Origin: an uncultured Synergistales bacterium
Lineage (GTDB): Bacteria; Synergistota; Synergistia; Synergistales; Aminobacteriaceae
Assembly (NCBI GenBank): GCA_905234075.1
Contig: CAJOGI010000005.1
Coordinates: 1-64,000 of the forward strand
Direction: 5' to 3'
Length of the DNA: 64,000 nucleotides
In this document: piece by piece, positions 1 to 64,000 of the stretch
Numbering within the stretch: the first letter of the stretch is position 1
Layout: every line of letters begins with the position of its first letter
Translations under genes and position numbers: made by a program
The notes under the pieces: generated by a model
The model's input: only the letters and a program-made list of their open reading frames with translations
Databases searched by the model: none
Told to the model about the DNA's origin: nothing

Positions 1-942
1 TTTATTAACTTCATCGAATACCGACACGATTATTTTAGAACCGCTCGCGCCTATTGCTGTTCCGACTAAAATTGCCAGCACCACTAACTGAAGCATATTC
101 CCCTCCAAAAAAGGTTTTAAGAAATTATCAGGTATAAAATTTTTTATCATATCGCCAAACGATAATGAAACATTTTGAGCCGCTGATACTGACGGACTTG
201 CAATCGCGGTCAAATTCATTCCTTTTCCAACCTCGAACATAAGCACAACGGTAACTCCGATAAAAACTGCCATGATGCTGTTCAATATTGCAAGAAGAAA
301 CATTTTGCCGCCTGCCCGTTTCATTCCTGACAAATTACCTCCGGCAGTTTGTGAAAAGCATGATATGATCGAGAAAAACATTATCGGAATTGTACACATC
401 TTCAAGCCGTTTAATAACAGTGAGTGAACAGGCTCAATAATATTCCTGTTAATCATCGCTGTTATTTCTTCGGACATAAAATTTTTCATGACAAAGCTCG
501 CAATTACCGCAAAAATTAAAGCCGCCAACATGCGATATAAATTTGAGTACTGCGAGCGTAATGCCGTGATCCTGACGCTGTTATGATTTCTTGCGTATTT
601 GTATTTTATTTGATTGCTGAAAGCACGAAGGACAAGATCCCTTATAGCTTCGGCTGAATCGCTGTCATCATCAGAAAAAGAAATTCCAGCATTGATATAA
701 AACTCAAACTCTTTACCGGGAACGCGCAAATCAACGCTGACATCGCCGAGAAATTTTTTCACGTTGACGGAAATAAATTTTTCTTTTGTGAAATCTCCAT
801 GCTCAATTAATTTCACGAGAGCTTCTTCACACATTAATTCGGCGCGGACAGCCTCTTTTGAGCTAAGTTTCAGCTCTTTGAGGCTTTGTGATAAAATTTC
901 ACTGGTAGTTTCGGGACTTTGAAATTCAAAATTTTTATTCAT
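1..942 (-). CDS. DAACS-type cation symporter, copy 1 (partial, runs off window)
   Basis: The reading frame is open from an ATG at 942 to the window edge; 314 residues are visible and the C-terminus is missing. It closely matches the neighbouring copy at 1037-2668 throughout. Residues 1-135 or so form a soluble domain that resembles a degenerate RsbW/GHKL-type ATPase fold (N-box-like stretch CEEALVKLIEHGDF). Membrane segments follow from about residue 140, typical of the dicarboxylate/amino acid:cation symporter fold. The start is preceded by GGAG nine bases upstream, in a leader almost identical to that of copy 2. It probably imports a small organic acid or amino acid at the inner membrane; the substrate is unknown. 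The fusion and tandem duplication are seen directly; the ATPase-like assignment is inference. Confidence 0.8.
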   Translation of the reverse strand, partial: MNKNFEFQSPETTSEILSQSLKELKLSSKEAVRAELMCEEALVKLIEHGDFTKEKFISVNVKKFLGDVSVDLRVPGKEFEFYINAGISFSDDDSDSAEAIRDLVLRAFSNQIKYKYARNHNSVRITALRSQYSNLYRMLAALIFAVIASFVMKNFMSEEITAMINRNIIEPVHSLLLNGLKMCTIPIMFFSIISCFSQTAGGNLSGMKRAGGKMFLLAILNSIMAVFIGVTVVLMFEVGKGMNLTAIASPSVSAAQNVSLSFGDMIKNFIPDNFLKPFLEGNMLQLVVLAILVGTAIGASGSKIIVSVFDEVNK

Positions 943-1020
943 TATTATCAACTCCTATAACTACAATATTCTACAAGCTCAAAAAATTTTTCAGACTCCA
1001 GTCAGTACAGTTTTGAGCAT
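943..1020 (-). pseudogene. Relic of the lpxI 3' end, left by tandem duplication
   Basis: The spacer upstream of transporter copy 1 aligns with the 3' end of lpxI at 2669-2745. The first 28 bases differ at one position. A weaker match follows across the AAAAATTTTTCAG/CTCCA block. This fits a duplication unit that carried the last 75 or so bases of lpxI together with the transporter gene, which also explains why both copies share the same ribosome-binding site. It has no coding role of its own. Confidence 0.75.
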
Positions 1021-1036
1021 GAGACAAAAATATTTC

Positions 1037-2668
1037 TCATGAATTATATTTTTCAACGTTCAATAAATTTTCCTGCTTTGCTATTATCAATGCAGGCACG
1101 GTAACGCCGAAAACGTTGCCCTGAGTTTTAATTATCATTCCGGCTATAATGTCCAAAGCCATAATAAACGCAATGCCTTCAGCAGGACAGCCCACCGCCG
1201 CAAAGAAAGAAGACATCGCGGTCAGCATAATTCCCGGTATACCCGGCAGCAGCGTAATAACAAAGGTAACCGGTACAAAAATAGATAAAATTTTTTCCGC
1301 TGTAATCTCTACGTTATACATATTTGAGACTGATAATATCGAGATAAACATATACATCGGGTTTGCCATTTTAGATATCGCCATGCCCAAAGGAATTGCA
1401 AACGAATAAACGCCCGGCGGCACTCCCATCTTTTCAAGAGATCTCATAGCGTCAGGCATAGTAGCATCGCTTGAATTAGTTGAAAACCCGGTTATGAAAA
1501 CTTGAAGCGACTTTTTATAAAATGTCAAAGGATTCAGACGTGCAAATAAAAAAATCATTAATGAGAGTATTACATTCAAAATTAAAAACGCGGCGCACAT
1601 AGTCAATAAAATATTAATTACTGACAGCAAAGTCTGAAGCCCTGTCGTTAAGATAACAGACGCAATCGAACAAAAGACTATTAACGGGATAAAGCGCAGC
1701 ATATAACTTATTATCTTTGCAAAAATTTTTATAAGGTCGTTCACAACCGCTATAAAATTTTTTACCGCCGTTACCTTTGCCGTAATGCCTATAAAAATTC
1801 CTAAGACAGTGAGCTGAAGCAAATTTCCGTCAAGAAACGGTTTTATAAAATTCCCCGGTATTATGTTCATAAAAGTGTCTCTCAAAGATAAATTAAAATT
1901 TTGAACATTCCCGGAAGTTACAGTGGCTATTAAATTCGCTCCCTTCCCCGTACCGAAAAGCCATACCGAAAAAATTCCTACTAAAGCGGAAATAACGTGC
2001 AATGACTCAAACATGGAAAATAATTTAACTCCCACGCGCTTCATTTGTGCCATCTCGATATTCTCGGCCGCAAAACAGGAAATGACAGAGAAAAAAATAA
2101 TCGGAACTGCACACATTTTCAAGCCGTTTATAAAAATCTTATGAACAGACGTGAAGATATTATTATTAATCATCACGGCTAAGTTTTCAGGAACAAAATT
2201 TTTCAAAAAAATTCCCGTAACGACAGCAAGAATTAAAGAGGCAAGAATTTTATAGAGGCTAGAATATTGAGAGCGCACAGCCGTTATATTTACGGCGTTG
2301 AAATTTTTTTTATTTCTGTAAGTAATTTTGTCGCTAAACGAACGCAGAATTATATCTCTGATCGCGCCTTCATTGTCGAAATTATCATCATCGGCCAAAA
2401 ATTCCGAATCTGAGTAAAAATCAAACTTCGGGCCGGGAACTTTTAACTCTATGCTGACATCGCCGAGAAATTTTTTTACGTTCACTGAAATAAAATTTTT
2501 CTTCGTGAAGTCCGCGTGTTCAATCAGCTTTAGCAGTGCTTCTTCACAGACTAACTCATTTCTTATAACCTCTTTTGAGTCAAGTTTGAATGCAGGGAGG
2601 CTTTGTGATATAAACTCTAAAATTTTCTTGGCAGTTGCGGGGCTTTGAAATTCAAATTTTTTATCCAT
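1037..2668 (-). CDS. DAACS-type cation symporter with N-terminal anti-sigma-like domain, copy 2
   Basis: This encodes 543 residues. Residues 1-130 are soluble, with an N-box-like CEEALLKLIEHADF and a later block (GAIRDIILRSFSDKITY) resembling the end of RsbW-like ATPase domains, but lacking a clear DxGxG ATP motif. Residues 140-535 hold about eight hydrophobic segments. They include a serine-rich re-entrant loop (TNSSDATMPDAM) like that of SLC1/DAACS transporters. The usual NMDGT sodium-site motif is replaced by SKMANPM, so coupling or substrate may differ. I chose the ATG at 2668, nine bases after GGAG, over the TTG at 2677 that abuts it. The start overlaps the lpxI stop by eight bases, implying translational coupling. 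The N-terminal call is inference. Confidence 0.85.
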   Translation of the reverse strand: MDKKFEFQSPATAKKILEFISQSLPAFKLDSKEVIRNELVCEEALLKLIEHADFTKKNFISVNVKKFLGDVSIELKVPGPKFDFYSDSEFLADDDNFDNEGAIRDIILRSFSDKITYRNKKNFNAVNITAVRSQYSSLYKILASLILAVVTGIFLKNFVPENLAVMINNNIFTSVHKIFINGLKMCAVPIIFFSVISCFAAENIEMAQMKRVGVKLFSMFESLHVISALVGIFSVWLFGTGKGANLIATVTSGNVQNFNLSLRDTFMNIIPGNFIKPFLDGNLLQLTVLGIFIGITAKVTAVKNFIAVVNDLIKIFAKIISYMLRFIPLIVFCSIASVILTTGLQTLLSVINILLTMCAAFLILNVILSLMIFLFARLNPLTFYKKSLQVFITGFSTNSSDATMPDAMRSLEKMGVPPGVYSFAIPLGMAISKMANPMYMFISILSVSNMYNVEITAEKILSIFVPVTFVITLLPGIPGIMLTAMSSFFAAVGCPAEGIAFIMALDIIAGMIIKTQGNVFGVTVPALIIAKQENLLNVEKYNS

Positions 2669-3470
2669 TATTATCAACTCCTATAACTGCAATATTAAAT
2701 TTGTCAGCAAGCGCGAAAAATTTTTCAGGCTCCATTATCAAAGTTTTTCCTGCTTCGATAGCCAAGCATGTCAGCCCGGCCTCGTGCATATTCTCAAGAG
2801 TTTTCGTCCCGACCGTCGGCAAGTCGTAACGCATATCCTGATCTTTTTTCATCATTTTGACGAGAACTCCGCGCTTTGATAAAGTTCCGGCGCGTTTAAT
2901 CATGTTGTCCGTCCCTTCCATTGCTTCGAGAGCCACGACAGCTTCATCAGCAACGCAGATACTTTGCCCGAACGAGAGCGGCAATGTTACGCGTAAAATT
3001 TTTTTTGCGTACTCAATATCTTTTAATTCTTTTTCGTTGGGCTTGCGTTTTGAGAGCTGCCCTGACGGTGCTAAAAATTCCGGCAAAATCTGCCAATACG
3101 GAATGACTTTTATATTTTCGTCCTCAAAAACTTTTACGATTGAACCCAATAAAGAATGGTCATCGCGCAGAGAATTTTTTAATACTTTCAATGCTAATCT
3201 ATCAAGAAAAAACGGAACAGTATAAATAATTTTTTTGGGTATCCGCCCGGCCATTATTAATTTATTTGCGCCGTGAGCTTTAATTTCCTTTATGCCGCGA
3301 GTCAGATTAGGTATCCGCAGGCGAATTAAATGCCCCGCGTAAGGTCTTAAAACTTCCGTGTCATTACGCAGGGCAATAATTAACGTAGAATTTTGAATAT
3401 CTTTTAGCTTCTTTGCAATCTCGACGGGCAGAATACCCTCGCCGGCAATCAAAGCGATATTATCTTTCAT
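2661..3470 (-). CDS. lpxI: UDP-2,3-diacylglucosamine diphosphatase LpxI
   Basis: The 269-residue product matches the LpxI (DUF1009) family in length and in the N-terminal motif IALIAGEGILPVEIAKKLK. LpxI hydrolyses UDP-2,3-diacylglucosamine to lipid X in the cytoplasm, a step of lipid A synthesis, and replaces LpxH in many non-proteobacterial diderms. Its presence supports a cell with an LPS-type outer membrane. It lies 7 bases after csaA and overlaps the start of the transporter gene, so all three are probably cotranscribed with lptG upstream. The 3' end was partially duplicated with the transporter (see 943-1020). Confidence 0.93.
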   Translation of the reverse strand: MKDNIALIAGEGILPVEIAKKLKDIQNSTLIIALRNDTEVLRPYAGHLIRLRIPNLTRGIKEIKAHGANKLIMAGRIPKKIIYTVPFFLDRLALKVLKNSLRDDHSLLGSIVKVFEDENIKVIPYWQILPEFLAPSGQLSKRKPNEKELKDIEYAKKILRVTLPLSFGQSICVADEAVVALEAMEGTDNMIKRAGTLSKRGVLVKMMKKDQDMRYDLPTVGTKTLENMHEAGLTCLAIEAGKTLIMEPEKFFALADKFNIAVIGVDNNG

Positions 3471-3477
3471 AATTTTT

Positions 3478-3807
3478 TCAGAAAACTTTGTCGCCGTTTT
3501 TAACGGGCTCTGAAGGTCTCAGCAAAACAACTCCCTGCTCCGAGTCAGTACCTAAAATTCTGACTTCGCTTTTAACGGAACCGATGTGGATCGGCGACAA
3601 ATTCACGCAGCAAATAATTTGAGTCCCGACTAAATCTTCGGGCTTGTAAAGTTTTGTAATTTGAGCGGAAGATTTTTTTATGCCAATCTCTTCGCCGAAA
3701 TCAATTTTCACGACATAAGCAGGATTTCTTGATTTTTTGTTTTCTGTAACTTCAAGAACAGTCCCGGCTCTCATCTCAACTTTTTCAAAATCTTCGAGTT
3801 CAATCAA
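3478..3807 (-). CDS. csaA: CsaA-like tRNA-binding domain protein
   Basis: The 109-residue protein is a single EMAP/Trbp111-type OB-fold, as in CsaA and the C-terminus of methionyl-tRNA synthetase. Family features include the early RAGTVLEV stretch, the KIDFGEEIGIKKSSAQI block and the terminal VKNGDKVF. CsaA proteins bind tRNA or act as export-related chaperones; the role here is not shown by sequence. It sits between lptG and lpxI in the minus-strand run. A heptamer-like inverted repeat lies in the gap upstream. Confidence 0.85.
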   Translation of the reverse strand: MIELEDFEKVEMRAGTVLEVTENKKSRNPAYVVKIDFGEEIGIKKSSAQITKLYKPEDLVGTQIICCVNLSPIHIGSVKSEVRILGTDSEQGVVLLRPSEPVKNGDKVF

Positions 3808-3834
3808 TTTTTCTTGCTCTCCTTAAAAATCTAT

Positions 3835-3866
3835 GAAGGATTAGAGGATTTTTTCACTCCTACCTG
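3835..3866. repeat. Heptamer-type inverted repeat
   Basis: GGATTAGAGGA is followed after a T-run by CTCCTACC, the degenerate inverted form of the TAGGAG heptamer family seen across the window. It lies between lptG and csaA and may fold as a weak hairpin. Confidence 0.4.
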
Positions 3867-3868
3867 AA

Positions 3869-4972
3869 TTAAACTTTATCAACTCTGACCGCAAAAAATA
3901 AAGCGACGATCATAAAAATAAAATTCGGCCCCCAGCCGGCGACTACAGGAGGAATATTTCCGGCCTCGCCTAACGCTCTGCAGAACGACATTACAACGTA
4001 ATAAGCAAAGACTATTACAACGCTTATTCCGAAGCCCACGCCGCCGCCAGAACGTCCGCGCCTCGATGCTCCGAAGCCTGCTCCGAGCACTGCCATGATC
4101 ACACACGCCCAAGGGACTGCGAGCTTCAAGTGGAACATTACCCACAATCTTGAAAGATCCGCGCCGAGATCGTCGGCCTGCTTTATGTAAGTCCAAAGCT
4201 CATGTGCGCTCATGTCTGCAGGCCGTCTTGTACTTCTCTGCAACTGTTCGGGCGATAATCTCAAGGCCAATTTCTGACGCTCAAACCTCAAAAGCAAAAT
4301 TATTTCGCCCTCTTTAGTTACGTTGTACATTCTTCCGTCCTCAATCCACCATTGATTATCGAGCCACATTCCGCGCCTTGCGTTTAATGTTGTCGTGAGC
4401 CTGCCCTCGTCATCAAATTCGTGCATCATTATTCCGCTCATTAAGCCTTTGCCTGTGTCGAGTTCGTCAACGTATAAAACGCGCTTTAATCTTCCGCCCT
4501 CCTCGTCGCGCAAAAAAACTTTTTCCTGCAGTGCCGAAGCCTGATTTTTCATTATTTCGTATCTCATTAATCTGTCGGCGGCAAGCGAGCCGAGCGGAAC
4601 AACGGTCTCATTAAATCCAAGACCGATAAGAGAAATTAAAACGGAAGTTAGAATAACCGGTCTTAAAATTCTCGTGAAAGGAATACCGAGCGACTTCAGC
4701 GCGATTAATTCACTGCCGGCGTTGAGTGTTGACATTCCCAAAAGTCCTGCAAGCAATGACGACATCGGAATAGTCATCACGACAACTTCGGGAAGCCTGT
4801 AAAAAAATAACCGCGTTACAACTCCGAAGGCCACGCCCTGTTCAATTATTAACTTTGCGGCTTGAAATAATAAATCTCCGGCAACGAAGATAAGCACAAA
4901 AATTAATATCCCGAATAAAAAAGGCGAAGCGCATGAATTTAATATTAATTTATTAAGTAAACTGCGTTTCAT
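3869..4972 (-). CDS. lptG: LptF/LptG-family LPS export permease
   Basis: The 367-residue product has the YjgP/YjgQ layout: three N-terminal membrane segments (residues 12-125), a periplasmic beta-jellyroll region (about 130-265) and three C-terminal segments (about 280-365). LptF and LptG form the inner-membrane channel of the Lpt ABC transporter that extracts LPS; LptB2 and the partner permease are not in this window. The conserved early motif LLFQAAKLIIEQGV and the PMSSLLAGLLGMSTLNAGSE loop support the family. The symbol lptG rather than lptF is a guess. A short heptamer array (TTAGGATTTAGGAG) just upstream supplies its ribosome-binding site. Confidence 0.85.
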   Translation of the reverse strand: MKRSLLNKLILNSCASPFLFGILIFVLIFVAGDLLFQAAKLIIEQGVAFGVVTRLFFYRLPEVVVMTIPMSSLLAGLLGMSTLNAGSELIALKSLGIPFTRILRPVILTSVLISLIGLGFNETVVPLGSLAADRLMRYEIMKNQASALQEKVFLRDEEGGRLKRVLYVDELDTGKGLMSGIMMHEFDDEGRLTTTLNARRGMWLDNQWWIEDGRMYNVTKEGEIILLLRFERQKLALRLSPEQLQRSTRRPADMSAHELWTYIKQADDLGADLSRLWVMFHLKLAVPWACVIMAVLGAGFGASRRGRSGGGVGFGISVVIVFAYYVVMSFCRALGEAGNIPPVVAGWGPNFIFMIVALFFAVRVDKV

Positions 4973-4982
4973 AATAAAAAAA

Positions 4983-4998
4983 CTCCTAAATCCTAATT
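4983..4998 (-). repeat. Short TAGGAG heptamer array (2 units)
   Basis: Read on the minus strand, two heptamer units (TTAGGATTTAGGAG) bridge two genes. They contain the TAG stop of the upstream GGDEF-like gene and the Shine-Dalgarno of lptG. Confidence 0.6.
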
Positions 4999-6147
4999 CG
5001 ACAAGGCGTTTGCTGAATATTTCCGCGTCATTGCATGTGTCAGCCTGTCAACAAGTTCCTGCGCTGTCGGAAGGTTATTGCTTCCCTCAAAACATTCGTT
5101 GACCGTTAAAACAGTAACGTGCAAAAATTCTTCAAACGTCGGGCACAAGGCATTGACTATCGCTGTTAGACGCTCGGCTACATTTTCCATCATCTGATAC
5201 GGACATTCAGACAGCACAGTCAAAATTTGAAACTCTCCTGTCTGAATTACAGTGTCGCTCTGACGAACGTCTTTAATTACGCGGGCGCAGTAAGCTCGAA
5301 ACGGCCTGATATATTTTTCCATGTCGTCATCGGGCAGTAATTGAGGGAATATGACTCTGATCATGATCGCGCTGACGGGGTGATTGTAGCGTCCGGCTCT
5401 GTAGAGCTCGTCAGAAATTCTTGTAAGCCCGTAGCGATATGAATGAAGCTGAGTGTCAGGGTCAATAAATTGAACAGGCTGCCCGCTGTCGCTCGGATTT
5501 TCTGAATTTTCGTCGCCGGTCGGGAGTGCTTTAGGCGTAAGCTCAAAGTAAAAACGTTTTCCGTTATCCATGCCGATACGTTTAACGTCCCAGATTTTTT
5601 CGTTAATCTCCGCAGTCTTTGAGACGGGACTGAACCATTCGCTGATATTTTTTCCGAGCGTGTCAATTCTCTCGACCTGTAAAACTTTTAACATATCTTC
5701 GCTTGCGTTTAATATCGCGCCGGTGTCGTCAGTTATCGCGAAATTCAAAGGAATTTGTTTAACGTCGTTTTCAACTTCAACCGGAACTATTTTATTTTTT
5801 TCTTCTTCGGCCTGATTGTAAACGACAACAAGAGCCGCCGCTCCGCAGACAGCGAATAAAACTCCGAGCCATTGAAACATTCTTGCGCCGTAAACGATTG
5901 ACATCGGGCATAATATAATTCCCTGCGCCACAGCCTGAAGAGGCACGAGCCCAACACCAAAGCCGTTGCTTATAAAAAGTCCGTAGAGCACGCTCAAAAT
6001 TATGAAGAGGAGCCACACAAGCCCCCATATAGCTAAATCAACTTCGCCGACGATACTGCCCTCCCCCATTGCGCGTGCAAGCATTATTGTCGGAATCGCA
6101 ATGACGGGAGGGAAAGTAATCCACTTCAAAAAATTATTCTGACCCAT
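4993..6147 (-). CDS. Membrane protein with PAS-like and degenerate GGDEF domains
   Basis: This 384-residue protein has about four N-terminal membrane segments (residues 10-112), a PAS-like region (about 130-190, ending near GKNISEWFSP) and a C-terminal domain with the outline of a diguanylate cyclase (DPDTQLHSYRYGLTRISDEL, then RYNHPVSAIMIRV, then VRQSDTVIQTGEFQILTVL). The catalytic GGDEF signature is replaced by QTGEFQ, so it is unlikely to make c-di-GMP and may instead be a sensor or scaffold (inference). It ends 20 bases before lptG and follows the DUF4139 gene, so a link to the envelope is possible. Confidence 0.65.
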   Translation of the reverse strand: MGQNNFLKWITFPPVIAIPTIMLARAMGEGSIVGEVDLAIWGLVWLLFIILSVLYGLFISNGFGVGLVPLQAVAQGIILCPMSIVYGARMFQWLGVLFAVCGAAALVVVYNQAEEEKNKIVPVEVENDVKQIPLNFAITDDTGAILNASEDMLKVLQVERIDTLGKNISEWFSPVSKTAEINEKIWDVKRIGMDNGKRFYFELTPKALPTGDENSENPSDSGQPVQFIDPDTQLHSYRYGLTRISDELYRAGRYNHPVSAIMIRVIFPQLLPDDDMEKYIRPFRAYCARVIKDVRQSDTVIQTGEFQILTVLSECPYQMMENVAERLTAIVNALCPTFEEFLHVTVLTVNECFEGSNNLPTAQELVDRLTHAMTRKYSANALSN

Positions 6148-6157
6148 TGTGAAAAAT

Positions 6158-7732
6158 CTACCTGTATTGTAATTCTTCGCCGCTGGGATAGCTTAAAGTG
6201 TAATCTACGATAATCGGCACAGTTGCTCCGGCCGGAACAGTAATTTCCCAAGTGAGTCTGTTTTCTCTGTCACGTTCTTTCTCTTTCGGCTCAATGCGTT
6301 TCACTTCAAGTTTAATTTTTTCGTCCGTCGGTATCGGCAGTCTGTCTTTAACGGTTATAACTCTCTCTTCTGAAGTTCCGTTTGTGATTTCAAGTTTGTA
6401 GCCGCTGTTGAAGACTCCGCTGAACCACGATACGCCTTTTTTCTCGACTAGAGAATCTTTTTTGACTGTGATAGCGTTGGCATAGCCGAAGGGAATTTCT
6501 TTCTGGCTCTCTCCGTATTCGCCGAGAGTAATTTTTCCTGCGGTTGCTCCGTCGACTCTGAGATCGGCCTCGCCCGGAATTAATTTATCGTTTTCCTTGT
6601 CCATGCTCGCAATTATCCAAGCGTCGTTTCTCTCTTCGGGAATGAGCAAAATTAATACATCGCCCTTTAATTTTATATCAGTCATGTAGACTTCGAGATC
6701 TCTTTCTGTTCCGTCGCCGGTCAGCGTGCCTGTTGCTTCGACAGTTCTGTCCGCGAGTGTTTCTTTAACCGTAGGGGCAGGCGCGTTTACATCTTCATCA
6801 AATTCCATAGCCATAATATCTTCGGGCATTGCCATTCGGGCTGACTCGTACATTCTATTATTGCGCGAAAATTTTGCCGCGCCGACAGTAGCTATAGTTT
6901 CTTCCTTAGGTTTTATTCCGACCCTCAGGGGATTTATAACAGGCTTTGTGATTCTTTCGTCGGGTGTCTTTGTGTGAAGTGTTACGTCGCCTTTATAGTC
7001 AAGCCCGGTTTTTTGCGAAGCTCTCACAAATAAATCAGCCTCTATTTTGCCGCTTGAAGAGTCTAAGTCAAGAATATATTTGGGATACCACGAGGCAGCC
7101 GGTGTGAATGCCGAGAAGTCTGCATAATTCATCGTCTTGCCCGTAATTAATATATAGCTTGTGTCGCCGCTTGGCCTGCGCGAATTTAATTCAGCCGATA
7201 AAATTTTCTGCTTGGCCTGCTTTCTAGTTATCTCTGCTTTCAGTGCGACAAGTTCATTTTCTGTCTCGAGCCTCAAAGCCTGAGAGTCTTTAATATAATT
7301 TAATAACGCTTCAGGATTTGATTTTTCCGGCTCAAAATTTTTAAGCATTTCGAGTGTTTGTTCGAGTGCGGATTTTTTCGCGTCAAGTCTGCTGATTTCT
7401 TTTTCAAGTTCATCAAGTTCGGACTTCAGAGCCACGAGCTGTGAAGGGATCCAGCGTTCTCTTGTAAATTTTTCTATTCGGATATCTCCTTCAACATCTT
7501 CAGGATTTATCAAGCGGATTGAATCAGCATTGAAAGAACCGGGCAAAACTGCCTTAAAATTTTTTTCATTGTCGTATGGCTCAACCCTGAACGAAAATTT
7601 TGCTCCGTACGGGTAAAAATCAATAGCTGTGATTGAATTTGTATAATTCTCCGGAACTTCTGCGGCAAATGATAAATTTGCGAAAAGAAGAACCGCAGCG
7701 AAGGACATCATTAGAAAATAAGGTGCTCTCAT
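6158..7732 (-). CDS. Secreted DUF4139 (mucoidy inhibitor A-like) protein
   Basis: The 524-residue product begins with a signal peptide (residues 1-23, cleavage near SFAAE). An N-terminal DUF4140-like beta region is followed by a coiled coil (about 100-190, rich in E, K and L) and the C-terminal DUF4139 beta domain (about 200-524). This is the layout of the MuiA family. The family has no firm biochemical function and is thought to act at the cell surface. The C-terminus (YPSGEELQYR) is typical of the family. It is followed closely by the PAS/GGDEF-like gene. Confidence 0.8.
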   Translation of the reverse strand: MRAPYFLMMSFAAVLLFANLSFAAEVPENYTNSITAIDFYPYGAKFSFRVEPYDNEKNFKAVLPGSFNADSIRLINPEDVEGDIRIEKFTRERWIPSQLVALKSELDELEKEISRLDAKKSALEQTLEMLKNFEPEKSNPEALLNYIKDSQALRLETENELVALKAEITRKQAKQKILSAELNSRRPSGDTSYILITGKTMNYADFSAFTPAASWYPKYILDLDSSSGKIEADLFVRASQKTGLDYKGDVTLHTKTPDERITKPVINPLRVGIKPKEETIATVGAAKFSRNNRMYESARMAMPEDIMAMEFDEDVNAPAPTVKETLADRTVEATGTLTGDGTERDLEVYMTDIKLKGDVLILLIPEERNDAWIIASMDKENDKLIPGEADLRVDGATAGKITLGEYGESQKEIPFGYANAITVKKDSLVEKKGVSWFSGVFNSGYKLEITNGTSEERVITVKDRLPIPTDEKIKLEVKRIEPKEKERDRENRLTWEITVPAGATVPIIVDYTLSYPSGEELQYR

Positions 7733-7824
7733 TGAAAATATATCTCCTCTCTAAAAAAAATATAATAATTATATACTTAGAGGCAAAAAAATTAGAAAAT
7801 GCCGCTCTTGTAAGCCGGGATATT

Positions 7825-9042
7825 TCACTCAGCTGCGGCCTTCAGCAAAATTTCCTGATACATTGGGATAAAAATTTCTCTCTGACAGTCAGGGATATTA
7901 TTTTTTTCAAAGCAAAATTCGAGCATCTCAAGAGGTTTAATTTCTTCAAGATTTTTAGAAATATTTTCGCTGACGTTTTCTTCGGCTTTTCTGCTCTCGT
8001 CCCTTATGCTCAAGACTTCAATTAGTGGAAAATCTTTTAAGAAATTATCAATTTTTTCCTGCAAGTCTCCGAGTGCTTCGCTGCCGGTATATGTAATATC
8101 AAGCCATATTGACTCGCGTTGAAAGGCGTATCTTGCAAGTTCGGCAAAAATTTTATTAATGTCGCCTTCAATTCTTTCAAGCCTCTGGAAAGTCGGCACG
8201 GAAATTTCTTTCAAGCCCGTTAATTTTTCTCCGTCAAGTTCGACAACATAGACGGCTTTTTTCTGCCCTGCTTCCCCAAAACCCATTGAAAGAGGCGAAC
8301 CGCTGTAGCGTATATTTTCACGCGATATTTTTTGCGGTGAATGTAAATGTCCAAGCGCGGTGTACGTCAAAAAATCCGGGAATAAATCGCTCCCGACCTC
8401 GACGGCAGTTCCCACGTAAAGAGAGCGCACTCCGTCCCCCTCCGTAACTTTTCCGCCCCGTGCAAATAAATGCCCCATGCCTATAACGGGAATTTTTGAA
8501 GCTCCGCGAATTTCAGAGGCATGAGCAAAAACTTTTTCATAATGATCTTTTATTCCCGTCAACAAAGAATTTTCGAGGCTGTCAACGTCATCGCAAGCCT
8601 TCAAAGTTCTTACGTCCCTGTCGCGCAGATACGGAACGGCGCAGACAATTAATTCCGCCTGTCCGTCATCGTCATAAAGCGTTTTAACTTCGTCCTCAGG
8701 ATTTTCGCAGGCACTGCCGACTACTTGTATTTTGAAAAGTTTTAATAAATCTTTCGGCGCATCGATAAAAGCCGGCGAGTCATGATTGCCTGAAATAATA
8801 ACGACGTGACGGCAGTTTGTCCTTGCGATTTTTCCCAAGAATGAATAATAAATATCTTGAGCCCTTGCCGAAGGTGTCGTGTTGTCAAAAATATCTCCGG
8901 CAACAAGAAGCGCGTCAACATTTTCTGATTTTATTATTTCTTCAAGCCACGCAAAAAATTTTTTGAACTCGTCATAACGTTCATGATTTTTTAATCTTCG
9001 GCCTATGTGCCAGTCGGAAGTATGTAAAATTTTTTTTATCAT
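7825..9042 (-). CDS. sbcD: Exonuclease SbcD (Mre11-type nuclease subunit)
   Basis: This 405-residue metallophosphoesterase starts with KKILHTSDWHIGRRL and carries the GDIFD and SGNHDS motifs and a late GHLHSPQ motif, giving the Asp/His metal site of SbcD/Mre11. The C-terminal cap (about 270-405) is present. SbcD works with the SMC-like ATPase SbcC to open DNA hairpins and process double-strand ends. No sbcC is adjacent: the next gene downstream is the DUF4139 gene. The start lies 3 bases after the restriction enzyme stop, so it appears cotranscribed with the RM genes. Confidence 0.93.
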   Translation of the reverse strand: MIKKILHTSDWHIGRRLKNHERYDEFKKFFAWLEEIIKSENVDALLVAGDIFDNTTPSARAQDIYYSFLGKIARTNCRHVVIISGNHDSPAFIDAPKDLLKLFKIQVVGSACENPEDEVKTLYDDDGQAELIVCAVPYLRDRDVRTLKACDDVDSLENSLLTGIKDHYEKVFAHASEIRGASKIPVIGMGHLFARGGKVTEGDGVRSLYVGTAVEVGSDLFPDFLTYTALGHLHSPQKISRENIRYSGSPLSMGFGEAGQKKAVYVVELDGEKLTGLKEISVPTFQRLERIEGDINKIFAELARYAFQRESIWLDITYTGSEALGDLQEKIDNFLKDFPLIEVLSIRDESRKAEENVSENISKNLEEIKPLEMLEFCFEKNNIPDCQREIFIPMYQEILLKAAAE

Positions 9043-9044
9043 GA

Positions 9045-9920
9045 TTAAATTTTTTCTTTCTCCTTGTGCGGAATGTCTAAATCGTCAAGAATTTTAACAA
9101 AATTATTTATTGAGTTTTCATTATTTTTAAGAACAAGATAGTGAATATTTCTTGAGCTTAATTGAGCGCAATTTTGTTCGCTCAACATATCAGCGATAAA
9201 AATATCGCTGTCTCTTGCTATTGTAGCATCTGCGCGATTACCCTTGCCCATTAATTTTACTTCAGTGCGATAAATTTTCCCTGTCCTGCTGATTAATTTA
9301 TAGTCAACTTCTCTGTCGTAAGCTAAATTTTTATTTTTCTTGAAAGTTTTGTTATCTATATTTTCCGCCGGAACATTTGCCATTCTGCAAAGCTCGTCTA
9401 ACAACGGCTTCTCAACTTTCTTGCCGATTGAACTCCAAGCACCGCCGCGAATTTGAATTTTTTTCGTGGCAAGAGCATTAATTACTAAAAGGCTCTCTGT
9501 CAAAGAAAGTTTTACAGTAATGTCGTTATAGCTGATTGTAATTGTTATAGCTAAACCGCTGTCAGCGTCGTTCTCAAGTTCATTAAGAAGCGAGCGCAGA
9601 TATTCAAAACTATTATTTGCCGCGGTCAGCACGATTTCTCTTGAAGACGTGCCATAAATATTAGTGATGTTTTTTTTGTTAAGTCCTGCGAAATTTGCAA
9701 TTTCATCAGACGTAAAATTATTCGGGTTCATAAAATATTCTTTGTACCAGTCCATATTAATTTCCCGATTGTTCATTTTTGCATCCACAATCTGCTTGAA
9801 AAAATTTATGCTGAAGTCAAAGAAAATCGTATTAATCGAATTTATTACTTCGTCTCTGTAATCTTTAACAGAAATTAATTTGCTGACTGTATTTTTTATT
9901 GCTTCGTCCTCGAACGTCAT
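9045..9920 (-). CDS. Type II restriction endonuclease, CfrBI-like
   Basis: The 291-residue protein resembles the CfrBI restriction family. Conserved stretches are RGGAWSSIGKKVEKPLL, the PD-(D/E)xK-like REVDY followed by RTEVKLMGKGN, and ARDSDIFIADML. The Asp and Glu-x-Lys residues expected for catalysis are in place. Family knowledge suggests CCWWGG recognition, which sequence alone cannot confirm. The gene is 21 bases after a methyltransferase that lacks its AdoMet motif and is directly upstream of sbcD. GAGGAG precedes the ATG. An active nuclease without a working partner methylase would be harmful, so the protein may be inactive, silent, or protected by another enzyme (inference). Confidence 0.7.
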   Translation of the reverse strand: MTFEDEAIKNTVSKLISVKDYRDEVINSINTIFFDFSINFFKQIVDAKMNNREINMDWYKEYFMNPNNFTSDEIANFAGLNKKNITNIYGTSSREIVLTAANNSFEYLRSLLNELENDADSGLAITITISYNDITVKLSLTESLLVINALATKKIQIRGGAWSSIGKKVEKPLLDELCRMANVPAENIDNKTFKKNKNLAYDREVDYKLISRTGKIYRTEVKLMGKGNRADATIARDSDIFIADMLSEQNCAQLSSRNIHYLVLKNNENSINNFVKILDDLDIPHKEKEKI

Positions 9921-9941
9921 AATATCCCGGCTCCTCTCTTT

Positions 9942-10940
9942 CTATAATTTCAAAGAATAATATTTTAATATTCGTCTGCATAATTCTTCAGGAAATACGG
10001 CAGGGTGATTTTTATCATACTTAGGAGCAATAAACCAGCAATTAGATGTATCAATTTCTTCATTCTCATATTTTTCATATTCCGTATAATTTTTCATGTT
10101 TTTGTCGAGAAGAAAATTACAATTTTTTCTATAGACCATAATACTTTCAGTTATGCAGTTCGGTTTATAAGATAAAGGTTTTCTTGTCTGCTTATATCCG
10201 CTCACTCTGTCGGGCAGTGAAGGCTCAGGTTTTATCCATATGATTTCGTCAATAAAATAAAATCCTGCTTCGGTCAAAATTTTATGAAAATCATAATGAA
10301 TAGGGTATCTTATGCTTTCAAATTCGCGCCCGGCTCTTTTCGTTATTACCGGCGAAACATTTACGATAAAAAATCTTCCTTCTTCAATAACCCTGTTGCA
10401 GGCAATAAAAATTTTTTTCATTTTTTCGAGATAGTCTGCATATGATTTATAATCAGAGTATTCTCTTGCGTTATAATAAGGCGGTGAAGTAAACGCGAGC
10501 TGAATGCTGTTATCAGGAAGTTCTTTTAACGTTTCTGAAGAATCTCCGACAAGCAGCAAAGGACAGGTAATTTTATGAATGAGAGGCATATTCTTTCTCT
10601 GCTGCCTGAAATCATAAAATTCATTCATTTTTTTTATATTCTCGTTTTTATAATAATTTATTATTTCCTGCTTTAAGTCTGAAAATCTTTTATCAATTTT
10701 GCTTTTATAAAGGCACGTCCTAAAAATTTGATAAATCAATTCCATAGGATTATCAGCGTTAAAAGCCTCGCGCTTCATGAAAATATAAACTTTATCGTTG
10801 TCGTTCTGTCTTCCTATCGAAGAAACAATTTCGCGCCTTATATCAATAGGAGCAGGGAGCTTGAATATCTCAAAAAGTTTTAAAAGGTTATTTTCATTTT
10901 TTTCTTTGCCCATGGCTTTTATTTGCTCAACAGAATACAT
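9942..10940 (-). CDS. DNA methyltransferase, CfrBI-like, missing C-terminal AdoMet motif
   Basis: The 332-residue protein has the N4-cytosine/N6-adenine methylase motif IV TSPPYYN (about residue 150), the EIIWIKPEPS and ITESIMVYRK blocks and the motif X region AVFPEELCRRILKYYS. In beta-class enzymes this should run straight into motif I (DPFxGSGT). Here it ends after six more bases at YYSLKL-stop, and the endonuclease begins 21 bases later, so motif I is absent and cannot be found in another frame of that gap. I read this as a C-terminal deletion that should abolish AdoMet binding. The first 115 residues are a helical extension. Confidence 0.7.
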   Translation of the reverse strand: MYSVEQIKAMGKEKNENNLLKLFEIFKLPAPIDIRREIVSSIGRQNDNDKVYIFMKREAFNADNPMELIYQIFRTCLYKSKIDKRFSDLKQEIINYYKNENIKKMNEFYDFRQQRKNMPLIHKITCPLLLVGDSSETLKELPDNSIQLAFTSPPYYNAREYSDYKSYADYLEKMKKIFIACNRVIEEGRFFIVNVSPVITKRAGREFESIRYPIHYDFHKILTEAGFYFIDEIIWIKPEPSLPDRVSGYKQTRKPLSYKPNCITESIMVYRKNCNFLLDKNMKNYTEYEKYENEEIDTSNCWFIAPKYDKNHPAVFPEELCRRILKYYSLKL

Positions 10941-11015
10941 AAATGAAATTCTCCCGAAAATAAAATTGTGTTATATTTTGATTAAAATAAATTTTAACAT
11001 GCAGGAGAAAAAAAA
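10941..11015 (+). promoter_or_regulatory. Divergent intergenic region with extended -10 for the TauE gene
   Basis: This short region separates the minus-strand RM operon from the plus-strand exporter. TGTTATATT (about 10970-10978) is an extended -10-like element pointing toward the exporter. AGGAG at 11002-11006 is its ribosome-binding site. No clear -35 is visible. Confidence 0.4.
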
Positions 11016-11783
11016 TTGGAGTGGCAAATTTCACAGTTGTTCATAATCTGTCCGCTGACGTTTCTCGGCGGGCTTGTTGATGCTATAGGAGGCGGAGGCG
11101 GTTTAATTTCACTTCCTGCTTACATGATCGCCGGCTTCCCCGTTCACTACGCCATAGGCACAAATAAAATCAGCTCGGCTATGGGAACTTCGATAACATT
11201 CACAAAATTTTTGCTTGACGGCTATATGCCCCTGAAACTTTCAGCGTACGGAATAATTTTCGCCCTTATCGGCTCGTCGCTTGGAGCAAAGATAGCTTTA
11301 TTAATCAGCGAGCATATTTTCAAAATTTTAATGCTCTTTATTGTCCCTGTTACCGCGCTTTATGTTTTTAAGAGCCAAAATTTATTGAGAGAAGAAAAAA
11401 ATTCGCAGGCTATCACAATAAAAACTTATATAATCTGCATATTAGTTGCTTTTTTCTTGGGACTGTATGACGGTTTTTACGGACCAGGCGCGGGAACTTT
11501 CATGCTGCTGCTCTTGGCCGGTGCGGCTAGGTTGAGCGTACAGAAAGCTAACGGCGTGGCAAAGGCTATAAATTTCGCAACGAACGTCGCGGCCTTAGCT
11601 GTGTATTTAATGAACGGCAAAGTTATTTTAATTGCCGGAGTTATAGCAGGAATTTTCTGCATAGCCGGAAATTATATCGGAGCAAGATTTTTTGAAAAGG
11701 GAGGCGCAAAAGCTGTCCGGCCTGTTATACTTGTCGTATTAGCTTTATTTTTTATTCGCGTAATTTATGATTTATTAATCTAA
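11016..11783 (+). CDS. TauE/SafE-family (TSUP) membrane exporter
   Basis: The 255-residue protein has seven to eight membrane segments and the family signature near the start (GGLVDAIGGGGGLISLPA), with a second glycine-rich repeat in the C-terminal half (GLYDGFYGPGAGTFMLL). TSUP proteins move sulfite, sulfoacetate or other organic anions across the inner membrane; the substrate cannot be told. The start is TTG at 11016, set by AGGAG eight to nine bases upstream; the nearby ATG at 11000 is in another frame and gives only a short ORF. Confidence 0.85.
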   Translation: MEWQISQLFIICPLTFLGGLVDAIGGGGGLISLPAYMIAGFPVHYAIGTNKISSAMGTSITFTKFLLDGYMPLKLSAYGIIFALIGSSLGAKIALLISEHIFKILMLFIVPVTALYVFKSQNLLREEKNSQAITIKTYIICILVAFFLGLYDGFYGPGAGTFMLLLLAGAARLSVQKANGVAKAINFATNVAALAVYLMNGKVILIAGVIAGIFCIAGNYIGARFFEKGGAKAVRPVILVVLALFFIRVIYDLLI

Positions 11784-11807
11784 ATTTTTTAGAAAGGACT
11801 TGATTTT

Positions 11808-12452
11808 ATGTTAAAGCGTAAATTTATTTTTGCGCTGTCGGTTATTTTAATACTTGTGCTTGCTTCAATGTCATTCGCCCACCCAGGGAAACTCGACGCG
11901 AACGGCGGCCATGTTGACAAAGAGACAGGCGAATATCATTACCATAAAGGCCCGAATGCTCTTCAGAGTCTCGAGATAAGGCGCAACACCGTATATAAAG
12001 CAAAGATTGAGCGCGTTGTTGACGGCGACACGGCGATCATTTCTTTTATTTTTGATGACGGCAGCAAATATCTCAAAGAGCGCGTGAGATTTATCGGCGT
12101 GAATACACCCGAAACAGTCCACCCTAATAAGCCCGTCGAATATTACGGCAAAGAAGCGAGCAACTTCACGAAAAAAGAACTCACGGATCAAACTGTATGG
12201 CTTCAGACTGATGTCGAAGTTAAAGACCGCTACGGAAGAATGTTGGCTTACGTGTGGCTCAAAGAACCGACTAGAGAGGAACTCGACAGCGAAGAAACGA
12301 TACGCGAATATATGTTCAACGCAAAATTACTGCTTGACGGTTACGCGCAGTTGATGACCGTCCAGCCGAACTCAAGATACTCAAATTTATTCGTGCATTT
12401 CCAGAGAGAAGCCCGTCAGGAAAGCAGAGGCCTCTGGAGCGAAGAGAAGTAA
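11808..12452 (+). CDS. Secreted YHYH/thermonuclease-like protein
   Basis: This 214-residue protein has a signal peptide (residues 1-24, ending at SFAHP), a short YHYH-type motif (GEYHYHKGP) and a staphylococcal nuclease-like domain (about 65-212). The domain carries VVDGDTAII, RVRFIGVNTPET and DVEVKDRYGRMLAYVWL, which hold the Asp/Arg/Glu catalytic and calcium-binding residues. It probably degrades nucleic acid outside the cytoplasm. It follows the TSUP gene by 24 bases with AAAGGA as ribosome-binding site. A heptamer array with an inverted partner begins just after its stop. Confidence 0.87.
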   Translation: MLKRKFIFALSVILILVLASMSFAHPGKLDANGGHVDKETGEYHYHKGPNALQSLEIRRNTVYKAKIERVVDGDTAIISFIFDDGSKYLKERVRFIGVNTPETVHPNKPVEYYGKEASNFTKKELTDQTVWLQTDVEVKDRYGRMLAYVWLKEPTREELDSEETIREYMFNAKLLLDGYAQLMTVQPNSRYSNLFVHFQREARQESRGLWSEEK

Positions 12453-12508
12453 GAACTAGAAAGTAGGAAGTAGGAACAAGGGACAAAAAAACTTCCTGCC
12501 TCCTGCTC
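12453..12508 (+). repeat. TAGGAAG heptamer array with inverted partner
   Basis: Three to four degenerate TAGGAAG-type units (12453-12476) are followed by an A-rich spacer and an inverted stretch (CTTCCTGCCTCCTG, 12492-12505). The two arms can pair as a hairpin between the nuclease gene and the SpoIIE gene. Confidence 0.75.
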
Positions 12509-12525
12509 GAGCCCTACATGAAAAA

Positions 12526-14346
12526 ATGCCGTTAGATTTAAAAAAAAATAAAAGTATCTTAACGCAGACAGCTTTAATCATTGCTGTATTATTCTGTGCT
12601 GCTGTGGCAACAAACGGGCTTGCAATTTATGACAGCGGCTCAGATTTTTATATGTCGGGCCTAATTGACAACAAGCGCAGATTAACTCATTACGTTGAAG
12701 GAATGATGAGCGGCTTCGCTTCGATTGAGTGGCTTCTCAAATATTGGCAAAATAACTATGAATTAATTGACATTTCTCGAAATTCTCAGGACTTGAGAAA
12801 ATATAATCAAGTCCCCTACGAATTTTTAATCAACAGAAAAAAAATTACTGCTCAAGAAATTGAAGAAAATCTTTTGCCCGACCAGCAATTATTATTTGCT
12901 GAATATTGCTACCGGGAATTAATGTCGGACTTTGACGAAATTAAAACCATGCTTCAGCCGTTTATTTTATATTGCGTCAGGCCGCTCGAAACTGAAATTA
13001 ATTCAGCGTTCGTTTTTTTCAACGCCGTTGATAAAAAAAATCACGATGAATTTATAAAAGAACAGCTCGGCACAATATGGTCGCTCGATATGTCAAAGCA
13101 CCCCGTAATAAAAAATATGTACGAGTCAGGCCAAGAGTCCGACGAATTTGAACACGTAAAGCTAAAAAATCAGGAAATTTTATACGGCTACATGCCTTTA
13201 ATCATAAACGGAAAAATTTTGTGCCACATAACAGCAGCATTTTTATGGGACGATGTAAAAAATGCAATCTACGACAGTTTAATCTCGGTTGAAATAAAAA
13301 ACGCGCTCTTGCTCGTAGCAGCAGGGGCCATCTTGACGATTTTGCTTTACATGCTGATGCTTCGGCCTCTTGAAAAAGTTCAGAGCAGCGTAAGAGAATT
13401 TACGAGGCGCAAGGACAGCAACTCTATAGTCATAGAACTTGAGACAATAAAATCACGCAACGAGATCGGGCGGCTTGCCGATGACGTTTCATTATTGGCC
13501 GTAACTCTCGAACAATATAACGAAGAAGCTGCGCGGCTTTCAGCCGACAACGCAAGAATCAACACCGAGCTTTCACTCGCGGCAACAATACAAGAAGGAA
13601 TTTTGCCGAAAAATTTTCCGAACGTCGATGAATTTTCGCTCTACGCTTCAATGCGTCCGGCTAAAGAAGTCGGCGGAGATTTTTACGACTTTTTCATGAT
13701 TGATGACGATCACATCGCGTTAGTTATAGGCGACGTATCGGGCAAGGGAATTTCTGCGGCTCTGTTCATGATGACAGCAAAGACGACTCTAAAAGACTGT
13801 GCCTTGTCTTCAACTAATGATATTAATGAAATAATCCGTGAAGTTAATGATAAATTATATGAAGGCAACGAAGCAATGTTATTCGTTACGTTATGGTTTG
13901 GAGTTCTGACGATTTCGACGGGCGAAATAAATTACGTCAACGCCGGCCACGAATACCCGGCATTGAAACGCAGCGGCGGAGAGTTCAAAATCATAGACGA
14001 CATTCATGCAAGACCGCTTGCGATATTAAAAAATATTATATTCTCGTCAGGAAAATTAAATCTTAACAAAGGCGACACGCTTTTCCTTTATACTGACGGA
14101 GTAGTTGATGCTCATAATGAAAATGACGAACATTTTGGCGAAGATGGACTTGTCGAAGCTCTTAACAAAAATCCATGCGAAACGCCGCAGGAAATTGAGG
14201 GCTCCGTTTTGAAAAGCCTTAATGATTTTACCGGCAGCGTTCCACAATTTGATGACGTTACAATGCTCTGTGTGAACTACCGCCGCGAAGTCAGCTTCTC
14301 GAATACTACGCTGGGGACAACGTCCCGGACAGTTCCCCCGAAGTGA
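12526..14346 (+). CDS. SpoIIE/RsbU-type PP2C phosphatase with HAMP and extracytoplasmic sensor
   Basis: The 606-residue protein has a membrane segment at about 11-33, an extracytoplasmic sensor to about 255, a second segment at about 260-282, a HAMP linker (about 285-340), a coiled coil, and a C-terminal SpoIIE phosphatase domain (about 360-590). Metal-binding aspartates appear in KEVGGDFYDF and VIGDVSGKG. Such proteins dephosphorylate anti-sigma factor antagonists (STAS proteins) in partner-switch pathways. No ribosome-binding site is evident at the ATG; a heptamer array lies just upstream. The 3' end overlaps coaD on the other strand by 70 bases. Confidence 0.88.
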   Translation: MPLDLKKNKSILTQTALIIAVLFCAAVATNGLAIYDSGSDFYMSGLIDNKRRLTHYVEGMMSGFASIEWLLKYWQNNYELIDISRNSQDLRKYNQVPYEFLINRKKITAQEIEENLLPDQQLLFAEYCYRELMSDFDEIKTMLQPFILYCVRPLETEINSAFVFFNAVDKKNHDEFIKEQLGTIWSLDMSKHPVIKNMYESGQESDEFEHVKLKNQEILYGYMPLIINGKILCHITAAFLWDDVKNAIYDSLISVEIKNALLLVAAGAILTILLYMLMLRPLEKVQSSVREFTRRKDSNSIVIELETIKSRNEIGRLADDVSLLAVTLEQYNEEAARLSADNARINTELSLAATIQEGILPKNFPNVDEFSLYASMRPAKEVGGDFYDFFMIDDDHIALVIGDVSGKGISAALFMMTAKTTLKDCALSSTNDINEIIREVNDKLYEGNEAMLFVTLWFGVLTISTGEINYVNAGHEYPALKRSGGEFKIIDDIHARPLAILKNIIFSSGKLNLNKGDTLFLYTDGVVDAHNENDEHFGEDGLVEALNKNPCETPQEIEGSVLKSLNDFTGSVPQFDDVTMLCVNYRREVSFSNTTLGTTSRTVPPK

Positions 14347-14753
14347 AAAATTTCTCTTACGCTTGAACTTGATACGTACGAATATTTTGGATCAGTAACT
14401 ATAAAAAAAGTTTCTATTTCGGGAGCTAACTGCCTGTTCATTAAGGCCATTTGAAATTCATATTCAAAATCAGACATAGCACGAAGGCCGCGAATTATAA
14501 CTCCTGCTTCTTTCTGTCTGACATAATCAACTAAAAGCCCGTTGAAGCTGTCAACTTTTATATTGCTGACGTGTTTTAACGACTCTCGCGCCATTTCGCA
14601 GCGTTCATTTACACTGAAGGACGCATTTTTTCTTTCATTAATGAGTACGCTGACGATGACTTCATCAAAAACTGCCGCCGCTCTTTCAGCTATATAAATA
14701 TGTCCGTTTGTTATCGGGTCAAAAGAACCGGGATATACTGCCCTGACTTTCAT
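14277..14753 (-). CDS. coaD: Phosphopantetheine adenylyltransferase CoaD
   Basis: At 158 residues it is full length. YPGSFDPITNGHIYIAERA holds the nucleotidyltransferase (T/H)xGH-type site and YSYVSSSSVREI the second conserved motif. CoaD transfers AMP to 4'-phosphopantetheine in coenzyme A synthesis. Its last 24 codons overlap the convergent SpoIIE-type phosphatase gene. AAGGAG lies upstream of the ATG. It follows the MATE gene by 15 bases and is probably in the same transcript. Confidence 0.95.
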   Translation of the reverse strand: MKVRAVYPGSFDPITNGHIYIAERAAAVFDEVIVSVLINERKNASFSVNERCEMARESLKHVSNIKVDSFNGLLVDYVRQKEAGVIIRGLRAMSDFEYEFQMALMNRQLAPEIETFFIVTDPKYSYVSSSSVREIFHFGGTVRDVVPSVVFEKLTSRR

Positions 14754-14768
14754 TGAAAATTTTTCTCC

Positions 14769-16109
14769 TTACTTAGACTTAGATAAAACAAAAATTTTTG
14801 GCTCGAATACGATTTTTCCGTAAATTATAACGGTCTGAAGAAGTGAAAGAAGCTCGGCCATCGGCAACGCCCATATAAGCCCGTAAGCTCCCATAAAATA
14901 ATTCATGATGAAAAGCAGCGGAACATACAGAACGCACTGTCGGCAGACGCTTAAAATAAATGAGGCCCTCGCCGCTCCCATTGCCTGCAAAGCATTTATA
15001 AAAATAAAGAATATCGCAAACAATACGCTGCTCGTTAATTTCATTCTTAAAAATTTTACGGCATAACCGAACGCTTCCGGCTCTGTTAAAAATACTCTAA
15101 CTATTCCGTTCGTAAATATATAACACATTCCGACCATGAAGAGACTGACAGAAATTGTAAACTTTAACGCAAATTTCAACATGCCTTTGTATCTGTCCCA
15201 GTCCTTTGCTCCGACACAGAAGCCGAGCAGCGGCTGAACTCCCTGTCCGCAGCCCATCGCAATTAAAACAGCTATCTGTTCGATCCTCATTGAAACGCCG
15301 GCCGCCGCGACCGCCATATCACCGTAAGCCGACATTAAAGAATTCATTATCATCTGCGATATGCTCATCAGGCACGGGTCAAGAGCCGCAGGAATGCCTA
15401 TGGCAAAAATGCTCAGGGCAATTCCGTTTTTAATATTAAAATTTTTAATGTGAATGTTCAGTGATGACTGGCCTGCTAAAAAATAGCCGATATAGTAGCC
15501 TGCTCCTGCGACAGTTCCTAAAACAGTAGCTATTGCCGCTCCCTTTATTCCCATGTCAAAATATAAAATCATTATAGGGTCAAGGATTATATTAACAACG
15601 TTCCCGATTATCTGTCCGTTCATTGCTTGGGCCGCGTGGTTTTCAGCTCTTAAAATTCCTGAGCAGGCCATGCTGAATAGAACAAACGGAGCCGAAGCCA
15701 TCACTATTGAAAGATAAGTATAAGCCGGAATAAAAGTATTTATGCTCGCGCCTATCGCAATTAAAATTTTCCCGATAAAAAGCATAAATATAAACGTCAT
15801 TAAGACGCCTGCCGCAATTCCTGCCCATATACAGAACGAGGCTAAACTGTCAGCGTGCTTTTTATTTCCTGCTCCGAGTGCGCGCGATATGCAGGACATT
15901 CCTCCGGCCATGAAAACAATTCCCATTGTTATTAACATCATAAAGACCGGGCCTGCAAGCGACACCGCAGCAATTTGAAACGGGTCATTAGTCTGCGATA
16001 TAAAAAACGTGTCGGCTAGGTTATAAATTAAAATCATTAACTCGACTATGATAGCCGGAATTATATTTGAAATTACCTGTCTATGTATTGATTTTGAAGT
16101 TGACTGCAA
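14769..16109 (-). CDS. MATE-family efflux transporter
   Basis: The product of about 446 residues has twelve membrane segments in two similar halves and the MATE N-terminal pattern SNIIPAIIVELMILIYNLADTFF. MATE pumps export cationic drugs or metabolites using sodium or proton gradients; the substrate is unknown. I prefer TTG at 16109, which lies downstream of GAAAGGA, over TTG at 16130, which has no ribosome-binding site; neither is certain. It lies between rsmD and coaD in a minus-strand run. Confidence 0.88.
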   Translation of the reverse strand: MQSTSKSIHRQVISNIIPAIIVELMILIYNLADTFFISQTNDPFQIAAVSLAGPVFMMLITMGIVFMAGGMSCISRALGAGNKKHADSLASFCIWAGIAAGVLMTFIFMLFIGKILIAIGASINTFIPAYTYLSIVMASAPFVLFSMACSGILRAENHAAQAMNGQIIGNVVNIILDPIMILYFDMGIKGAAIATVLGTVAGAGYYIGYFLAGQSSLNIHIKNFNIKNGIALSIFAIGIPAALDPCLMSISQMIMNSLMSAYGDMAVAAAGVSMRIEQIAVLIAMGCGQGVQPLLGFCVGAKDWDRYKGMLKFALKFTISVSLFMVGMCYIFTNGIVRVFLTEPEAFGYAVKFLRMKLTSSVLFAIFFIFINALQAMGAARASFILSVCRQCVLYVPLLFIMNYFMGAYGLIWALPMAELLSLLQTVIIYGKIVFEPKIFVLSKSK

Positions 16110-16168
16110 AATAAATAATCGTCCTTTCAAGTTTTTTAAGCAAGGGCGAATATAGCAGGATAAAAATT

Positions 16169-16657
16169 TTATGTCAATTTTAGGAAAGTTAAACGCGTTT
16201 CGCCGTAATCTCTTTCTGAAATTATCTCAAAATTTTCATTAATATTAATATTATTTATTGGCTCGCGGCTTGAATGTTCAATTACAAAAACGCAGTTATC
16301 AGCAAAAAGTTTTTCAAAATTCATGAGCGTCAAAATCTCGTCGCACCAGCCGGAATTATACGGAGGATCGGCAAAAATTATGTCAAATTTCATTTCGCGC
16401 TTGAGCAGCCACGACACAGCCCGGCGAACTTCGAGCGATAATATCACGGCGTTGTCAGGCGCAATTTTTTTTATGGCTTCAGCTCTTGATTTAATGCTCT
16501 CAACGAAAACGCATGACTCCGCGCCGCGTTTCAAAGCCTCAAGCCCCACGCGCCCGGTGCCTGAAAATAAATCAAGAAAAATTTTTTTCTCAATATCGCC
16601 CAAAATATTAAACAACGCCTGCAAAACTTTTCCTGAAGTCGGCCTGACATCTTTCAT
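16169..16657 (-). CDS. rsmD: 16S rRNA (guanine(966)-N2)-methyltransferase RsmD
   Basis: The 162-residue Rossmann methyltransferase has the AdoMet motif LDLFSGTGRVGLEALKRGA and the catalytic DPPY motif (IIFADPPYNSG). RsmD methylates G966 of 16S rRNA during small-subunit assembly. It begins MKDVRPTSGKV, matching the RPT start common to the family but lacking the usual first 20 or so residues. Its ribosome-binding site is provided by a TAGGAGG heptamer array shared with the end of trmB. Confidence 0.92.
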   Translation of the reverse strand: MKDVRPTSGKVLQALFNILGDIEKKIFLDLFSGTGRVGLEALKRGAESCVFVESIKSRAEAIKKIAPDNAVILSLEVRRAVSWLLKREMKFDIIFADPPYNSGWCDEILTLMNFEKLFADNCVFVIEHSSREPINNININENFEIISERDYGETRLTFLKLT

Positions 16658-16660
16658 AAA

Positions 16661-16685
16661 CTCCTAACTCCTACCTCCTAATTCT
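16661..16685 (-). repeat. TAGGAG heptamer array between trmB and rsmD
   Basis: On the minus strand this reads as three and a half units (TTAGGAGGTAGGAGTTAGGAG). It holds the TAG stop codon of trmB and the Shine-Dalgarno sequence of rsmD. Confidence 0.8.
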
Positions 16686-17613
16686 TACCTGTACAAAGCC
16701 TTTGTGCCGCGTCAGTCAAAGCCGAACGCACTGCCGGAGTTAAGAAAGCCCCTGAAGTTTTATCGAGGCGGATTAAAAATCCCTCATCACGCGGCGAGAT
16801 ATTTATATAAAATTTTTGCTCAAATTCGTCATCGCTCGTCAAAGTCTCCAACAAAAATCTTTCTCTGCAGCTAAAATTATTTCCGAATTTCCAAAATGCT
16901 TTTTTGTTTTCGTCCTTGCCCGAAATATTTTTCAGTGCCTCAACGTCGCTGTGACTCACCTGATTTTTTATTTTTATGTGCATTTTTTTTGTTGTTCTCC
17001 GTGTAACTGTAAATTCTTTAATTTTTCTGAATGTCAATCTAAAAATATTTTTGCCTTGCTCAAGCCATTTGCGCTCATATTTAGTCGTGATTTCACGCGC
17101 CGGATTGATTTCAAAATTTTCCGCTCTCAATGCTTCATGAAGGCCAAGAACGCGCCAGACTTCACGGGAATAATTTTCGTCATCTGATACCATTTCAAAA
17201 ATCCCGTTGATTTTTAATACAGCCGCTAATCCGTCCGAAAAATCCCTTGCTGTAACACGTCTGTGAGCGTTGCCGTTGCCCGGCCATGGACATGGGAACT
17301 GCATAAAAATTTTTTCGAGCGTCTCATCTTCAAATAATTCTCGCAGCATATATCTTGCGTCAGTGTTTATAATTTTTAAGTTATCTAAGTCAGCGGCACG
17401 CCTTGAGCATCGCAAAACGCATGACTGTGAAATTTCAATTCCGTATAAAAAAATTTCGGGATTAGCCTTTGCGTATTGAACAGTAAATTCTCCGTTGCCG
17501 AAGCCTATTTCAAGCTGCGTGCAGGATTTTACAGGAAGAGGAAGACCGCTTTCAGGAAAAATTATTATTCCATATTGCGGTCTTGCCTGTGTCGTGGCGG
17601 TTAAAAAGTCCAT
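16678..17613 (-). CDS. trmB: tRNA (guanine-N7-)-methyltransferase TrmB
   Basis: The 311-residue protein has the AdoMet motif LEIGFGNGEFTVQYAK, then YGIEIS and the TrmB motif IFMQFPCPWPGNGNAHRR. TrmB makes m7G46 in tRNA. The C-terminal extension of roughly 110 residues beyond the core is unlike the short E. coli enzyme but is seen in some TrmB homologues; its role is unclear. The first 13 bases overlap the end of the phosphohexomutase gene, and the stop codon lies within a heptamer array. Confidence 0.9.
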   Translation of the reverse strand: MDFLTATTQARPQYGIIIFPESGLPLPVKSCTQLEIGFGNGEFTVQYAKANPEIFLYGIEISQSCVLRCSRRAADLDNLKIINTDARYMLRELFEDETLEKIFMQFPCPWPGNGNAHRRVTARDFSDGLAAVLKINGIFEMVSDDENYSREVWRVLGLHEALRAENFEINPAREITTKYERKWLEQGKNIFRLTFRKIKEFTVTRRTTKKMHIKIKNQVSHSDVEALKNISGKDENKKAFWKFGNNFSCRERFLLETLTSDDEFEQKFYINISPRDEGFLIRLDKTSGAFLTPAVRSALTDAAQRLCTGKN

Positions 17614-18983
17614 GTGAAGTCGGGCAGTCCTTCCTCAAGCAAAATATTTTTAACATCGGTCATAATTTTTTCTAATGCTTCCTGAGTTTTTCCTTCGCAG
17701 CGAACGACCATGACCGGCTGAGTATTTGAAGCGCGTATCAAGCCCCAGCCGTCAGGATATAAAATTCTTACGCCGTCAATGACACTGCATTCATATTTAG
17801 CTTGGACTTTATTTTTTATTCTCTCGGTTATTTTGAATTTCACGTCATCGGCACAAGGTATTCTGATCTCATCAGTCGAGTTATAAACAGGAACGCCGCG
17901 CATCAATCGCGATAAAGGCTCACGGAATTTCGACATGATACGCAAAAGTCTCCCTGCCGCATAAAAAGCATCGTCATGCCCGAAAAATTCATCGGCAAAA
18001 AACATATGCCCGGAGTATTCGCCCGCGAACAACGCACCGATCTCGCGCATTTTAGCTTTAATTAATGAGTGTCCCGACTTCCAGTAGAGAACTTTACCGC
18101 CGAATTTTTCAGCTAATTCCGGCAAAACAAGGCTGCATTTCGGTTCGACAATGACATCCGCTCCCTTATGAGTTGCTAAAATTTCTTTCCAGTACAGCGT
18201 CATTAATCTGTCTCCGAAAATTACCTCGCCGGTATCGTCAACTACTCCGATTCTGTCAGCGTCTCCGTCAAATGCAAAACCGACATCAGCTTTTTCAGAT
18301 TTAACGCGCTCAACTAAAAATTTAAGATTTTCACGTTTCTGGGGGTCCGGGTGGTGATTAGGGAAATGTCCGTCAGGCTCATCAAATAGTGAAATACATT
18401 CGCAGCCTAAAGCCTCGAAATATTTTTTAACTGTAGGACCGGCTGCGCCGTTTCCGCTATCGCATACGATCTTAAATTTTTTTGTGAACGGCAGAGAAAA
18501 TTTTGACACGAGCATTTTTATATAACTCTCGTTTATGTCGGTGTGAGTTAATTTGCCCTGACCTTCTTCAAAATTTCCTGACTCAGCGATTAATCTTATG
18601 TTCTGGACGTCATCGCCCCACAGCGTGCCGCGTTCAAAACATAATTTTAAGCCGTTCATGTCCGCCGGATTGTGCGAGCCTGTTATCATTACTCCGCCAT
18701 TGAGATTAAACTTAATCAGGCTCCAGTAAAGCATGGGCGTTGTTACAAGTCCCACGTCAATAACGTCAAGCCCCGTCGCTAAAATTCCTTCGATTACGGC
18801 GTTTTTAATTCGCGGTGTTGAAAGTCTCGCGTCGCCTCCGACCGCAACGGCTCCGGAAATTTCAGCGCGTTTTAGCCAAGTAGCATAAGCCCTGCCGATT
18901 AATTTTATTGTCTCGTCAGTTAATTCTTTGTCAGCGTTGCCGCGTATGTCGTATTCTCTAAAAATATTTTTGGGTATCGTCAT
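17601..18983 (-). CDS. Phosphomannomutase/phosphoglucomutase
   Basis: The 460-residue alpha-D-phosphohexomutase has the N-terminal FREYDIRG motif, the phosphoserine loop GGVMITGSHNPADMNG (about residue 105), the metal-binding loop FAFDGDADRIG (about 240) and the sugar loop GEYSGHMFF (about 325). The layout is that of AlgC/ManB-type enzymes that interconvert hexose 1- and 6-phosphates. In this genome it could feed the glg cluster or LPS sugar synthesis (inference). Confidence 0.92.
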   Translation of the reverse strand: MTIPKNIFREYDIRGNADKELTDETIKLIGRAYATWLKRAEISGAVAVGGDARLSTPRIKNAVIEGILATGLDVIDVGLVTTPMLYWSLIKFNLNGGVMITGSHNPADMNGLKLCFERGTLWGDDVQNIRLIAESGNFEEGQGKLTHTDINESYIKMLVSKFSLPFTKKFKIVCDSGNGAAGPTVKKYFEALGCECISLFDEPDGHFPNHHPDPQKRENLKFLVERVKSEKADVGFAFDGDADRIGVVDDTGEVIFGDRLMTLYWKEILATHKGADVIVEPKCSLVLPELAEKFGGKVLYWKSGHSLIKAKMREIGALFAGEYSGHMFFADEFFGHDDAFYAAGRLLRIMSKFREPLSRLMRGVPVYNSTDEIRIPCADDVKFKITERIKNKVQAKYECSVIDGVRILYPDGWGLIRASNTQPVMVVRCEGKTQEALEKIMTDVKNILLEEGLPDFTWTF

Positions 18984-18993
18984 AAAAGCCTCT

Positions 18994-19761
18994 CTAAAAA
19001 TTCCTTATCATGTATTCGGTGATATTAGCGCAGAGTTTCGCGGTTTGCGCCTCAAATTCCTTAAAATCAACAGTCTCTGTCTCGTCAGCCTTATCTGAAA
19101 TGGAACGAATGATTATAAAAGGAATTTTGTTTAGATAACACGCTTGGGCTATTGCTCCGCCCTCCATTTCACAGCAGTCTCCGCCAAATGACGAAATGAT
19201 TTTATTTTTCTGTTCCTTCGTTGAAATAAATTGATCCCCCGTGCAGATACGTCCTTCTACGATCTGAATGCCGGGTGCTACTTTTTTAGCGGCATTCACG
19301 GCCTGCTCTCTTAATTTTTCATCAGTCTTAAAAGCTACAAGCCCCGTATAAGGAATCTCGCCTTTCTCAAAATTTATGGGCGTTACGTCGTAATCATGCT
19401 GGACAGCGTCAACAGCCACGACAATATCGCCGATATTAAGAGCATTATTCAGCGAACCTGCTACACCCGTATTGATAACGTGAGTAACATTGAAAATATC
19501 AACCAGCATTTGCACGCATATTCCGGCGTTTACTTTTCCCATTCCGCATTTCACAATCACAACATCGATATTTCCAAGTTTTCCTTCACAGAATTCCATT
19601 TCTGCCCTCGTGATTTTTCTTGATATTTCAGCGTCATTTTTCAGCGTTTCTACTTCAACGTCTATTGCCCCAATTATGCCGATTTTAATCGAATTTTCTG
19701 CATAAGCACTAAAAGGCGCAAAAATTATTGTTAACAAAAACAAAGCCAAAAACTTTTTCAT
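18994..19761 (-). CDS. 5'-methylthioadenosine/S-adenosylhomocysteine nucleosidase with signal peptide
   Basis: The 255-residue protein has a clear signal peptide (residues 1-21, ending SAYAEN) ahead of a complete MTAN domain. Catalytic positions are visible: the Glu in GIIGAIDVEVETL, Glu in CCEMEGGAIAQ and Asp in RSISDKAD. MTAN cleaves adenine from methylthioadenosine and S-adenosylhomocysteine and is usually cytoplasmic, so export to the periplasm is unusual. A periplasmic form could salvage nucleosides from outside (inference). GGGGGG-type purines precede the ATG. It lies just upstream of the phosphohexomutase gene. Confidence 0.85.
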   Translation of the reverse strand: MKKFLALFLLTIIFAPFSAYAENSIKIGIIGAIDVEVETLKNDAEISRKITRAEMEFCEGKLGNIDVVIVKCGMGKVNAGICVQMLVDIFNVTHVINTGVAGSLNNALNIGDIVVAVDAVQHDYDVTPINFEKGEIPYTGLVAFKTDEKLREQAVNAAKKVAPGIQIVEGRICTGDQFISTKEQKNKIISSFGGDCCEMEGGAIAQACYLNKIPFIIIRSISDKADETETVDFKEFEAQTAKLCANITEYMIRNF

Positions 19762-19835
19762 AAAAAACTTTCCCCCCTATGTAAAATTTTTTCTTTTTCA
19801 GTAAAAATTTTTTTGTTGAGCTAATAAAATTATAA

Positions 19836-20321
19836 CATTGCAATGAATTAAAAATTTCTGCTCTTGTTGAAGCTCATGACGAAAACGAAATTAAAACTGC
19901 ATTAAAAGCCGGTGCAAAAATAATCAGCGTTAATAACAGAAATCTTAAAGATTTTTCAGTGGATACGGAGAATAGCAAAAAATTACGCAGTTTAATTTCC
20001 AATGAAAATAGAATTGCAATGATAGCCCAAGAAGCCAAAGGATTTTTGTATATCGTCTCAAGTTTAGGCGTAACCGGCACGAGAAGCAAAAGAACAACAG
20101 ACTTGGCAAAAATAGTTGAAGCTGTCAGAAAAAATTCCGATATTCCATGCGCGATTGGTTTCGGCATATCTACGCCTGAACAAGCTAAGAAGATGGCTGA
20201 TATTTCGGACGGCGCAATTATCGGCTCTGCTATAATTAAAATACTAGAAAAGTACGGAACGGACGCGCCAAGTTATATAGGCGAATATGTAAAATCCATG
20301 AAGCAGGGAGTTATGAGTTAG
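19836..20321 (+). pseudogene. Relic of trpC fused in frame to the 3' part of trpA
   Basis: The frame is open from just after a TAA at 19833 to TAG at 20319. The first 50 or so codons match the middle of indole-3-glycerol phosphate synthase (ISALVEAHDENEI, then KAGAKIISVNNRNLKDFSVD). From about 20000 the frame continues as the C-terminal third of tryptophan synthase alpha (EAKGFLYIVSSLGVTGTRS, then IGFGISTPEQAKKMADISDG, then IGEYVKSMK). I infer one internal deletion that removed the end of trpC, the intervening trp genes and most of trpA. No ATG starts the frame (GTG at 19959 is internal). It cannot encode either enzyme. Confidence 0.85.
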
Positions 20322-20325
20322 AAAA

Positions 20326-20880
20326 ATGATTGAACGGGAAAAGATGATACGCGGAGAGTTTTATAATCCGGCTGACGATGAGCTTGTAAAAATGCGGCAA
20401 AAAGCTCACAGACTTTGCACTCAATATAATCAGACCTTCGAGACTGACGAGGCGACGCGCTGTGCAATTCTTCGGGACTTGTTAGGAAAATTCGACGAAG
20501 AAGAAATTTATTTTCAAGGGCCGATTTTTTTTGATTACGGCGTAAATATTTTCATCGGCAAAAATTTTTATGCAAACTTTAACACGACAATTCTTGACGT
20601 TTGCCCCGTAACAATCGGCGATAATGTCATGCTCGGTACAGGCGTGTCGCTCTTAACTCCCGTTCACCCTTTGAAATATAAAGAACGCTTAACCGGCCTC
20701 GAATGCGGCAAGCCAATTATAATTGAAGATAACTGCTGGCTCGCTTCAAACGTTACAGTTTTAGGAGGCGTTACAATAGGCGCAGGCAGCGTAATCGGAG
20801 CAGGCAGCGTCGTAACACGCGACATTCCCCCGAACAGTTTTGCGGCCGGCAATCCCTGTAAAGTTATTAAAGAAATTTAG
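20326..20880 (+). CDS. Maltose/galactoside O-acetyltransferase-like protein
   Basis: The 184-residue protein has the Maa/LacA layout: an N-terminal helical region beginning with EREKMIRGEFYNPADDELV and a left-handed beta-helix of hexapeptide repeats (about 70-180), with the active-site histidine in LLTPVHPLKY. It transfers acetyl from acetyl-CoA to sugars; the physiological substrate is unknown. It starts 5 bases after the trp relic and may have been cotranscribed with the former trp operon. Confidence 0.9.
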   Translation: MIEREKMIRGEFYNPADDELVKMRQKAHRLCTQYNQTFETDEATRCAILRDLLGKFDEEEIYFQGPIFFDYGVNIFIGKNFYANFNTTILDVCPVTIGDNVMLGTGVSLLTPVHPLKYKERLTGLECGKPIIIEDNCWLASNVTVLGGVTIGAGSVIGAGSVVTRDIPPNSFAAGNPCKVIKEI

Positions 20881-20885
20881 TATAA
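20880..20885 (+). promoter_or_regulatory. -10 element of the SprA-like gene
   Basis: A perfect TATAAT lies 36 bases before the ATG at 20921, followed by GGGGAGGTGG as ribosome-binding site. It overlaps the stop region of the acetyltransferase gene. The -35 is weak (TTATTA region). Confidence 0.45.
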
Positions 20886-20920
20886 TGTACGTAAAATTTT
20901 TATAGGGGAGGTGGAAAATC

Positions 20921-21817
20921 ATGCAGGTTACATCAATGCTGTCGGCAGGATATTTAGAACCTGTCAGGGCTGTTGGGCGCGTCAATAATATTGCTTCATC
21001 GATTGAAGAAGTTGACGAGTCAAAAAAGCAAAAAGAGCAGGAAATTTTAGCTGAAGAGCAAAGCCTCAAGGCCAAGCTCGGAAAAGATACTCAGGTCCAT
21101 ACAGTTTATCATTATTCAATGGGAACGGACGGAAAGCGTTATATAACAGGTGCGTCCGTAACGATGAAGGGCAGTGAAGAAGATCTAAACCGCGTAAGCG
21201 GAGGAGCTGCTCAGGAAGATATCGAGAGCATAAAGCAGGAAGTTCGAGACACCTCCGGCAACGACAAGACCGAAGATAAAACCCGGAACATTATTCAAGC
21301 TGACGCAGAAGAGCACGAAATCTCAAAAGAGGAAGAAGCTCAAGTGAAAGAGCTTGAGAAGATACAGCGCGAAGTTATTTCACACGAGGCCGCACACAAA
21401 GCCGCTGCGGGCAATCTCGGAGGAGCGGTTAGCTATTCTTACACTGAAGGACCTGACGGGCAGAGCTACATAACCGGCGGCGAAGTTCCGATTAAGCTCA
21501 AAGAGGGCAGAACGCCTGAAGAGACTCTGCAAAATATGGAGCAGGTTCAACGGGCGGCAAACGCTCCGGCAGATCCGTCGGGACAAGACAGACAGGTCGC
21601 AGCAAGAGCAGCCGCTATCGCAGCAAAAGCCAGACAGGAAATTATTAAAGAAAAAACTGAAAAGCAGGAGAGCAGGACTGAAGTTGCAAGAGGCACTCCC
21701 ATCATTGAGCCGGTTAGCCGCGAAGATGAACAGTATGACGCTTCTAAGGACGGCGCGAACTCAATCAAGGCATCAATAAAAGAAATGGAAATTCAAAACC
21801 TTATGCCTGCCGCTTAA
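20921..21817 (+). CDS. SprA-related putative metalloprotease
   Basis: The 298-residue protein resembles the SprA-related family. The central VISHEAAHKAAAGNLGGAVSY holds an HExxH-like pattern (HEAAH) and is followed by YTEGPDGQSYITGGEVPI and the AADPSGQDRQVAARAAAIAAKAR tail typical of the family. The first 150 residues are charged and low in complexity. The function is not established; a role as a zinc peptidase is suggested only by HEAAH. There is no signal peptide. Its own promoter and a strong terminator at 21854-21890 make it look monocistronic. Confidence 0.75.
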   Translation: MQVTSMLSAGYLEPVRAVGRVNNIASSIEEVDESKKQKEQEILAEEQSLKAKLGKDTQVHTVYHYSMGTDGKRYITGASVTMKGSEEDLNRVSGGAAQEDIESIKQEVRDTSGNDKTEDKTRNIIQADAEEHEISKEEEAQVKELEKIQREVISHEAAHKAAAGNLGGAVSYSYTEGPDGQSYITGGEVPIKLKEGRTPEETLQNMEQVQRAANAPADPSGQDRQVAARAAAIAAKARQEIIKEKTEKQESRTEVARGTPIIEPVSREDEQYDASKDGANSIKASIKEMEIQNLMPAA

Positions 21818-21853
21818 TCACAAAATGAAAAAAAATTTTATGACAGACAAAAA

Positions 21854-21890
21854 TCTCCGGTCTATCGCAAAAAGCCGGAGAAATTTTTTT
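21854..21890 (+). terminator. Intrinsic terminator after the SprA-like gene
   Basis: TCTCCGG and CCGGAGA form a perfect seven-pair stem followed by AA and seven T residues. Confidence 0.85.
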
Positions 21891-21900
21891 ATGGACACGT

Positions 21901-22072
21901 GAAAAAATTTTTGATTCTATTTTTTTTATTTGCTCCGTAAAATTTTATGGCAAGAAAAAAATTTGAAACTTTTTGTAATTGTAAATGTAGTTGCAAAAAA
22001 ATTTTCTTAGTGAAATTTTCTTAGAAAGAAAAATTAATAGAAAGGATTAAAATATTTTAGCATAAAAAATTT
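21901..22072 (+). repeat. Dispersed AT-rich non-coding repeat, copy 1
   Basis: This fills most of the 330-base gap before prfB. It aligns over its length with 49619-49786 in the same orientation. Shared blocks are GATTCTATTTTTTT, TTTGAAACTTTTTGTA (slightly varied), TGTAAATGTAGT and ATATTTTAGCATAAAAA. No ORF is conserved between copies. It could be a mobile-element scar, an untranslated RNA or a promoter block. After it, TGTTATGAT (about 22103-22111) is a possible extended -10 for prfB. Confidence 0.65.
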
Positions 22073-22151
22073 TTTCCCACGAAGTAATAACTCAAGTCTA
22101 AATATGTGTTATGATTTTATGAAAAATTTTTGAAAGGCTATATATTTTTTA

Positions 22152-23274
22152 ATGCTAAGCGAAACCAACGTAAAATCAGAATTGGAAGAACTGCGCGGAC
22201 TTATTCAGAACGTGCAGGACAGTCTTTGACATTCCTAAATTACAAACCGCATCGAAAAAATTAACGGACCTGACCTCACAGCCGGACTTCTGGAACTCAC
22301 AAGGCCACGAGGAAAAATTAAAAGAACTTTCTCAAATTAACTCGCGTCTCGAAAATTGGAAAAAAATAAAATCAGCTTACGATGATTTAATTACGCTTGA
22401 GGAAATTTTGAGGGACGCTCCAGACGCGGAATTAGAGGCAGAATTTAATCAAAGCTCCGCGAAACTCCGGGAAGAACTCGAACGCGCAAGCCTTCTTTTA
22501 TTATTGAACGAGGAACACGACAACTCGAACGCTATTTTAATGATTCACGCTGGGAGCGGAGGACTTGACTCTCAGGACTGGGCCGGAATGCTGCTGCGAA
22601 TGTATTTAAGATACTGCGAGCGCGAAGGCTTTGAGGCTAAAGTAATTGAGGCCACGACGGACGAGGGCGAAGGCATTAAAAACGCTACAGTCATGATAAA
22701 GGGCGATTATGCTTACGGATTTTTGAAGTCGGAGCGCGGAGTTCACAGGCTCGTGAGAATTTCGCCGTTCGACTCGGCTCACAGACGGCACACGAGTTTT
22801 GCTTCGGTCTTAGTGTCCCCTGAGTTCTCTGATGATGTTGACATTGAAATAAAAAGCGAGGACTTAAAAATCGATACGTTCAGGGCAAGCGGAGCGGGCG
22901 GCCAGTACGTCAACAGGACTGACTCGGCTGTAAGGATAACTCATATTCCGACGGGGATTGTCGTAACGTGCCAGAATGAACGCTCGCAATTACTTAACCG
23001 TCAAACGGCAATGCACGTCTTGAAGAGCAGATTATATGAAATGGCTTTGCAGGAACGTCAGGAGGAATTATCTTCAATCGTCGGCGAGAAAAAAGAATCG
23101 ACGTGGGGCAGTCAAATTAGAAGTTACGTTTTGCACCCTTACACTCTCGTTAAAGATCACAGGACTAATTACGAGAGGGGAAATATTCAAACCGTCCTCG
23201 ACGGAGATATTAATGACTTCATCATGGAATTTTTGAAGCAGAAAGCTAGAAGTCAGGTAGGAGTTAGGAGTTAG
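22152..23274 (+). CDS. prfB: Peptide chain release factor 2, with programmed +1 frameshift
   Basis: An ATG at 22152 opens 25 codons that end at TGA (22227-22229) in the context CTT TGA C. A +1 shift joins directly to the long frame that continues to TAG at 23274. The joined product is RF2: the peptide anticodon region and the GGQ loop (FRASGAGGQYVNRTDSAVR) are present. RF2 reads UGA and UAA stops and controls its own synthesis through this shift. An annotation that begins at 22408 would miss the first 85 or so residues. The last seven residues (SQVGVRS) are encoded by a heptamer repeat array that runs across the stop codon. Confidence 0.94.
22215..22230 (+). promoter_or_regulatory. prfB: RF2 programmed +1 frameshift site
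   Basis: CAGGACAGTCTTTGAC contains an AGGA Shine-Dalgarno-like element, three to four bases, then the slippery CTT codon, UGA and C. This is the conserved RF2 autoregulation signal; low RF2 favours the shift from CTT to TTT. Confidence 0.93.
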
Positions 23275-23287
23275 GAGGCAGGAAGTA
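23254..23287 (+). repeat. TAGGAG heptamer array across the prfB stop
   Basis: About five units (GGTAGGA, GTTAGGA, GTTAGGA, GGCAGGA) end right before the ATG of the S55 gene. They encode the C-terminal tail and stop codon of RF2 and the ribosome-binding site of the next gene. Confidence 0.85.
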
Positions 23288-24988
23288 ATGAAAAAAATTT
23301 TTTATATGTTGATAATTTTTATTTTGTCTGCGTGCAATTTTGCATTTGCTGAAAATTTTGTTCCCGAGCAGCCGTTAATTTCAGTGAGCGAATTAAAGCC
23401 CGGAATGTCGGGTTATGCTTTGACAGTCATAAAAGGCATGGAGCCTGTAAGAATGCCGGTTAAAATCGTCAGCATCATTCCGCAGAAGCCCGGCGCGGCC
23501 ATGACGGACAAAATTTTAATAAAGTTCACAGGCAAAAATAAATTAGCGCAGGGCATGAGCGGCTCGCCCGTCTTCATAAAAAATAAATTAGCCGGCGCAA
23601 TCAGAAGCGGCTGGGAGAACAGCGACCAATCTTTAGCAATCATAACGCCGATTGAAGACATGATTAAAATTTTTAATAGTGAGGGGTCAGGAGTGAGGAG
23701 AGAGGAGTTAAAAAAATTCACTCTCTCTGCTTCAGGCATTAACGCGAACTCGCTTTCAGGTTTAAGCAAGGCACTCGGCCTAAATATCACTCAAGGCATT
23801 TCGTCAGGCACAAGGCCGCTCGAAATTAAAGATATTAAATTCAAGCCCGGCGACGCTGTTGCGGCTTTATTAGTCTGGGGAGATGTCGAAGTCTCCGCAG
23901 CCGGGACTGTTACGGCAACGACAAAGGACGGAAAATTTTTAGCTTTCGGGCACGATTTTTTGAAGCGCGGCAAAGTTTCTTACCCCTCCGCAGGAGTTTT
24001 CATTCATGAGACAGTAGACAGCCGTACATTTCCTTTTAAGCTGGCAAGCCCTCTTTACATTAACGGCTCAATAACGCATGACAGGGAGGCCGCTATCGGA
24101 GGACGCGCAGGAATTTTCCCGCAGTCCTTTTACGCAGAATTAAATTTCAATAATCTTGATACAAATAAAAAAAGCAGATATAAATTCCGCGTTGTCGCTG
24201 ATGAATTTTTGACGGCGAATTTAATCGAAGAGATTTATAAGGGGCTTATAGCCGAAGCGTGGGACAGAAAAGGGCAGGGCACTATGGACGTTAATTTAAG
24301 AATAGAGGGCGGAAATGTTCCGAAAGGCTTTGCCCGGCGCGATATATTTTTCTCCGATGAGGACATCACCGAAGCGGCTTTCAAAGATACTGCCGAGATG
24401 ATAGGGACTTATTTAACACAGCCGTTTGATAAAACAATGCCGTCAAGTTTTATTTTGAGCGTCAGCGCAACGGAGAAGCCGAGAGTTTTAAGGATTGAGG
24501 ACGTTACCGCACCTAAGAAGGCCAAGCCCGGCGATGAGGTAGAAATTAAAGTCAAGCTCCGCGAATGGAGAGCAGGAACGACCGAAAAAACTTTCAAATT
24601 AAAAATTCCCGATGAGGCTTCGGACGTTGTTGAAGTTATCGTGAGAGGCGGAGGAGTTGAGCCGATGGAGCAGACAGCCATTAACGAAAATTTGAAAACT
24701 GTTGACAATCTTGAAAGACTGTTGACGGAGTTCAAAGCTGCTGACGCTAACAACGAAATAATAATCGAACTTAATTCCGACACTATGGGAGAAGCTCTGA
24801 AAAACGCTTTGAATAAAAATAAATCTGAAAATGATAATGATGATGAAAGCGATGACTTTTTGCCGGAAGAGCTTGAATTTTTGAGCGAGACCAAAGAACG
24901 CCGCATTAAAGAAGGCACGCTGAAAATTTTTAGCTCTGACTATGTCGTTGACGGAATGTTAAAGCGCATTATCCACGTGGAGAAATAA
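23288..24988 (+). CDS. SpoIVB-type (S55) peptidase domain protein, secreted
   Basis: The 566-residue protein has a signal peptide or lipoprotein-like start (residues 1-21, LSACNFAFA), an S55 peptidase domain (about 30-330) with GMSGYALTVIKG and the catalytic-serine loop QGMSGSPVFIKN, then a long C-terminal region with beta and acidic low-complexity parts. In spore formers SpoIVB cleaves SpoIVFA; here no sporulation genes are seen, so it may act in envelope signalling (inference). A 28-base heptamer variant lies in frame at 23681-23708 in a linker. Confidence 0.82.
   Translation: MKKIFYMLIIFILSACNFAFAENFVPEQPLISVSELKPGMSGYALTVIKGMEPVRMPVKIVSIIPQKPGAAMTDKILIKFTGKNKLAQGMSGSPVFIKNKLAGAIRSGWENSDQSLAIITPIEDMIKIFNSEGSGVRREELKKFTLSASGINANSLSGLSKALGLNITQGISSGTRPLEIKDIKFKPGDAVAALLVWGDVEVSAAGTVTATTKDGKFLAFGHDFLKRGKVSYPSAGVFIHETVDSRTFPFKLASPLYINGSITHDREAAIGGRAGIFPQSFYAELNFNNLDTNKKSRYKFRVVADEFLTANLIEEIYKGLIAEAWDRKGQGTMDVNLRIEGGNVPKGFARRDIFFSDEDITEAAFKDTAEMIGTYLTQPFDKTMPSSFILSVSATEKPRVLRIEDVTAPKKAKPGDEVEIKVKLREWRAGTTEKTFKLKIPDEASDVVEVIVRGGGVEPMEQTAINENLKTVDNLERLLTEFKAADANNEIIIELNSDTMGEALKNALNKNKSENDNDDESDDFLPEELEFLSETKERRIKEGTLKIFSSDYVVDGMLKRIIHVEK
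23681..23708 (+). repeat. In-frame sense heptamer array lacking TAG
   Basis: Four consecutive heptamers, GAGGGGT CAGGAGT GAGGAGA GAGGAGT, lie inside the S55 gene and encode EGSGVRREE. Compared with the usual TAGGAGT unit the leading T is G or C in every copy, so no stop codon occurs. Confidence 0.6.
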
Positions 24989-24994
24989 ATTAAA

Positions 24995-25645
24995 ATGAAA
25001 AATAAAGGATTATTTATCGTCATTGAGGGGGTTGACGGTTCGGGCAAAAGCACGCAGGCCGAAAAATTAGCAAAGTGGCTCGAAAATAAAACGGGCGTTA
25101 AGACAATAAGGACAGCAGAGCCGTTTATCTTGCGCGAATTAATTTTAGGGCGTAAGGATTTATGTGCGCTTTCAGAGTTATTATTGTTCTTGGCCGACAG
25201 AGCCGAACACGTCAATAAAATAATCATGCCTGCAATAAAATCAGGGAATAATATAATCTGCGAACGCTACAACGATTCAACGCTTGCTTATCAATCCGGC
25301 GGACATGAAATAGAATTTTCTCACGTCAAAAATTTAATTACGGTCTGCAAATTTCCTGAGCCCGACATAAAAATTTTTCTTGACTTACCGCCCGAAATTG
25401 CTTTTGAGCGCGTCAAAGCCCGCAATAATCTCAATGATAAATTTGAAGCCGAAGGTCTCGCGTTAATTAAAAAAGTCTCCGATTTTTACAGAAATTATTA
25501 TTCTACTTCCTACCTCCTACCTCCTACTTCCTACCTCCTAACTATTGACTGCGGCAATCTCGACGAAGAGCAAACGTTCAAGGCGATAATTTCAAATATT
25601 AATTCTTTGCTGGAGGAATTTTTTAATGGCCGGCATTCAAGTTAA
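24995..25645 (+). CDS. tmk: Thymidylate kinase
   Basis: At 216 residues it carries the P-loop IEGVDGSGKSTQAEKLA, the ERYNDSTLAYQ substrate motif and FLDLPPEIAFERVKAR. It phosphorylates dTMP to dTDP. A block of six heptamers (25503-25544) adds the sequence STSYLLPPTSYLL between the last helix and the terminal strand (TIDCGNLDEE), a region that is normally a loop of variable length. It heads the tmk-yaaR-holB-ricT block and overlaps yaaR by 20 bases. Confidence 0.95.
   Translation: MKNKGLFIVIEGVDGSGKSTQAEKLAKWLENKTGVKTIRTAEPFILRELILGRKDLCALSELLLFLADRAEHVNKIIMPAIKSGNNIICERYNDSTLAYQSGGHEIEFSHVKNLITVCKFPEPDIKIFLDLPPEIAFERVKARNNLNDKFEAEGLALIKKVSDFYRNYYSTSYLLPPTSYLLTIDCGNLDEEQTFKAIISNINSLLEEFFNGRHSS
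25503..25544 (+). repeat. In-frame antisense heptamer array inside tmk
   Basis: Six units (CTACTTC, CTACCTC, CTACCTC, CTACTTC, CTACCTC, CTAACTA) span 42 bases, exactly 14 codons. They read as the reverse of the intergenic TAGGAG arrays, so no stop codon appears. Confidence 0.9.
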
Positions 25646-26090
25646 ACGACGGACTGGAGACAATCCTGCCGCACCTCCTCAAACTCGAATAGAAAGCGGC
25701 GGAGGACACACGGGACGGCACACAGACCCGGCATCAGCCGTAACGCCCTCTGAATTTTCATTTGAAGCAGTCATGGAGTCTACGGAGCTTGAAGAATTAT
25801 TAGATCAGCTCTATGAACTTTCCGACAGGCTCTCTGTTTTTCCGGGCGGACGCTTGATTGAAGAGTACCGCTCTGTGCTGCACGAGTTATTAAAGCGTGC
25901 TGCTCAGGGCATGAGAATTAAGCGCGACATGCGCTGGCGTAAGACTGACCGAAAAATGTATATCACGATCGAACGCGCCAAAGAGGCTATGGAAGAATTA
26001 GAAGATGCTTTTCTTTACGAGGGCAACAGGACAAAAGCTCTTGCCCTAATGGAGGAAATAAAAGGTTGTCTGATCTCTCTTCTAATGTAG
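25626..26090 (+). CDS. yaaR: YaaR-family (DUF327) protein
   Basis: The 154-residue protein has a disordered N-terminus (about 1-45) and a helical domain (about 50-154) with LLDQLYELSDRLSVFPGGRLIEEYRSV, as in Bacillus YaaR. The function is unknown. The order tmk, yaaR, holB, yaaT (ricT) matches that of Bacillus, supporting the assignment. Its start lies within the end of tmk and its end overlaps holB by 25 bases. Confidence 0.8.
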   Translation: MAGIQVKRRTGDNPAAPPQTRIESGGGHTGRHTDPASAVTPSEFSFEAVMESTELEELLDQLYELSDRLSVFPGGRLIEEYRSVLHELLKRAAQGMRIKRDMRWRKTDRKMYITIERAKEAMEELEDAFLYEGNRTKALALMEEIKGCLISLLM

Positions 26091-26824
26091 CGTGGCAGGA
26101 AATTTTACGCGAGACCGAAGCCGGAAATATTCCGCATTGCAGGGCAATAGCCGCGCCTGTAATTTTTCATGATAAGATTATCGAAACTCTTGCGAAAATT
26201 ATTTTGGGAAGCTATCGCCCCTCCCACCCGGATTTATTAATAATCGGCAGCATGGACAAGCCTGCACCTATAGGCAATCAAGAAACAATGACGGACGCTG
26301 AATATAAAAATTCTACACGCGGATTAATCGAGGAAATTGCGTTAAAGCCTCTTGAATCTGATAAGCGTCTCGGCGTAATCTTGTGCGCTGATAAACTGCT
26401 GAAGGCCGCCGCAAATTCTTTATTAAAACTTGCCGAAGAGCCTCCATCGCACGCATATTTATTATTTTTAATGGAGGACGGGAGATTATTTTTGCCGACG
26501 TTGAGAAGCCGCTCGCGCTTCAGCGTAATTGCAATGCAGAGCGAAAAAGAATCTTACTCAATGCCGCTTTCAGAGTCTGAATGGCTTGAATGGCTCGAAA
26601 AATCCCGGAAAAATTCTGACGTTGACGCGGTAATAAAAAATTTAAGCGCGTGGGAAAATTTTGCGGTGCTCAATAATAATTTCATGCTTGCGGAAAAAAT
26701 CGACAGGCTCAGAATAACGGCAGAGAAAAAAAATTTATCCGTGCCGTTTCTTTGCGATATTATTATTTTGACACTCAAAGGAGAAAATAAAAACATTGAA
26801 AATATATTTAACGATATTTGGTAA
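26066..26824 (+). CDS. holB: DNA polymerase III delta' subunit-like protein
   Basis: The 252-residue protein has the AAA-type core of HolB: a weak N-terminal nucleotide region, LIEEIALKPLESDKRLGVIL, then AANSLLKLAEEPPSHAYLLF and LRSRSRF. Delta' is part of the clamp loader. It lacks the C-terminal domain of longer HolB proteins. The start is TTG, set by GGAGG nine or so bases upstream. It overlaps yaaR and ricT, so the four genes are translationally linked. Confidence 0.85.
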   Translation: MSDLSSNVAWQEILRETEAGNIPHCRAIAAPVIFHDKIIETLAKIILGSYRPSHPDLLIIGSMDKPAPIGNQETMTDAEYKNSTRGLIEEIALKPLESDKRLGVILCADKLLKAAANSLLKLAEEPPSHAYLLFLMEDGRLFLPTLRSRSRFSVIAMQSEKESYSMPLSESEWLEWLEKSRKNSDVDAVIKNLSAWENFAVLNNNFMLAEKIDRLRITAEKKNLSVPFLCDIIILTLKGENKNIENIFNDIW

Positions 26825-27902
26825 GCCGAGATATTTAGGGATTGTGAAATTAAAAGACAATATAAAAGGCTGGATAGTTATAAGAACGTCTAGGGGCTAT
26901 GAAATGGGACTGCCCGGCGGTGAGCTTTCAGAAGAACAGAAGGAAAAATATCAGAATGCTGCAAATAATTTTGAAAACTCCGCCGACGCAATGCTGCAGA
27001 GCGTAGATTTTGTAAGGAAGGCCAACGCAAGGGACATCAGAAATTATTATCAATGCCGAAGCGAAGAGAGCAAAGCATTATCGACGGCGCGCGAAATTCT
27101 TGAGGAGCATAAATTAGACATGAAACTTGTTGACGTTGAATATATGCTCGACCGAAAAAGATTTTATATTTACTTCACGGCGAACCAGCGAATAGACTTC
27201 CGCTTATATGTCCGCGATTTAGCTTATATGTTCAAAACAAGAATAGAAATGCGTCAGATCGGAATACGGGACGAGGCTCGAATAATACGCGGATTATCTA
27301 CATGCGGACGGCCTTGCTGCTGCAGCTACTGGCTGCGCGGATTTTCGCCGATAAGCATAAGAATTGTAAGAGAGCAGCGATCTGCTTTGAACCCTACAAA
27401 AATTTCGGGGCTATGCGGCCGTTTAATGTGCTGCATGTCATACGAGAAAGAATTTTATTCTGAATTATGGGCAAAGCTTCCCGGACCTGGCGCAAAAATT
27501 AAGACGGAACAAGGATTATATACGCTTGAGAGTCTCGACTTGGGACGCGAGTATGTAAATATAAGATTTCCAAACGGGCGGCTTGTTCCTGTAGCGATTG
27601 CAGACTTTCAAGATTTTCAAGATACCGTGTTAAAAGGCGAAGAGTGGGGCGAAGATAAAGAAATGCTCGAAAAGAAAAAGGCCGCCGCTGAGCGCATAGC
27701 AATGTTACAGGCGAGAGCAGACCGCAGAAAATCATTAGCCGTGAAAATCAACTCCGCGCCGCTTGTGCCGAAGGCGGAACTCACGACAAAATCTGACAAG
27801 CCCGCAAAACCGCAGAAGCAAAAAGATAAGCAGGCAAAGCAAAAACAAAAGCGCAAAAAAAATAAGTCATCGCAGAAAAAAATTAGGAACGAGGGAAATT
27901 AA
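26796..27902 (+). CDS. ricT: PSP1-domain protein RicT (YaaT)
   Basis: The 368-residue protein contains the PSP1 domain (about 30-250) with STCGRPCCCSYWL and GRLMCCMSYEKEFY. These hold the conserved cysteines that bind Fe-S clusters in the RicAFT complex. In Bacillus this complex affects RNA processing and phosphorelays. The C-terminal 100 residues are lysine-rich and probably disordered. It starts at TTG 26796 with AAAGGAG upstream. Its last codons fall in an inverted heptamer hairpin. Confidence 0.9.
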   Translation: MKIYLTIFGKPRYLGIVKLKDNIKGWIVIRTSRGYEMGLPGGELSEEQKEKYQNAANNFENSADAMLQSVDFVRKANARDIRNYYQCRSEESKALSTAREILEEHKLDMKLVDVEYMLDRKRFYIYFTANQRIDFRLYVRDLAYMFKTRIEMRQIGIRDEARIIRGLSTCGRPCCCSYWLRGFSPISIRIVREQRSALNPTKISGLCGRLMCCMSYEKEFYSELWAKLPGPGAKIKTEQGLYTLESLDLGREYVNIRFPNGRLVPVAIADFQDFQDTVLKGEEWGEDKEMLEKKKAAAERIAMLQARADRRKSLAVKINSAPLVPKAELTTKSDKPAKPQKQKDKQAKQKQKRKKNKSSQKKIRNEGN

Positions 27903-27917
27903 TTCCTCATTCCTAAT
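27882..27917. terminator. Heptamer-derived hairpin between convergent ricT and glgC
   Basis: ATTAGGAACGAGGGA and TTCCTCATTCCTAAT form an imperfect hairpin that spans the ricT stop. Its arms are degenerate heptamers in opposite orientation. It may serve as a terminator for both genes, though only short T-runs flank it. Confidence 0.5.
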
Positions 27918-27937
27918 GATTAATTCCTAATCAAAAA

Positions 27938-29263
27938 TTAGCCCATGTTGTCCCAAGTCTGAGCTTCTTCAATAGCGTCCGCGCCGGTCAGATAAAGTTC
28001 TTTCGGCACTCCCATAACGACGAGGCCCGACTTCTTGTCAACATAATAGTGCTTCGCATCCTCTTCGGGATCTTCGCCGATGACTGTTCCGTCAGGAATA
28101 ATATTATGGCCGTCAATGATTGCGCGTTTAATGCGGCAGTTATGGCCGATTACAACGTCGTGGCCGATAATGCTTTCTTCGACCGTGCTCCCGGACTGCA
28201 CAAGACAGTTACGGGCAAGGACTGAATTTGTTACGCTCGCTCCAAAAATTCTGCTTCCTTCTGAAAGCATTACCCTGTTGATGTTGCAGGGGTGTCCGTT
28301 GTCAGGATAGCAATACGTGGGGGGATCTCCGAAGGATACTGTCCTAATCGGCCACATCGGGTTATAGAGGGTCATTTCTGACTCGTGTCCGATTAATTCC
28401 ATGTGAGCCTGCCAATATGCGTGAAGGGTTCCGACATCGCGCCAGTAGGGCTTATCAGTTCTCCACTGATGGATTAATTCTGTCTCGGCTGACGGGTGCG
28501 GAAGGACGTTCGTTGAAAAGTCATAAGCGCAGACTTTCATTCCGTGAGCTACGAGCTTCGGGATAATGTCTTTTCCAAAGTCGTGGCTTGTTTCCTGCAT
28601 TGCGTCATCGTCAAGAGCCTCTTCAAGAACTTTGCGCTCAAAGACGTAATTTCCCATCGATACGTAAGAGAATCCGGGCTTGTCAGGAATTTCAGGCGGG
28701 TTCTTCGGCTTTTCCATGAACTCAAGAATGCGGCCCTTAGGGTCGGTCTTGATGCAGCCGAATTGATTTGCTTCTTCAACAGGAACAACGTTCGCGGCGA
28801 TCGTAACATCGGCGTGCTGCGCCATATGCCACGCGATCATCTGGTCAACGTCCATTTTATAAATATGGTCGGCGGCGAAAATACAAACTCTGTCGGCTCT
28901 GTAGCGGGTGATCATGTGCAATGCCTGATATACTGCGTCAGCCGTGCCCTGAAACCAGTGCTCACCGCTCCACATCTGCGCAGGGACCGTCGTTACAAAG
29001 AAGTCTCTGCCCCTCATGGCTCCGCCGAACTGCCAGCCGCGCTCAATATGTTCATTAAGGGACTGGCTCTTAAACTGAGTCAAAACATAAACTGAATAAA
29101 TGCCACTGTTAATTAAATTTGAAAGTGCGAAGTCAATAATACGATATTTTGCGGCGAAGTAAACTGCAGGCTTTGCGCGATAACGTGTAAGGGGCATAAG
29201 ACGTTCGCCCTTGCCGCCGGCAAGAACTATGCCCAGAACTCTTCCGTGTTTGCCTGTATACAT
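27938..29263 (-). CDS. glgC: Glucose-1-phosphate adenylyltransferase
   Basis: The 441-residue protein has the nucleotidyltransferase motif VLAGGKGERLMPLTRYRAKPA, YRIIDFALSNLINSG, and a C-terminal left-handed beta-helix (about 310-425). GlgC makes ADP-glucose, the committed step of bacterial glycogen synthesis. It is last in the minus-strand order glgP-glgA-glgC. AGGAGG precedes the ATG. It is probably allosterically regulated as in other GlgC enzymes. Confidence 0.96.
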   Translation of the reverse strand: MYTGKHGRVLGIVLAGGKGERLMPLTRYRAKPAVYFAAKYRIIDFALSNLINSGIYSVYVLTQFKSQSLNEHIERGWQFGGAMRGRDFFVTTVPAQMWSGEHWFQGTADAVYQALHMITRYRADRVCIFAADHIYKMDVDQMIAWHMAQHADVTIAANVVPVEEANQFGCIKTDPKGRILEFMEKPKNPPEIPDKPGFSYVSMGNYVFERKVLEEALDDDAMQETSHDFGKDIIPKLVAHGMKVCAYDFSTNVLPHPSAETELIHQWRTDKPYWRDVGTLHAYWQAHMELIGHESEMTLYNPMWPIRTVSFGDPPTYCYPDNGHPCNINRVMLSEGSRIFGASVTNSVLARNCLVQSGSTVEESIIGHDVVIGHNCRIKRAIIDGHNIIPDGTVIGEDPEEDAKHYYVDKKSGLVVMGVPKELYLTGADAIEEAQTWDNMG

Positions 29264-29291
29264 AGAAAAACTTACCTCCTTTTATTTTTAA

Positions 29292-29358
29292 GTAGAAAAT
29301 AGGAAGTAGGAAGTAGGAAGTAAAAAAAGTTCCTGCTTTCTGTTTCCTAAATCCTAAC
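29292..29358. repeat. TAGGAAG heptamer array with inverted partner
   Basis: Three exact TAGGAAG units and flanking degenerate ones (29292-29322) are followed by A7 and inverted copies (TTCCTGCTTTCTGTTTCCTAAATCC). The hairpin lies between glgA and glgC. Confidence 0.8.
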
Positions 29359-29364
29359 TGTTTC

Positions 29365-30828
29365 TCATTGCATTAAATCCTCGTACATCTCTTTATAAAG
29401 ACCGGCTGACTTGTCCCACGTGAAATCTTCACGCATTCCCTCAAGCATTATCTTTTTCCAGGCTTCTTTGTCCTTGTAACGCTCAACGGCGCGGCGCAAT
29501 GCCCACATCATGCCGTCAACGTCGCATGTCAAGAACGTGAAGCCGTTTCCGCCTTCGGGTCTGTCAACGTCAAAGACCGTGTCTCTAAGTCCGCCGACCT
29601 CGCGAACTACCGGGACAGTGCCGTATCTCATTGAAATCATCTGAGATAATCCGCAGGGCTCAAAAACTGAAGGCATTAAGAAAATATCTCCTCCGGCGTA
29701 GAGTAAATGCGACAACGGTTCGTCATAGCCCTTGAATAATTTTATGCTGTCGGGATAAGCTGCTGCGGCCTGTGCTAATCCGTTCTCGATCCAGTCTTGA
29801 CCGCTGCCAAGAATTAATAATTTTGCTCCTGTCTCGGCAATCTGCCCGGCTGCGTTGAATACCATGTCAAAGCCTTTTTGCTCAACAAGACGGCTCACGC
29901 AGACGATAACGGGCGCGTCCGAGTTCGGGTCAAGTCCTGCTCTCTGAAGCAAGGCTTTTTTACACGCGGCTTTGCCTTTTAAGTCCTTTATAGTGAAATT
30001 CGCAGGAATTGATTTATCTCCGGCCGCGTCCCAGAATTTTGTATCAAGGCCGTTGATTATTCCGCGAAGTTTACCTCTCTGCTGATATAAAATTCCTGAA
30101 AGTTCGCGGGTTGACTCGTAAGTCTGAATTTCGCTCGCATATGTCGGAGATACTGTGCTGACCGCCGTAGCCGCGACTATTCCGCCCTTTAATAAATTAA
30201 CCTGCCCGTAAAATTCCATCGTTGAGGAATTGAAGCTCCAAGGCTCAAGCCCGGAAGCATCAAGAAACGGATAAGGCTCAAAAACTCCCTGATAAGCAAC
30301 GTTATGAAGAGTCATGATGCTTTTTCCGCCGGTCTGGCGATAATGTCTGTGCCATGCGAGAGCGCAGGGAAGAAAAGCTGATGTCCAGTCGTGGCAGTGA
30401 TAAATATCGGGTGTCCAGTCAATAGCGTCCTTGAGCTCAAGAGCCTGCATACAGAACACAGCAAACGGTGAAGCCGTCCAGAAATTTAACTGTTGAGGAT
30501 ACATGTCCCCCGTATAGTCTTCGGCTTTAAGAAAATATGTCGCAACACCGTTCACGTCGGCTTTAATAACTTCCGCTGAATGTATGCGCCAGTCATAGGC
30601 CGCGTAAACTTTTGTTTTGACTGTCGAATGTTTCACACCTGCCGCTTCAAGTTTCTCAAGCACTCCGGGCCACGCCGGCGTAACCACTCGAACATCAACT
30701 CCAGCCTGACTTAAAGCCTTCGGCAATGATCCTGCAACATCGCCAAGCCCCCCGACCTTTGAGAACGGGGCAAGCTCTGTCGTAACAAATAATACTTTCA
30801 AGGCATTACTGCTGTTCTTTACTGCCAT
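29365..30828 (-). CDS. glgA: Glycogen synthase (ADP-glucose dependent)
   Basis: The 487-residue GT5 enzyme has the N-terminal KVLFVTTELAPFSKVGGLGDV motif with the ADP-glucose-binding KxGGL, HNVAYQG, and the C-terminal PSVFEPCGLSQM loop with the catalytic glutamate. It transfers glucose from ADP-glucose to a growing alpha-1,4-glucan. It lies between glgP and glgC on the same strand. Confidence 0.96.
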   Translation of the reverse strand: MAVKNSSNALKVLFVTTELAPFSKVGGLGDVAGSLPKALSQAGVDVRVVTPAWPGVLEKLEAAGVKHSTVKTKVYAAYDWRIHSAEVIKADVNGVATYFLKAEDYTGDMYPQQLNFWTASPFAVFCMQALELKDAIDWTPDIYHCHDWTSAFLPCALAWHRHYRQTGGKSIMTLHNVAYQGVFEPYPFLDASGLEPWSFNSSTMEFYGQVNLLKGGIVAATAVSTVSPTYASEIQTYESTRELSGILYQQRGKLRGIINGLDTKFWDAAGDKSIPANFTIKDLKGKAACKKALLQRAGLDPNSDAPVIVCVSRLVEQKGFDMVFNAAGQIAETGAKLLILGSGQDWIENGLAQAAAAYPDSIKLFKGYDEPLSHLLYAGGDIFLMPSVFEPCGLSQMISMRYGTVPVVREVGGLRDTVFDVDRPEGGNGFTFLTCDVDGMMWALRRAVERYKDKEAWKKIMLEGMREDFTWDKSAGLYKEMYEDLMQ

Positions 30829-30863
30829 TATAGATAAGCCACAGTCCTTTCTTTAATTTTTAG

Positions 30864-30927
30864 ATTAGGAAGCAGAAGTTTGTAAAGAATTTTTTTACTT
30901 CCTAGCTCCTGCCTCCTAACTCCTACC
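30864..30927. repeat. TAGGAG heptamer inverted array
   Basis: ATTAGGAAGCAGAAG (30864-30878) is followed by a T-rich spacer and CTTCCTAGCTCCTGCCTCCTAACTCC in inverted orientation. It lies between glgP and glgA. Confidence 0.75.
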
Positions 30928-30932
30928 TAAAT

Positions 30933-32678
30933 CTACATGCCTCTGAAGTCAATCGAGTAGGCCTTAGCCGCGTACTCTCTGACTACTCTGTGAGTGTTAA
31001 AGAAGCTCGCGTCAAGAGCTATAGTGTGTTTCATCATGTCAACCCATTTATCATGATTTTGATAATAGGTCGGGATAACTTTTTTCTCAAGTTTTTCGTA
31101 GAGGTCAACTGCGTCAAGATTTTCATCATAATGAGCAGTCGCGCTCGTCTCCGTAGGTTCAGGCCCGATTGACCAGCCCGTTACGTCCTCAATCCAGCCC
31201 TCAATCCACCAGCCGTCAAGAACAGAGAAATTCATGATGCCGTTCATAGCACACTTCATTCCGCTCGTTCCGCTGGCCTCTCTGGGCCTCACGGGGGTGT
31301 TAAGCCAAACGTCAACGCCCTGCGTTAAAAGCGATGCAATTTCCATGTTGTAGTTATCAATGAAAACTATCGGCACGTCATTCGTAAGCTCTTTCGCGGC
31401 CTTGCGTATTCTCTGAAGAAGTCTTTTGCCTCCGTCATCGTGAGGGTGAGACTTTCCTGCAAAAACAAACTGAACTTTTTTATTTCCTGCTATTTTTTTC
31501 AGTCTCGGCACGTCAGTTAATAACAAGTCAGCTCTCTTATACGTTGCGGCACGTCTTGCAAATCCGATTGTCAGAACGTCCGGGTCAAGCTGCACGCCGT
31601 TGGTCTCAAGAATACGCGCAAAGAGCCTTAATTTTGAAGCCTGATGAGCTGCCCAGACCTCGTCATTAGGAATCGTAAGAGCCTGAACTAAAATTCCGGG
31701 ATCAAGTTCCCAGCCCGGTATGTGCTTGTTATAAAGTTTTCTCATTCCCGAACTGACCCAAGTTGTCGGGTGAATACCGTTAGTTACCCAGTCAACAGTT
31801 TCCATATGGAACATATCGTTGCTGACTTCGGCGTGTTTTTTCGCAACTCCGTTCACGTAACGGCTATAGCGCAGGCCAAGTTCCGTCATCGATACACCGG
31901 GCCTGTCGGGAAGCATTTTATGAATAGTTGCTTGAGCGTCCGGCGGGAAAACTTCGTCAATCATTCTGAACTCAAAATAGTCATGCCCTGCCGGGACAGG
32001 CGTATGTGTCGTGAAGACAACCTGCTCGCGGATTTTATCAGGATCGTAATAGCCAAGCTCGCGCATTAACTCAAGCGTCAAAAATCCTGCGTGCCCTTCG
32101 TTAAGGTGGAACGTGTCAATATTCATGTAGCCCAAGTCGCGCAGCATTCTCAGTCCGCCTACGCCTAAAATAAATTCCTGCCGCAGTCTGTAACGATTAT
32201 CGCCGCCGTATAAATACCAGCATAATTTTCTGTCGTCAGGGTGGTTAGGTTCAAAATCAGCATCAAGGAAATAAATAGGAAGCGGATAGCCTGTCGCGCC
32301 GATGCACTCGTACACCCACACGCCGACTTGAATTTCCCGGCCTTCCATTGTGATTGAAACGCGATTAGGAAGAAGTGTTAATTCTTTTGTCGGATCCCAC
32401 ACAACCGGCTTTTCCTGTTGCCAGTCGTCGTTATTAAATTCCTGAACGAAATAGCCTTTACGATATAAGAGAGTAACTCCGGCCATCGGAACTCCGAGAT
32501 CAGCGGCACTCTTGAGAATATCGCCCGCTAATACGCCAAGTCCTCCGGAATATGTGGGGATTGACTCTTTAAGCCCGACTTCCATTGAGAAGTAGGCTAC
32601 GGGGCGGAAGGCGGGATCGTTTTCCATAAGCGTCCTCAGAGAGTTGCCGAGATCGCTTCTGTGTAGTCTTTGAATCAT
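30933..32678 (-). CDS. glgP: Alpha-glucan phosphorylase (short GT35 type)
   Basis: The 581-residue protein is a short-form alpha-glucan phosphorylase. Features include YFSMEVGLKESIPTYSGGLGVLAGD, HLNEGHAGF, HTPVPAGHD and the pyridoxal-phosphate lysine region REASGTSGMKCAMNG. It releases glucose-1-phosphate from glycogen. GGAAAGGAGC lies upstream of the ATG. The gene order places breakdown and synthesis enzymes in one run, which allows turnover control. The 140-base gap upstream holds a possible -10 (GATAAT) on the minus strand. Confidence 0.92.
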   Translation of the reverse strand: MIQRLHRSDLGNSLRTLMENDPAFRPVAYFSMEVGLKESIPTYSGGLGVLAGDILKSAADLGVPMAGVTLLYRKGYFVQEFNNDDWQQEKPVVWDPTKELTLLPNRVSITMEGREIQVGVWVYECIGATGYPLPIYFLDADFEPNHPDDRKLCWYLYGGDNRYRLRQEFILGVGGLRMLRDLGYMNIDTFHLNEGHAGFLTLELMRELGYYDPDKIREQVVFTTHTPVPAGHDYFEFRMIDEVFPPDAQATIHKMLPDRPGVSMTELGLRYSRYVNGVAKKHAEVSNDMFHMETVDWVTNGIHPTTWVSSGMRKLYNKHIPGWELDPGILVQALTIPNDEVWAAHQASKLRLFARILETNGVQLDPDVLTIGFARRAATYKRADLLLTDVPRLKKIAGNKKVQFVFAGKSHPHDDGGKRLLQRIRKAAKELTNDVPIVFIDNYNMEIASLLTQGVDVWLNTPVRPREASGTSGMKCAMNGIMNFSVLDGWWIEGWIEDVTGWSIGPEPTETSATAHYDENLDAVDLYEKLEKKVIPTYYQNHDKWVDMMKHTIALDASFFNTHRVVREYAAKAYSIDFRGM

Positions 32679-32818
32679 GTAATTTGTAAAGCTCCTTTCC
32701 GGCTTTTAGCAGACGGGCGAAAAAGTTGACCACCTGCAAGAATTTTTTGAAATGGATTTTTATTATTAAAGAAGATTATCTCATAAAATGCAAATTTTTG
32801 CGATTATTATTTAATTTT

Positions 32819-33499
32819 TTATCTGCCCATTAAAATATCCGAGAGGCTGTCAATTTCTTTTTCATGATTATTTTTCCTGTCATAATTATTTTTTCGGGCC
32901 TGCGCTGCTAAATTTTTTAATCTTTCTTCGGAGGCAGGGTGAGAGTTAAAGCCGTTGCTTTCCGTTCCGTAATCATTGTCTTCAAATTTTTTCATTGCGT
33001 CATAAAGTCCCCACGAGCTGTAACCGGCCTTCACTAAAATTTTTACGCCGTAGTTGTCGGCTTCCGTCTCCTGCTCGCGGCTGAACTTGCTTTCTTTTAA
33101 TTCCATATCGATTTTTCCGACGGCCTGAGCTAAATCGTCAGTGCGTTCGAGATTCGCTCCCATTATGGCTCTCACGGTGTCGGACAGTTCAAAATTATAA
33201 TAGTGCCCTAATTTTATATGCCCAAGTTCGTGCCCTAACACGCCGGCGATTTCCGATTCGCTCTCTAAAATTTCCATTAAGCCCGTCGTAACATGGACGC
33301 TGTAATTTTCTTCGTCCTCGTAAGCCACCCATGCGTTAGGCTCGTCGTCATCTTCAAAATTTATTTCAAGTACCGGGAAATTTTCGGCGCGTGCAATATT
33401 TTTCCAGGCCCTTGAGACAGCCTTCTTGTTAATCCTCCCGAAGGCCGCGCCGCTGAACGCGAAAATTAAAATTAAAACGGCAGCAAAAATTTTTTTCAT
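32819..33499 (-). CDS. Secreted M48 metallopeptidase
   Basis: The product of about 226 residues has a signal peptide (ending near AAFG) and the zinc motif HELGHIKLGH with the downstream glutamate in EQETEADNYGVKILVKAGY. This is the layout of periplasmic M48 proteases (LoiP/BepA-like, without the TPR part). It probably takes part in envelope protein quality control. I chose ATG at 33499, eight bases after AGGAGG, over GTG at 33508. The Shine-Dalgarno is part of a heptamer array. Confidence 0.87.
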   Translation of the reverse strand: MKKIFAAVLILIFAFSGAAFGRINKKAVSRAWKNIARAENFPVLEINFEDDDEPNAWVAYEDEENYSVHVTTGLMEILESESEIAGVLGHELGHIKLGHYYNFELSDTVRAIMGANLERTDDLAQAVGKIDMELKESKFSREQETEADNYGVKILVKAGYSSWGLYDAMKKFEDNDYGTESNGFNSHPASEERLKNLAAQARKNNYDRKNNHEKEIDSLSDILMGR

Positions 33500-33507
33500 G
33501 CCCTTCA

Positions 33508-33532
33508 CCTCCTAACTCCTAACTCCTACCTG
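33508..33532 (-). repeat. TAGGAG heptamer array upstream of the M48 gene
   Basis: Three and a half units (AGGTAGGAGTTAGGAGTTAG, then GAGG) on the minus strand supply the M48 ribosome-binding site. Confidence 0.8.
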
Positions 33533-33535
33533 AAC

Positions 33536-33973
33536 TCAGTCTTCCCAGTCGATAGAGTCTAAAATTTTTTCAAAGTCTTTTTGCAGCGCATCATCTTCAA
33601 AACCGCTCATCGAAATGACCAAGTAATAACCGTCTCCGCCCGTTAAAAGCGCGATGCTTTCAGCTCCGGCACTGTTCATAAAACTGAAAGAATAATCTCC
33701 GTCATCGTCCTGTTCTAAATCCCGGCCGTCCATTTGAATATAAAGCCGTTCGGCTATGTCGGTCAAAGAAGCCTCGCCCATTTTGTTGAACGCTACAGCA
33801 AGAGAAGCATTACCGTTCTCATGTTTTATAACGAGCGTTGAGCCTTGAAGCCCGCCCGTCCAGCCGACAGGGACTTCAGCGCGGAAGTTCCCGAACGCTT
33901 GAGGCTTTGCCCCTGCAATCGAAGCAAAAATTAAAACGAACATCAACGCTAAAAAAAATTTTTTTGTCCTCAT
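33536..33973 (-). CDS. Small secreted protein, paralogue of the gene at 34087
   Basis: The 145-residue protein has a signal peptide (ending AGAKP) and a single beta-rich domain with FRAEVPVGWTG, SLTDIAERLYIQMDG and DYSFSFMNSAG. The pattern repeats in the neighbour at 34087-34506 (FTVDVPEGWT, SLKEIADAFVQTLGG, AYTFEFTNQNG), so the two arose by duplication. I do not recognise the family. A periplasmic role is likely from the signal peptide alone. Confidence 0.75.
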   Translation of the reverse strand: MRTKKFFLALMFVLIFASIAGAKPQAFGNFRAEVPVGWTGGLQGSTLVIKHENGNASLAVAFNKMGEASLTDIAERLYIQMDGRDLEQDDDGDYSFSFMNSAGAESIALLTGGDGYYLVISMSGFEDDALQKDFEKILDSIDWED

Positions 33974-34008
33974 GATTTTATTTACCTCCGAATTAATTAT
34001 ATAAAAAA

Positions 34009-34056
34009 ATTACGGAGTGGCTATGAATTTCTCACAAGCCCTCCGCAATTGAAGAA
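34009..34056 (-). terminator. Intrinsic terminator after the secreted protein gene at 34087
   Basis: On the minus strand TTGCGGAGGGCT pairs with AGCCACTCCGTAA with one bulge, followed by a run of seven T residues. Confidence 0.75.
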
Positions 34057-34086
34057 AGGTAATAAATAATTTTGAAAATTATAAAT

Positions 34087-34506
34087 CTATTTCTCTGTAA
34101 GTGAATTAACTATCTTGCCGAAATCGTCTGGAGCATTCTCAACGCCGGTCATGACGATGAGTGCATAGTTCTTGTCGTCGCCGGAGAGAACTGCCTTGCT
34201 GGCAACGCCGTTCTGGTTAGTAAACTCGAAAGTATAAGCTCCGTCGTTGGCCGCTAGATTTTTTCCGCCCAGTGTCTGAACGAAAGCATCAGCAATTTCT
34301 TTGAGCGATGCGCCTTCAGTCTCCGATACCGTTATGCTTGCGCTTGCGGTGTTGTCGTTCTTGACGATCCCGACTGTCTCACCGTCGGCCGTTGCAGTCC
34401 AACCCTCAGGAACATCAACGGTAAACTTTCCAAAATCCTGAACGCCTGCAAAAGCCGCTGACGCAAACAAAGCTACAAGTGCCACAATAACCAATAAACG
34501 TTTCAT
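34087..34506 (-). CDS. Small secreted protein
   Basis: The 139-residue protein has a signal peptide (residues 1-20, ASAAFAG) and one beta-rich domain, as in its paralogue at 33536. The family is not recognised. The gene has its own promoter (an extended -10 at 34539-34548 read on the minus strand), GGGAGGCG as ribosome-binding site and a terminator, so it may be strongly expressed as a single gene (inference). Confidence 0.78.
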   Translation of the reverse strand: MKRLLVIVALVALFASAAFAGVQDFGKFTVDVPEGWTATADGETVGIVKNDNTASASITVSETEGASLKEIADAFVQTLGGKNLAANDGAYTFEFTNQNGVASKAVLSGDDKNYALIVMTGVENAPDDFGKIVNSLTEK

Positions 34507-34538
34507 AAAAAACGCCTCCCAAAAATTTTAGTGTGCAG

Positions 34539-34576
34539 ATTATATCACGCAAAAAAAAATTTTTCAGTGATATAAT
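34539..34576. promoter_or_regulatory. Inverted pair of extended -10 elements
   Basis: ATTATATCAC (34539-34548) and GTGATATAAT (34567-34576) are a perfect ten-base inverted repeat 18 bases apart. Each half is an extended -10 (TGATATAAT). The minus-strand one serves the secreted protein gene; the plus-strand one points into the gap before hpf and has no annotated gene. Confidence 0.6.
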
Positions 34577-34615
34577 TTTCTCATTCCAGTCAGAAATTTT
34601 CAGAAAAAAATATTT

Positions 34616-34640
34616 TGGGGACTACAATGGGGACTACAAA
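34616..34640. repeat. Tandem 12-base repeat
   Basis: GGGGACTACAAT occurs twice in tandem (the second as GGGGACTACAAA). The reverse strand resembles the GTAG-rich core of the dispersed repeat at 21970 and 49695. It lies in the 257-base gap between hpf and the secreted protein gene. Confidence 0.5.
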
Positions 34641-34708
34641 AATCTCAAAATTTTTCAGCTGTCGTAAATTTTCACAAAGAAAAAATTTTTCGCAAAGTTA
34701 AAAAAAAA

Positions 34709-34744
34709 ATTAGGAGCAGAATTTTTTATTTCTAACTCCTAAAT
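34709..34744. terminator. Heptamer-arm hairpin downstream of hpf
   Basis: ATTAGGAGCAGAA and TTCTAACTCCTAAAT form a stem around a T-rich loop. It lies just after the hpf stop and could end hpf transcription on the minus strand or a plus-strand RNA from 34571. Confidence 0.5.
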
Positions 34745-34763
34745 TTTAACGGCTTGAATATAA

Positions 34764-35297
34764 TTACTTCACCGGCTCTAAAAGTCCGTAGCTGTCCTCG
34801 CCGCGCTTGTAAATTACATTGATGTCGCCCGTCTCAACATTCTGGAACATGAAGAACGTGTGGCCGATTAATTCCATTTGGGCTGCTGCTTCGGAAATTT
34901 CCATAGGACGCACTTCAACTTTTTTCACTTTGTCGATTAACGGCACCGGGCTGTCCGCATCTGCAGCTTCGTCAAGGCTGAAAGAAAATTCTTCGCCGGC
35001 TCCGAGCTGCGCTCTGTCCTTGAGATAAGAATTATATTTTTTAATCCTGCGCTCAAGATTTTTCAGCGACTGGTCAAAGGCTTTTCTCGGTTCGGAAGCC
35101 TCCTCCTCCGCACGCAAAATAACTCCGTTGGCGTTTGCTGTAGTCTCAACGTTAAAAGTCCCCTTATGATGAGTTACAACGATTTGACAGTTAAGAATCT
35201 TCTTAAAGAATTTTTCGAGACGGGAAATTTTTTTCTCCATGTACTCACGGAGTTTCTCGTCGATTTCCGCGCCGCGCTGTACAAAACGAATGTCCAT
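34764..35297 (-). CDS. hpf: Ribosome hibernation promoting factor, long form
   Basis: The 177-residue protein has the HPF/YfiA domain (residues 1-100, MDIRFVQRGAEIDEKLREYM) and the C-terminal dimerisation domain of long HPF (about 120-177, VRPMEISEAAAQMELIGHTFFMF). It joins two 70S ribosomes into inactive 100S dimers. I place the start at 35297, eight bases after a perfect AGGAGGT, not at the ORF's earlier start. Confidence 0.95.
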   Translation of the reverse strand: MDIRFVQRGAEIDEKLREYMEKKISRLEKFFKKILNCQIVVTHHKGTFNVETTANANGVILRAEEEASEPRKAFDQSLKNLERRIKKYNSYLKDRAQLGAGEEFSFSLDEAADADSPVPLIDKVKKVEVRPMEISEAAAQMELIGHTFFMFQNVETGDINVIYKRGEDSYGLLEPVK

Positions 35298-35357
35298 GTA
35301 AATGACACCTCCTGAAGTTTGATAAGAATTTGTGAACATTATAATATATTTTTTGAC

Positions 35358-36068
35358 TTACTCATAACTAGAGCGAAATTGTATGCAGCTTTCTATAATT
35401 TTTTCTATATGGTCTGAAACTTCCCCGCGTTCAAAAAATCTAAGAATTTCTCCGCCGCAGCTCTTAGCGATGTTAAATAACTCGGCGATGCCCGTCTCGT
35501 ATTCTTCGGGCGGTAAAGTTTTTAGGCTGTCAATATCACAAAGGACTAATGACGGATTATATGAAATCCCGGCCGTCTTCTTCCCGGCGTGTAAATTCAA
35601 AAATGCGCGTCCGATGATTGATGAGTCAATCATTGCGCCCAGAGTTGTCGGAACGAGAATGAGCCTTACTCCGCCCATGTAGCAGCCGGCCGCAAACGCT
35701 GCAGCATTACAAACGGTACGGCCGCCAATAGCCGCAATTATGCAGTTTTTTGACAGGCCAAGCCCGCTCATGTCCTCGAGAAGTTTTGGAACTACTGAAA
35801 AATTTTTCGAGTCCTCTCCTAATTCTATAAATAACTCGCAAATTCTAAGCCTAATATCTTCAGGCTTGGGACATTGATGAAAATTCAAAATAACTTTTTT
35901 AAGATAAAGATTTGAAATTTTTTCATCAGTAATTAATAAAACTTCGCTGTCGCGTTCCTCGTTTAATCTTAAAATTTCAATCCCAAGACGTTCAATTAAT
36001 CCGTGCCGTATTTTTACGGTGAATTCATCATTTAGCTTGGCGCATTTTATTTTCATTGTTGCCGGCAT
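35358..36068 (-). CDS. Truncated 3-dehydroquinate synthase-like protein (probably non-functional)
   Basis: The 236-residue protein matches the N-terminal and central part of AroB: the nucleotide loop appears as AAIGGRTVCNAAAFAAGCYMGG, then LILVPTTLGAMIDSSIIGR and DIDSLKTLPPEEYETGIAE. AroB normally has GGGVVGD and PTTLLAQVDSSVGGK, so NAD- and substrate-binding residues are altered. The C-terminal third with two zinc histidines is missing; the frame stops at a TAA and hpf follows in 60 bases. I infer decay of the shikimate pathway gene, although the frame is open and has a good ribosome-binding site (GAAGGAG). A new role cannot be excluded. Confidence 0.7.
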   Translation of the reverse strand: MPATMKIKCAKLNDEFTVKIRHGLIERLGIEILRLNEERDSEVLLITDEKISNLYLKKVILNFHQCPKPEDIRLRICELFIELGEDSKNFSVVPKLLEDMSGLGLSKNCIIAAIGGRTVCNAAAFAAGCYMGGVRLILVPTTLGAMIDSSIIGRAFLNLHAGKKTAGISYNPSLVLCDIDSLKTLPPEEYETGIAELFNIAKSCGGEILRFFERGEVSDHIEKIIESCIQFRSSYE

Positions 36069-36085
36069 TTTTTATTACACTCCTT

Positions 36086-36240
36086 CAAAAATAAAAAACA
36101 CCCTCTAAAAATCTTTGGCTGATTTTTAAGAAGGTGTTAAAAAATTTTCCTAATGTTCACTATCTCGAAACTTTTTTTTCTTGCCTCAAGTCAGCCAAAG
36201 ACAATCAGGACTCTGGAAGTTCTGCCAGAAACCGATCTGA
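36086..36240 (-). promoter_or_regulatory. Candidate terminator/anti-terminator leader of the aroB-like gene
   Basis: On the minus strand a strong hairpin (AACACC...GGTGTT, 36097-36138) is followed by TTTTTTATTTTT and then the ribosome-binding site of the aroB-like gene. The loop side TCTTTGGCTGA/TCAGCCAAAGA (36112-36122) is perfectly complementary, over 11 bases, to 36191-36201 upstream, which could form an alternative helix. A further stem (TCTGG/CCAGA, about 36210-36230) precedes it. It matches no riboswitch class I can recall. Confidence 0.55.
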
Positions 36241-36393
36241 AAACCGAAATAAATTGCTGAACTAAGGCTAATTTTATTCACTTAAAAAAATTTCTTTCCT
36301 TTCAAAAATTTTTAATTGTAAAAATAATTGCATAAAGAAAATAAAAAGTCAATTATAATAATAAATAAAAATTATTCAGGAGGTTTTCTAAAA

Positions 36394-36768
36394 ATGATTC
36401 GCAAGGTCGTTAAAGTTGAAGCAAGCGGCGGTTTTGCTGAGAGCAAGGGCGTTCGTTACGTGGGCAATATTGTTTCAAAGGAAGAATTAAACGGACACGG
36501 AAGACTTTTTGCACACACTGTGCTTCCATCAGGGTCGAGCATCGGCTGGCATCAGCATGTCAACGACACGGAGCCTTATTATATTTTGAAGGGCGAGGGC
36601 GATTTTTACGAGGGCGACAGCGAAAACGGCGAGCGCAGAAAAACTCATGTTACAGCCGGAGATGTCTGCGTGATCAACGTCGGGCAATGGCACGCGCTTG
36701 AAAATAATTCGGACTCTGATATTGAAATAATCGCGCTGATTTACAACAAGCCGGGATATTTGAATTAA
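36394..36768 (+). CDS. Cupin-domain protein
   Basis: The 124-residue single-domain cupin has the metal motif GWHQHVNDTEPYYILKGEGDF (His, His, Glu) and INVGQWHALENN with the last histidine. Small cupins bind metal and sometimes sugars or act as isomerases; the role is unknown. The start is the ATG at 36394 with AGGAGG ten bases upstream. It lies ahead of cstA, 78 bases away. Confidence 0.85.
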   Translation: MIRKVVKVEASGGFAESKGVRYVGNIVSKEELNGHGRLFAHTVLPSGSSIGWHQHVNDTEPYYILKGEGDFYEGDSENGERRKTHVTAGDVCVINVGQWHALENNSDSDIEIIALIYNKPGYLN

Positions 36769-36846
36769 CTTTCACGCGGTGATATATTTTTCAGAAAATT
36801 TTTTTTAATTTTTATTTTGAAAACATGAAAGAAGGAAAAAATTTTC

Positions 36847-38493
36847 ATGAACGGATTAACGCTCGTAGGGATTGCGATAATTGTTCTTGCCGTAGCATAT
36901 TTGCTTTACGGCCGCTGGCTTGTAAAGACTTGGGGAATTGATCCTGAGGCAAAGACTCCGGCGATAAGGCTTGAGGACGGTCAGGACTATGTACCGGCTT
37001 CGCGCTTCACGGTTTTTTCTCATCAATTTAATTCAATCGCAGGCGCGGGCCCTGTAACCGGTCCGATAATTGCGGCGATGTTCGGCTGGCTTCCAGCGTT
37101 TTTGTGGCTCTTAGTCGGCGGTATTTTCTTCGGAGCGGTTCAGGATTTTACGGCTCTGTATGCTTCAGTCAAGAACGATGGAAAATCAATGGGCCTTATA
37201 ATCGAAAAATATATCGGCCGCACGGGACGAAAATTATTTTTGTTATTCTGCTGGCTCTTCACGCTCTTAGTAATTGCGGCATTCGCTGACATTCTCGCCG
37301 GAACTTTTAGCGGCTTCAACAAAGACGGCTCACAGAACGTGCCCGGCGCGGCGGCGGCTTCAATTTCGATGCTTTATATTTTCGCGGCAATAGTCTTTGG
37401 CCTTTTAATAAAAAAACACAACGTTGGCGAGGGAATGAAATTTATAGTAGGCGCGGTCCTTGTCGTCATAATTTTGTGGGCAGGCATTCAATTTCCGTTA
37501 TATTTCAATGGAGATGCTTGGCGCGTTGTCGTTTTTGCGTACTGCTTCATAGCTTCAGTTCTTCCGATGTGGCTCTTAAAGCAGCCCAGAGATTATTTAA
37601 GCATATTTTTATTACTCGGAATGATTTTCGGCGGAGCTGTAGGAATTATAGTCGCCAATCCTACGATAGAGATGCCTGCTTTTATGGGCTGGAGCGTTAA
37701 AAATCAGCCGCTTTTCCCGATGTTATTTATAACTATCGCGTGCGGAGCTGTATCAGGATTTCACAGCCTTGTCTCATCTGGAACGTCATCAAAATCAATT
37801 TCAAACGAGACTGATATTTTACCGGTCGGCTACGGCGCAATGTTAGTCGAAACTTTATTAGGCGTTGTCGCTTTAGTCATAGCGTGTTCAGCGTCGCAGG
37901 GCGGAGGACTTCCTACGGGAACGCCGTTCCAAATTTTTGGAAATGCTATCGGAGGATTTTTCACGATGTTCGGACTTCCTGCTCACGTTTCGACCTGCGT
38001 AATTATGATGTGCGTATCCGCGCTCGCAATGACGACCATCGACGCTGTAACAAGAATAGGCAAAATGTCTTTGCAGGAGTTTTTTGTTTCAGAAAATAAA
38101 GAGCCGAACTTCATCGTAAAAATCATCACTAATAATTACGTCGCAACGATAATAACGCTCGCTCTTGCTTATGCTTTGTGCCTTGCCGGTTATGCGAGCA
38201 TATGGCCGTTATTTGGAGCGGCTAACCAGCTGCTTTCCGCGTTAGTGCTGACTGCGCTTGCGGTGTTCTTAAAAGTTACGGGCCGCAAAGGATTTATGCT
38301 CTATGTGCCTATGACGTTTATGTTTATCGTAACGATGTCGGCGTTAGTCATCAGCGTCTATAATATTTTCATAAAACTTTCCGGCGGAAATTTTGTATTC
38401 ATGGTTGACGGACTGCAATTAATAATCGCAGTGGCTTTAATGACGCTGGCCGTGCTTGTTGTGTCGAACTGCTACAAGAAACTTGTAAAATAA
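36847..38493 (+). CDS. cstA: CstA-family pyruvate/peptide transporter
   Basis: The 548-residue protein has about 14 membrane segments and CstA motifs (YVPASRFTVFSHQFNSIAGAGPVTGPI near residue 50; FHSLVSSGTSSKSISNETD near 315). CstA and its relatives take up pyruvate and possibly peptides under carbon limitation. It is shorter than the E. coli protein but similar to family members in anaerobes. Downstream, a heptamer-stem terminator at 38507-38548 ends the transcript. Confidence 0.92.
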   Translation: MNGLTLVGIAIIVLAVAYLLYGRWLVKTWGIDPEAKTPAIRLEDGQDYVPASRFTVFSHQFNSIAGAGPVTGPIIAAMFGWLPAFLWLLVGGIFFGAVQDFTALYASVKNDGKSMGLIIEKYIGRTGRKLFLLFCWLFTLLVIAAFADILAGTFSGFNKDGSQNVPGAAAASISMLYIFAAIVFGLLIKKHNVGEGMKFIVGAVLVVIILWAGIQFPLYFNGDAWRVVVFAYCFIASVLPMWLLKQPRDYLSIFLLLGMIFGGAVGIIVANPTIEMPAFMGWSVKNQPLFPMLFITIACGAVSGFHSLVSSGTSSKSISNETDILPVGYGAMLVETLLGVVALVIACSASQGGGLPTGTPFQIFGNAIGGFFTMFGLPAHVSTCVIMMCVSALAMTTIDAVTRIGKMSLQEFFVSENKEPNFIVKIITNNYVATIITLALAYALCLAGYASIWPLFGAANQLLSALVLTALAVFLKVTGRKGFMLYVPMTFMFIVTMSALVISVYNIFIKLSGGNFVFMVDGLQLIIAVALMTLAVLVVSNCYKKLVK

Positions 38494-38506
38494 TCAGGAA
38501 TTAAAG

Positions 38507-38548
38507 ATTAGGAGTTAGGAGTTGGAGCCTTGCTCCTAATTTTTTTTA
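38507..38548 (+). terminator. Heptamer-built terminator after cstA
   Basis: ATTAGGAG (38507-38514), a heptamer-array loop, and CTCCTAAT (38533-38540) pair perfectly and are followed by eight T residues. The heptamer repeat thus forms the stem. Confidence 0.8.
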
Positions 38549-38549
38549 T

Positions 38550-39470
38550 TTAAAGATCGATTTCACATTGCCCAGAACTATTTAATCTTTCATTTGCAAT
38601 TTTAATATTTTCGGCGTTAATATCTATTCCGATATAGTGCCTTTTCAGATTATGCGCTGCAATACACGTTGTTCCTGAGCCCATGAAAGGGTCAAGCACA
38701 ATTTGACTTTCTCTTGTAACTAACGAAATTAAAAGCTCCATAAGCTTCAAGGGTTTTTGCGCTGCATGTAAGCCGTGATCTGTTGGAGTTATATTGATTT
38801 TTATAATGTTAGAAAAAGCATCTTCATATGCGTTATATTTTGTCAAAGCATTTTCATTCCATGCCCCTATAGAATTTTTAATAACGTTGTCAGCTATTGT
38901 ACCTCCCGTTCGATAAGGTTTTTGAAACCATAACACCGGCTCAAACAGCGGCCTTAAATTTGCAACGCGCCAGCCGTCCCAATTTTTTGCATTATCGAAA
39001 TCATTACGGCGTTCGTATATTATTGAAAGCCTTTGTGCACGCTGCGGGGCATTATCTTTTTCCCATGCAAGCATATCTTTGAATGTAAATCCGACATCTT
39101 CAAGAGCTGAAATACATCTATGAGCATAACGCCTTCCGGCAAAGATAAAACAAGTTCCGCCCGGCTTTAATATTCTCAGCCAATCTTTTGCCCATTTAGA
39201 ACACCATTCTTGATATTCAAGCGGTATTTTTTTATCCGCTTCGCTCCAGCCGTTTAATGGCTTTCCTCTACGCTTGAATAATCCTCCGCCGACAATTTGA
39301 GCTGGAGATTGTCCGCCATACGCTGAATTTTTGTTGTCATGTAAAATGTCCCACTCGTCCAAGCCGATGCCGTATGGAATATCTGAAATTATTGCGTGAA
39401 TAGAATTATCAGAAAACGTCTTGACAATTTCAATGGAATCGCCATGAATAAAAATATCTGTCTTAATCAT
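38550..39470 (-). CDS. Adenine-specific DNA methyltransferase, HindIII-like
   Basis: The 306-residue beta-class N6-adenine methyltransferase has the catalytic DIPYG motif (about residue 33), a target-recognition region (about 120-230) and the AdoMet motif VLDPFMGSGTTCIAAHN near the C-terminus. Length and the associated endonuclease relic indicate a HindIII-type enzyme, so the predicted site is AAGCTT (inference). The neighbouring endonuclease gene is broken, so it is now an orphan methylase. It overlaps the relic by four bases. Confidence 0.85.
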   Translation of the reverse strand: MIKTDIFIHGDSIEIVKTFSDNSIHAIISDIPYGIGLDEWDILHDNKNSAYGGQSPAQIVGGGLFKRRGKPLNGWSEADKKIPLEYQEWCSKWAKDWLRILKPGGTCFIFAGRRYAHRCISALEDVGFTFKDMLAWEKDNAPQRAQRLSIIYERRNDFDNAKNWDGWRVANLRPLFEPVLWFQKPYRTGGTIADNVIKNSIGAWNENALTKYNAYEDAFSNIIKINITPTDHGLHAAQKPLKLMELLISLVTRESQIVLDPFMGSGTTCIAAHNLKRHYIGIDINAENIKIANERLNSSGQCEIDL

Positions 39471-40257
39471 GATATGTTATGCACAAATAAATCAATTTGA
39501 TTTATTTTTTCGTAAATTCTCTGCGATTTTATAAGCTCGTCAATAGCCCGTTTGCGCGAATAGGTTTTTATTTTTTCAATTTTTTCGAGCCAGAAAGATT
39601 TTTCAACGGAACTTCTTTCAACAATGGAAGATATTTGCGCCTGCAAAGAAGTATCGAGAGAATTTTGCGTTGAGCCTATAAGCTTTACAAGAAATTTGTT
39701 AAAGTCCGGCAAAAAATTTTTCTTCATGTCAGAAACTAAAACTTTATGCGAAAAAATATTACTGAAATTCCAGATTTTAGATAAGTTTAATTCTATGCTT
39801 TCTTTTATGCCATGTTCTAACATAAAGATAAAATACTCCCAGCTTTATAAGCAGACATTATTTTCAAGAGCCTGCGAATATATCTGGCTGTTTTTCACCG
39901 GGTACTGGAAGTACGGCGCACATAAAACAGAATAATCATTATCTTTGCGTCAGCTACGAGAGTATAGCCGAATATTTTTGACTCTGCTATGACATCTGCT
40001 GAATCTGAACGTTCTTGAAGCACGGAAGATTTTAGCCCCAGTTCTCTAAAAGCACGCGACAGGACAATATCAGACGCTTTAGAAAATAATTTTTCTTCAG
40101 TCGAGTCCGGCTGTATATGCTCCGGGATTATTCCTATTTGCTTGAGCGTCCCTATAAAATCTTTATCACGGTCAGCACATACCTCCAGCATTTTACAAAT
40201 TTCATCAAAACTTTTATCTGATGAATTATTTATAATGTTCAAAAAGTCATTAAACAT
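39467..40257 (-). pseudogene. HindIII-like restriction endonuclease, broken by deletion/frameshift and stop
   Basis: The 5' part (40257-39945 or so) reads IIPEHIQPDSTEEKLFSKAS, then FGYTLVADAK, matching R.HindIII up to its VADAK motif. The next 24 or so residues of R.HindIII are missing. In another frame the sequence resumes as DYSVLCAPYFQYPV, then NVCL-stop-SWEY, and continues from 39823 to the end as the C-terminal third (WNFSNIF, DFNKFLVKLIGS, RAIDEL). So there are at least two lesions: a frame-changing deletion near 39948 and an in-frame TAA near 39854. The product cannot be a working nuclease. Confidence 0.88.
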
Positions 40258-40318
40258 ATTTAACCTTCCTTATATGTGTCCCTGCAAATTTCTTTAAGGA
40301 CGCTCACCGGGCCGGGAA

Positions 40319-40783
40319 CTAAATAAAATTCCACGACGATAATATTTCCTCCGCGATTTTTATTAACTCGTCCTGATTTAATGACGGGCTCTCAATCGTC
40401 AGCACGACATCATCATTAACTTCTACAGCGAGCGCAAGAGGCAAGTATGATTGAATTTCTAAAATTGCTTTTTTGCCGTTTATTTCAAAAATTTTATATT
40501 CACTTGCGGGCATCAAGCCTTTTGATTTTTTAACTTCGTCAGGAACATAAAGACTTCCCGTGCCTGTGCCTTCAGTCAAAATTATTTCAAGAGTGCCTTT
40601 AGGAGCATCGCGCTCATAAGTTTTGTAAACAACTTGTCCTAAATCCTCAGAAGTCGCCTCGAGATTTAAGGGCTGAATATACTCGCTTGTCAAATGCCAT
40701 TCATCAATCTTTTCGGGAAGTTCGAGAGCATACGCGCCCGAAGATAAAAGCGCAAAAATCAAAGCCGCAAAAATTTTTTTCAT
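40319..40783 (-). CDS. Secreted protein of unknown function
   Basis: The 154-residue protein has a signal peptide (residues 1-19, SSGAYALE) and one beta-rich domain with alternating charged residues. It ends IAEEILSSWNFI. It resembles, in outline only, the small secreted proteins at 33536 and 34087. I do not recognise the family. It follows the DUF4416 gene with a heptamer array as ribosome-binding site. Confidence 0.7.
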   Translation of the reverse strand: MKKIFAALIFALLSSGAYALELPEKIDEWHLTSEYIQPLNLEATSEDLGQVVYKTYERDAPKGTLEIILTEGTGTGSLYVPDEVKKSKGLMPASEYKIFEINGKKAILEIQSYLPLALAVEVNDDVVLTIESPSLNQDELIKIAEEILSSWNFI

Positions 40784-40800
40784 TCCTAACTCCTAACTTC
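40784..40800 (-). repeat. Short TAGGAG heptamer array
   Basis: GAAGTTAGGAGTTAGGA on the minus strand holds the last codons (EVRS) and TAG stop of the DUF4416 gene and the ribosome-binding site of the next gene. Confidence 0.7.
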
Positions 40801-41298
40801 AATCAGCCATAATTTTCGGACTTGGGTTAAAAATTTATCATAAGCTCTGCTCTGAAAGTCCGGGAACGTGTAGTCAAAGCTCTGCCACTGTTTGAAACGA
40901 TAGCGCAAAGTTACTTCAGCAAAAATTCCATCGCGTAAATAAATTCTGTGGGCGTGATCCTTCGTTGACGCTAAAATCAGTCTAGCTCCGTCAACATATC
41001 CAGGGTCAATATTAACTGCCCTGACCGGCTCTCTGCTCTTGGCTTCGATTTTAATTGCCTCGTGCTTCCAATCGGCCAGCCCTCCTGCGTAGTCAAGACC
41101 TGGAAAGCAGACAAACACCCTCGTTAAATGCGGTGCTATGTCGTGATAATAATCGGTCTTATCAAACGGAACGGGCGTTGAAAAAATTTCCGGCCTTCCC
41201 CATAATTTTGCAAGCTCGTCAATGCTCCAGTTTAATAAATTTTCATTGTCGGACGGGTATAAAATCCCGGCAATCTTTTTAACTTTCGGCGTATTCAT
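40786..41298 (-). CDS. DUF4416 family protein
   Basis: The 170-residue protein matches DUF4416: VKKIAGILYPSDNENLLNWSIDEL at the start, then TDYYHDIAPHLTRVF and NIDPGYVDGARLILASTKDHAHRIYL in the middle. The function is unknown. The last four residues come from a heptamer array. GGGAG precedes the ATG. Confidence 0.85.
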   Translation of the reverse strand: MNTPKVKKIAGILYPSDNENLLNWSIDELAKLWGRPEIFSTPVPFDKTDYYHDIAPHLTRVFVCFPGLDYAGGLADWKHEAIKIEAKSREPVRAVNIDPGYVDGARLILASTKDHAHRIYLRDGIFAEVTLRYRFKQWQSFDYTFPDFQSRAYDKFLTQVRKLWLIEVRS

Positions 41299-41354
41299 TT
41301 TTTATTTCTCCCTTCAGGCTCTGAATTTTATAAAAAACGTAGGAATACAACAAG

Positions 41355-41363
41355 TGCTATAAT
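41355..41363 (+). promoter_or_regulatory. Extended -10 promoter of hydG
   Basis: TGCTATAAT is a consensus extended -10 about 78 bases before the hydG ATG. No TTGACA-like -35 is visible. AACGGAGGG lies upstream of the ATG as ribosome-binding site. Confidence 0.6.
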
Positions 41364-41440
41364 CTCTGAAAAAATTTCTGACGGGAAAGAAAAAAATAAA
41401 ATCTCTTTCTGACCCGCAAGAACGGAGGGTAAAATTAATT

Positions 41441-42895
41441 ATGTCTGAACCGATCTATAATCCGGCTTCGCTCAAAGCCGATGAATTTATCAATCACAAT
41501 GAAATTCTTGACACTCTGATTTACGCTGAAGCTCATAAGAATGATGTTGAGTTAATCGACTCGCTGCTAGAGAAGTCGCGTCCGAAATTCAATGAGCACG
41601 GCTGCACCTGTTCAGGGCTGACACATCGTGAAGCGTCCGTGCTGCTTGCGTGTGAAAATCCTGAGACAATCAAAAAAATTTACAAGGTCGCCGAAGAAAT
41701 TAAGCTCGCGTTTTACGGTAACAGGATTGTTTTATTTGCGCCGCTGTATCTCTCGAATTATTGCATCAACGGCTGCCTTTATTGTCCGTACCACACGAAA
41801 AATAAAACTATTCCGCGAAAAAAATTAACGCAGGAAGAAATCCGCGCCGAAGTCATAGCGTTGCAGGACATGGGGCACAAGAGACTCGCTATAGAAGCAG
41901 GCGAAGACCCCGTGAACAATCCGATTGAATATATTTTGGACAGCATTAAAACAATTTACAGCGTCCATCACAAAAACGGAGACATTCGCCGCGTCAACGT
42001 CAACATAGCCGCGACGACGGTCGAGAATTACCGCAAGCTCAAAGAGGCCGGAATAGGAACTTATATTCTTTTCCAAGAGACTTACAATAAAAAGAGCTAT
42101 GAATTTCTGCACCCGACCGGGCCGAAACATGACTACGCCTATCACACTGAAGCAATGGACAGAGCTATGGAAGGCGGAATTGATGACGTAGGCTTGGGCG
42201 TTTTGTTCGGGCTTGAAGGCTATAAGTACGAGTTCGCCGGGCTCTTAATGCACGCGGAACATTTAGAGGCCGTTCACGGTGTCGGGCCTCACACGATCAG
42301 CGTGCCGAGAGTTAAACCTGCTGACGATATTAACCCCGACGATTTTAATAATTCAATTCCTGATGAAATTTTCACGAAGATCGCGGCTTGTATCCGCGTG
42401 GCCGTGCCTTACACGGGCATGATAATTTCAACACGCGAGAGCGAAAAAGTCAGAGCTAAAATGCTTGAGGTGGGAATTTCTCAAATCAGCGGAGCTTCAA
42501 GAACTTCCGTTGGAGGCTATACGACCGAAGAGAGACCGCACGACACTGAACAATTTGACGTATCCGACCAGAGAACTCTTGACGAGGTTGTTCAATGGCT
42601 GATGAAGCAAAATCATATTCCTTCATTCTGCACGGCGTGTTACAGGGCAGGCAGGACGGGCGACAGATTTATGAGCCTCTGCAAGTCCGGGCAGATTTTG
42701 AACTGCTGCCACCCTAACGCCCTAATGACTTTGACTGAATATCTCGAAGACTACGCAAGCCCGGAGACTAAAAAAATCGGCTACGAAATGATTGAACGCG
42801 AACTGATGAGAATACCGCGTGAGAACGTCAGAGAGATTGCCCGCGAAAATATCGAGGCCATGAAGCATGACAACAAACGCGATTTTAGATTCTAA
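41441..42895 (+). CDS. hydG: [FeFe]-hydrogenase maturase HydG (radical SAM tyrosine lyase)
   Basis: The 484-residue protein has the radical SAM motif CINGCLYC (C-x3-C-x2-C, about residue 105), the TIM-barrel core, and the C-terminal cluster region CTACYRAGRTGDRFMSLCKSG. HydG cleaves tyrosine to make the CO and cyanide ligands of the H-cluster. It overlaps hydF by 29 bases, which implies coupled translation. No hydE or hydA is in the window. Confidence 0.96.
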   Translation: MSEPIYNPASLKADEFINHNEILDTLIYAEAHKNDVELIDSLLEKSRPKFNEHGCTCSGLTHREASVLLACENPETIKKIYKVAEEIKLAFYGNRIVLFAPLYLSNYCINGCLYCPYHTKNKTIPRKKLTQEEIRAEVIALQDMGHKRLAIEAGEDPVNNPIEYILDSIKTIYSVHHKNGDIRRVNVNIAATTVENYRKLKEAGIGTYILFQETYNKKSYEFLHPTGPKHDYAYHTEAMDRAMEGGIDDVGLGVLFGLEGYKYEFAGLLMHAEHLEAVHGVGPHTISVPRVKPADDINPDDFNNSIPDEIFTKIAACIRVAVPYTGMIISTRESEKVRAKMLEVGISQISGASRTSVGGYTTEERPHDTEQFDVSDQRTLDEVVQWLMKQNHIPSFCTACYRAGRTGDRFMSLCKSGQILNCCHPNALMTLTEYLEDYASPETKKIGYEMIERELMRIPRENVREIARENIEAMKHDNKRDFRF

Positions 42896-44096
42896 TTCAT
42901 CGCTCAACGCTACGCCTTCGGGCGAACGAACACATATAGCGTTTTTCGGTTTACGTAACGCAGGAAAATCGAGCCTAGTTAATGCCGTAACGGGTCAGGA
43001 TTTAGCAGTCGTGTCTGAAATAAAAGGCACGACTACCGACCCCGTTAAAAAAGCTATGGAGCTTTTGCCGCTCGGCCCGGTATTAATTATTGATACTCCC
43101 GGACTTGACGACGAAGGCGCGCTCGGTGAGCTTAGAGTGAAACGCGCTTTGAACGTCTTAGCTAACTGCGACGTGGCTGTCTTAGTTCATGACGCGAATA
43201 ATAATTTCACGCAGGCCGAAGAAGATTTAATAAAAATTTTTGACGAGCGCAAACTCCCCTACATAATCGCTAATAATAAAATTGACTTAATACCTCCTAC
43301 CTCCTACCTCCTACCTCCTAACTCAATAAACGTCAGTGCGCTTACGGGCGAGAATATAAATTTATTGAAAGAAAAAATCGCTGCTCTTGCGAAAAAAGAC
43401 GTGCCCGAAAAAAAATTAATTTCGGATTTATTAAATCCCGGCGACGTTGTAGTTTTGGTTGTGCCCGTTGACAAGGCCGCGCCTAAGGGAAGATTGATAC
43501 TCCCACAGCAGCAGACTATACGAGATATTCTTGACGCTCATTGCTCGGCGTTCATATGTCAGGATAACGAACTTGAGAACGCTCTGAAAAAATTAAATGT
43601 CCGCCCGAAAATCGTTGTAACTGACTCACAAGTCTTTGAGAAAGTTAATAAAATCGTGCCGGAAAATATTTTGCTCACGTCTTTTTCAATTCTGTTTGCG
43701 CGTTACAAAGGCAGCTTGAAAATTTTAATCAAAGGCGCGGAAAAATTAGCACACCTGAAGGACGGCGACAAAATTTTAATTTCAGAGGGCTGCACTCATC
43801 ACAGACAGTGCGGCGACATCGGAACAGAAAAAATCCCGGCATGGATAAAAATTTTTACGAAGGCCAAGCCCGATTTTTCTTTCACTTCCGGCGGAGAATT
43901 TCCAAGCGAAGACGAATTAAAAAATTTTTCTCTTGTCATTCACTGCGGAGGCTGTATGCTGAACGAGCAGGAAATGCAATCGCGAATTAAACGCGCCGTC
44001 AAGGCCGGAGTTCCTGTCGTGAATTACGGAATAGCCATTGCGCATATGCACGGAATTTTGACGCGAAGCCTCGAACCGTTCAAATTTTCTCTGTAA
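42867..44096 (+). CDS. hydF: [FeFe]-hydrogenase maturation GTPase HydF
   Basis: The 409-residue protein has a GTPase domain (FGLRNAGKSSLVN, then DTPGLDDEG and NKIDL), a dimerisation domain and a C-terminal cluster-binding domain with CTH near SEGCTHHRQCGD and HCGGC near the end. HydF is the scaffold on which the H-cluster is assembled. A heptamer array (43291-43325) inserts PPTSYLLPPNS between the G4 motif NKID and the G5 motif SALTG. That loop is normally short, so a tolerated insertion is plausible. Confidence 0.95.
   Translation: MTTNAILDSNSSLNATPSGERTHIAFFGLRNAGKSSLVNAVTGQDLAVVSEIKGTTTDPVKKAMELLPLGPVLIIDTPGLDDEGALGELRVKRALNVLANCDVAVLVHDANNNFTQAEEDLIKIFDERKLPYIIANNKIDLIPPTSYLLPPNSINVSALTGENINLLKEKIAALAKKDVPEKKLISDLLNPGDVVVLVVPVDKAAPKGRLILPQQQTIRDILDAHCSAFICQDNELENALKKLNVRPKIVVTDSQVFEKVNKIVPENILLTSFSILFARYKGSLKILIKGAEKLAHLKDGDKILISEGCTHHRQCGDIGTEKIPAWIKIFTKAKPDFSFTSGGEFPSEDELKNFSLVIHCGGCMLNEQEMQSRIKRAVKAGVPVVNYGIAIAHMHGILTRSLEPFKFSL
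43291..43325 (+). repeat. In-frame antisense heptamer array inside hydF
   Basis: Four exact TACCTCC units and one TAACTCA unit encode IPPTSYLLPPNS in the GTPase G4-G5 loop. As in tmk, the orientation is the stop-free one. Confidence 0.9.
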
Positions 44097-44097
44097 T

Positions 44098-44106
44098 TGT
44101 TATAAT
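44098..44106 (+). promoter_or_regulatory. Extended -10 after hydF
   Basis: TGTTATAAT just after the hydF stop is a consensus extended -10, about 35 bases before the GTG of the coiled-coil gene. Confidence 0.6.
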
Positions 44107-44140
44107 GCCCGTAAAATAAAAAATTGCGTGGTGATATTTC

Positions 44141-44599
44141 GTGAAAAAAATTTTTTTAGCAATGCTTCTGATATTTTTGCTCTCGTCAATTTCTTTTGGA
44201 GCAGTCAGCGAGGATATGAGCGTCTACCTCAGAAAAGACGTTTTTGACGCGAAAATCGAAGCCTTGTTTAATAGGCTTCACGCGGAAATTGGGACGCTAA
44301 AAACTGAACTAAGGTCGGAAATTGGTAGCTTGAGGACAGAATTAAAGTCAGAAATTGGAGATTTGAGAGGGGATGTGAGAGCGTTATCCGCACGTATAGA
44401 CGGCTTAGAAAAACGCGTTGATGATATGCACGATTATGTATATTTGTTCATCGTAGCGTTTTTAGCTGTGCTGGCTCTCCCGTTCTTCAATCGATGGCTG
44501 GAGAGGCGCGAAGAAAAAAAAATCTCTTCATTTGTTACTCTTGATGAAGTAAAGCGTCTCATCGCCGAAGCAAATTTTCGAGGGGGAATTTCATCGTGA
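44141..44599 (+). CDS. Membrane-anchored coiled-coil protein
   Basis: The 152-residue protein has a signal sequence (residues 1-20), a periplasmic heptad-repeat coiled coil (about 35-95; SEIGSLRTELKSEIGDLR repeated), a membrane segment (about 101-117) and a short basic tail. The segment order suggests a periplasmic stalk, unless the first segment stays as an anchor. The start is GTG at 44141 with GGTGAT upstream. The function is unknown. Confidence 0.7.
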   Translation: MKKIFLAMLLIFLLSSISFGAVSEDMSVYLRKDVFDAKIEALFNRLHAEIGTLKTELRSEIGSLRTELKSEIGDLRGDVRALSARIDGLEKRVDDMHDYVYLFIVAFLAVLALPFFNRWLERREEKKISSFVTLDEVKRLIAEANFRGGISS

Positions 44600-45237
44600 A
44601 AAAAATTTTTGCTTTAATTTTAATTTTTTCGTTCGTAGCCCCGCACGCTTTTGCTGAAACTCAAGTCAGCTTAGAAAAAATGAGCGGCTTTCTTAATAAT
44701 TTTACTGAACTAAATCTCTTTAACTTCGATACAAATTCCGAAGAGACTGACGGCGAGGAAGAAGGCATTTTGCATCTTGGAAATCCTTTTAATGTCGCGG
44801 AATTAATACGCTTCGGAATACGTCATAATTATATTCACAACAACGCTGAAACAGTTACAAGAGCTCCGGCTGCGAATGACTACGGGAATTTTGTAATGGA
44901 AGGCAAGTTTGTATCAGGCGCAGTGAAAAAATTTTTCGGCATGGAAATAAAAAATCAAAGCGTCCTCGACACTGAGCCTTCGTTTTATTTTGACGGAAAG
45001 TATTATTATTTTGAGCCCTATGATGTATTCGATGACGGCGAGACGATTTATTACGCTGACGTTAAAAAAATTATAAGAACTGAAAATATTATCGAGCTTT
45101 CAGGAGATATTTATAACTCTCAAAAATTTGACGACAGGCCCGGTACTTTTGCGGCTTCTGCGAAAATTTCAGATGATAATATAGTTATAACATCAATTAC
45201 TACGGACTGGAGAGGGGACTGGCGCGGCAATGAATAG
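44596..45237 (+). CDS. Secreted protein of unknown function
   Basis: The 213-residue protein has a signal peptide (residues 1-20, HAFAE) and then a mainly beta domain with many acidic and aromatic residues (FDGKYYYFEPYDVFDDGE). I do not recognise the family. GTG start overlaps the previous stop; the end overlaps the SH3-like gene by eight bases, so the three genes from 44141 form one operon. Confidence 0.7.
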   Translation: MKKIFALILIFSFVAPHAFAETQVSLEKMSGFLNNFTELNLFNFDTNSEETDGEEEGILHLGNPFNVAELIRFGIRHNYIHNNAETVTRAPAANDYGNFVMEGKFVSGAVKKFFGMEIKNQSVLDTEPSFYFDGKYYYFEPYDVFDDGETIYYADVKKIIRTENIIELSGDIYNSQKFDDRPGTFAASAKISDDNIVITSITTDWRGDWRGNE

Positions 45238-45928
45238 AATTAAAATCATAAGAAATTTTTTAATAATAATTTTCGTTTTTATTTCTTCGGCTGCTTTTGC
45301 GATTGATTTCCCTGCTCTCGGCTTCTGCACTGGCGACGGCGTGAGGCTTCGCGAAAGACCCGACACGGCTTCAAAAATTCAAGGCAAGGCCAACGACGGC
45401 GACATGCTTGTGCTGCTCGACGAGATAAAAGCGAGCGGCTCTAAATGGTACAAAATAGATCACCCTACGAAAAAAGGAACGGCTTGGATTTTTGGAAAGT
45501 ATATCGAAACTGACACAAGCTATCCAACCGACACTGAGGCTTATAAAACTCTCGTGCAGATTATAAAAAATTGCGGCGTTACGGCTGACAAGGCACGCGC
45601 AACTTTAGGAAGGCCGAAAAGAACGAACAGGCGCAAATTTTTCTTTGATCCGGCCCAGCGCGAATTTCATGAGGAAGTTTTAGAATACTCCGGCTTCACT
45701 CTGCAATACATCGAAGGAAGATTGAGGCATGTAGACGCGAAAAATAATTTTTCGTTCGGCGATATTAACATCGGCGACACTACTTCAGACGTTCTTGAAA
45801 TTCTCGGCGAACCTGACGGAAAAGGCAACGAGGGCTGGAGCTACGAGGCAACGCCCAGAGATGTTTTACTGTTCGAGTTTCGAGGCGGCAGAGTTTTTAA
45901 CATGACCTTTGATAATTATATTGATTGA
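45230..45928 (+). CDS. Secreted SH3-like domain protein
   Basis: The 232-residue protein has a signal peptide (residues 1-24) and a bacterial SH3 domain (about 32-90) with GDGVRLRERPDTASKIQGKA and WYKIDHPTKKGTAWIFGKYI. A C-terminal region (about 100-232) carries two related halves with TLGRPKRTNRRKFF and ILGEPDGKGNEGW. SH3b domains bind cell wall or surface polymers. The role here is unknown. Confidence 0.75.
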   Translation: MNRIKIIRNFLIIIFVFISSAAFAIDFPALGFCTGDGVRLRERPDTASKIQGKANDGDMLVLLDEIKASGSKWYKIDHPTKKGTAWIFGKYIETDTSYPTDTEAYKTLVQIIKNCGVTADKARATLGRPKRTNRRKFFFDPAQREFHEEVLEYSGFTLQYIEGRLRHVDAKNNFSFGDINIGDTTSDVLEILGEPDGKGNEGWSYEATPRDVLLFEFRGGRVFNMTFDNYID

Positions 45929-45973
45929 GTGAAAATTTGAGAATTTTATTTTTTACTGGAGGAATTAATTTTT

Positions 45974-47506
45974 ATGCGTAAAGTAAAAATTTTTGACACA
46001 ACGTTAAGAGACGGCGAACAGTCTCCGGGCTGCAGCATGAACCTGAGCGAAAAAATAGTAATGGCAAAACAGCTCGACAAGCTCGGAATTGATATTATAG
46101 AGGCCGGTTTTGCGATCGCTTCGCCGATGGACTTCAAGAGCGTTCAAGCTATAGCTTCAGCCGCTTCAAATTGCACGATAGCGAGCCTCGCACGCTGCAA
46201 TAAACTCGACATTGACACCGCGTGGGAAGCAGTGAAGGGAGCAAATAAACCGCGTATTCACGTTTTTATAGCGACAAGCGACGTTCACATGCAGTATAAA
46301 TTGAGAATGAGCCGCGAGGAAGTTTTGAAGACAATCACTGAGATGACGGCCTACGCAAAATCGAAATGCAATGACATAGAATTTTCCGCCGAAGATGCTT
46401 CACGCTCCGACAGAGAATTTTTAGCGAAGTGCTTTTCAAACGCAATCGCAGCCGGAGCGACAACTATCAACGTCCCCGACACTGTAGGCTATTCAACGCC
46501 GCAGGAGATGGGCGAATTAATTTCATACCTGCGCGAACATGTCGAAGGAATTGACGGCGTAGATATTTCCGTTCACTGCCATAATGATTTAGGAATGGGA
46601 GTGGCTAATTCTCTTGCCTGCGTGAAGGCCGGAGCGACTCAAGTCGAGTGCACCGTCAACGGCATAGGCGAACGGGCAGGAAACGCGAGCCTCGAAGAAA
46701 TTACTATGGCATTGAGAACGCGCAGAGATTTTTATGAAGCCGACACGAACATTAACACTCGTGAAATTTATAAATCGAGCAGACTTTTGAGCAACATCAT
46801 CGGAGTTCCTATTTCGCCCACCAAGCCAATAGTAGGAGCTAATGCCTTTGCCCACGAGGCAGGAATACATCAGCACGGAATGATAGCGAACGCTCAGACC
46901 TACGAAATCATGAATCCCGACGAGATCGGTGTGCCTCACAGAGCGTTAGTTCTCGGCAAACATTCAGGCAAACACGCCCTGCGCGAAAGACTTGAGAGCA
47001 TGGGCTACGAAATTCCCGACGAGGAGCTCGAAGATATTTTCACGCGCTTCAAAAAATTAGCCGACGCTAAAAAAGTTATCACGAGTTCAGATTTAGAGGC
47101 TCTCACTCTTCACCGCTCAAGAATTGTTAAAACTGATGAAAGCACGGCTCCGTCGTGTCAGTTGATAGCCCACTCAATAACATCGGGCAGCGGCATTCCG
47201 AAAATTTCTTACGTGAAAATCAAACGCGAAAATAATTTTATGGAAGGCGTTGAAAGCGGAGCAGGCCCTCTTGACGCGGCATTCAAAGCTATAAATAAAA
47301 TGCTCGGCGTTGAAGCAAGGCTCGAAGACTTCAGCATTAGGGCAGTAACTGAAGGCGAGGACTCAATCGGTGAAGCTGTCGTTAAAATTTCAAGTGCGTC
47401 AAGCGGTGAGATGTACACTGGCTCAGGAATTTCTACGGACATTGTTGAAGCGTCGCTGCAGGCATATTTAAGCGGCATTAATAAAATGTTCGAGGCAGGA
47501 GAATAA
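45974..47506 (+). CDS. leuA: 2-isopropylmalate synthase
   Basis: The 510-residue protein has the HMGL-like core (VKIFDTTLRDGEQSPG, GFAIASPMD, HCHNDLGMGVANSLACVKAG, TVNGIGERAGNASLEE) and a C-terminal regulatory LeuA domain (about 385-505). It condenses 2-oxoisovalerate and acetyl-CoA in leucine synthesis. CCxxE-type catalytic residues are present. No other leu genes are in the window. The Asp/Arg pair in TLRDGEQ is intact. AGGAGG is not seen but GGAGGA lies 15 bases upstream. Confidence 0.92.
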   Translation: MRKVKIFDTTLRDGEQSPGCSMNLSEKIVMAKQLDKLGIDIIEAGFAIASPMDFKSVQAIASAASNCTIASLARCNKLDIDTAWEAVKGANKPRIHVFIATSDVHMQYKLRMSREEVLKTITEMTAYAKSKCNDIEFSAEDASRSDREFLAKCFSNAIAAGATTINVPDTVGYSTPQEMGELISYLREHVEGIDGVDISVHCHNDLGMGVANSLACVKAGATQVECTVNGIGERAGNASLEEITMALRTRRDFYEADTNINTREIYKSSRLLSNIIGVPISPTKPIVGANAFAHEAGIHQHGMIANAQTYEIMNPDEIGVPHRALVLGKHSGKHALRERLESMGYEIPDEELEDIFTRFKKLADAKKVITSSDLEALTLHRSRIVKTDESTAPSCQLIAHSITSGSGIPKISYVKIKRENNFMEGVESGAGPLDAAFKAINKMLGVEARLEDFSIRAVTEGEDSIGEAVVKISSASSGEMYTGSGISTDIVEASLQAYLSGINKMFEAGE

Positions 47507-47510
47507 TTTT

Positions 47511-47541
47511 CAGGTAGGAATTAGGAGTTAGGAGGTAGGAG
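47511..47541 (+). repeat. TAGGAG heptamer array after leuA
   Basis: Four units (AGGTAGGAATTAGGAGTTAG and GAGGTAGGAG) are followed by T7 and CCTGC. Confidence 0.8.
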
Positions 47542-47562
47542 TTTTTTTCCTGCAATAAAAAA

Positions 47563-47607
47563 TCAGCTCCGTTTTTCCCGAAATTTTTTCAGGAATTGCG
47601 GAGCTGA
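47563..47607. terminator. Bidirectional terminator between leuA and the OB-fold gene
   Basis: TCAGCTCCG and CGGAGCTGA form a perfect nine-pair stem with AT-rich flanks; T-runs occur on both sides. Confidence 0.82.
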
Positions 47608-47613
47608 AAAATT

Positions 47614-48138
47614 TTATAAATTTATGACCAGAGAAACGAAATTGTCTATTTTTTGCGGCGTGCTTTCTGTTTTGGCAGGGGCTTTGGCAGGGGGTATCAC
47701 TCGGCAGCCCTGAAAAGCAATTGCACCATAAGAAAAACTGCTGCATACTCCCTCTATTGTTGCTTTCTGACCTCTTTGTAACTTGGCTACGTTGTCATTA
47801 TCTGCCCATCTCATTGTGAACGCCATGTCAGCTGAACTTTGAAGGCTATCGCTAAGGCCAACAACAACTGTGCGAGTTCCCGCAAAATTAATTTTGTCTG
47901 TTACAATTCCAGAAACCCTCACCCTCACTCTTTTTCTGAAAATCCTTTTGGCAAATGCATCATGATTTTCTTTATATTGCCTGAAAACCTCTGCAGCGGT
48001 TACCTCAATCACTTCTTCCGAAGCTGACGGTTGTGAGTTTGTGCTTGCGGCAAAAGTTCGAGACACGGACACTGTAAACATAAATATAAACACGAATAAA
48101 GTAAACACAGCGCAACGTAATAATTTGATGTTTTTCAT
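47614..48138 (-). CDS. Secreted tRNA_anti-like OB-fold protein
   Basis: The product of about 174 residues has a signal peptide (to about residue 30, RTFAA) and an OB-like domain (about 45-155) with VTAAEVFRQYKENHDAF, RVRVSGIVTDKI and KATIEGVC. It resembles the tRNA_anti-like family. I place the start at 48138, eight bases after AAAGGAG, rather than the upstream codon. Nucleic acid binding is not shown. A role outside the cytoplasm is inferred from the signal peptide. Confidence 0.7.
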   Translation of the reverse strand: MKNIKLLRCAVFTLFVFIFMFTVSVSRTFAASTNSQPSASEEVIEVTAAEVFRQYKENHDAFAKRIFRKRVRVRVSGIVTDKINFAGTRTVVVGLSDSLQSSADMAFTMRWADNDNVAKLQRGQKATIEGVCSSFSYGAIAFQGCRVIPPAKAPAKTESTPQKIDNFVSLVINL

Positions 48139-48260
48139 AGTAACATCTCCTTTCAAATTTTTTACAACAATGTGCGCTGAAAAATTCCTTGCGATTACGA
48201 AGAAATTACCCAGCGCGGAAATTTTTGCACACGACTAATAATTACTCGCCTCTTTTTCTG

Positions 48261-48269
48261 TGATATAAT
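48261..48269 (+). promoter_or_regulatory. Extended -10 promoter of the candidate small RNA
   Basis: TGATATAAT matches the extended -10 consensus (TGn then TATAAT). A transcript would start about 48275-48277, right at the closing helix described below. Confidence 0.6.
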
Positions 48270-48276
48270 AATTCAC

Positions 48277-48383
48277 AGGATAAGTTATGATAAATGGAGA
48301 ACACACTCCAAAAGTCGAGGTGCTTTATAAAAAAATCAAATTTTCAAAAAATATTATAGCACAAAAACCTTATCCTTTTTTTT
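48277..48383 (+). ncRNA. Candidate small RNA (about 100 nt) with closing helix and T-tract
   Basis: AGGATAAG (48277-48284) pairs perfectly with CTTATCCT (48369-48376), which is followed by eight T residues. Inside, TGGAG/CTCCA (48295-48310) makes a hairpin and GTGCT/AGCAC (48320-48363) closes a second arm. The whole forms a small multi-branched structure framed by a promoter and a terminator-like tail. It also contains a 36-codon ORF (ATG at 48288), but structure and coverage favour an RNA. It matches no RNA family I know. It lies in the 400-base gap between the OB-fold gene and pfkA; both neighbours are on the other strand. Confidence 0.55.
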
Positions 48384-48482
48384 ATTTTCACGGCTAAAAA
48401 TTTTTATGAAATTACACGTAAAGAAAAGAAATTTTATACACACTTACACACGCGGTAAAATGTTCGAGGCGGAGTGAAATAT

Positions 48483-48541
48483 AGGTAGGAATTAGGAATG
48501 AAAAAAACTACCTCCTACCTCCTACCTCCTAACTCCTAATT
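48483..48541. repeat. TAGGAG heptamer inverted array before pfkA stop
   Basis: AGGTAGGAATTAGGAA is followed by A7 and CTACCTCC repeated three times and CTAACTCCTAA. The inverted arms can form a long hairpin. On the minus strand the array carries the TAG stop of pfkA. Confidence 0.85.
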
Positions 48542-49534
48542 ATTTAAGTGGCTTCCAGACGCTGCAATAGCTTCAAGAATTTCGTATCTGTCCATCTGTA
48601 AATGTTTCTTCATTGCTAGAGCCTCTTCTATCGGAATTTCAACAATTCCGCCTTCGCGCGTAGCGATGACGCTCCCCGAACGTCCTTCAGCAAATGCCCT
48701 GACCGCGTAATAGCCCATTCGCGTGGCGGTCTCTCTGTCGCGTCCCGTCGGTGCTCCGCCCCTTTGAATATGTCCCAAGACCGTAACACGCGGATCGATG
48801 CCTATCGCTTCTTTAATCTTTGCGCCGATTTCAAATGCACTTCCAGCGCCTTCAGCAACGACTATCATAAAATGCGTAGCTCCTGCTAATCTGGAGTTCT
48901 GTATTCTTTCGACAACATCTTTTTGAAAATCAACTTCGCGCTCAGGAATTAAAACTGAAGTCGCACCGACCGCTATTCCGACATAAAGAGCTAAAAATCC
49001 TGCGTGTCTTCCCATGACCTCGACAACTGAGCAGCGTTCATGAGACTGCATTGTGTCGCGCAGCTTGTCAATACATTCAATCGCCGTGTTGCATGCCGAG
49101 TCAAATCCTATTGTGTAATTTGAGCATCCTATGTCGTTGTCAATCGTTGCAGGGATACCCATAACGGGAACGCCGAGCCTTGAAAGTTCCAACGCGCCTT
49201 TGAAAGTTCCGTCCCCTCCGATAGCAACGATGCCGTCAAGCCCCAGCATTCTGCAAGTCCCTACAGCTTTTTCGCGTCCTTTTTCCGTCATAAATTCTTC
49301 GCTGCGTGCCGTATATAAAATCGTGCCGCCTCGTCCGAGAATGTGCCGCACCATATTAACATCAAGTATTACAAAATCGCTGTTGATTAAACCGGAATAG
49401 CCGCGCCTAATGCCTACACACTCAATTCCATAGTGCATTGCCGTTCTCGCTACGGCTCTGACGACCGCGTTCATGCCGGGCGAATCTCCTCCGCTTGTGA
49501 GTACGCCGATGCGTTTAATTTTTTTGTCTGCCAT
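48536..49534 (-). CDS. pfkA: 6-phosphofructokinase
   Basis: The product of about 332 residues has IGVLTSGGDSPGMNAV, AIGGDGTFKGAL and PATIDNDIGCSNYTIG, with a Gly after GGD typical of ATP-dependent enzymes rather than the pyrophosphate type. It phosphorylates fructose-6-phosphate in glycolysis. I place the start at 49534 (MADKKIKR), downstream of GGAGGC, rather than at 49555. TATAAT on the minus strand (about 49598-49603) is a likely -10. The stop is within a heptamer array. Confidence 0.94.
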   Translation of the reverse strand: MADKKIKRIGVLTSGGDSPGMNAVVRAVARTAMHYGIECVGIRRGYSGLINSDFVILDVNMVRHILGRGGTILYTARSEEFMTEKGREKAVGTCRMLGLDGIVAIGGDGTFKGALELSRLGVPVMGIPATIDNDIGCSNYTIGFDSACNTAIECIDKLRDTMQSHERCSVVEVMGRHAGFLALYVGIAVGATSVLIPEREVDFQKDVVERIQNSRLAGATHFMIVVAEGAGSAFEIGAKIKEAIGIDPRVTVLGHIQRGGAPTGRDRETATRMGYYAVRAFAEGRSGSVIATREGGIVEIPIEEALAMKKHLQMDRYEILEAIAASGSHLNN

Positions 49535-49618
49535 GATTGATAAAAATGCCTCCAATTTTATTTTTGAATTTTAATTTTGAAAGTTTGAAGTGAAATTTAT
49601 TATACGCGATTTTTTTTG

Positions 49619-49786
49619 AGGGCTGAAAAAAATTTTTTGATTCTATTTTTTTATTCAGCTCCATGAAAATTTTTCAGCACTAAAAAATTTTGAACTTTTT
49701 GTAGGTGTAAATGTAGTGGTAAAATATTTTCTTCTTAAAAAAATTTACGAGTGGGATAAAAATATTTTAGCATAAAAATTTTTTAA
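49619..49786 (+). repeat. Dispersed AT-rich non-coding repeat, copy 2
   Basis: It aligns with 21901-22072 in the same orientation over about 165 bases with several identical blocks (see copy 1). It fills the gap between pfkA and the ankyrin gene, upstream of pfkA on the minus strand. No ORF is conserved. Confidence 0.65.
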
Positions 49787-49789
49787 TTC

Positions 49790-51115
49790 TTATCCCAAAA
49801 AATTTGTCAAAGCACCTGCATCTTTCAACATGTCGGCGATCTCATCATCAAAATTCATCATGGCACACATAAAAGCGTTCATACCCTTGTTGTCGCATAT
49901 AGTCAAATCTGCGCCGTATTGAATTAAAATTTTTATTATGTCCAGCTGTGCTTCGCGTTTTGCTGCTGCGGAAAAAGTTGCGGTACTGAACCATAATGCG
50001 CCGTTTTCTGCTCTCAGTCCGCCTGTTCTGATAAGGGCCGAAATTAAAATTTCAGAGCTCCTGTCTTTGTCAGATATTGCCCACATTAGAGCAGTCTGTC
50101 CTCTGTTATCCTGAACGTCCGGGTCAGCTCCTGCGTCAAGCAGTCTTTTTATGACTCCGGCATCAACTTCCCCGTCGATTACCGCAAGCATAAGAGCTGT
50201 ATATCCATCAGCGTCGCCTAAATTCGGGTCAGCCCCGTGCCGTAAAAGAGCATCAGCAATATTTTCTCCCACTAGAGCCGCGTACATCAGCGGCGTTCTT
50301 CCACGCGAGTCCTTGAAATTCGGATCGGCCCCGTAAGCTAAAAACAGTTCGACGGCCCGTAGATTATCCGTTGAGACTAATATATTCAGATCTGTCGTAA
50401 TAGTTCCGTCTCCGAAATCAAATTTTTCGTTTGCGTCCGCGCCGTTCTTTAGAAAAAATTCAAGCAGTCTCGTATCCTCATTGGGAACATTCAGCACGGC
50501 CAGAGAAAGCGGAGTGCGGTCGTCTAGGCACTGCGCAGTTATATCCGCTCCGTTTTTTACAAGAAGCCGGGCAAGTTGCACGCTGTTTAATTTTATTGAT
50601 GCCAGTATAGCGTCTGTATAGTCCGCTCCGAAGTCCATCAGGATTTTTATAATTTCTGAAATCTGTGTTTTATTGTCCTGCTCCACAAATATAAAAGCCG
50701 CGTACGTCAAAACGTTAAACCCTTCGCCGATCGGTGCATTAACGTCCGCGCCGAGTTCAAGAAGCCATTGAACGGCCTCCGGATTGTTCGCTGTAACTGC
50801 ACATAATAAAGGCGTTCTGCTATAAATATCACGGGAGTTTATATCAGCTCCGCAGCGTATCAAGTATTTAGCTAAATATTTATCATTCGCCATGATCGCC
50901 GCCATGAAACCGTAAACAGCTTTTGCCTTATGCTTCAACAAAACTTCAATGGCTTCAAAATTGCTCTGCATTACCGCGACAAAAATTGGAGGGAGCTGCG
51001 TGCCGTTATACATAGCTTTTCTGTTTATGCTTGCTCCGTTGTTTATGGCCTCTTCTATTTCTTCATAACTTCCCCGTGCGCAGAGCTGAAGAAATTCTCT
51101 TTGCTTCATTTTCAT
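49790..51115 (-). CDS. Ankyrin-repeat protein
   Basis: The 441-residue protein is almost entirely ankyrin repeats (about twelve). Typical units are RTPLMYAALVGENIADALLR and GQTALMWAISDKDRSS with DNRG or DADGYTAL turns. There is no signal peptide. Such proteins bind partner proteins; the partner is unknown. It starts 4 bases after tlyA and overlaps nothing. A strong ribosome-binding site is not visible. Confidence 0.9.
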   Translation of the reverse strand: MKMKQREFLQLCARGSYEEIEEAINNGASINRKAMYNGTQLPPIFVAVMQSNFEAIEVLLKHKAKAVYGFMAAIMANDKYLAKYLIRCGADINSRDIYSRTPLLCAVTANNPEAVQWLLELGADVNAPIGEGFNVLTYAAFIFVEQDNKTQISEIIKILMDFGADYTDAILASIKLNSVQLARLLVKNGADITAQCLDDRTPLSLAVLNVPNEDTRLLEFFLKNGADANEKFDFGDGTITTDLNILVSTDNLRAVELFLAYGADPNFKDSRGRTPLMYAALVGENIADALLRHGADPNLGDADGYTALMLAVIDGEVDAGVIKRLLDAGADPDVQDNRGQTALMWAISDKDRSSEILISALIRTGGLRAENGALWFSTATFSAAAKREAQLDIIKILIQYGADLTICDNKGMNAFMCAMMNFDDEIADMLKDAGALTNFLG

Positions 51116-51118
51116 TTT

Positions 51119-51925
51119 TTAACTTCCCACTCCTAAATTAACATGCGCTTCTTCAACTATATCATTAATATTAAAATTAAATTCAGTTTCATTATGCGTC
51201 AAGCGGCATAAAAATTCTATGTTGCCTTCAGTCCCTTTTATGGGCGAGTAAGTCAGGCCGATAATAGAAAATTTTGTACTCTCCCTGATAAAATTTACGA
51301 CACTCTCAATAACTTCAGCGTGAATATTTTTATCTTTGACTATGCCGCCGGAAATTTTTTCGCGTCCTGCTTCAAACTGCGGTTTTATTAACACGACCGC
51401 TTCGCCGTTAGGGCTCAATATTTCGTCAATGACGGGCAAAATTAATTTTAACGAGATGAACGAAACATCGCAGCTTGCGAAGTCAATAATATCAGGAAAA
51501 TCAGAGCGTGTTAAATATCTTGCGTTTGTTCTGTCCATTACGATGACTCTTGCGTCGCTTGCAAGCCTCCATATTAACTGCCCGTAGCCTACATCAATCG
51601 CGTAAACTTTTTTCGCGCCGTTCGCTAATAAAACGTCAGTGAAGCCTCCTGTTGACGCTCCGAAGTCAGCGCAGATTTTTTCATTGACATTTAAGTTAAA
51701 AACTTCAAAGGCACGCAGTAATTTTTTCGCGCCCCGCCCTGCCCAGTGTGATACTTCATCGAGAGTTATATCAGCGTCTTTTTCAAACATTGCTCCAGCC
51801 TTAGTGATGACTTGACCGTTTACGCGGACTTTGCCGGCCATAATTAAAGCCTGAGCTTTATTCCTCGTGTCAACGAGACCAAGTTCAGGCAGTAATTTAT
51901 CTAAACGTTCTTTAATTTTTTTCAT
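51119..51925 (-). CDS. tlyA: TlyA-type rRNA 2'-O-methyltransferase/hemolysin
   Basis: The 268-residue protein has an S4 RNA-binding domain (about 4-62) and an FtsJ/RrmJ-like methyltransferase domain (about 65-245) with ADFGASTGGFTDVLLANGA and the KxD region. TlyA proteins methylate 16S and 23S rRNA ribose. It lies directly after dxs, as in many bacteria. The last residues (GVGS) come from a short heptamer-like stretch. Confidence 0.93.
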   Translation of the reverse strand: MKKIKERLDKLLPELGLVDTRNKAQALIMAGKVRVNGQVITKAGAMFEKDADITLDEVSHWAGRGAKKLLRAFEVFNLNVNEKICADFGASTGGFTDVLLANGAKKVYAIDVGYGQLIWRLASDARVIVMDRTNARYLTRSDFPDIIDFASCDVSFISLKLILPVIDEILSPNGEAVVLIKPQFEAGREKISGGIVKDKNIHAEVIESVVNFIRESTKFSIIGLTYSPIKGTEGNIEFLCRLTHNETEFNFNINDIVEEAHVNLGVGS

Positions 51926-51943
51926 GCGTCAAAAATTTTTCAT

Positions 51944-53761
51944 CTACCTGACGGCAGACAGGCACTCGCTCAAAATATTTTCAGCCGTCAGACCGTACAT
52001 CTCTCTTTGTTCGTCCTGCGTGGCATGTTTGACGCAGACATCGGGCACTCCGAAGCGGATTAATTTAACGTTAAAATCTCCTTCAGCTATTCGAGCAGCT
52101 ACGGCCTCGCCAAGTCCGCCGGGCATATAATTTTCTTCGACGGCTGCGACAAGTTCATGACTTTTCAAAATTTCATCGAGCAGATTAAAATCAAGCGGCT
52201 TTATTTTTCTCACGTCGTAGAGAGAAGGAACTTCAGTGTCATTTTTTTTCGCAAGCTCTCTTGTTTTTATAATCGTTTGAACGGCTGCGCCGTGAGCAAG
52301 CAAAGCAAATTTTTTTCCGTCAGAAATTTTTACGATACCGTCATTTTTAATTTCAGGGCTTAAATTTTTTTCTGAAATACTTCCGCGAGGATAACGGATT
52401 AACGTCGGCCCGTTTCGTTTTGATGCAATCAGCATAGCTTCTTTCAATGAATTTTCATCACACGGTGCGTAAATTTCAAGATTTGGAATTGCTCTGCACC
52501 ACGAAATATCTAAAACTCCCTGATGAGTATCGCCGTCAGAGCCTGAAAGCCCCGCGCGGTCAACCATAATAACAACGGGCAGATTTTGAAGTGCTATGTC
52601 GTGCATTAACTGATCCATAGCACGCTGTAAGAATGTAGAGTAAATGAAAACCCAAGGGCGCATTCCTCCGGCTGCGAGTCCGGCCGCCATTGTCAGCATA
52701 TGGCTTTCAGCTATTCCTACGTCAAAAAATCTATCGGGAAATTCACGCGCAAATTTTTCGAGTTTCACGCCCGTAACCATTGCCGCAGTGAAGCAGATTA
52801 TTTTTTCGTCATTGAGTGCTAACTCTTCGGCGATTTTAGAAGCGGCCTCGCTCCAAGTCCGGGATTTTTTTTCGTTCGCCGGTGAGAGCTGATGATATTT
52901 TGTCGGGTCTGCTTCAGCTTCGGGGAGCCCTTTGCCCTTTATGGTGTTAAAGTGCAAGATAACGGGCTTGTCGTAATTTTTTGCAAGCTCAAAAATCTCT
53001 TCGGCCTTTTTAATGTTATGCCCGTCGAAAGGCCCCCAGTAATTAACGTCGAGCTCATCGAAAATATTATTTGGCTTTAACATAAATTTGAAAGTGTCGC
53101 GGATTTTTTCGAGCCCGTGAACTAAATTAACTCCGCCCTTGCTCTTGATAGTATTTTTTATTCTCTTGTAAAAATTATTTGCAGAAAGACGTGCGAGTAC
53201 CGTTGAAAATCCTCCGACGCGGTTGCTTATCGAGTGCCGGTTGTCGTTGAGAATAATTATCACTTTCGTGCCGGTCTCGTGAACATAATTCAACGCCTCA
53301 AGGGCAAGCCCGTTAATTAAAGAAGCGTCGCCTATGAACGCTATAACATGCCTCTTCTCGTGCAGTAAATCTCTCGCCTTCGCGTAGCCTAACGCCGCTG
53401 AAATTGAAGTGCTGCTGTGCCCGGTATTGAAATGGTCGCAGGGACTTTCGCTGCGTCTCGGAAAGCCCGCTATGCCGTCCTTTAATCTTAAAGTTGAAAA
53501 CTTATCGAACCTGTCAGTCAAGATTTTATACGGGTACGACTGATGGCCGACATCAAAAATAATTCTGTCGTTTAACGGATCGAATTTTCTCAGCATTGCT
53601 ATAGTCAGTTCGACAACGCCGAGAGACGAGCCTAAGTGGCCGCCGTTCTTTTTTACTGTGTCTATAATAACTGCCCGCACCTCATCGGCAAGCACGGGCA
53701 AGTCTTTCTCATCAATGCGTAATAAATCTTCTCTAGTAAAACCTGATTTCAGAAATTTCAT
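51944..53761 (-). CDS. dxs: 1-deoxy-D-xylulose-5-phosphate synthase
   Basis: The 605-residue thiamine enzyme has GGHLGSSLGVVELTIAM, FDVGHQSYPYKILTDR, GDASLINGLALEALNYV and HQGVLDISWCRAIPN. It condenses pyruvate and glyceraldehyde-3-phosphate in the MEP isoprenoid route. Thiamine diphosphate and magnesium residues are present. It follows the GAF-like gene and precedes tlyA, on the minus strand. Confidence 0.95.
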   Translation of the reverse strand: MKFLKSGFTREDLLRIDEKDLPVLADEVRAVIIDTVKKNGGHLGSSLGVVELTIAMLRKFDPLNDRIIFDVGHQSYPYKILTDRFDKFSTLRLKDGIAGFPRRSESPCDHFNTGHSSTSISAALGYAKARDLLHEKRHVIAFIGDASLINGLALEALNYVHETGTKVIIILNDNRHSISNRVGGFSTVLARLSANNFYKRIKNTIKSKGGVNLVHGLEKIRDTFKFMLKPNNIFDELDVNYWGPFDGHNIKKAEEIFELAKNYDKPVILHFNTIKGKGLPEAEADPTKYHQLSPANEKKSRTWSEAASKIAEELALNDEKIICFTAAMVTGVKLEKFAREFPDRFFDVGIAESHMLTMAAGLAAGGMRPWVFIYSTFLQRAMDQLMHDIALQNLPVVIMVDRAGLSGSDGDTHQGVLDISWCRAIPNLEIYAPCDENSLKEAMLIASKRNGPTLIRYPRGSISEKNLSPEIKNDGIVKISDGKKFALLAHGAAVQTIIKTRELAKKNDTEVPSLYDVRKIKPLDFNLLDEILKSHELVAAVEENYMPGGLGEAVAARIAEGDFNVKLIRFGVPDVCVKHATQDEQREMYGLTAENILSECLSAVR

Positions 53762-53778
53762 ATCACCTTAATAAAATT

Positions 53779-55167
53779 TTAATCAAATCGCTTGAACTCG
53801 TACGCAGCAAACTGCGCTATTAATTGCAGTGAAGCAAGCTGTGAACGATCTAGCGCGGTTCTTCCCTCCTGACCTCCGAGCGCAATAAATCCAGCGAGTG
53901 AATTATCATCACAGACCGGGAAAATATATTTCATCGAGGACGACTTCATAATTTCCTTCCAGTTTACAGGACAGCCGGCAAGCCCCCACGTTCTGAAAAT
54001 AGAGTCAGGATTTTTTTCAGTGAGATTGTAGGAAGCCTCGCTGACTTTTTCGCTTGAGACTGCTCCGCCCGATGACGGAAGAAGAGTCGTATCTAAATTT
54101 GCTTTGAAGTGTCCCGTTCTGTTTTCGGAAATTATATAGCCCTTGCGTGATTTACTCCATGCCGCCAAGAGGCAGTTACTCATTCTGCTCTGCTCCATGA
54201 AAACATCAACAAGGAGCGAGAAAAATTTTTCTTTATTTCCTGCTGTGCGCAAGACTTTCAAAACGTTCGAGAGCGAAAGAACCGTGAACTCTCCCGTCGA
54301 AATATTCGCTTCATTTTCTCTTGACTGACGGCGGAGATTATTAATAGCTATGGCCCTGACAGCGAGATTGCCGAGAAGTTCCATGAAGTTCATCATCTGC
54401 TCGTCGGGTAGTTTGTCCCACTGCATCACGCAGAATAAACGGCAGTCCCCTTCGGTTACGGGCAGGACGATTTCTACGGGCACATCTTTTTTCGTTATTA
54501 CAGGGGTCGGCGGAAGCATATGTGAGGCGTAAATCCCTTCACGCGCAGGAATATTATCGGCCTGTCCATTAAAGACGGTCAAATAGTTTCCTTCGTCCCT
54601 CAAAATTGTTACGGACTTCGGGAACAAACTTTCCTGAAGCACATCGGCCAAGAACGAAGCAAAATATTGAAGCGGCATCGGCTCAAAAATTGAAGCAAGC
54701 GTGCTTTTCGTTGCCAGTATCATATAAGAAAGCCGCGATAATTTTTTCTCCGTGTCTGAAATTTTTTTGAAGTTCTGCCACAGTCTTATTAACCCTGCGC
54801 ACGGTTTTAACTCTTCGAGCAGTGCCTGCGGATTTTCCGGCATATTTTTGAGCAAAATATAAACTTCCCACTCAGAACCGCGAACGCGGATAACGCCCGG
54901 CCATTTGTCGCTGCCGTTTGAAAATTCAAGCTCAAAATTTTCTTTTGCTATTCCAGACGCGAAAAGACCTGTTATATTGTCCTTCAGCGTTAAACTCTCC
55001 GGGACAATCCCGGCCGCGTCAATCACGCTCAGCGTGTCCGCACTCACCTTTTCGACTACGAGAGCCTTAATATTTTTTTCGTTGAGGAAGTCGGTTAAAG
55101 TTTTTAACGCGCCTCCGGTAATTATAAAATCTGTTTTGCTGTAAAGTTCTTTAATATTTTCGGACAT
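53779..55167 (-). CDS. GAF-like sensor protein of unknown function
   Basis: The product of about 462 residues has no membrane segment. Two regions (about 170-290 and 300-455) look like GAF domains by their pattern of short strands and a long linking helix, as in FPVCDDNSLAGFIALGG near the end. The first 130 residues are another alpha/beta region. The function is not established. I chose ATG at 55167, preceded by GGAGGTG, rather than 55254. A -10 (TATAAT within GAGTATAATTATAC, minus strand) lies upstream. Confidence 0.65.
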   Translation of the reverse strand: MSENIKELYSKTDFIITGGALKTLTDFLNEKNIKALVVEKVSADTLSVIDAAGIVPESLTLKDNITGLFASGIAKENFELEFSNGSDKWPGVIRVRGSEWEVYILLKNMPENPQALLEELKPCAGLIRLWQNFKKISDTEKKLSRLSYMILATKSTLASIFEPMPLQYFASFLADVLQESLFPKSVTILRDEGNYLTVFNGQADNIPAREGIYASHMLPPTPVITKKDVPVEIVLPVTEGDCRLFCVMQWDKLPDEQMMNFMELLGNLAVRAIAINNLRRQSRENEANISTGEFTVLSLSNVLKVLRTAGNKEKFFSLLVDVFMEQSRMSNCLLAAWSKSRKGYIISENRTGHFKANLDTTLLPSSGGAVSSEKVSEASYNLTEKNPDSIFRTWGLAGCPVNWKEIMKSSSMKYIFPVCDDNSLAGFIALGGQEGRTALDRSQLASLQLIAQFAAYEFKRFD

Positions 55168-55290
55168 TGTTTTGAAACACACCTCCGGAAAAATTTTTGT
55201 TAATTCTATTTTATCGCTTTTTTCATTCAAAATCGTATAATTATACTCAATCAAGATTTAAGAATTTTTAGAAAGGCGTTTTGTAATATA

Positions 55291-55506
55291 ATGATTGAAG
55301 TACATCGTCTGAACGGCGAAGCATTTTTGCTAAACTCTGACATGATTGAAACGATCGACGTAACGCCGGATACAGTTTTGCGCCTGCTGAACGGGCACAG
55401 ATACGTCGTGAGGGAAAAAGTCCGCGACGTGTACAAAAAAATTATAGCCTTCAGAAAAGCGGCAGGATATACCTGCATAATCGCAAACACTAAAGACGAA
55501 TCGTAA
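55291..55506 (+). CDS. flbD: Flagellar FlbD/SwrD family protein
   Basis: The 71-residue protein has the FlbD pattern: MIEVHRLNGEAFLLNSDMIETID followed by TPDTVLRLLNGHRYVVREKV. SwrD raises flagellar motor power in Bacillus. It starts the flagellar block here, 25 bases before motA. Confidence 0.88.
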   Translation: MIEVHRLNGEAFLLNSDMIETIDVTPDTVLRLLNGHRYVVREKVRDVYKKIIAFRKAAGYTCIIANTKDES

Positions 55507-55530
55507 TAGAACGGCAGAGGTGGATTCATT

Positions 55531-56304
55531 TTGGATTTAACAAGTCTCATAGGATTTCTGGCAACATGGATACTAGTTATCGCGTCAATGGCTGCGGGCG
55601 GCAATCTCGGGGCATATATTGATATGCCTTCAGTCATGATTACTCTGGGCGGAGCGATCGGCGCGACTGTCATTTCAAACCCCGGCAACAGATTAAAAGC
55701 TGTCGGCGGAGCTTTGAAGAGCGTATTTATTTCTCACGCTCCCGACTTAATAGGCATGGTTCAAATGATAGTGAGCTTCGCGGAAAAAGCACGGCGTGAG
55801 GGGTTATTGTCCCTTGAAGCTGACGTTGCTGAAGTTGAAAGCGATTTCATGCGCAAAGCTATTCAGTTAGTCGTTGACGGCACGGACCCGGAACTTGTCA
55901 GAGCAATTTTAGACACGGAAATAGGAGTTTTTGAGGATCGGCACAGCGCGAACAAAACAGTTTTTGATAATCTCGCGGAGTTCGGGCCCTCGTTCGGAAT
56001 GATCGGAACTCTTATAGGACTTATAGCAATGCTCGGAAACTTGGCAGACGTCAGCGCACTTGGTCCCGGTATGGCGGTCGCTCTTATTACGACGATGTAC
56101 GGCTCAATGCTTGCGAACATGTTTGCAATTCCTACGGCGAAAAAACTCGCGGCGCGTTCAGCCGAAGAAGTTAAAGCAATGGAGTTAATGGTCGAAGGAA
56201 TTTTAGCAATTCAAGCCGGAGAAAACCCAAGAATAGTTGAAGAAAAATTAAAAGTTTATTTACCGCCTAAGATGCGCGAGGCATTTAATCAGGAGGGCGA
56301 ATAA
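55531..56304 (+). CDS. motA: Flagellar motor stator protein MotA
   Basis: The 257-residue protein has four membrane segments and a large cytoplasmic loop with MRKAIQLVVDGTDPELVRAIL. MotA and MotB form the ion-conducting stator. The start is TTG, with AGAGGTGG upstream. It is 3 bases before motB. Confidence 0.95.
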   Translation: MDLTSLIGFLATWILVIASMAAGGNLGAYIDMPSVMITLGGAIGATVISNPGNRLKAVGGALKSVFISHAPDLIGMVQMIVSFAEKARREGLLSLEADVAEVESDFMRKAIQLVVDGTDPELVRAILDTEIGVFEDRHSANKTVFDNLAEFGPSFGMIGTLIGLIAMLGNLADVSALGPGMAVALITTMYGSMLANMFAIPTAKKLAARSAEEVKAMELMVEGILAIQAGENPRIVEEKLKVYLPPKMREAFNQEGE

Positions 56305-56307
56305 TTA

Positions 56308-57036
56308 ATGGCACGTCAGAAGAAACCTGAAGAGCCCGGACTTTCAGCCCCGTTCTACATGAGTACTTACGGGGACATGATTACGCTTGTTCTTTGCTTT
56401 TTTATATTGCTCTTCGCTATGTCATCGATAGACGCGCAGAAATTTCAGAAGGCTTTATTATCGTTAAGAGGCTCGCTCGGAGTTCTGAAGGGCGGAGTTA
56501 CGACAGAAGAGTCGCAGGACCCTAACAAGAGCGGAGAAGTCGGGACAAGTCCGGGCGCGAGCGAGCGCGTTGAAATTGACACAAGACACGTAGCATATAC
56601 GTTAAATTCTTTTTTGCGTTCGGAAAATCTTACGCGGGATATTCAGGTCTCAATAAATCAAAGAGGCGTAGCCGTTTCGATAAGTGATCAATTTTTATTT
56701 CAGCCCGGCCGCGCAGAATTACGACCGGAAGGTCAGAGAGCTTTATATAAAATCTCGGAGCTTGTGAGAGATAGAGTACCTGCCGCCGCAGTCGAGGGAC
56801 ACACGGACGCAGGAATTTTGAACGGCGGAATTTATCGAGACAACTGGGGGTTAAGCGCAATGAGAGCCGCCGCAGTTGCAAGTTACATGGAACACGCCGG
56901 AGGCTTTGACCCTACGAAATTGCAGGCGGTCGGTTACAGTTCTGCACAGCCGATAGTCCCGAACGACACGCCGGCGCACAGAGCATTAAACAGGCGTGTT
57001 GAAATTGTTTTCTTATCACAATATCCTAAGAGGTAG
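56308..57036 (+). CDS. motB: Flagellar motor stator protein MotB
   Basis: The 242-residue protein has one membrane segment with the proton- or ion-binding Asp (STYGDMITLVLCFFILL), a plug, and a C-terminal OmpA-type peptidoglycan-binding domain (about 115-240, VEGHTDAGI and LSAMRAAAVASYM, NRRVEIVF). The stop lies at the start of a heptamer array, which sets off the hicB gene. Confidence 0.95.
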   Translation: MARQKKPEEPGLSAPFYMSTYGDMITLVLCFFILLFAMSSIDAQKFQKALLSLRGSLGVLKGGVTTEESQDPNKSGEVGTSPGASERVEIDTRHVAYTLNSFLRSENLTRDIQVSINQRGVAVSISDQFLFQPGRAELRPEGQRALYKISELVRDRVPAAAVEGHTDAGILNGGIYRDNWGLSAMRAAAVASYMEHAGGFDPTKLQAVGYSSAQPIVPNDTPAHRALNRRVEIVFLSQYPKR

Positions 57037-57062
57037 GAATTAGGAGTTAGGAGGTAGGAGGT
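57031..57062 (+). repeat. TAGGAG heptamer array between motB and hicB
   Basis: Four to five units carry the TAG stop of motB and end in GGAGGT immediately before the hicB ATG. Confidence 0.85.
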
Positions 57063-57308
57063 ATGTTAAAAAATTTTACAGCTTGCTATAGAAAACTTGA
57101 GCATGGATATATGGGAAAAATTCTGGAATGGCCCGGAGTAATTACGGAAGGCAATGACTTGGAAGACTGCGAGGAAATGTTGACAGATGCTGCTCATGAA
57201 ATGATGTTAGGCTATAAAGATGAGGGGCTGAAGATACTGAACCCTTCTATAATTGTGAAACCAATATCAATACCGATTGATGACGGTATGCTTGAAAATG
57301 TCGGCTAA
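57063..57308 (+). CDS. HicB-like antitoxin, orphan
   Basis: The 81-residue protein matches the HicB N-terminal domain: FTACYRKLEHGYMGKILEWPG, then TEGNDLEDCEEMLTDAAHEMM. It lacks a clear C-terminal DNA-binding domain. There is no hicA nearby. It sits within the flagellar operon between motB and fliL, next to a heptamer array, and so may have been inserted (inference). Confidence 0.8.
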   Translation: MLKNFTACYRKLEHGYMGKILEWPGVITEGNDLEDCEEMLTDAAHEMMLGYKDEGLKILNPSIIVKPISIPIDDGMLENVG

Positions 57309-57370
57309 CAGCAGGAACATAATATAAATTAAGAAAATGGACTTTCATTCAGGGAGGATAAATTATATAA

Positions 57371-57826
57371 ATGAAACGCATTTTAATATTCGCAATAGTC
57401 GGCCTCGTAATGTTCGGGGCAGGGTTCGGCGGCGGTTTAATTCTTGGCCGTACAATGGCTCCTAAAGACGCTAACGAAATCGGAGCCGGAAAAGTTATCA
57501 AAGAGCCCGGCCCTATAGTCTCAATCGGACAATTTACAAGCAACTTAGCCGGTGCTGGCCGTCATGTCATTGACTGCACGCTTGCTCTTGAGCTAATCGA
57601 CAAGGACGGTGCTTCAGCTCTCATTCAATCGCCCGGCTGGATGAACAGAATAAGAAGCGAAATTTTTATGCTCATGAAGGACAGAGTTTACGATGATTTA
57701 ATGAGCGCGGAAGGGGCTTTGCAGTTGGCAGGAGACATAAAACGCTCATTAAATAGAATGTTGCCCGACGTTGGCGGCGAGGCTCCTATTGTAGGCGTTT
57801 TATTTGAAAGCATGATTTTGCAGTAA
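57371..57826 (+). CDS. fliL: Flagellar basal body-associated protein FliL
   Basis: The 151-residue protein has one N-terminal membrane segment (about 4-24) and the periplasmic FliL domain with GPIVSIGQFTSNLAG and IRSEIFMLMKDRVYDDL. FliL supports stator function and torque. GGAGG lies upstream of the ATG. Confidence 0.9.
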   Translation: MKRILIFAIVGLVMFGAGFGGGLILGRTMAPKDANEIGAGKVIKEPGPIVSIGQFTSNLAGAGRHVIDCTLALELIDKDGASALIQSPGWMNRIRSEIFMLMKDRVYDDLMSAEGALQLAGDIKRSLNRMLPDVGGEAPIVGVLFESMILQ

Positions 57827-57842
57827 AAAATTTTTTTGAAAA

Positions 57843-58865
57843 ATGCCAGACGTATTATCACAGGACGCTATTGATGCTTTAATGAAATCTATCTCAAGCG
57901 GTGCTTCCATCGACGAGATAGCTTCAAAAGCTGACGAGTACGCGAAATTAAAAATCTACGACTTCAAACGCCCGGACAAGTTCAGCAAAGACCAGCTCCG
58001 CGCAATTCAAATGATACATGAAAGTTTTGCGCGTCAGATGACTACTGTTCTTTCAACTTTAATCCGTGCCATAGTCTCGGCTGAAATTGCTTCGGTCGAG
58101 CAGCTAGCTTATGAAGAATTTGTTAATTATATGGTCCAGCCGACAGTAATCGGCTTAATCGAAATGCACCCATTTGAAGGCTCAATGCTGATTGAAATTA
58201 ACCCGGCCCTAGTCTTTACGATTATTGACAGAATGCTGGGAGGGCGCGGAACTTTCACGGGCAACATCAGAGAATTAACTGACATTGAAAAAACCGTAAT
58301 AGAGCGCGTAATAATGCGAATACTTGAACTTCTCGAGGACAGCTGGAGCACGGTTGTTGATGTCAGATTTAGATTTGAAAGCATGGAGAGCAACCCTTTC
58401 TTTGTTCAGATATGTTCGCCCAGCGACATGGTCTTAGTCGTAATTATGAAGTTAAGGGTCTCGGACGTTGAAGGCATGGTCAGCTTATGTTTTCCGTATT
58501 TTTTAATCGAGCCCATAATGGATAGATTGTCAAGCCAGCAGTGGTTCGCTTCTACGAGCCACAAGGCCGACCCCGAAATGAAAACATGGCTGAATAATTC
58601 AATGATGCAGGTTAAAATGCCGCTTGCTATGGAACTTGGCCACACTGTTTTGTCGCTCAACGACGTTTACGCGCTCCAGACTGGGGACGTTATAAAACTC
58701 GACGAGCTTAAAGACTCTCAAATTGATGTCAGAGTCGGCAATCAAGTCAGATTTAAGGCGCGGCCCGGCACTTTGAACGGACACATGGCTGTGGAGCTGA
58801 CTAAAGTTTTAATTCAGGATATGCCGGTAATAGAAGAAAGCAGCGAAAAAGGAGAGAAAGAATAA
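57843..58865 (+). CDS. fliM: Flagellar switch protein FliM
   Basis: The 340-residue protein has an N-terminal CheY-binding stretch (PDVLSQDAIDALMKSI), the central CheC-like domain with IYDFKRPDKFSKDQLRAIQMIHESFARQ, and the C-terminal SpoA domain (about 260-335). FliM is part of the C-ring. It abuts the FliY gene by zero bases. Confidence 0.95.
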   Translation: MPDVLSQDAIDALMKSISSGASIDEIASKADEYAKLKIYDFKRPDKFSKDQLRAIQMIHESFARQMTTVLSTLIRAIVSAEIASVEQLAYEEFVNYMVQPTVIGLIEMHPFEGSMLIEINPALVFTIIDRMLGGRGTFTGNIRELTDIEKTVIERVIMRILELLEDSWSTVVDVRFRFESMESNPFFVQICSPSDMVLVVIMKLRVSDVEGMVSLCFPYFLIEPIMDRLSSQQWFASTSHKADPEMKTWLNNSMMQVKMPLAMELGHTVLSLNDVYALQTGDVIKLDELKDSQIDVRVGNQVRFKARPGTLNGHMAVELTKVLIQDMPVIEESSEKGEKE

Positions 58866-59903
58866 ATGCCTGACGATATACTAAGCCCCGATGAAATTAA
58901 CGCCCTTTTATCAGGAGCAGGCGGAGATTTCGGAGATTTGAGCGAAATTTCTGACGCGGACGCGGAACGGCTCGCAAAAATTTCAGACACGTTCGCAAAT
59001 TCAGAAAACAGCGTAATAAATATGCTTGCGGGCAAAAATGTAACGACAAACACAGGAAGCCCGGAAGTTTTAACTCAAGAGGACTTCACTGGAAAATTTT
59101 CCGAAATTCCTTTTTTATTCTCGACTACGTTCGGCGGAATGGACGACATGCCGCTTGCCCTTGTTGTTGATCAGAAGGGTGCTTTGACTCTTGCTGACTT
59201 CATGATGGGCGGAACGGGTGCATCAGTTCCCGAACCTAATGATATGTACTGGGGAGCTTCTCAGGAAGGTTTAAGCCAGATAGTCGGCTCGGCGTTCACG
59301 AGTTTGGCAGGAATGTTGGCCGGCCGCCGCTTGATGCCGGAAAATACAAGCTCGGCACTCGGTGAAGAAAATTGGCGGGCTTTTTCTCTTGAACCTGCTG
59401 ACAAAAAAATCTGGGCAAGTCCCGTCAGCGTTACGATTGAAGGACTGCCGCCTTTTAATATTTGGACATGCTTAACGCTTGATGACGCTCTGACAATTTC
59501 AGGCTATATGCGCGACGCTCTTGAAGGCAAGAAGCCTCAGCCACAGGCAAGCAGTAATAATAACTCTATAGGAGGAGGACGACAAAACGTGGGCCCGGCA
59601 GTTGATGTTAGACCGGCAGCTTTTCAGCCGTTAGGAGGTGGCAGCGGCGGAGGAGACCCAAGTCCCATTGACTTAATTGCCGACATTCCGGTCAGAGTTA
59701 CCGTTGAGCTTGGCAAGGCAAGAAAAAGCGTATCGGAAATTCTTGCTCTCAACGCCGGCGCAGTCATTGAGCTTGATAAAATGGCAGGCGAGCCTGTTGA
59801 TATTTTAGTAAACGGAAAATTAATTGCTCACGGCGAGGTTGTTGTCATTGATGAAAATTTCGGCGTGCGTATCACTGACATAGTATCAGGGGCAAGACAG
59901 TAA
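58866..59903 (+). CDS. fliY: Flagellar switch protein FliY/FliN
   Basis: The 345-residue protein has an N-terminal FliM-like motif (DDILSPDEINALLSG), a CheC/FliY-like middle domain (about 70-225), a flexible glycine-rich linker (about 230-265) and a C-terminal FliN SpoA domain (about 270-345). In FliY of Bacillus, CheC-type E-x2-N motifs dephosphorylate CheY-P. Here the expected position reads EGLSQIVGSAF with no Asn, so phosphatase activity is doubtful (inference). Confidence 0.9.
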   Translation: MPDDILSPDEINALLSGAGGDFGDLSEISDADAERLAKISDTFANSENSVINMLAGKNVTTNTGSPEVLTQEDFTGKFSEIPFLFSTTFGGMDDMPLALVVDQKGALTLADFMMGGTGASVPEPNDMYWGASQEGLSQIVGSAFTSLAGMLAGRRLMPENTSSALGEENWRAFSLEPADKKIWASPVSVTIEGLPPFNIWTCLTLDDALTISGYMRDALEGKKPQPQASSNNNSIGGGRQNVGPAVDVRPAAFQPLGGGSGGGDPSPIDLIADIPVRVTVELGKARKSVSEILALNAGAVIELDKMAGEPVDILVNGKLIAHGEVVVIDENFGVRITDIVSGARQ

Positions 59904-59924
59904 GGAGTTAGGAGTTAGGGGTAA
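59901..59924 (+). repeat. TAGGAG heptamer array after fliY
   Basis: Two to three units (AAGGAGTTAGGAGTTAGGGG) begin at the fliY stop. Confidence 0.75.
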
Positions 59925-59956
59925 AAGCCTCATTAACTTTTAACTAAATTTTTTCG

Positions 59957-59965
59957 TGTTATAAT
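59957..59965 (+). promoter_or_regulatory. Extended -10 promoter of cheY
   Basis: TGTTATAAT lies about 52 bases before the cheY ATG; GGGGAG is the ribosome-binding site. It suggests that cheY and the fliOPQ genes have their own promoter. Confidence 0.6.
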
Positions 59966-60016
59966 TCAATTAATCTTTGCAAATTTATAAAATTTTTATT
60001 CAGGGGAGTTTTCAGA

Positions 60017-60379
60017 ATGGGTAAAAAAGTTTTAATAGTCGACGACGCGGCATTCATGCGCATGATGTTAAAGGACATTCTCACTAAAAATGATTTCGAG
60101 GTCGTCGCGGAAGCAGAAAACGGCAAGGCAGGTGTTGCGGCTTTCCAGAAATACAAGCCCGACATTATCACTATGGATATTACTATGCCCGAAATGAACG
60201 GCATTGACGCAGTAAAAGCGATTAAAGCTCTTGACCCCAGTGTAAAAATCGTCATGGTCTCTGCAATGGGACAGCAGCCTATGGTCATTGAGGCCATTCA
60301 GGCAGGAGCTAACGACTTCATAGTAAAACCATTCCAGCCGGAAAGAGTTATCGAAGCAATCACAAAGGTGCTGTCATAA
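60017..60379 (+). CDS. cheY: Chemotaxis response regulator CheY
   Basis: The 120-residue single receiver domain has the acidic pair (IVDDAAFMR), the phosphorylated Asp (TMDITMPEMNG), the Ser of VSAMGQ and the Lys of IVKPFQPE. CheY-P binds FliM to change motor rotation. It precedes fliO by 13 bases, as in Bacillus flagellar operons. Confidence 0.95.
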   Translation: MGKKVLIVDDAAFMRMMLKDILTKNDFEVVAEAENGKAGVAAFQKYKPDIITMDITMPEMNGIDAVKAIKALDPSVKIVMVSAMGQQPMVIEAIQAGANDFIVKPFQPERVIEAITKVLS

Positions 60380-60392
60380 AATAATTTCAGAT

Positions 60393-60671
60393 GTGAGTCT
60401 TACGGCCTATGTGATCAAGGCTGTAGCAGCATTAATAATTATGTCGCTTGGCGCACTGATTTTCTTGAAGTACATGAAAAAATATAATCAGAATATAAAA
60501 GGTGCGTCAGCCGTTAGAATATTGTCGTCCCTGCGCCTGACGAGCAGGGATATATTTTTAGTCGTTCACTGCGGCCCGGACGTTATAGCCTTCGTCTTAA
60601 CACAAAAGGGCGCATCTTTCATGGGCAGGTGGAGTTATGAAGAATGGAATAAATCTCAAGAGCAAAATTAA
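60393..60671 (+). CDS. fliO: Flagellar biosynthesis protein FliO-like
   Basis: The 92-residue protein has one membrane segment (about 5-27) and the FliO domain with VRILSSLRLTSRDIFLVVHCG. FliO helps assemble FliP in the export gate. The start is GTG, and its end overlaps fliP by 35 bases. Confidence 0.82.
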   Translation: MSLTAYVIKAVAALIIMSLGALIFLKYMKKYNQNIKGASAVRILSSLRLTSRDIFLVVHCGPDVIAFVLTQKGASFMGRWSYEEWNKSQEQN

Positions 60672-61458
60672 AAATTTCATTCCCGTAATTTTTTTTATTT
60701 TTATTTTTTGCGGAGTCTCTTACGGAGCAGCAATATTAAATCCTCCCCGCGCCCCAGAACTTTCAGGGACGATCCCTTTGCCTGCTTTAACGCTTGGGGT
60801 GGGCCAAGCTGATTCGCCGCGCGATGTTGCCTTAACGCTCCAGATTTTAGCCTTAATGACCGTGTTGAGCCTTGTGCCTGCAATTTTATTAATGGTAACG
60901 AGTTTCACGCGGATAATAATAGTCTTGGGCTTTGTGCAAAGAGCTATAGGGCTTCAGCAGTCGCCGCCTCAGCAGGTTATAGCCGGTCTTGCGTTATTTT
61001 TAACGATGTTCACTATGTATCCGACTTGGGAACAGGTTTATAACAATGCCCTTGAGCCTTATTTATCGGGCAATATAAATTCTCAGCAGGCTTGGGAAAA
61101 TTCCATTAATCCCGTCCGCGATTTTATGTTCAGATATACACGTCAGGAAGAATTATCTTTGATAATTTCAATGTCGGAGTCTCCGCGCCCGGCTAACCAG
61201 TCCGAAGTTCCGACTCATGTTTTAATCCCGGCCTTCATGCTCAGCGAATTGAAAACGGCGTTTCAAATGGGCGTTGTGATTTATATCCCGTTCTTAGTCG
61301 TTGACATGGTAGTATCGAGCGTATTATTAGCTATGGGAATGATGATGCTTCCGCCGATGATGATTTCGCTGCCGTTCAAGATTTTATTATTCATAATGGC
61401 CGACGGGTGGAACTTAGTAGTCGTGAGCGTACTGAAAAGTTTTACGAACGTGCCGTGA
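60637..61458 (+). CDS. fliP: Flagellar export gate protein FliP
   Basis: The 273-residue protein has a signal sequence (about 10-30), membrane segments and the FliP motifs FTRIIIVLGFVQRAIG and VIYIPFLVVDMVVSSVLLAMGMMMLPP. FliP forms the core of the flagellar type III export gate. A heptamer array follows. Confidence 0.95.
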   Translation: MKNGINLKSKIKNFIPVIFFIFIFCGVSYGAAILNPPRAPELSGTIPLPALTLGVGQADSPRDVALTLQILALMTVLSLVPAILLMVTSFTRIIIVLGFVQRAIGLQQSPPQQVIAGLALFLTMFTMYPTWEQVYNNALEPYLSGNINSQQAWENSINPVRDFMFRYTRQEELSLIISMSESPRPANQSEVPTHVLIPAFMLSELKTAFQMGVVIYIPFLVVDMVVSSVLLAMGMMMLPPMMISLPFKILLFIMADGWNLVVVSVLKSFTNVP

Positions 61459-61461
61459 TTT

Positions 61462-61494
61462 CAGTTAGGAAGTAGGAGTTAGGAGTTAGGAGGG
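61462..61494 (+). repeat. TAGGAG heptamer array between fliP and fliQ
   Basis: Four units (TTAGGAAGTAGGAGTTAGGA and GTTAGGAGGG), about 47 bases before fliQ. Confidence 0.85.
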
Positions 61495-61540
61495 AAAAAA
61501 TTACTCTGCTTCTCATTAATTTTCAGAAAGGAATAAAAAA

Positions 61541-61816
61541 ATGCCCGTAACAAATTTGAGCCTCTTAGATATTTTGACGGGGGCAATATGGACGATGATT
61601 TCCGTTACTCTGCCGATATTATTAACGGCTATGATAATCGGACTTTTAATAGGAATTTTGCAGACGGCGACTTCAATACAGGAGCAGACTTTAATATTTA
61701 TCCCGAAAATTTTAGCGGTCTTTCTGTGTATAGTTTTATTATCGCCGTGGATCGGTCAAAGAATGTTAGTGATGACACGAGAAATTTTAGGACAGCTGGA
61801 AAGATTTATTCAGTGA
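61541..61816 (+). CDS. fliQ: Flagellar export gate protein FliQ
   Basis: The 91-residue protein has two membrane segments and the FliQ pattern (LIGILQTATSIQEQTLIFIPKI). It works with FliP and FliR in the export gate. No fliR or flhB follows: a terminator at 61830 ends the operon. Confidence 0.92.
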   Translation: MPVTNLSLLDILTGAIWTMISVTLPILLTAMIIGLLIGILQTATSIQEQTLIFIPKILAVFLCIVLLSPWIGQRMLVMTREILGQLERFIQ

Positions 61817-61829
61817 AGATAATACAAAA

Positions 61830-61866
61830 AGACAGTCCCGGAATTTTCGAGACTGTCTCTTTTTTT
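61830..61866 (+). terminator. Intrinsic terminator after fliQ
   Basis: AGACAGTC and GACTGTCT form an eight-pair stem followed by CTTTTTTT. It lies 13 bases after the fliQ stop. Confidence 0.9.
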
Positions 61867-61877
61867 ACCGTGTTAGC

Positions 61878-62408
61878 TTATTTCTTTTTCGCTTTTACTT
61901 TTTTCGTGGGGACTGCGCCCTTCTTTGCGGCCGACGAAGAAGATACTGACTTGCCGAGCGCATAGGCCGCGCCCTTTGCAGGAGTCGAACCGGCAGGAAT
62001 TGCGGCAAAGGTCTTGGGATTTTCATCGGTGCCGTATTCAGTGCCGTGAATTTCGTTGCCGAGCATGTCATAATGACGCAGATATGTCAGAGCAAACTGC
62101 GAGCCGTTTTCATTGTATTGATAGCCGTACTCTGTAAAGTACAGGCTTCCGGCAACTTCGGGAGAAATTCCAAACTTCGACATAAGAAGCTCGATAGTCT
62201 CATTCTTAACTGTTGTGTTTGTATAATACTTTCTCGAAATTGCAAAGGGGACTCCGTCGCTGTCCTTGCCGTAGTCAAGTAAATACCACGTCATTTTATT
62301 CTTGTCCTGGCCAAGATTTTTCTGCTTAGCAATGTCCCAAGCCATAACAGGAGAAGCAAACGCAACGATAACAGCAACAAGCAACGCGCACAAAATTAAT
62401 TTTTTCAT
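61878..62408 (-). CDS. Secreted protein of unknown function
   Basis: The 176-residue protein has a signal peptide (residues 1-23, VMAWD), a compact domain rich in aromatic residues (YYTNTTVKN, LYFTEYGYQY) and a lysine- and alanine-rich tail (AAKKGAVPTKKVKAKKK). I do not recognise the family. The basic tail suggests binding to nucleic acid or an anionic surface (inference). Confidence 0.75.
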   Translation of the reverse strand: MKKLILCALLVAVIVAFASPVMAWDIAKQKNLGQDKNKMTWYLLDYGKDSDGVPFAISRKYYTNTTVKNETIELLMSKFGISPEVAGSLYFTEYGYQYNENGSQFALTYLRHYDMLGNEIHGTEYGTDENPKTFAAIPAGSTPAKGAAYALGKSVSSSSAAKKGAVPTKKVKAKKK

Positions 62409-62473
62409 TATTTATACACAGCCTTTCTTAAATTTTAGCATTGAGCTATTTTAACACAGAAAAATTTTTAGAG

Positions 62474-63427
62474 TTAGTAATGCCGTTTTGAAAGTATCCA
62501 GCAGAAAAACGGCCCGCCAGTCAAAGCAGTCAATACACCGACAGGAAGCTCGCCTAAAAACTGAGCCGCACAGTCAGCTATTGAAAGAATACACGCGCCC
62601 GTCAAGAACGAATGAAAAATTAATTTTCTGTGAGAAGCACCGATTAAATTTCTTGAAATGTGAGGCACTGCCAAGCCAACGAAGCCTATTATCCCGAATG
62701 AACTGACAGCTAAAGCAACACCCGTCGAAGTGAAAATTAGTAAGATGATCCGCGTAAATTTTTCATTAATTCCTAAGATTGAGGCCCGGTCCCGGCCGAG
62801 CGACATCGCGTCGAGAGCAGGAGCAAATATAAACGCAGGAATTAAAATTAAAACTGTTCCGGCATATGCCGCGTAAACGTCTTTAACGCCTGCGCCCGAA
62901 AAACTTCCCATGAGCCATAAAACGACCGCGCCTATTTTATCTCCGGCGATTGATTTTATAAAAGTTACTCCGGCTGAAAGAATTGAATTTGAAATTACTC
63001 CGGCCAAAATTATTTTTTCAGTGCCGCCCATCGAAATTATGCCCGTCAAAAATAAAGCGAACAGTGCGCCCATAAAAGCCATAGGCATAATCATAAAAGA
63101 GCCAGACATTATTCCCAGTGCCGCCCCGAACGCCGCGCCCGATGCTATTCCGAGCGTATAAGGTTCCGCCAAAGGATTAGCAAGCAGGCCCTGAAGGACG
63201 GCTCCGGCTACGCTTAACAATCCGCCCGTACCGATTGAGCACAATAAACGCGGCAGCCTCACCGAACGAATGACGACCCCCTCAGGCGAAGCATCTGCAT
63301 GAAACAAAAAATAAATCACTTCGGTTAAAGGAATTTTCCATTCGCCGAAAGTGATTTTGAAAATCGAAATTAAAATTAAAATTACGAGCAAAAAAATTAT
63401 TTGCTTGTTATATTTTTTGCTCCTCAC
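62474..63427 (-). CDS. FecCD-type iron/siderophore or cobalamin permease
   Basis: The 317-residue protein has about nine to ten membrane segments and the FecCD pattern RLPRLLCSIGTGGLLSVAGAVLQGL and LGIASGAAFGAALG. It is the membrane part of a binding-protein-dependent importer of iron complexes or cobalamin. The start is GTG next to a heptamer array. It lies just after the CbiK-type chelatase, so cobalamin, cobalt or heme transport is possible (inference). Confidence 0.88.
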   Translation of the reverse strand: MRSKKYNKQIIFLLVILILISIFKITFGEWKIPLTEVIYFLFHADASPEGVVIRSVRLPRLLCSIGTGGLLSVAGAVLQGLLANPLAEPYTLGIASGAAFGAALGIMSGSFMIMPMAFMGALFALFLTGIISMGGTEKIILAGVISNSILSAGVTFIKSIAGDKIGAVVLWLMGSFSGAGVKDVYAAYAGTVLILIPAFIFAPALDAMSLGRDRASILGINEKFTRIILLIFTSTGVALAVSSFGIIGFVGLAVPHISRNLIGASHRKLIFHSFLTGACILSIADCAAQFLGELPVGVLTALTGGPFFCWILSKRHY

Positions 63428-63458
63428 CTCCTACTTCATACCTCCTAACTCCTACCTG
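63424..63458 (-). repeat. TAGGAG heptamer array between cbiK and the permease gene
   Basis: On the minus strand, CAGGTAGGAGTTAGGAGGT is followed by ATGAAG and TAGGAGG. It carries the TAG stop of the chelatase gene. Confidence 0.8.
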
Positions 63459-64000
63459 CTTATGAGCTCATGAATTTTTTTCACGAAATCTTTTGCTATG
63501 TTCTCGTCCTCGCCGAGCCCGACAAGATAACTTGAAATATTTTCGTAGCCGTCAGCTTTAAGAACATTCAGCCAGGACTCTTCGTCATCTTCGCCGGCTA
63601 AATCGTTATTAGCATGATCTCCTGCGACAATCATCAAAGGCGATAAAATTAATTTTTTAATTTCGGGGTGCCTTTTCAAATTTGCAATAACGTCATCAAT
63701 TTCCGGCGCAGCTTCGACTGTTCCCACAAAAAATTTTCCGTAAAGTTTTTTATCAAGTTCAACCTGCAATAAAGAATAAAGAGCGTTCGCAAAGTGATGA
63801 GGCGTTCCGTGTCCCATTAAAATTATCGCCGTGTCTTTATCAGCAAGCTGATTTTTGAAGCGTTCAATCAAAATTTCCGCCATTCTTGAGCAATCTTTCG
63901 AGCTGTTCATAAACGGCGTGCCGAGTTTTAACTCATCGAAGCCGTATTTTCCTTTTAAGATTTTGAACGCACTGTAGACGTTTTTAATCTCGTCATATTC
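63452..64000 (-). CDS. cbiK: Sirohydrochlorin/cobaltochelatase CbiK-like, N-terminus outside window
   Basis: The frame is open from the window edge, with 182 residues visible. It has the CbiK pattern ILMGHGTPHHFANA (His), VEAAPEIDDV (Glu) and VAGDHANNDLAG (His), which hold the metal-binding residues. It inserts cobalt (or iron) into sirohydrochlorin. It is next to a FecCD permease. The ATG at 63910 is internal: residues before it (FDELKLGTPF) match the family too. Confidence 0.88.
   Translation of the reverse strand, partial: EYDEIKNVYSAFKILKGKYGFDELKLGTPFMNSSKDCSRMAEILIERFKNQLADKDTAIILMGHGTPHHFANALYSLLQVELDKKLYGKFFVGTVEAAPEIDDVIANLKRHPEIKKLILSPLMIVAGDHANNDLAGEDDEESWLNVLKADGYENISSYLVGLGEDENIAKDFVKKIHELISR

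Follow-up and report, generated by a model that had tools for sequence, protein, structure and literature searches.

The stretch of DNA analysed here, referred to throughout as the window, comprises 64,000 nucleotides and corresponds to contig 5:1-64000 of a 1.84-Mb genome assembled in 18 contigs. Its genes include prfB, tmk, glgC, glgA, hydF, leuA, pfkA, motB and fliP, and in, between and behind such genes the sequence harbors short tandem arrays of a heptamer close to TAGGAGT (Table 1). The array at 16660..16680 on the minus strand also ends 2 nt ahead of the ATG of a further gene, rsmD (16169-16657, minus strand). Arrays are present at all of the places named in the original prediction, which was made from the letters of this stretch, and all could be re-located in the window.

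Table 1. Heptamer arrays of the window and their genetic context
Feature	Position	Strand	Context
Array, 2 strict units	12464..12477	+	Starts 11 nt past stop of 11808-12452(+); inverted arm downstream
Array, 3 units	16660..16680	-	First TAG is stop of 16678-17613(-)
Array, 3 units	23258..23278	+	CAGG ahead; overlaps end of prfB ORF
Array, 5 units	25506..25540	-	Antisense within tmk reading frame; orthologous G007 site without array
Array, 3 TAGGAAG units	29300..29320	+	Antisense, in glgC/glgA gap; hairpin with next 25 nt
Array, 4 loose units	30898..30925	-	7 nt past stop of glucan phosphorylase gene 30933-32678(-)
Array, 3 units	33508..33528	-	CAGG leader; 7 nt past stop of 33536-33943(-)
Array, 2 units	38509..38522	+	Left arm of intrinsic-terminator-like hairpin in convergent gene gap
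Array, 2 units	40782..40795	-	Overlaps gene junction 40783/40786
Array, 4 units	43293..43320	-	Antisense within hydF; G007 21 bp (3 units) shorter, in frame
Array, 4 units	47515..47542	+	CAGG leader; 8 nt past leuA stop; G007 has 2 units
Partner arm, 2 units	48486..48499	+	Inverted pair with 48511-48538
Array, 4 units	48511..48538	-	First TAG is stop of pfkA 48536-49534(-)
Array, 4 units	57034..57061	+	First TAG is stop of motB 56308-57036
Array, 4 units	61466..61493	+	7 nt past fliP stop
Array, 4 loose units	63427..63454	-	CAGG leader; overlaps stop of 63452-63883(-)

The window holds no match to Rfam families. The similarity of its prfB frame (22408-23274) to release factor 2 is confined to the part after about residue 80, which would fit a gene with the usual programmed frameshift, and the best NCBIfam matches of an ankyrin-repeat protein (49790-51115) fall far under the cut-off. 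A second dispersed repeat, which spans about 110 bp and contains tandem copies of the 12-mer TGGGGACTACAA, is found at 34590-34706; copies that are 79-84% similar occur on several contigs of the sister species G007, and the 12-mer is present in tandem at six places in the 464-kb sample defined below.

Census and anatomy of the arrays

Sixteen arrays of at least two strict TAGGAR units occur in the window, where 100 dinucleotide shuffles yielded 0.02 on average and never more than 1. Exact tandem runs number 19 at period 7, each of the periods 8 to 15 giving 0-3. Across the 1.84-Mb genome there are 306 matches to TAGGAGKTAGGAGK and 70 to TAGGAGTTAGGAGT, the reversed-pattern control giving 0 for both. 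The family is thus dispersed and overrepresented, as had been proposed, and the arrays are indeed mostly intergenic and read with transcription. In the window, those at 25506 and 43293 are intragenic and antisense. The original prediction had recognized the family and its hairpins; the preference for four units, the leader CAGG, the close tie to stop codons and the differing dialects of the species had escaped it. An assembly artefact is ruled out because arrays recur at orthologous sites of independent assemblies.

Anatomy was described in a sample of 464 kb (contig 1:1-300000, contig 2:1-100000 and the window) that contains 86 arrays, with genes and starts taken from our own simple coding-potential caller. 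With one mismatch per unit allowed, 11 arrays have two units, 12 have three, 56 have four, five have five and two have six. The first unit is nearly always TAGGAGT or TAGGAAT, and the subsequent units are mainly TAGGAGG. CAGG lies directly ahead of 38 of the 86 arrays and a relative of CAGG ahead of most others, while T(A/T)A is found directly on the 3' side. Four units account for 39/57 of the sense arrays, 10/18 of the antisense or other arrays and 7/11 of the intragenic ones; since the mode is alike in all three classes, it is not produced by selection on sense RNA alone, and the four-unit size looks like a property of whatever is gained. The 56 four-unit arrays display 39 distinct combinations at positions 6 and 7, mostly with R at position 6 and T or G at position 7, and are therefore not recent identical copies.

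A GC-rich, palindrome-like insert, AGCCTGCCCGACGCAGGCGGGGA, is found within or adjoining the heptamer array at contig 1:176658 (locus L152), and again within or adjoining the array at the G007 orthologue of contig 1:31681. It is possibly another small dispersed element.

Position behind stop codons and the second arm

In the 464-kb sample, 60 of the 75 intergenic arrays are sense relative to the gene 5' of them, and 57 of the 86 arrays are both sense and start between -17 and +16 nt from the stop codon of that gene. The array's own TAG is the gene stop in 21 of these 57, and TAG serves as stop in 26/57 array genes compared with 81/396 genes overall. Array density is 2.45 per kb of gap between co-directional genes and 2.90 in convergent gaps, and falls to 0.46 in divergent ones. 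Among 44 co-directional arrays, the distance from the array end to the next start is 4-12 nt in only three, and its median is 57 nt. On account of these densities and of the scarcity of arrays near starts, the anchor is the end of the preceding gene and not the start of the next. A sense bias after stops is seen in each of the six array-rich species described below, with sense:antisense counts of 72:16, 98:32, 17:9, 19:4, 7:2 and 48:11.

It had been predicted that any one array can act both as a stop codon and as a Shine-Dalgarno sequence. The first part stands for the 21 arrays that provide the stop; a general Shine-Dalgarno role is not supported, given the few arrays at the appropriate distance and convergent gaps that are as array-dense as co-directional ones. 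A wider translational function, consisting of tandem stops in three frames and/or of AGGAG sequences that retain ribosomes so that they can re-initiate on the following gene, can draw on the stop-codon usage given above, on the retention of TAG or TGA in nearly all unit types of every dialect, and on the 3' end of the 16S rRNA, CACCTCCTTTCT, which is complementary to AGGAGG. We nevertheless consider such a function unlikely, as the antisense arrays (16 after stops, together with the intragenic ones) share the four-unit form, and the convergent densities and Shine-Dalgarno distances count against it as well.

Many arrays are followed by a second arm. A complementary stretch (p<=0.05) occurs within the 70 nt downstream of 33/57 sense arrays, compared with 6/57 for upstream sequence. 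It is found in 9/12 convergent gaps; for co-directional gaps the figures are 10/14 when long and 13/30 when short. Where present, the arm is usually decayed. U-runs after it are found mainly at convergent ends, where on average 4.3 of the 8 nt that follow are T. Around half of the sense arrays are without a significant second arm and most are without a U-run, and the features of an intrinsic terminator, a GC-rich stem plus a U-run, belong to a minority of arrays, mainly at convergent ends.

Within the window, the hairpin at 38507, which includes the array at 38509, has a terminator-like fold (-18.7 kcal/mol, z -3.4) with a U-run behind it, the array at 29300 forms a near-perfect hairpin stem of 20 bp (z -5.8), and 48486 and 48511 constitute a full inverted pair. 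The expectation that inverted pairs would give hairpins, some of them terminators, is in this way supported, and where genes converge, arrays with an arm resemble terminators. An asymmetry of G.U versus A.C is also present, but because it is equally strong in antisense arrays the wobble test is uninformative on RNA pairing.

Turnover between species and a proposed cassette

The sister species G007 is syntenic and about 95% identical. At 57 orthologous sites, 16 of its arrays are identical, 10 have the same length with other units, 14 have another length, mostly by one unit, five are degenerate and 12 are absent, so that 17/57 arrays are missing or lost. In the reverse comparison of 45 G007 arrays, two are absent and four degenerate in the genome studied here. 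Gain or loss and change of copy number at orthologous sites, which the original prediction had proposed to look for, are thus both found.

At contig 1:156474, CAGG and four units are present in a site that is empty in G007, G013, G008 and G011, and that in G014 holds an array of that species' own GAGGAGT type. Judged against four empty relatives, at least this one array appears to have been gained whole. At 155115 neither G007 nor G014 has an array, and this site and the other apparent gains, at 34702 and 79337, have short direct repeats at their flanks; such repeats, which border several of the empty sites, mean that in some cases the sister may have deleted an array.

Slippage acts too, because 14 of the 57 orthologous pairs differ in length, and the arrays could on that basis be ordinary heptamer microsatellites that grow and shrink by slippage from a chance AGGAG, with purifying selection clearing coding and promoter sequence and leaving those behind stops. 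Heptamer simple sequence repeats are already a known class, and the same heptamer reaches arrays of 15 units in cyanobacteria among the matches listed. A sharp, orientation-independent mode at four and a CAGG leader are, however, not expected of slippage, and together with the 39 distinct four-unit haplotypes and the whole-array gain at 156474 they make this explanation somewhat improbable.

Ungapped divergence from G007 is 0-2.5% at unit positions 2-5 and 8-9% at positions 6-7, compared with 5% in the flanks, the low value in the core arising partly from the search pattern. With that qualification, AGGA as the least variable part of the unit is what would be expected of a platform in 3' untranslated regions that binds a protein reading AGGA in RNA. 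CsrA, with its ANGGA core, is such a protein, and the genome encodes it. Every array-free member of the genus tested has CsrA as well, however, and the protein is unspecific for that reason; the antisense arrays are also left unexplained, and we regard a platform of this kind as very unlikely.

To the anatomy, four-unit mode, position, dialects and presence or absence between species that are demonstrated here we would fit a small, dispersed, non-coding cassette that is tolerated or used behind stop codons, and that evolves both by gain of the whole cassette and by slippage and turnover of its units. We give this reading an even chance. The cassette would consist of a leader, (C/T/G)AG(G/T), four TAGGA(G/A)(T/G) heptamers and T(A/T)A, some 35 bp in all, and would often continue through an A/T-rich loop into a complementary, usually decayed arm, to reach about 75 bp. 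Its place behind stop codons is proposed to reflect that the cassette does no harm, or is of use, at that position. In the sense orientation each of the three frames would meet a stop codon in it, and pairing with its second arm would give a stem-loop at the mRNA 3' end that could act as an intrinsic terminator where genes converge. The cassette would spread through whole-cassette gains and change through slippage and turnover of units, its unit dialect being lineage-specific. We infer both the hairpin or stop role at 3' ends and the cassette, not slippage alone, as the unit of gain.

No mobilising gene was found among the families sought. Y1 transposases (Y1_Tnp, RAYT) number 0 in the present genome (G000), G007 and G014, and reverse transcriptases (PF00078) are absent from these three genomes and from G020, so that the known families of both are ruled out as movers.

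Distribution, dialects and relation to known repeats

Six of 43 genomes of the genus are rich in the general pattern, with 430, 369, 310, 242, 238 and 82 matches, and in the others it is absent or rare. By LeuA protein identity, the six array-rich species all fall within the nearest seven; the LeuA tree gives no firm support for placing them in one clade, and a near relative, G020, is almost array-free. Each of the six has its own dialect of AGGA-R-K-K, with AGGAGGT and AGGAGTT in the genome studied here, AGGAGTG in G014 and AGGAATT and AGGAAGT in G046, and four units form the commonest class in all of them. In G045, contigs C5, C9, C75, C85 and C99 carry long AGGAGTC arrays of at least eight units, which sets them apart from the four-unit arrays found in related genomes; these long arrays look like ordinary expanded microsatellites.

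Outside the genus, the matches listed for the 21-mer (TAGGAGT)3 include many Nostocales, Bacteroidota and assorted gut metagenome-assembled genomes, and among them the sense:antisense counts after stops are 29:4 in cyanobacteria and 15:4 in Bacteroidota. Loci labelled Selenomonadaceae, Neisseriaceae, Thermoguttaceae and Clostridia each have several arrays as well as convergent pairs. One Neisseriaceae-labelled genome (locus L034) has seven TAGGAR arrays in 7.3 kb, adjoining inverted GCCTGAAA words that resemble the Neisseriaceae uptake sequence. Control scans of viral contigs gave 17 heptamer triples of TAGGAGT, two of TGAGGAT, one of TAGCAGT and 15 of TAAGAGT, whereas (TAACTGA)3 occurs in 104 stretches of IMG/VR contigs (L393-L472), far above the other triples tested (1-17); some heptamers recur, yet no simple rule emerges among the five triples tested. 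It is conceivable, if doubtful, that there is a general class of mobile four-heptamer cassettes which insert whole behind stops through an undescribed activity in distantly related bacteria, with lineage dialects and a four-unit size set by the moving machinery and not by a quadruplex.

Several known systems share features with these arrays. The cyanobacterial STRR heptanucleotides are dispersed, intergenic tandem heptamers, reportedly treated by Mazel et al. in 1990; the known STRR sequences differ from the heptamer here. The analogy with them that was originally drawn is sound, as both are tandem and dispersed and the TAGGAGT triple is itself found in many Nostocales, often sense and behind stops, but the cyanobacterial arrays run to at least 15 units whereas the mode here is four. 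The accompanying statement that no repeat of this sequence had been described is upheld for the literature searched, in which no TAGGAGT-type tandem heptamer is described in a bacterium, although the heptamer itself is present in genomes of Nostocales, Bacteroidota and others. REP elements and DNA uptake sequences are likewise short dispersed repeats at gene 3' ends, with inverted pairs that act as terminators and with lineage dialects, all of which the arrays resemble; they differ in that the arrays are tandem units, not single words, and are not accompanied by a RAYT (Y1_Tnp) gene.

The TAACTGA repeats of marine Beggiatoaceae, cyanobacteria and Bacteroidetes (MacGregor 2015, PMC4679880) are also stop-containing heptamers in two to six tandem copies, intergenic, scattered among phyla and without a known mover. 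In Beggiatoaceae they lie just upstream of start codons and their counts fall steadily from two units (PMC4679880). The arrays here are not placed in this way, in forward orientation and finishing a few nt short of a start, but are anchored to stops and have a mode of four.

The closest counterparts are the GGGAATC repeats of Xanthomonas, described with the GGGGA(C/T)T repeats of Nostoc (Rehm et al. 2015, PMC4692102). The Xanthomonas repeats are dispersed tandem heptamers, mostly of four units, intergenic and 0-50 bp past the stop on the coding strand; they are rare in divergent gaps, form many convergent inverted pairs and vary in unit and length between sister species (PMC4692102). The arrays share the dispersal, the mostly intergenic post-stop position, the preference for four, the convergent pairs, the scarcity in divergent gaps and the variation of units and length from one sister species to the next. 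They differ in having a tighter length cap, a CAGG leader, another host lineage and unit dialects that are here followed across six species, and above all in being of the TAGGAGT type without a GGG tract. A G-quadruplex, as proposed for the Xanthomonas repeats, could account for the shared architecture, and two-layer forms are possible in silico for some TAGGAGG-rich arrays. GGG is present in only 2/86 arrays, minimum-energy folding yields a quadruplex for 23/86 arrays by themselves and for 12/57 when downstream sequence is included, and none forms in a four-unit array of AGGAATT, the commonest unit of G046, so that the quadruplex reading is weak and, in our view, highly improbable. With no GGG tract in the heptamer, the quadruplex rationale for four units is not transferable to it.

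The arrays therefore belong with the known heptamer repeats, as the Xanthomonas architecture minus the G-tract thought to explain it. Heptamer arrays have been known from unrelated bacteria for decades, with their cause lacking and with the quadruplex as the favored reason for four, and a four-unit, post-stop design without GGG challenges that answer to why there are four. As this heptamer occurs in both orientations and in six dialects, and is variably present between sisters that are about 95% identical, the questions of why four and how the arrays spread become testable within the strains of one clade.

Follow-up and report, generated by a model that had tools for sequence, protein, structure and literature searches.

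The window, a 64,000-nucleotide stretch of genomic DNA from an uncultured Synergistales bacterium, contains two minus-strand genes, one for a PF12869 OB-fold protein (47614-48138) and pfkA (48536-49555), and the gap between them is where the first-pass annotation had placed a candidate small RNA with its own promoter and closing helix. The extended -10, the closing arms, the T8 tract and both inner hairpins all lie where that annotation had put them, and the fold is as it described. The features of both strands are, in order of position:

47614..48138, minus: downstream gene, a secreted OB-fold protein of 174 aa (PF12869, tRNA_anti-like; Pfam E 1.2e-12), with a ribosome-binding site and an ATG at 48138
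48139..48346, minus: predicted 5' leader of this gene, about 208 nt, its extent deduced from B' and the ATG at 48138
48172..48218, minus: H2, leader hairpin GCGCTG..CAGCGC, before the ribosome-binding site
48227..48237, minus: A, 3' arm of the candidate minus leader helix; GCACACGACTA on the plus strand, at about -50
48259..48269, plus: B, extended -10 TGTGATATAAT of the plus RNA (TRTGnTATAAT), with the core TGATATAAT at 48261-48269
48277..48383, plus: predicted antisense RNA, about 105 nt, with covariation and end-to-end covariance-model matches in 37/43 genus genomes
48277..48284, plus: C, 5' arm of the closing helix P1, AGGATAAG (7/7 pairs covary)
48288..48317, plus: P2 inner stem (TGAT/GTCG) and apical hairpin P3 (TGGAG/CTCCA; arms 48295-48299 and 48306-48310, variable in sequence among copies and present in the fold)
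48313..48323, minus: A', 5' arm of the candidate minus leader helix, internal to the plus RNA
48320..48362, plus: P4 stem GTGCT/AGCAC (arms 48320-48324 and 48358-48362; 93% of cells paired)
48353..48363, minus: B', extended -10 TGTGCTATAAT, facing the plus promoter (ATTATAGCAYA, nearly invariant in copies)
48369..48376, plus: C', 3' arm of P1, CTTATCCT, with covariation
48376..48383, plus: T-run (eight T's) of the intrinsic terminator
48536-49555, minus: pfkA, the other neighbour

The arms C and C' lie 92 bases apart, start to start, and the plus strand folds at -19.4 kcal/mol (z = -2.9 against dinucleotide shuffles). Within the 64 kb both matches to TRTGNTATAAT fall inside the element, where 0.23 would be expected, and a good -35 box is not evident for either promoter. 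At the 3' end of pfkA (48482-48540) there is also a short tandem repeat, CCTACCTCC, of three to four units, in part complementary to TAGGTAGGAATTAGGAAT, which lies just before it on the plus strand.

For the window and 20 further loci Rfam returned only two tRNAs and no relevant match at the gathering score, and at permissive E-values the below-threshold matches were mostly to eukaryotic families and at chance level. A known Rfam family was therefore rejected as an identity for the element, in line with the first reading, which could assign it to no known class. A 2022 review counted one annotated sRNA family for Synergistetes (PMC9029176), and the element, if this reading is right, would add a new family of structured RNAs to a phylum in which hardly any small RNAs have been described.

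When relatives were searched at the DNA level, one copy was close and several others were about 70% identical, the gene surroundings being mostly unrelated. Covariance models were then applied to an order sample of 183 genomes, 43 of them in the window's genus, which we take to be Fretibacterium-like Synergistaceae from the gut, many of them from ruminant gut samples. Model R1, built from seven copies, matched 32/43 genus genomes at E <= 0.1, with several copies per genome in many of them, and gave no match in the sample's other 140 genomes. Model R2, built from 50 copies, matched 37/43 genus genomes and one genome of a neighbouring genus, and did not find the family in the remaining genomes of the 183. 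A deeper search at E <= 1 gave 36, 21 and 21 copies in three genomes; all such counts carry rough E-values and come from metagenome-assembled genomes that may be incomplete. The window genome has one copy only. Most copies have diverged, and positions adjoining prs, ileS, a ccdA-like gene and pfkA hold the module in several species, so that it is old at those places.

The outer helix is strongly supported by comparison of these copies. In a 50-copy alignment P1 was paired in 98.6% of cells, with two-sided changes at 7/7 pairs (variants include GGATAAG/CTTATCC, GGACAAG/CTTGTCC and GGGTAAG/CTTACCC), and RNAalifold recovered it, C' included, without prompting. Because that alignment had been fitted to the model, P1 was re-tested independently of it, with the best 3'-arm position chosen anew for each copy and each of 1000 shuffles: 279/287 positions were Watson-Crick, whereas the shuffles averaged 242 and never exceeded 254, so that 0/1000 reached the observed value, a type of test that is inflated by the relatedness of the copies. 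P2 was paired in 82% of cells with two-sided changes at 4/4 pairs, and the first pair of P4 was GC in 25 copies, GU in 18 and AU in 6. At positions 4-8 after C' the frequency of T was 0.78-0.93 (41 copies), and TRTGnTATAAT preceded 38/39 later-fetched copies though it lies outside the model. A CTGTG..CACAG hairpin around the plus -10 was tried as a covarying leader stem and failed, 220/500 shuffles being equally good.

A conserved structure with compensatory changes, followed by a U-run, is what marks an intrinsically terminated bacterial small RNA, and a promoter of its own is present at the sequence level. Two of the checks that the first-pass annotation had proposed, a covariance search of related genomes and compensatory changes in the outer helix, thus both favoured an element coding for an RNA, with a promoter motif of its own, a closing helix that covaries and a terminator. 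Its further proposal, that the flanking genes on the opposite strand make this a stand-alone transcript, was not supported: the element is tied to the opposite-strand gene and contains that strand's conserved promoter-like site and leader helix, so that it is best read as one half of a convergent, mutually antisense module, and the opposite-strand neighbours turned out to be the important clue rather than a sign of independence.

On the minus strand, B' is a perfect extended -10, identical in motif to the plus promoter's, and a second, opposite extended -10 (TRTGCTATAAT) lies inside nearly every copy. Convergent TATAAT..ATTATANCAYA pairs occur in 38/43 genus genomes against about 0 for a reversed-pattern control, and TRTGNTATAAT is enriched genome-wide about sixfold (35 vs 6 in the reversed control). 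In other phyla, the convergent -10 pair was found, among the matches listed, in a translation-factor-like coding sequence (IIAHIDHG), which we take to be LepA/TypA, and otherwise in unrelated Oscillospiraceae repeats or single chance-like matches; the viral-contig matches listed were without internal blocks. Oscillospiraceae and Ruminococcus flavefaciens have a different dispersed repeat, in which TGCTATAAT-like sites are inverted around GC-rich hairpins such as CTTTTGCTCCCCGACTTCGTCGGGAACCGCAAAAG (loci L137, L143, L145, L146, L225, L241, L243).

Block A (GCACACAAC) lies outside model R2 and is present at >= 8/9 letters in 35/39 later-fetched copies, with 0.4 expected. It pairs with the internal A' only as minus-strand RNA. 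The letters of A and A' that are not Watson-Crick are 50 A-C against 4 G-T on the plus strand, which is to say 50 G.U on the minus strand against 4 on the plus, as wobble pairs would appear if the minus strand is RNA. RNAalifold recovered the A'-A helix from the minus-strand alignment, G.U being the commonest pair at one position, with 83% of cells paired and two-sided changes at 8/13 pairs. Support for this helix is real and weaker than for the outer helix, the covariation being modest and partly carried by related copies. B', A and A' are conserved blocks beyond what the plus RNA alone explains.

These blocks bear on an alternative reading, that the plus RNA is a stand-alone small RNA acting in trans on distant mRNAs, its placement before minus-strand genes being coincidental or a by-product of gene duplication. 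The promoter motif, covarying closing helix and terminator, and the sequence core common to the copies, would all suit such an RNA, yet it leaves the conserved internal minus -10, the upstream block A and the A'-A pairing with its minus-strand wobbles without explanation, as it does the placement at prepilin genes described next, and we consider it unlikely.

With gene starts called by a simple ribosome-binding-site rule, a minus gene start lay within 330 nt beyond A in 55/67 copies, against 21/67 on the plus side, and the gene usually began about 100 nt further on. The minus-side association persisted when near-duplicates were removed (33/41 non-redundant copies, p = 1e-4) and in a later-fetched second set (32/40). 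Among 78 modules in three genomes a prepilin-like gene lay directly downstream in 59, on the opposite strand in all 59 and on the same strand in 0. The target genes that are not prepilins often encode signal peptides, and include leucine-rich, ankyrin, SH3 and glycine-zipper proteins, lipoproteins and a few enzymes. The predicted targets are mostly secreted, prepilin or enzyme-like proteins of 80-500 aa, not small hydrophobic toxic peptides, and a type I toxin-antitoxin system was rejected on that ground. Prepilin-motif genes are expanded in the four module-rich genomes (46 in G028, 35 in G033, 29 in G010 and 26 in G030, where the median for the remaining 39 genus genomes is 10), and across the 43 genomes module number correlates with prepilin number (rho 0.41), a correlation that is driven by these four, falling to 0.20 and losing significance when they are left out. 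The window genome has 17 prepilin motifs, yet its single copy is not at a prepilin.

So strong a placement upstream of minus genes might mean that the minus strand is all that matters, the element serving the downstream gene as its promoter and structured 5' leader, and the features on the plus strand being by-products. The leader is indeed predicted to be structured: it folds with z = -2.5, overlaps the plus RNA over 48277-48346 and contains the hairpin H2. Related hairpins (GCGC..GCGC with a GGTAGTTTC motif) are present in about 20 non-prepilin copies, again in the minus leader; their stems differ by changes that look compensatory (GCGCC/GGCGC, GCGCTG/CAGCGC, GCGTCA/TGACGC), and they have no match in Rfam. 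A reading confined to the minus strand gives no role to the plus T-run, to the start-spaced geometry of B and C or to the C-C' covariation, since C' lies upstream of the predicted minus start, and it seems to us quite unlikely. H2-type hairpins were seen in the window and at L032, L080, L082, L097, L102, L107, L110, L111, L116, L119 and L122. In the predicted minimum-energy fold of the leader (48138-48346, minus) the CTCC strand of P3 would pair near the ribosome-binding site of the PF12869 gene.

The element could also act as DNA, whether as a mobile repeat resembling a MITE, an invertible promoter or a regulator-binding array, and its dispersal at up to 36 copies per genome and its inverted repeats count in favour. 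Against this, the pairs cross (A-B-C..A'-B'-C') rather than nest, A and A' match only through one-strand wobbles, orientation to the gene is nearly fixed, and the copies, mostly diverged, are in some cases kept at positions common to several species. An inverton was rejected because A-A' is inexact with one-strand wobbles and because no flipped internal order was seen in the copies read. We regard a DNA-level element as very improbable.

We therefore favour, at a probability of roughly 0.7, a module of two convergent, mutually antisense RNAs that controls the minus-strand gene, a reading built on conservation, covariation on both strands, the terminator, the promoter motifs and the association with an opposite-strand gene. 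In terms of sequence features the locus has what defines a cis-antisense module, namely an RNA opposite the 5' region of a gene and promoters that face each other. Promoter B (48259) would drive the plus RNA of about 105 nt, closed into a multibranch structure P1-P4 and ending at the U-run, while promoter B' (48363, minus), inside the plus RNA gene, would drive the PF12869 mRNA with its leader of about 208 nt, in which A' and A would form a closing helix of their own. On the minus strand A is followed by a weak T-tract; a terminator was searched for directly after the minus helix with that result, and the minus RNA is accordingly treated as a read-through mRNA and not as a second small RNA. 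The block order A-B-C ... A'-B'-C' along the DNA means that the two transcripts would share the segment from C to A' as perfect complements. Each would have one closing helix, C-C' on the plus and A'-A on the minus strand, with its second arm outside the shared segment, and RNA-RNA pairing across C-to-A' would have to open both. The two polymerases would also meet head-on.

In this convergent module the plus RNA would end at a terminator and be antisense to the 5' leader of the downstream gene; by analogy with anti-Q of pCF10, with its converging promoter and leader termination, it would most likely lower expression of that gene through antisense pairing and transcriptional interference, which together would give switch-like expression. 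Transcription, duplex formation and repression are what we infer from these features, and the effect may have the opposite sign, by antitermination.

In the prgQ/prgX system of the Enterococcus plasmid pCF10, anti-Q binds prgQ transcripts and induces a termination structure, and it too is an antisense RNA whose promoter converges with that of the operon (PMC6540685). The pCF10 unit is plasmid-borne and tied to the PrgX repressor and pheromone peptides, whereas the module described here is chromosomal and often multicopy, with no plus-strand protein seen. Genes for a prgX-like repressor or pheromone peptides are absent at the window locus, where the neighbours are PF12869 and pfkA, and neighbours elsewhere vary. 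Furthermore, anti-Q induces termination in the leader, whereas the minus leader here has a weak T-tract only. IS10 RNA-IN/RNA-OUT likewise sets a short structured antisense RNA from an opposing promoter against an mRNA 5' end; RNA-OUT covers the transposase start region, whereas the overlap here is more than 100 nt ahead of the start codon, with no transposase involved. In the antisense-mediated transcriptional attenuation of rep genes on plasmids such as pT181 and pIP501, antisense pairing to the nascent leader decides between alternative leader helices. The present module differs in that no clear terminator follows the minus helix and in that the target is not a replication gene.

The recurrence of the module at pilus-protein genes suggests an undescribed RNA-based on/off control for surface proteins. 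If true, the design would be unusually regular, with two convergent RNAs that have their own closing helices and can each open the other's; the prepilin paralogues would gain a common, testable control element, and RNA-level switching would be linked to the large expansion seen for pilin-like genes in uncultured gut bacteria. In pilin-rich species of this genus dozens of dispersed prepilin genes may each have their own interlocked antisense RNA. As the modules share the core GTC[AG][TA]GTGC and GCACACAAC, it is conceivable, though doubtful, that their RNAs also act on one another's leaders as an RNA-only network that sets which pilins a cell makes; this would amount to alternative expression of a surface-protein repertoire. 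We also observed a compact subfamily of about 82 nt in G030, G010 and G028 (e.g., L281, L290, L295), with nearly identical cores (GAGACAAAGAATATGC..GCACTAATTGTGTGCG) and an A' that matches A almost perfectly, which lies almost exclusively at prepilin genes.
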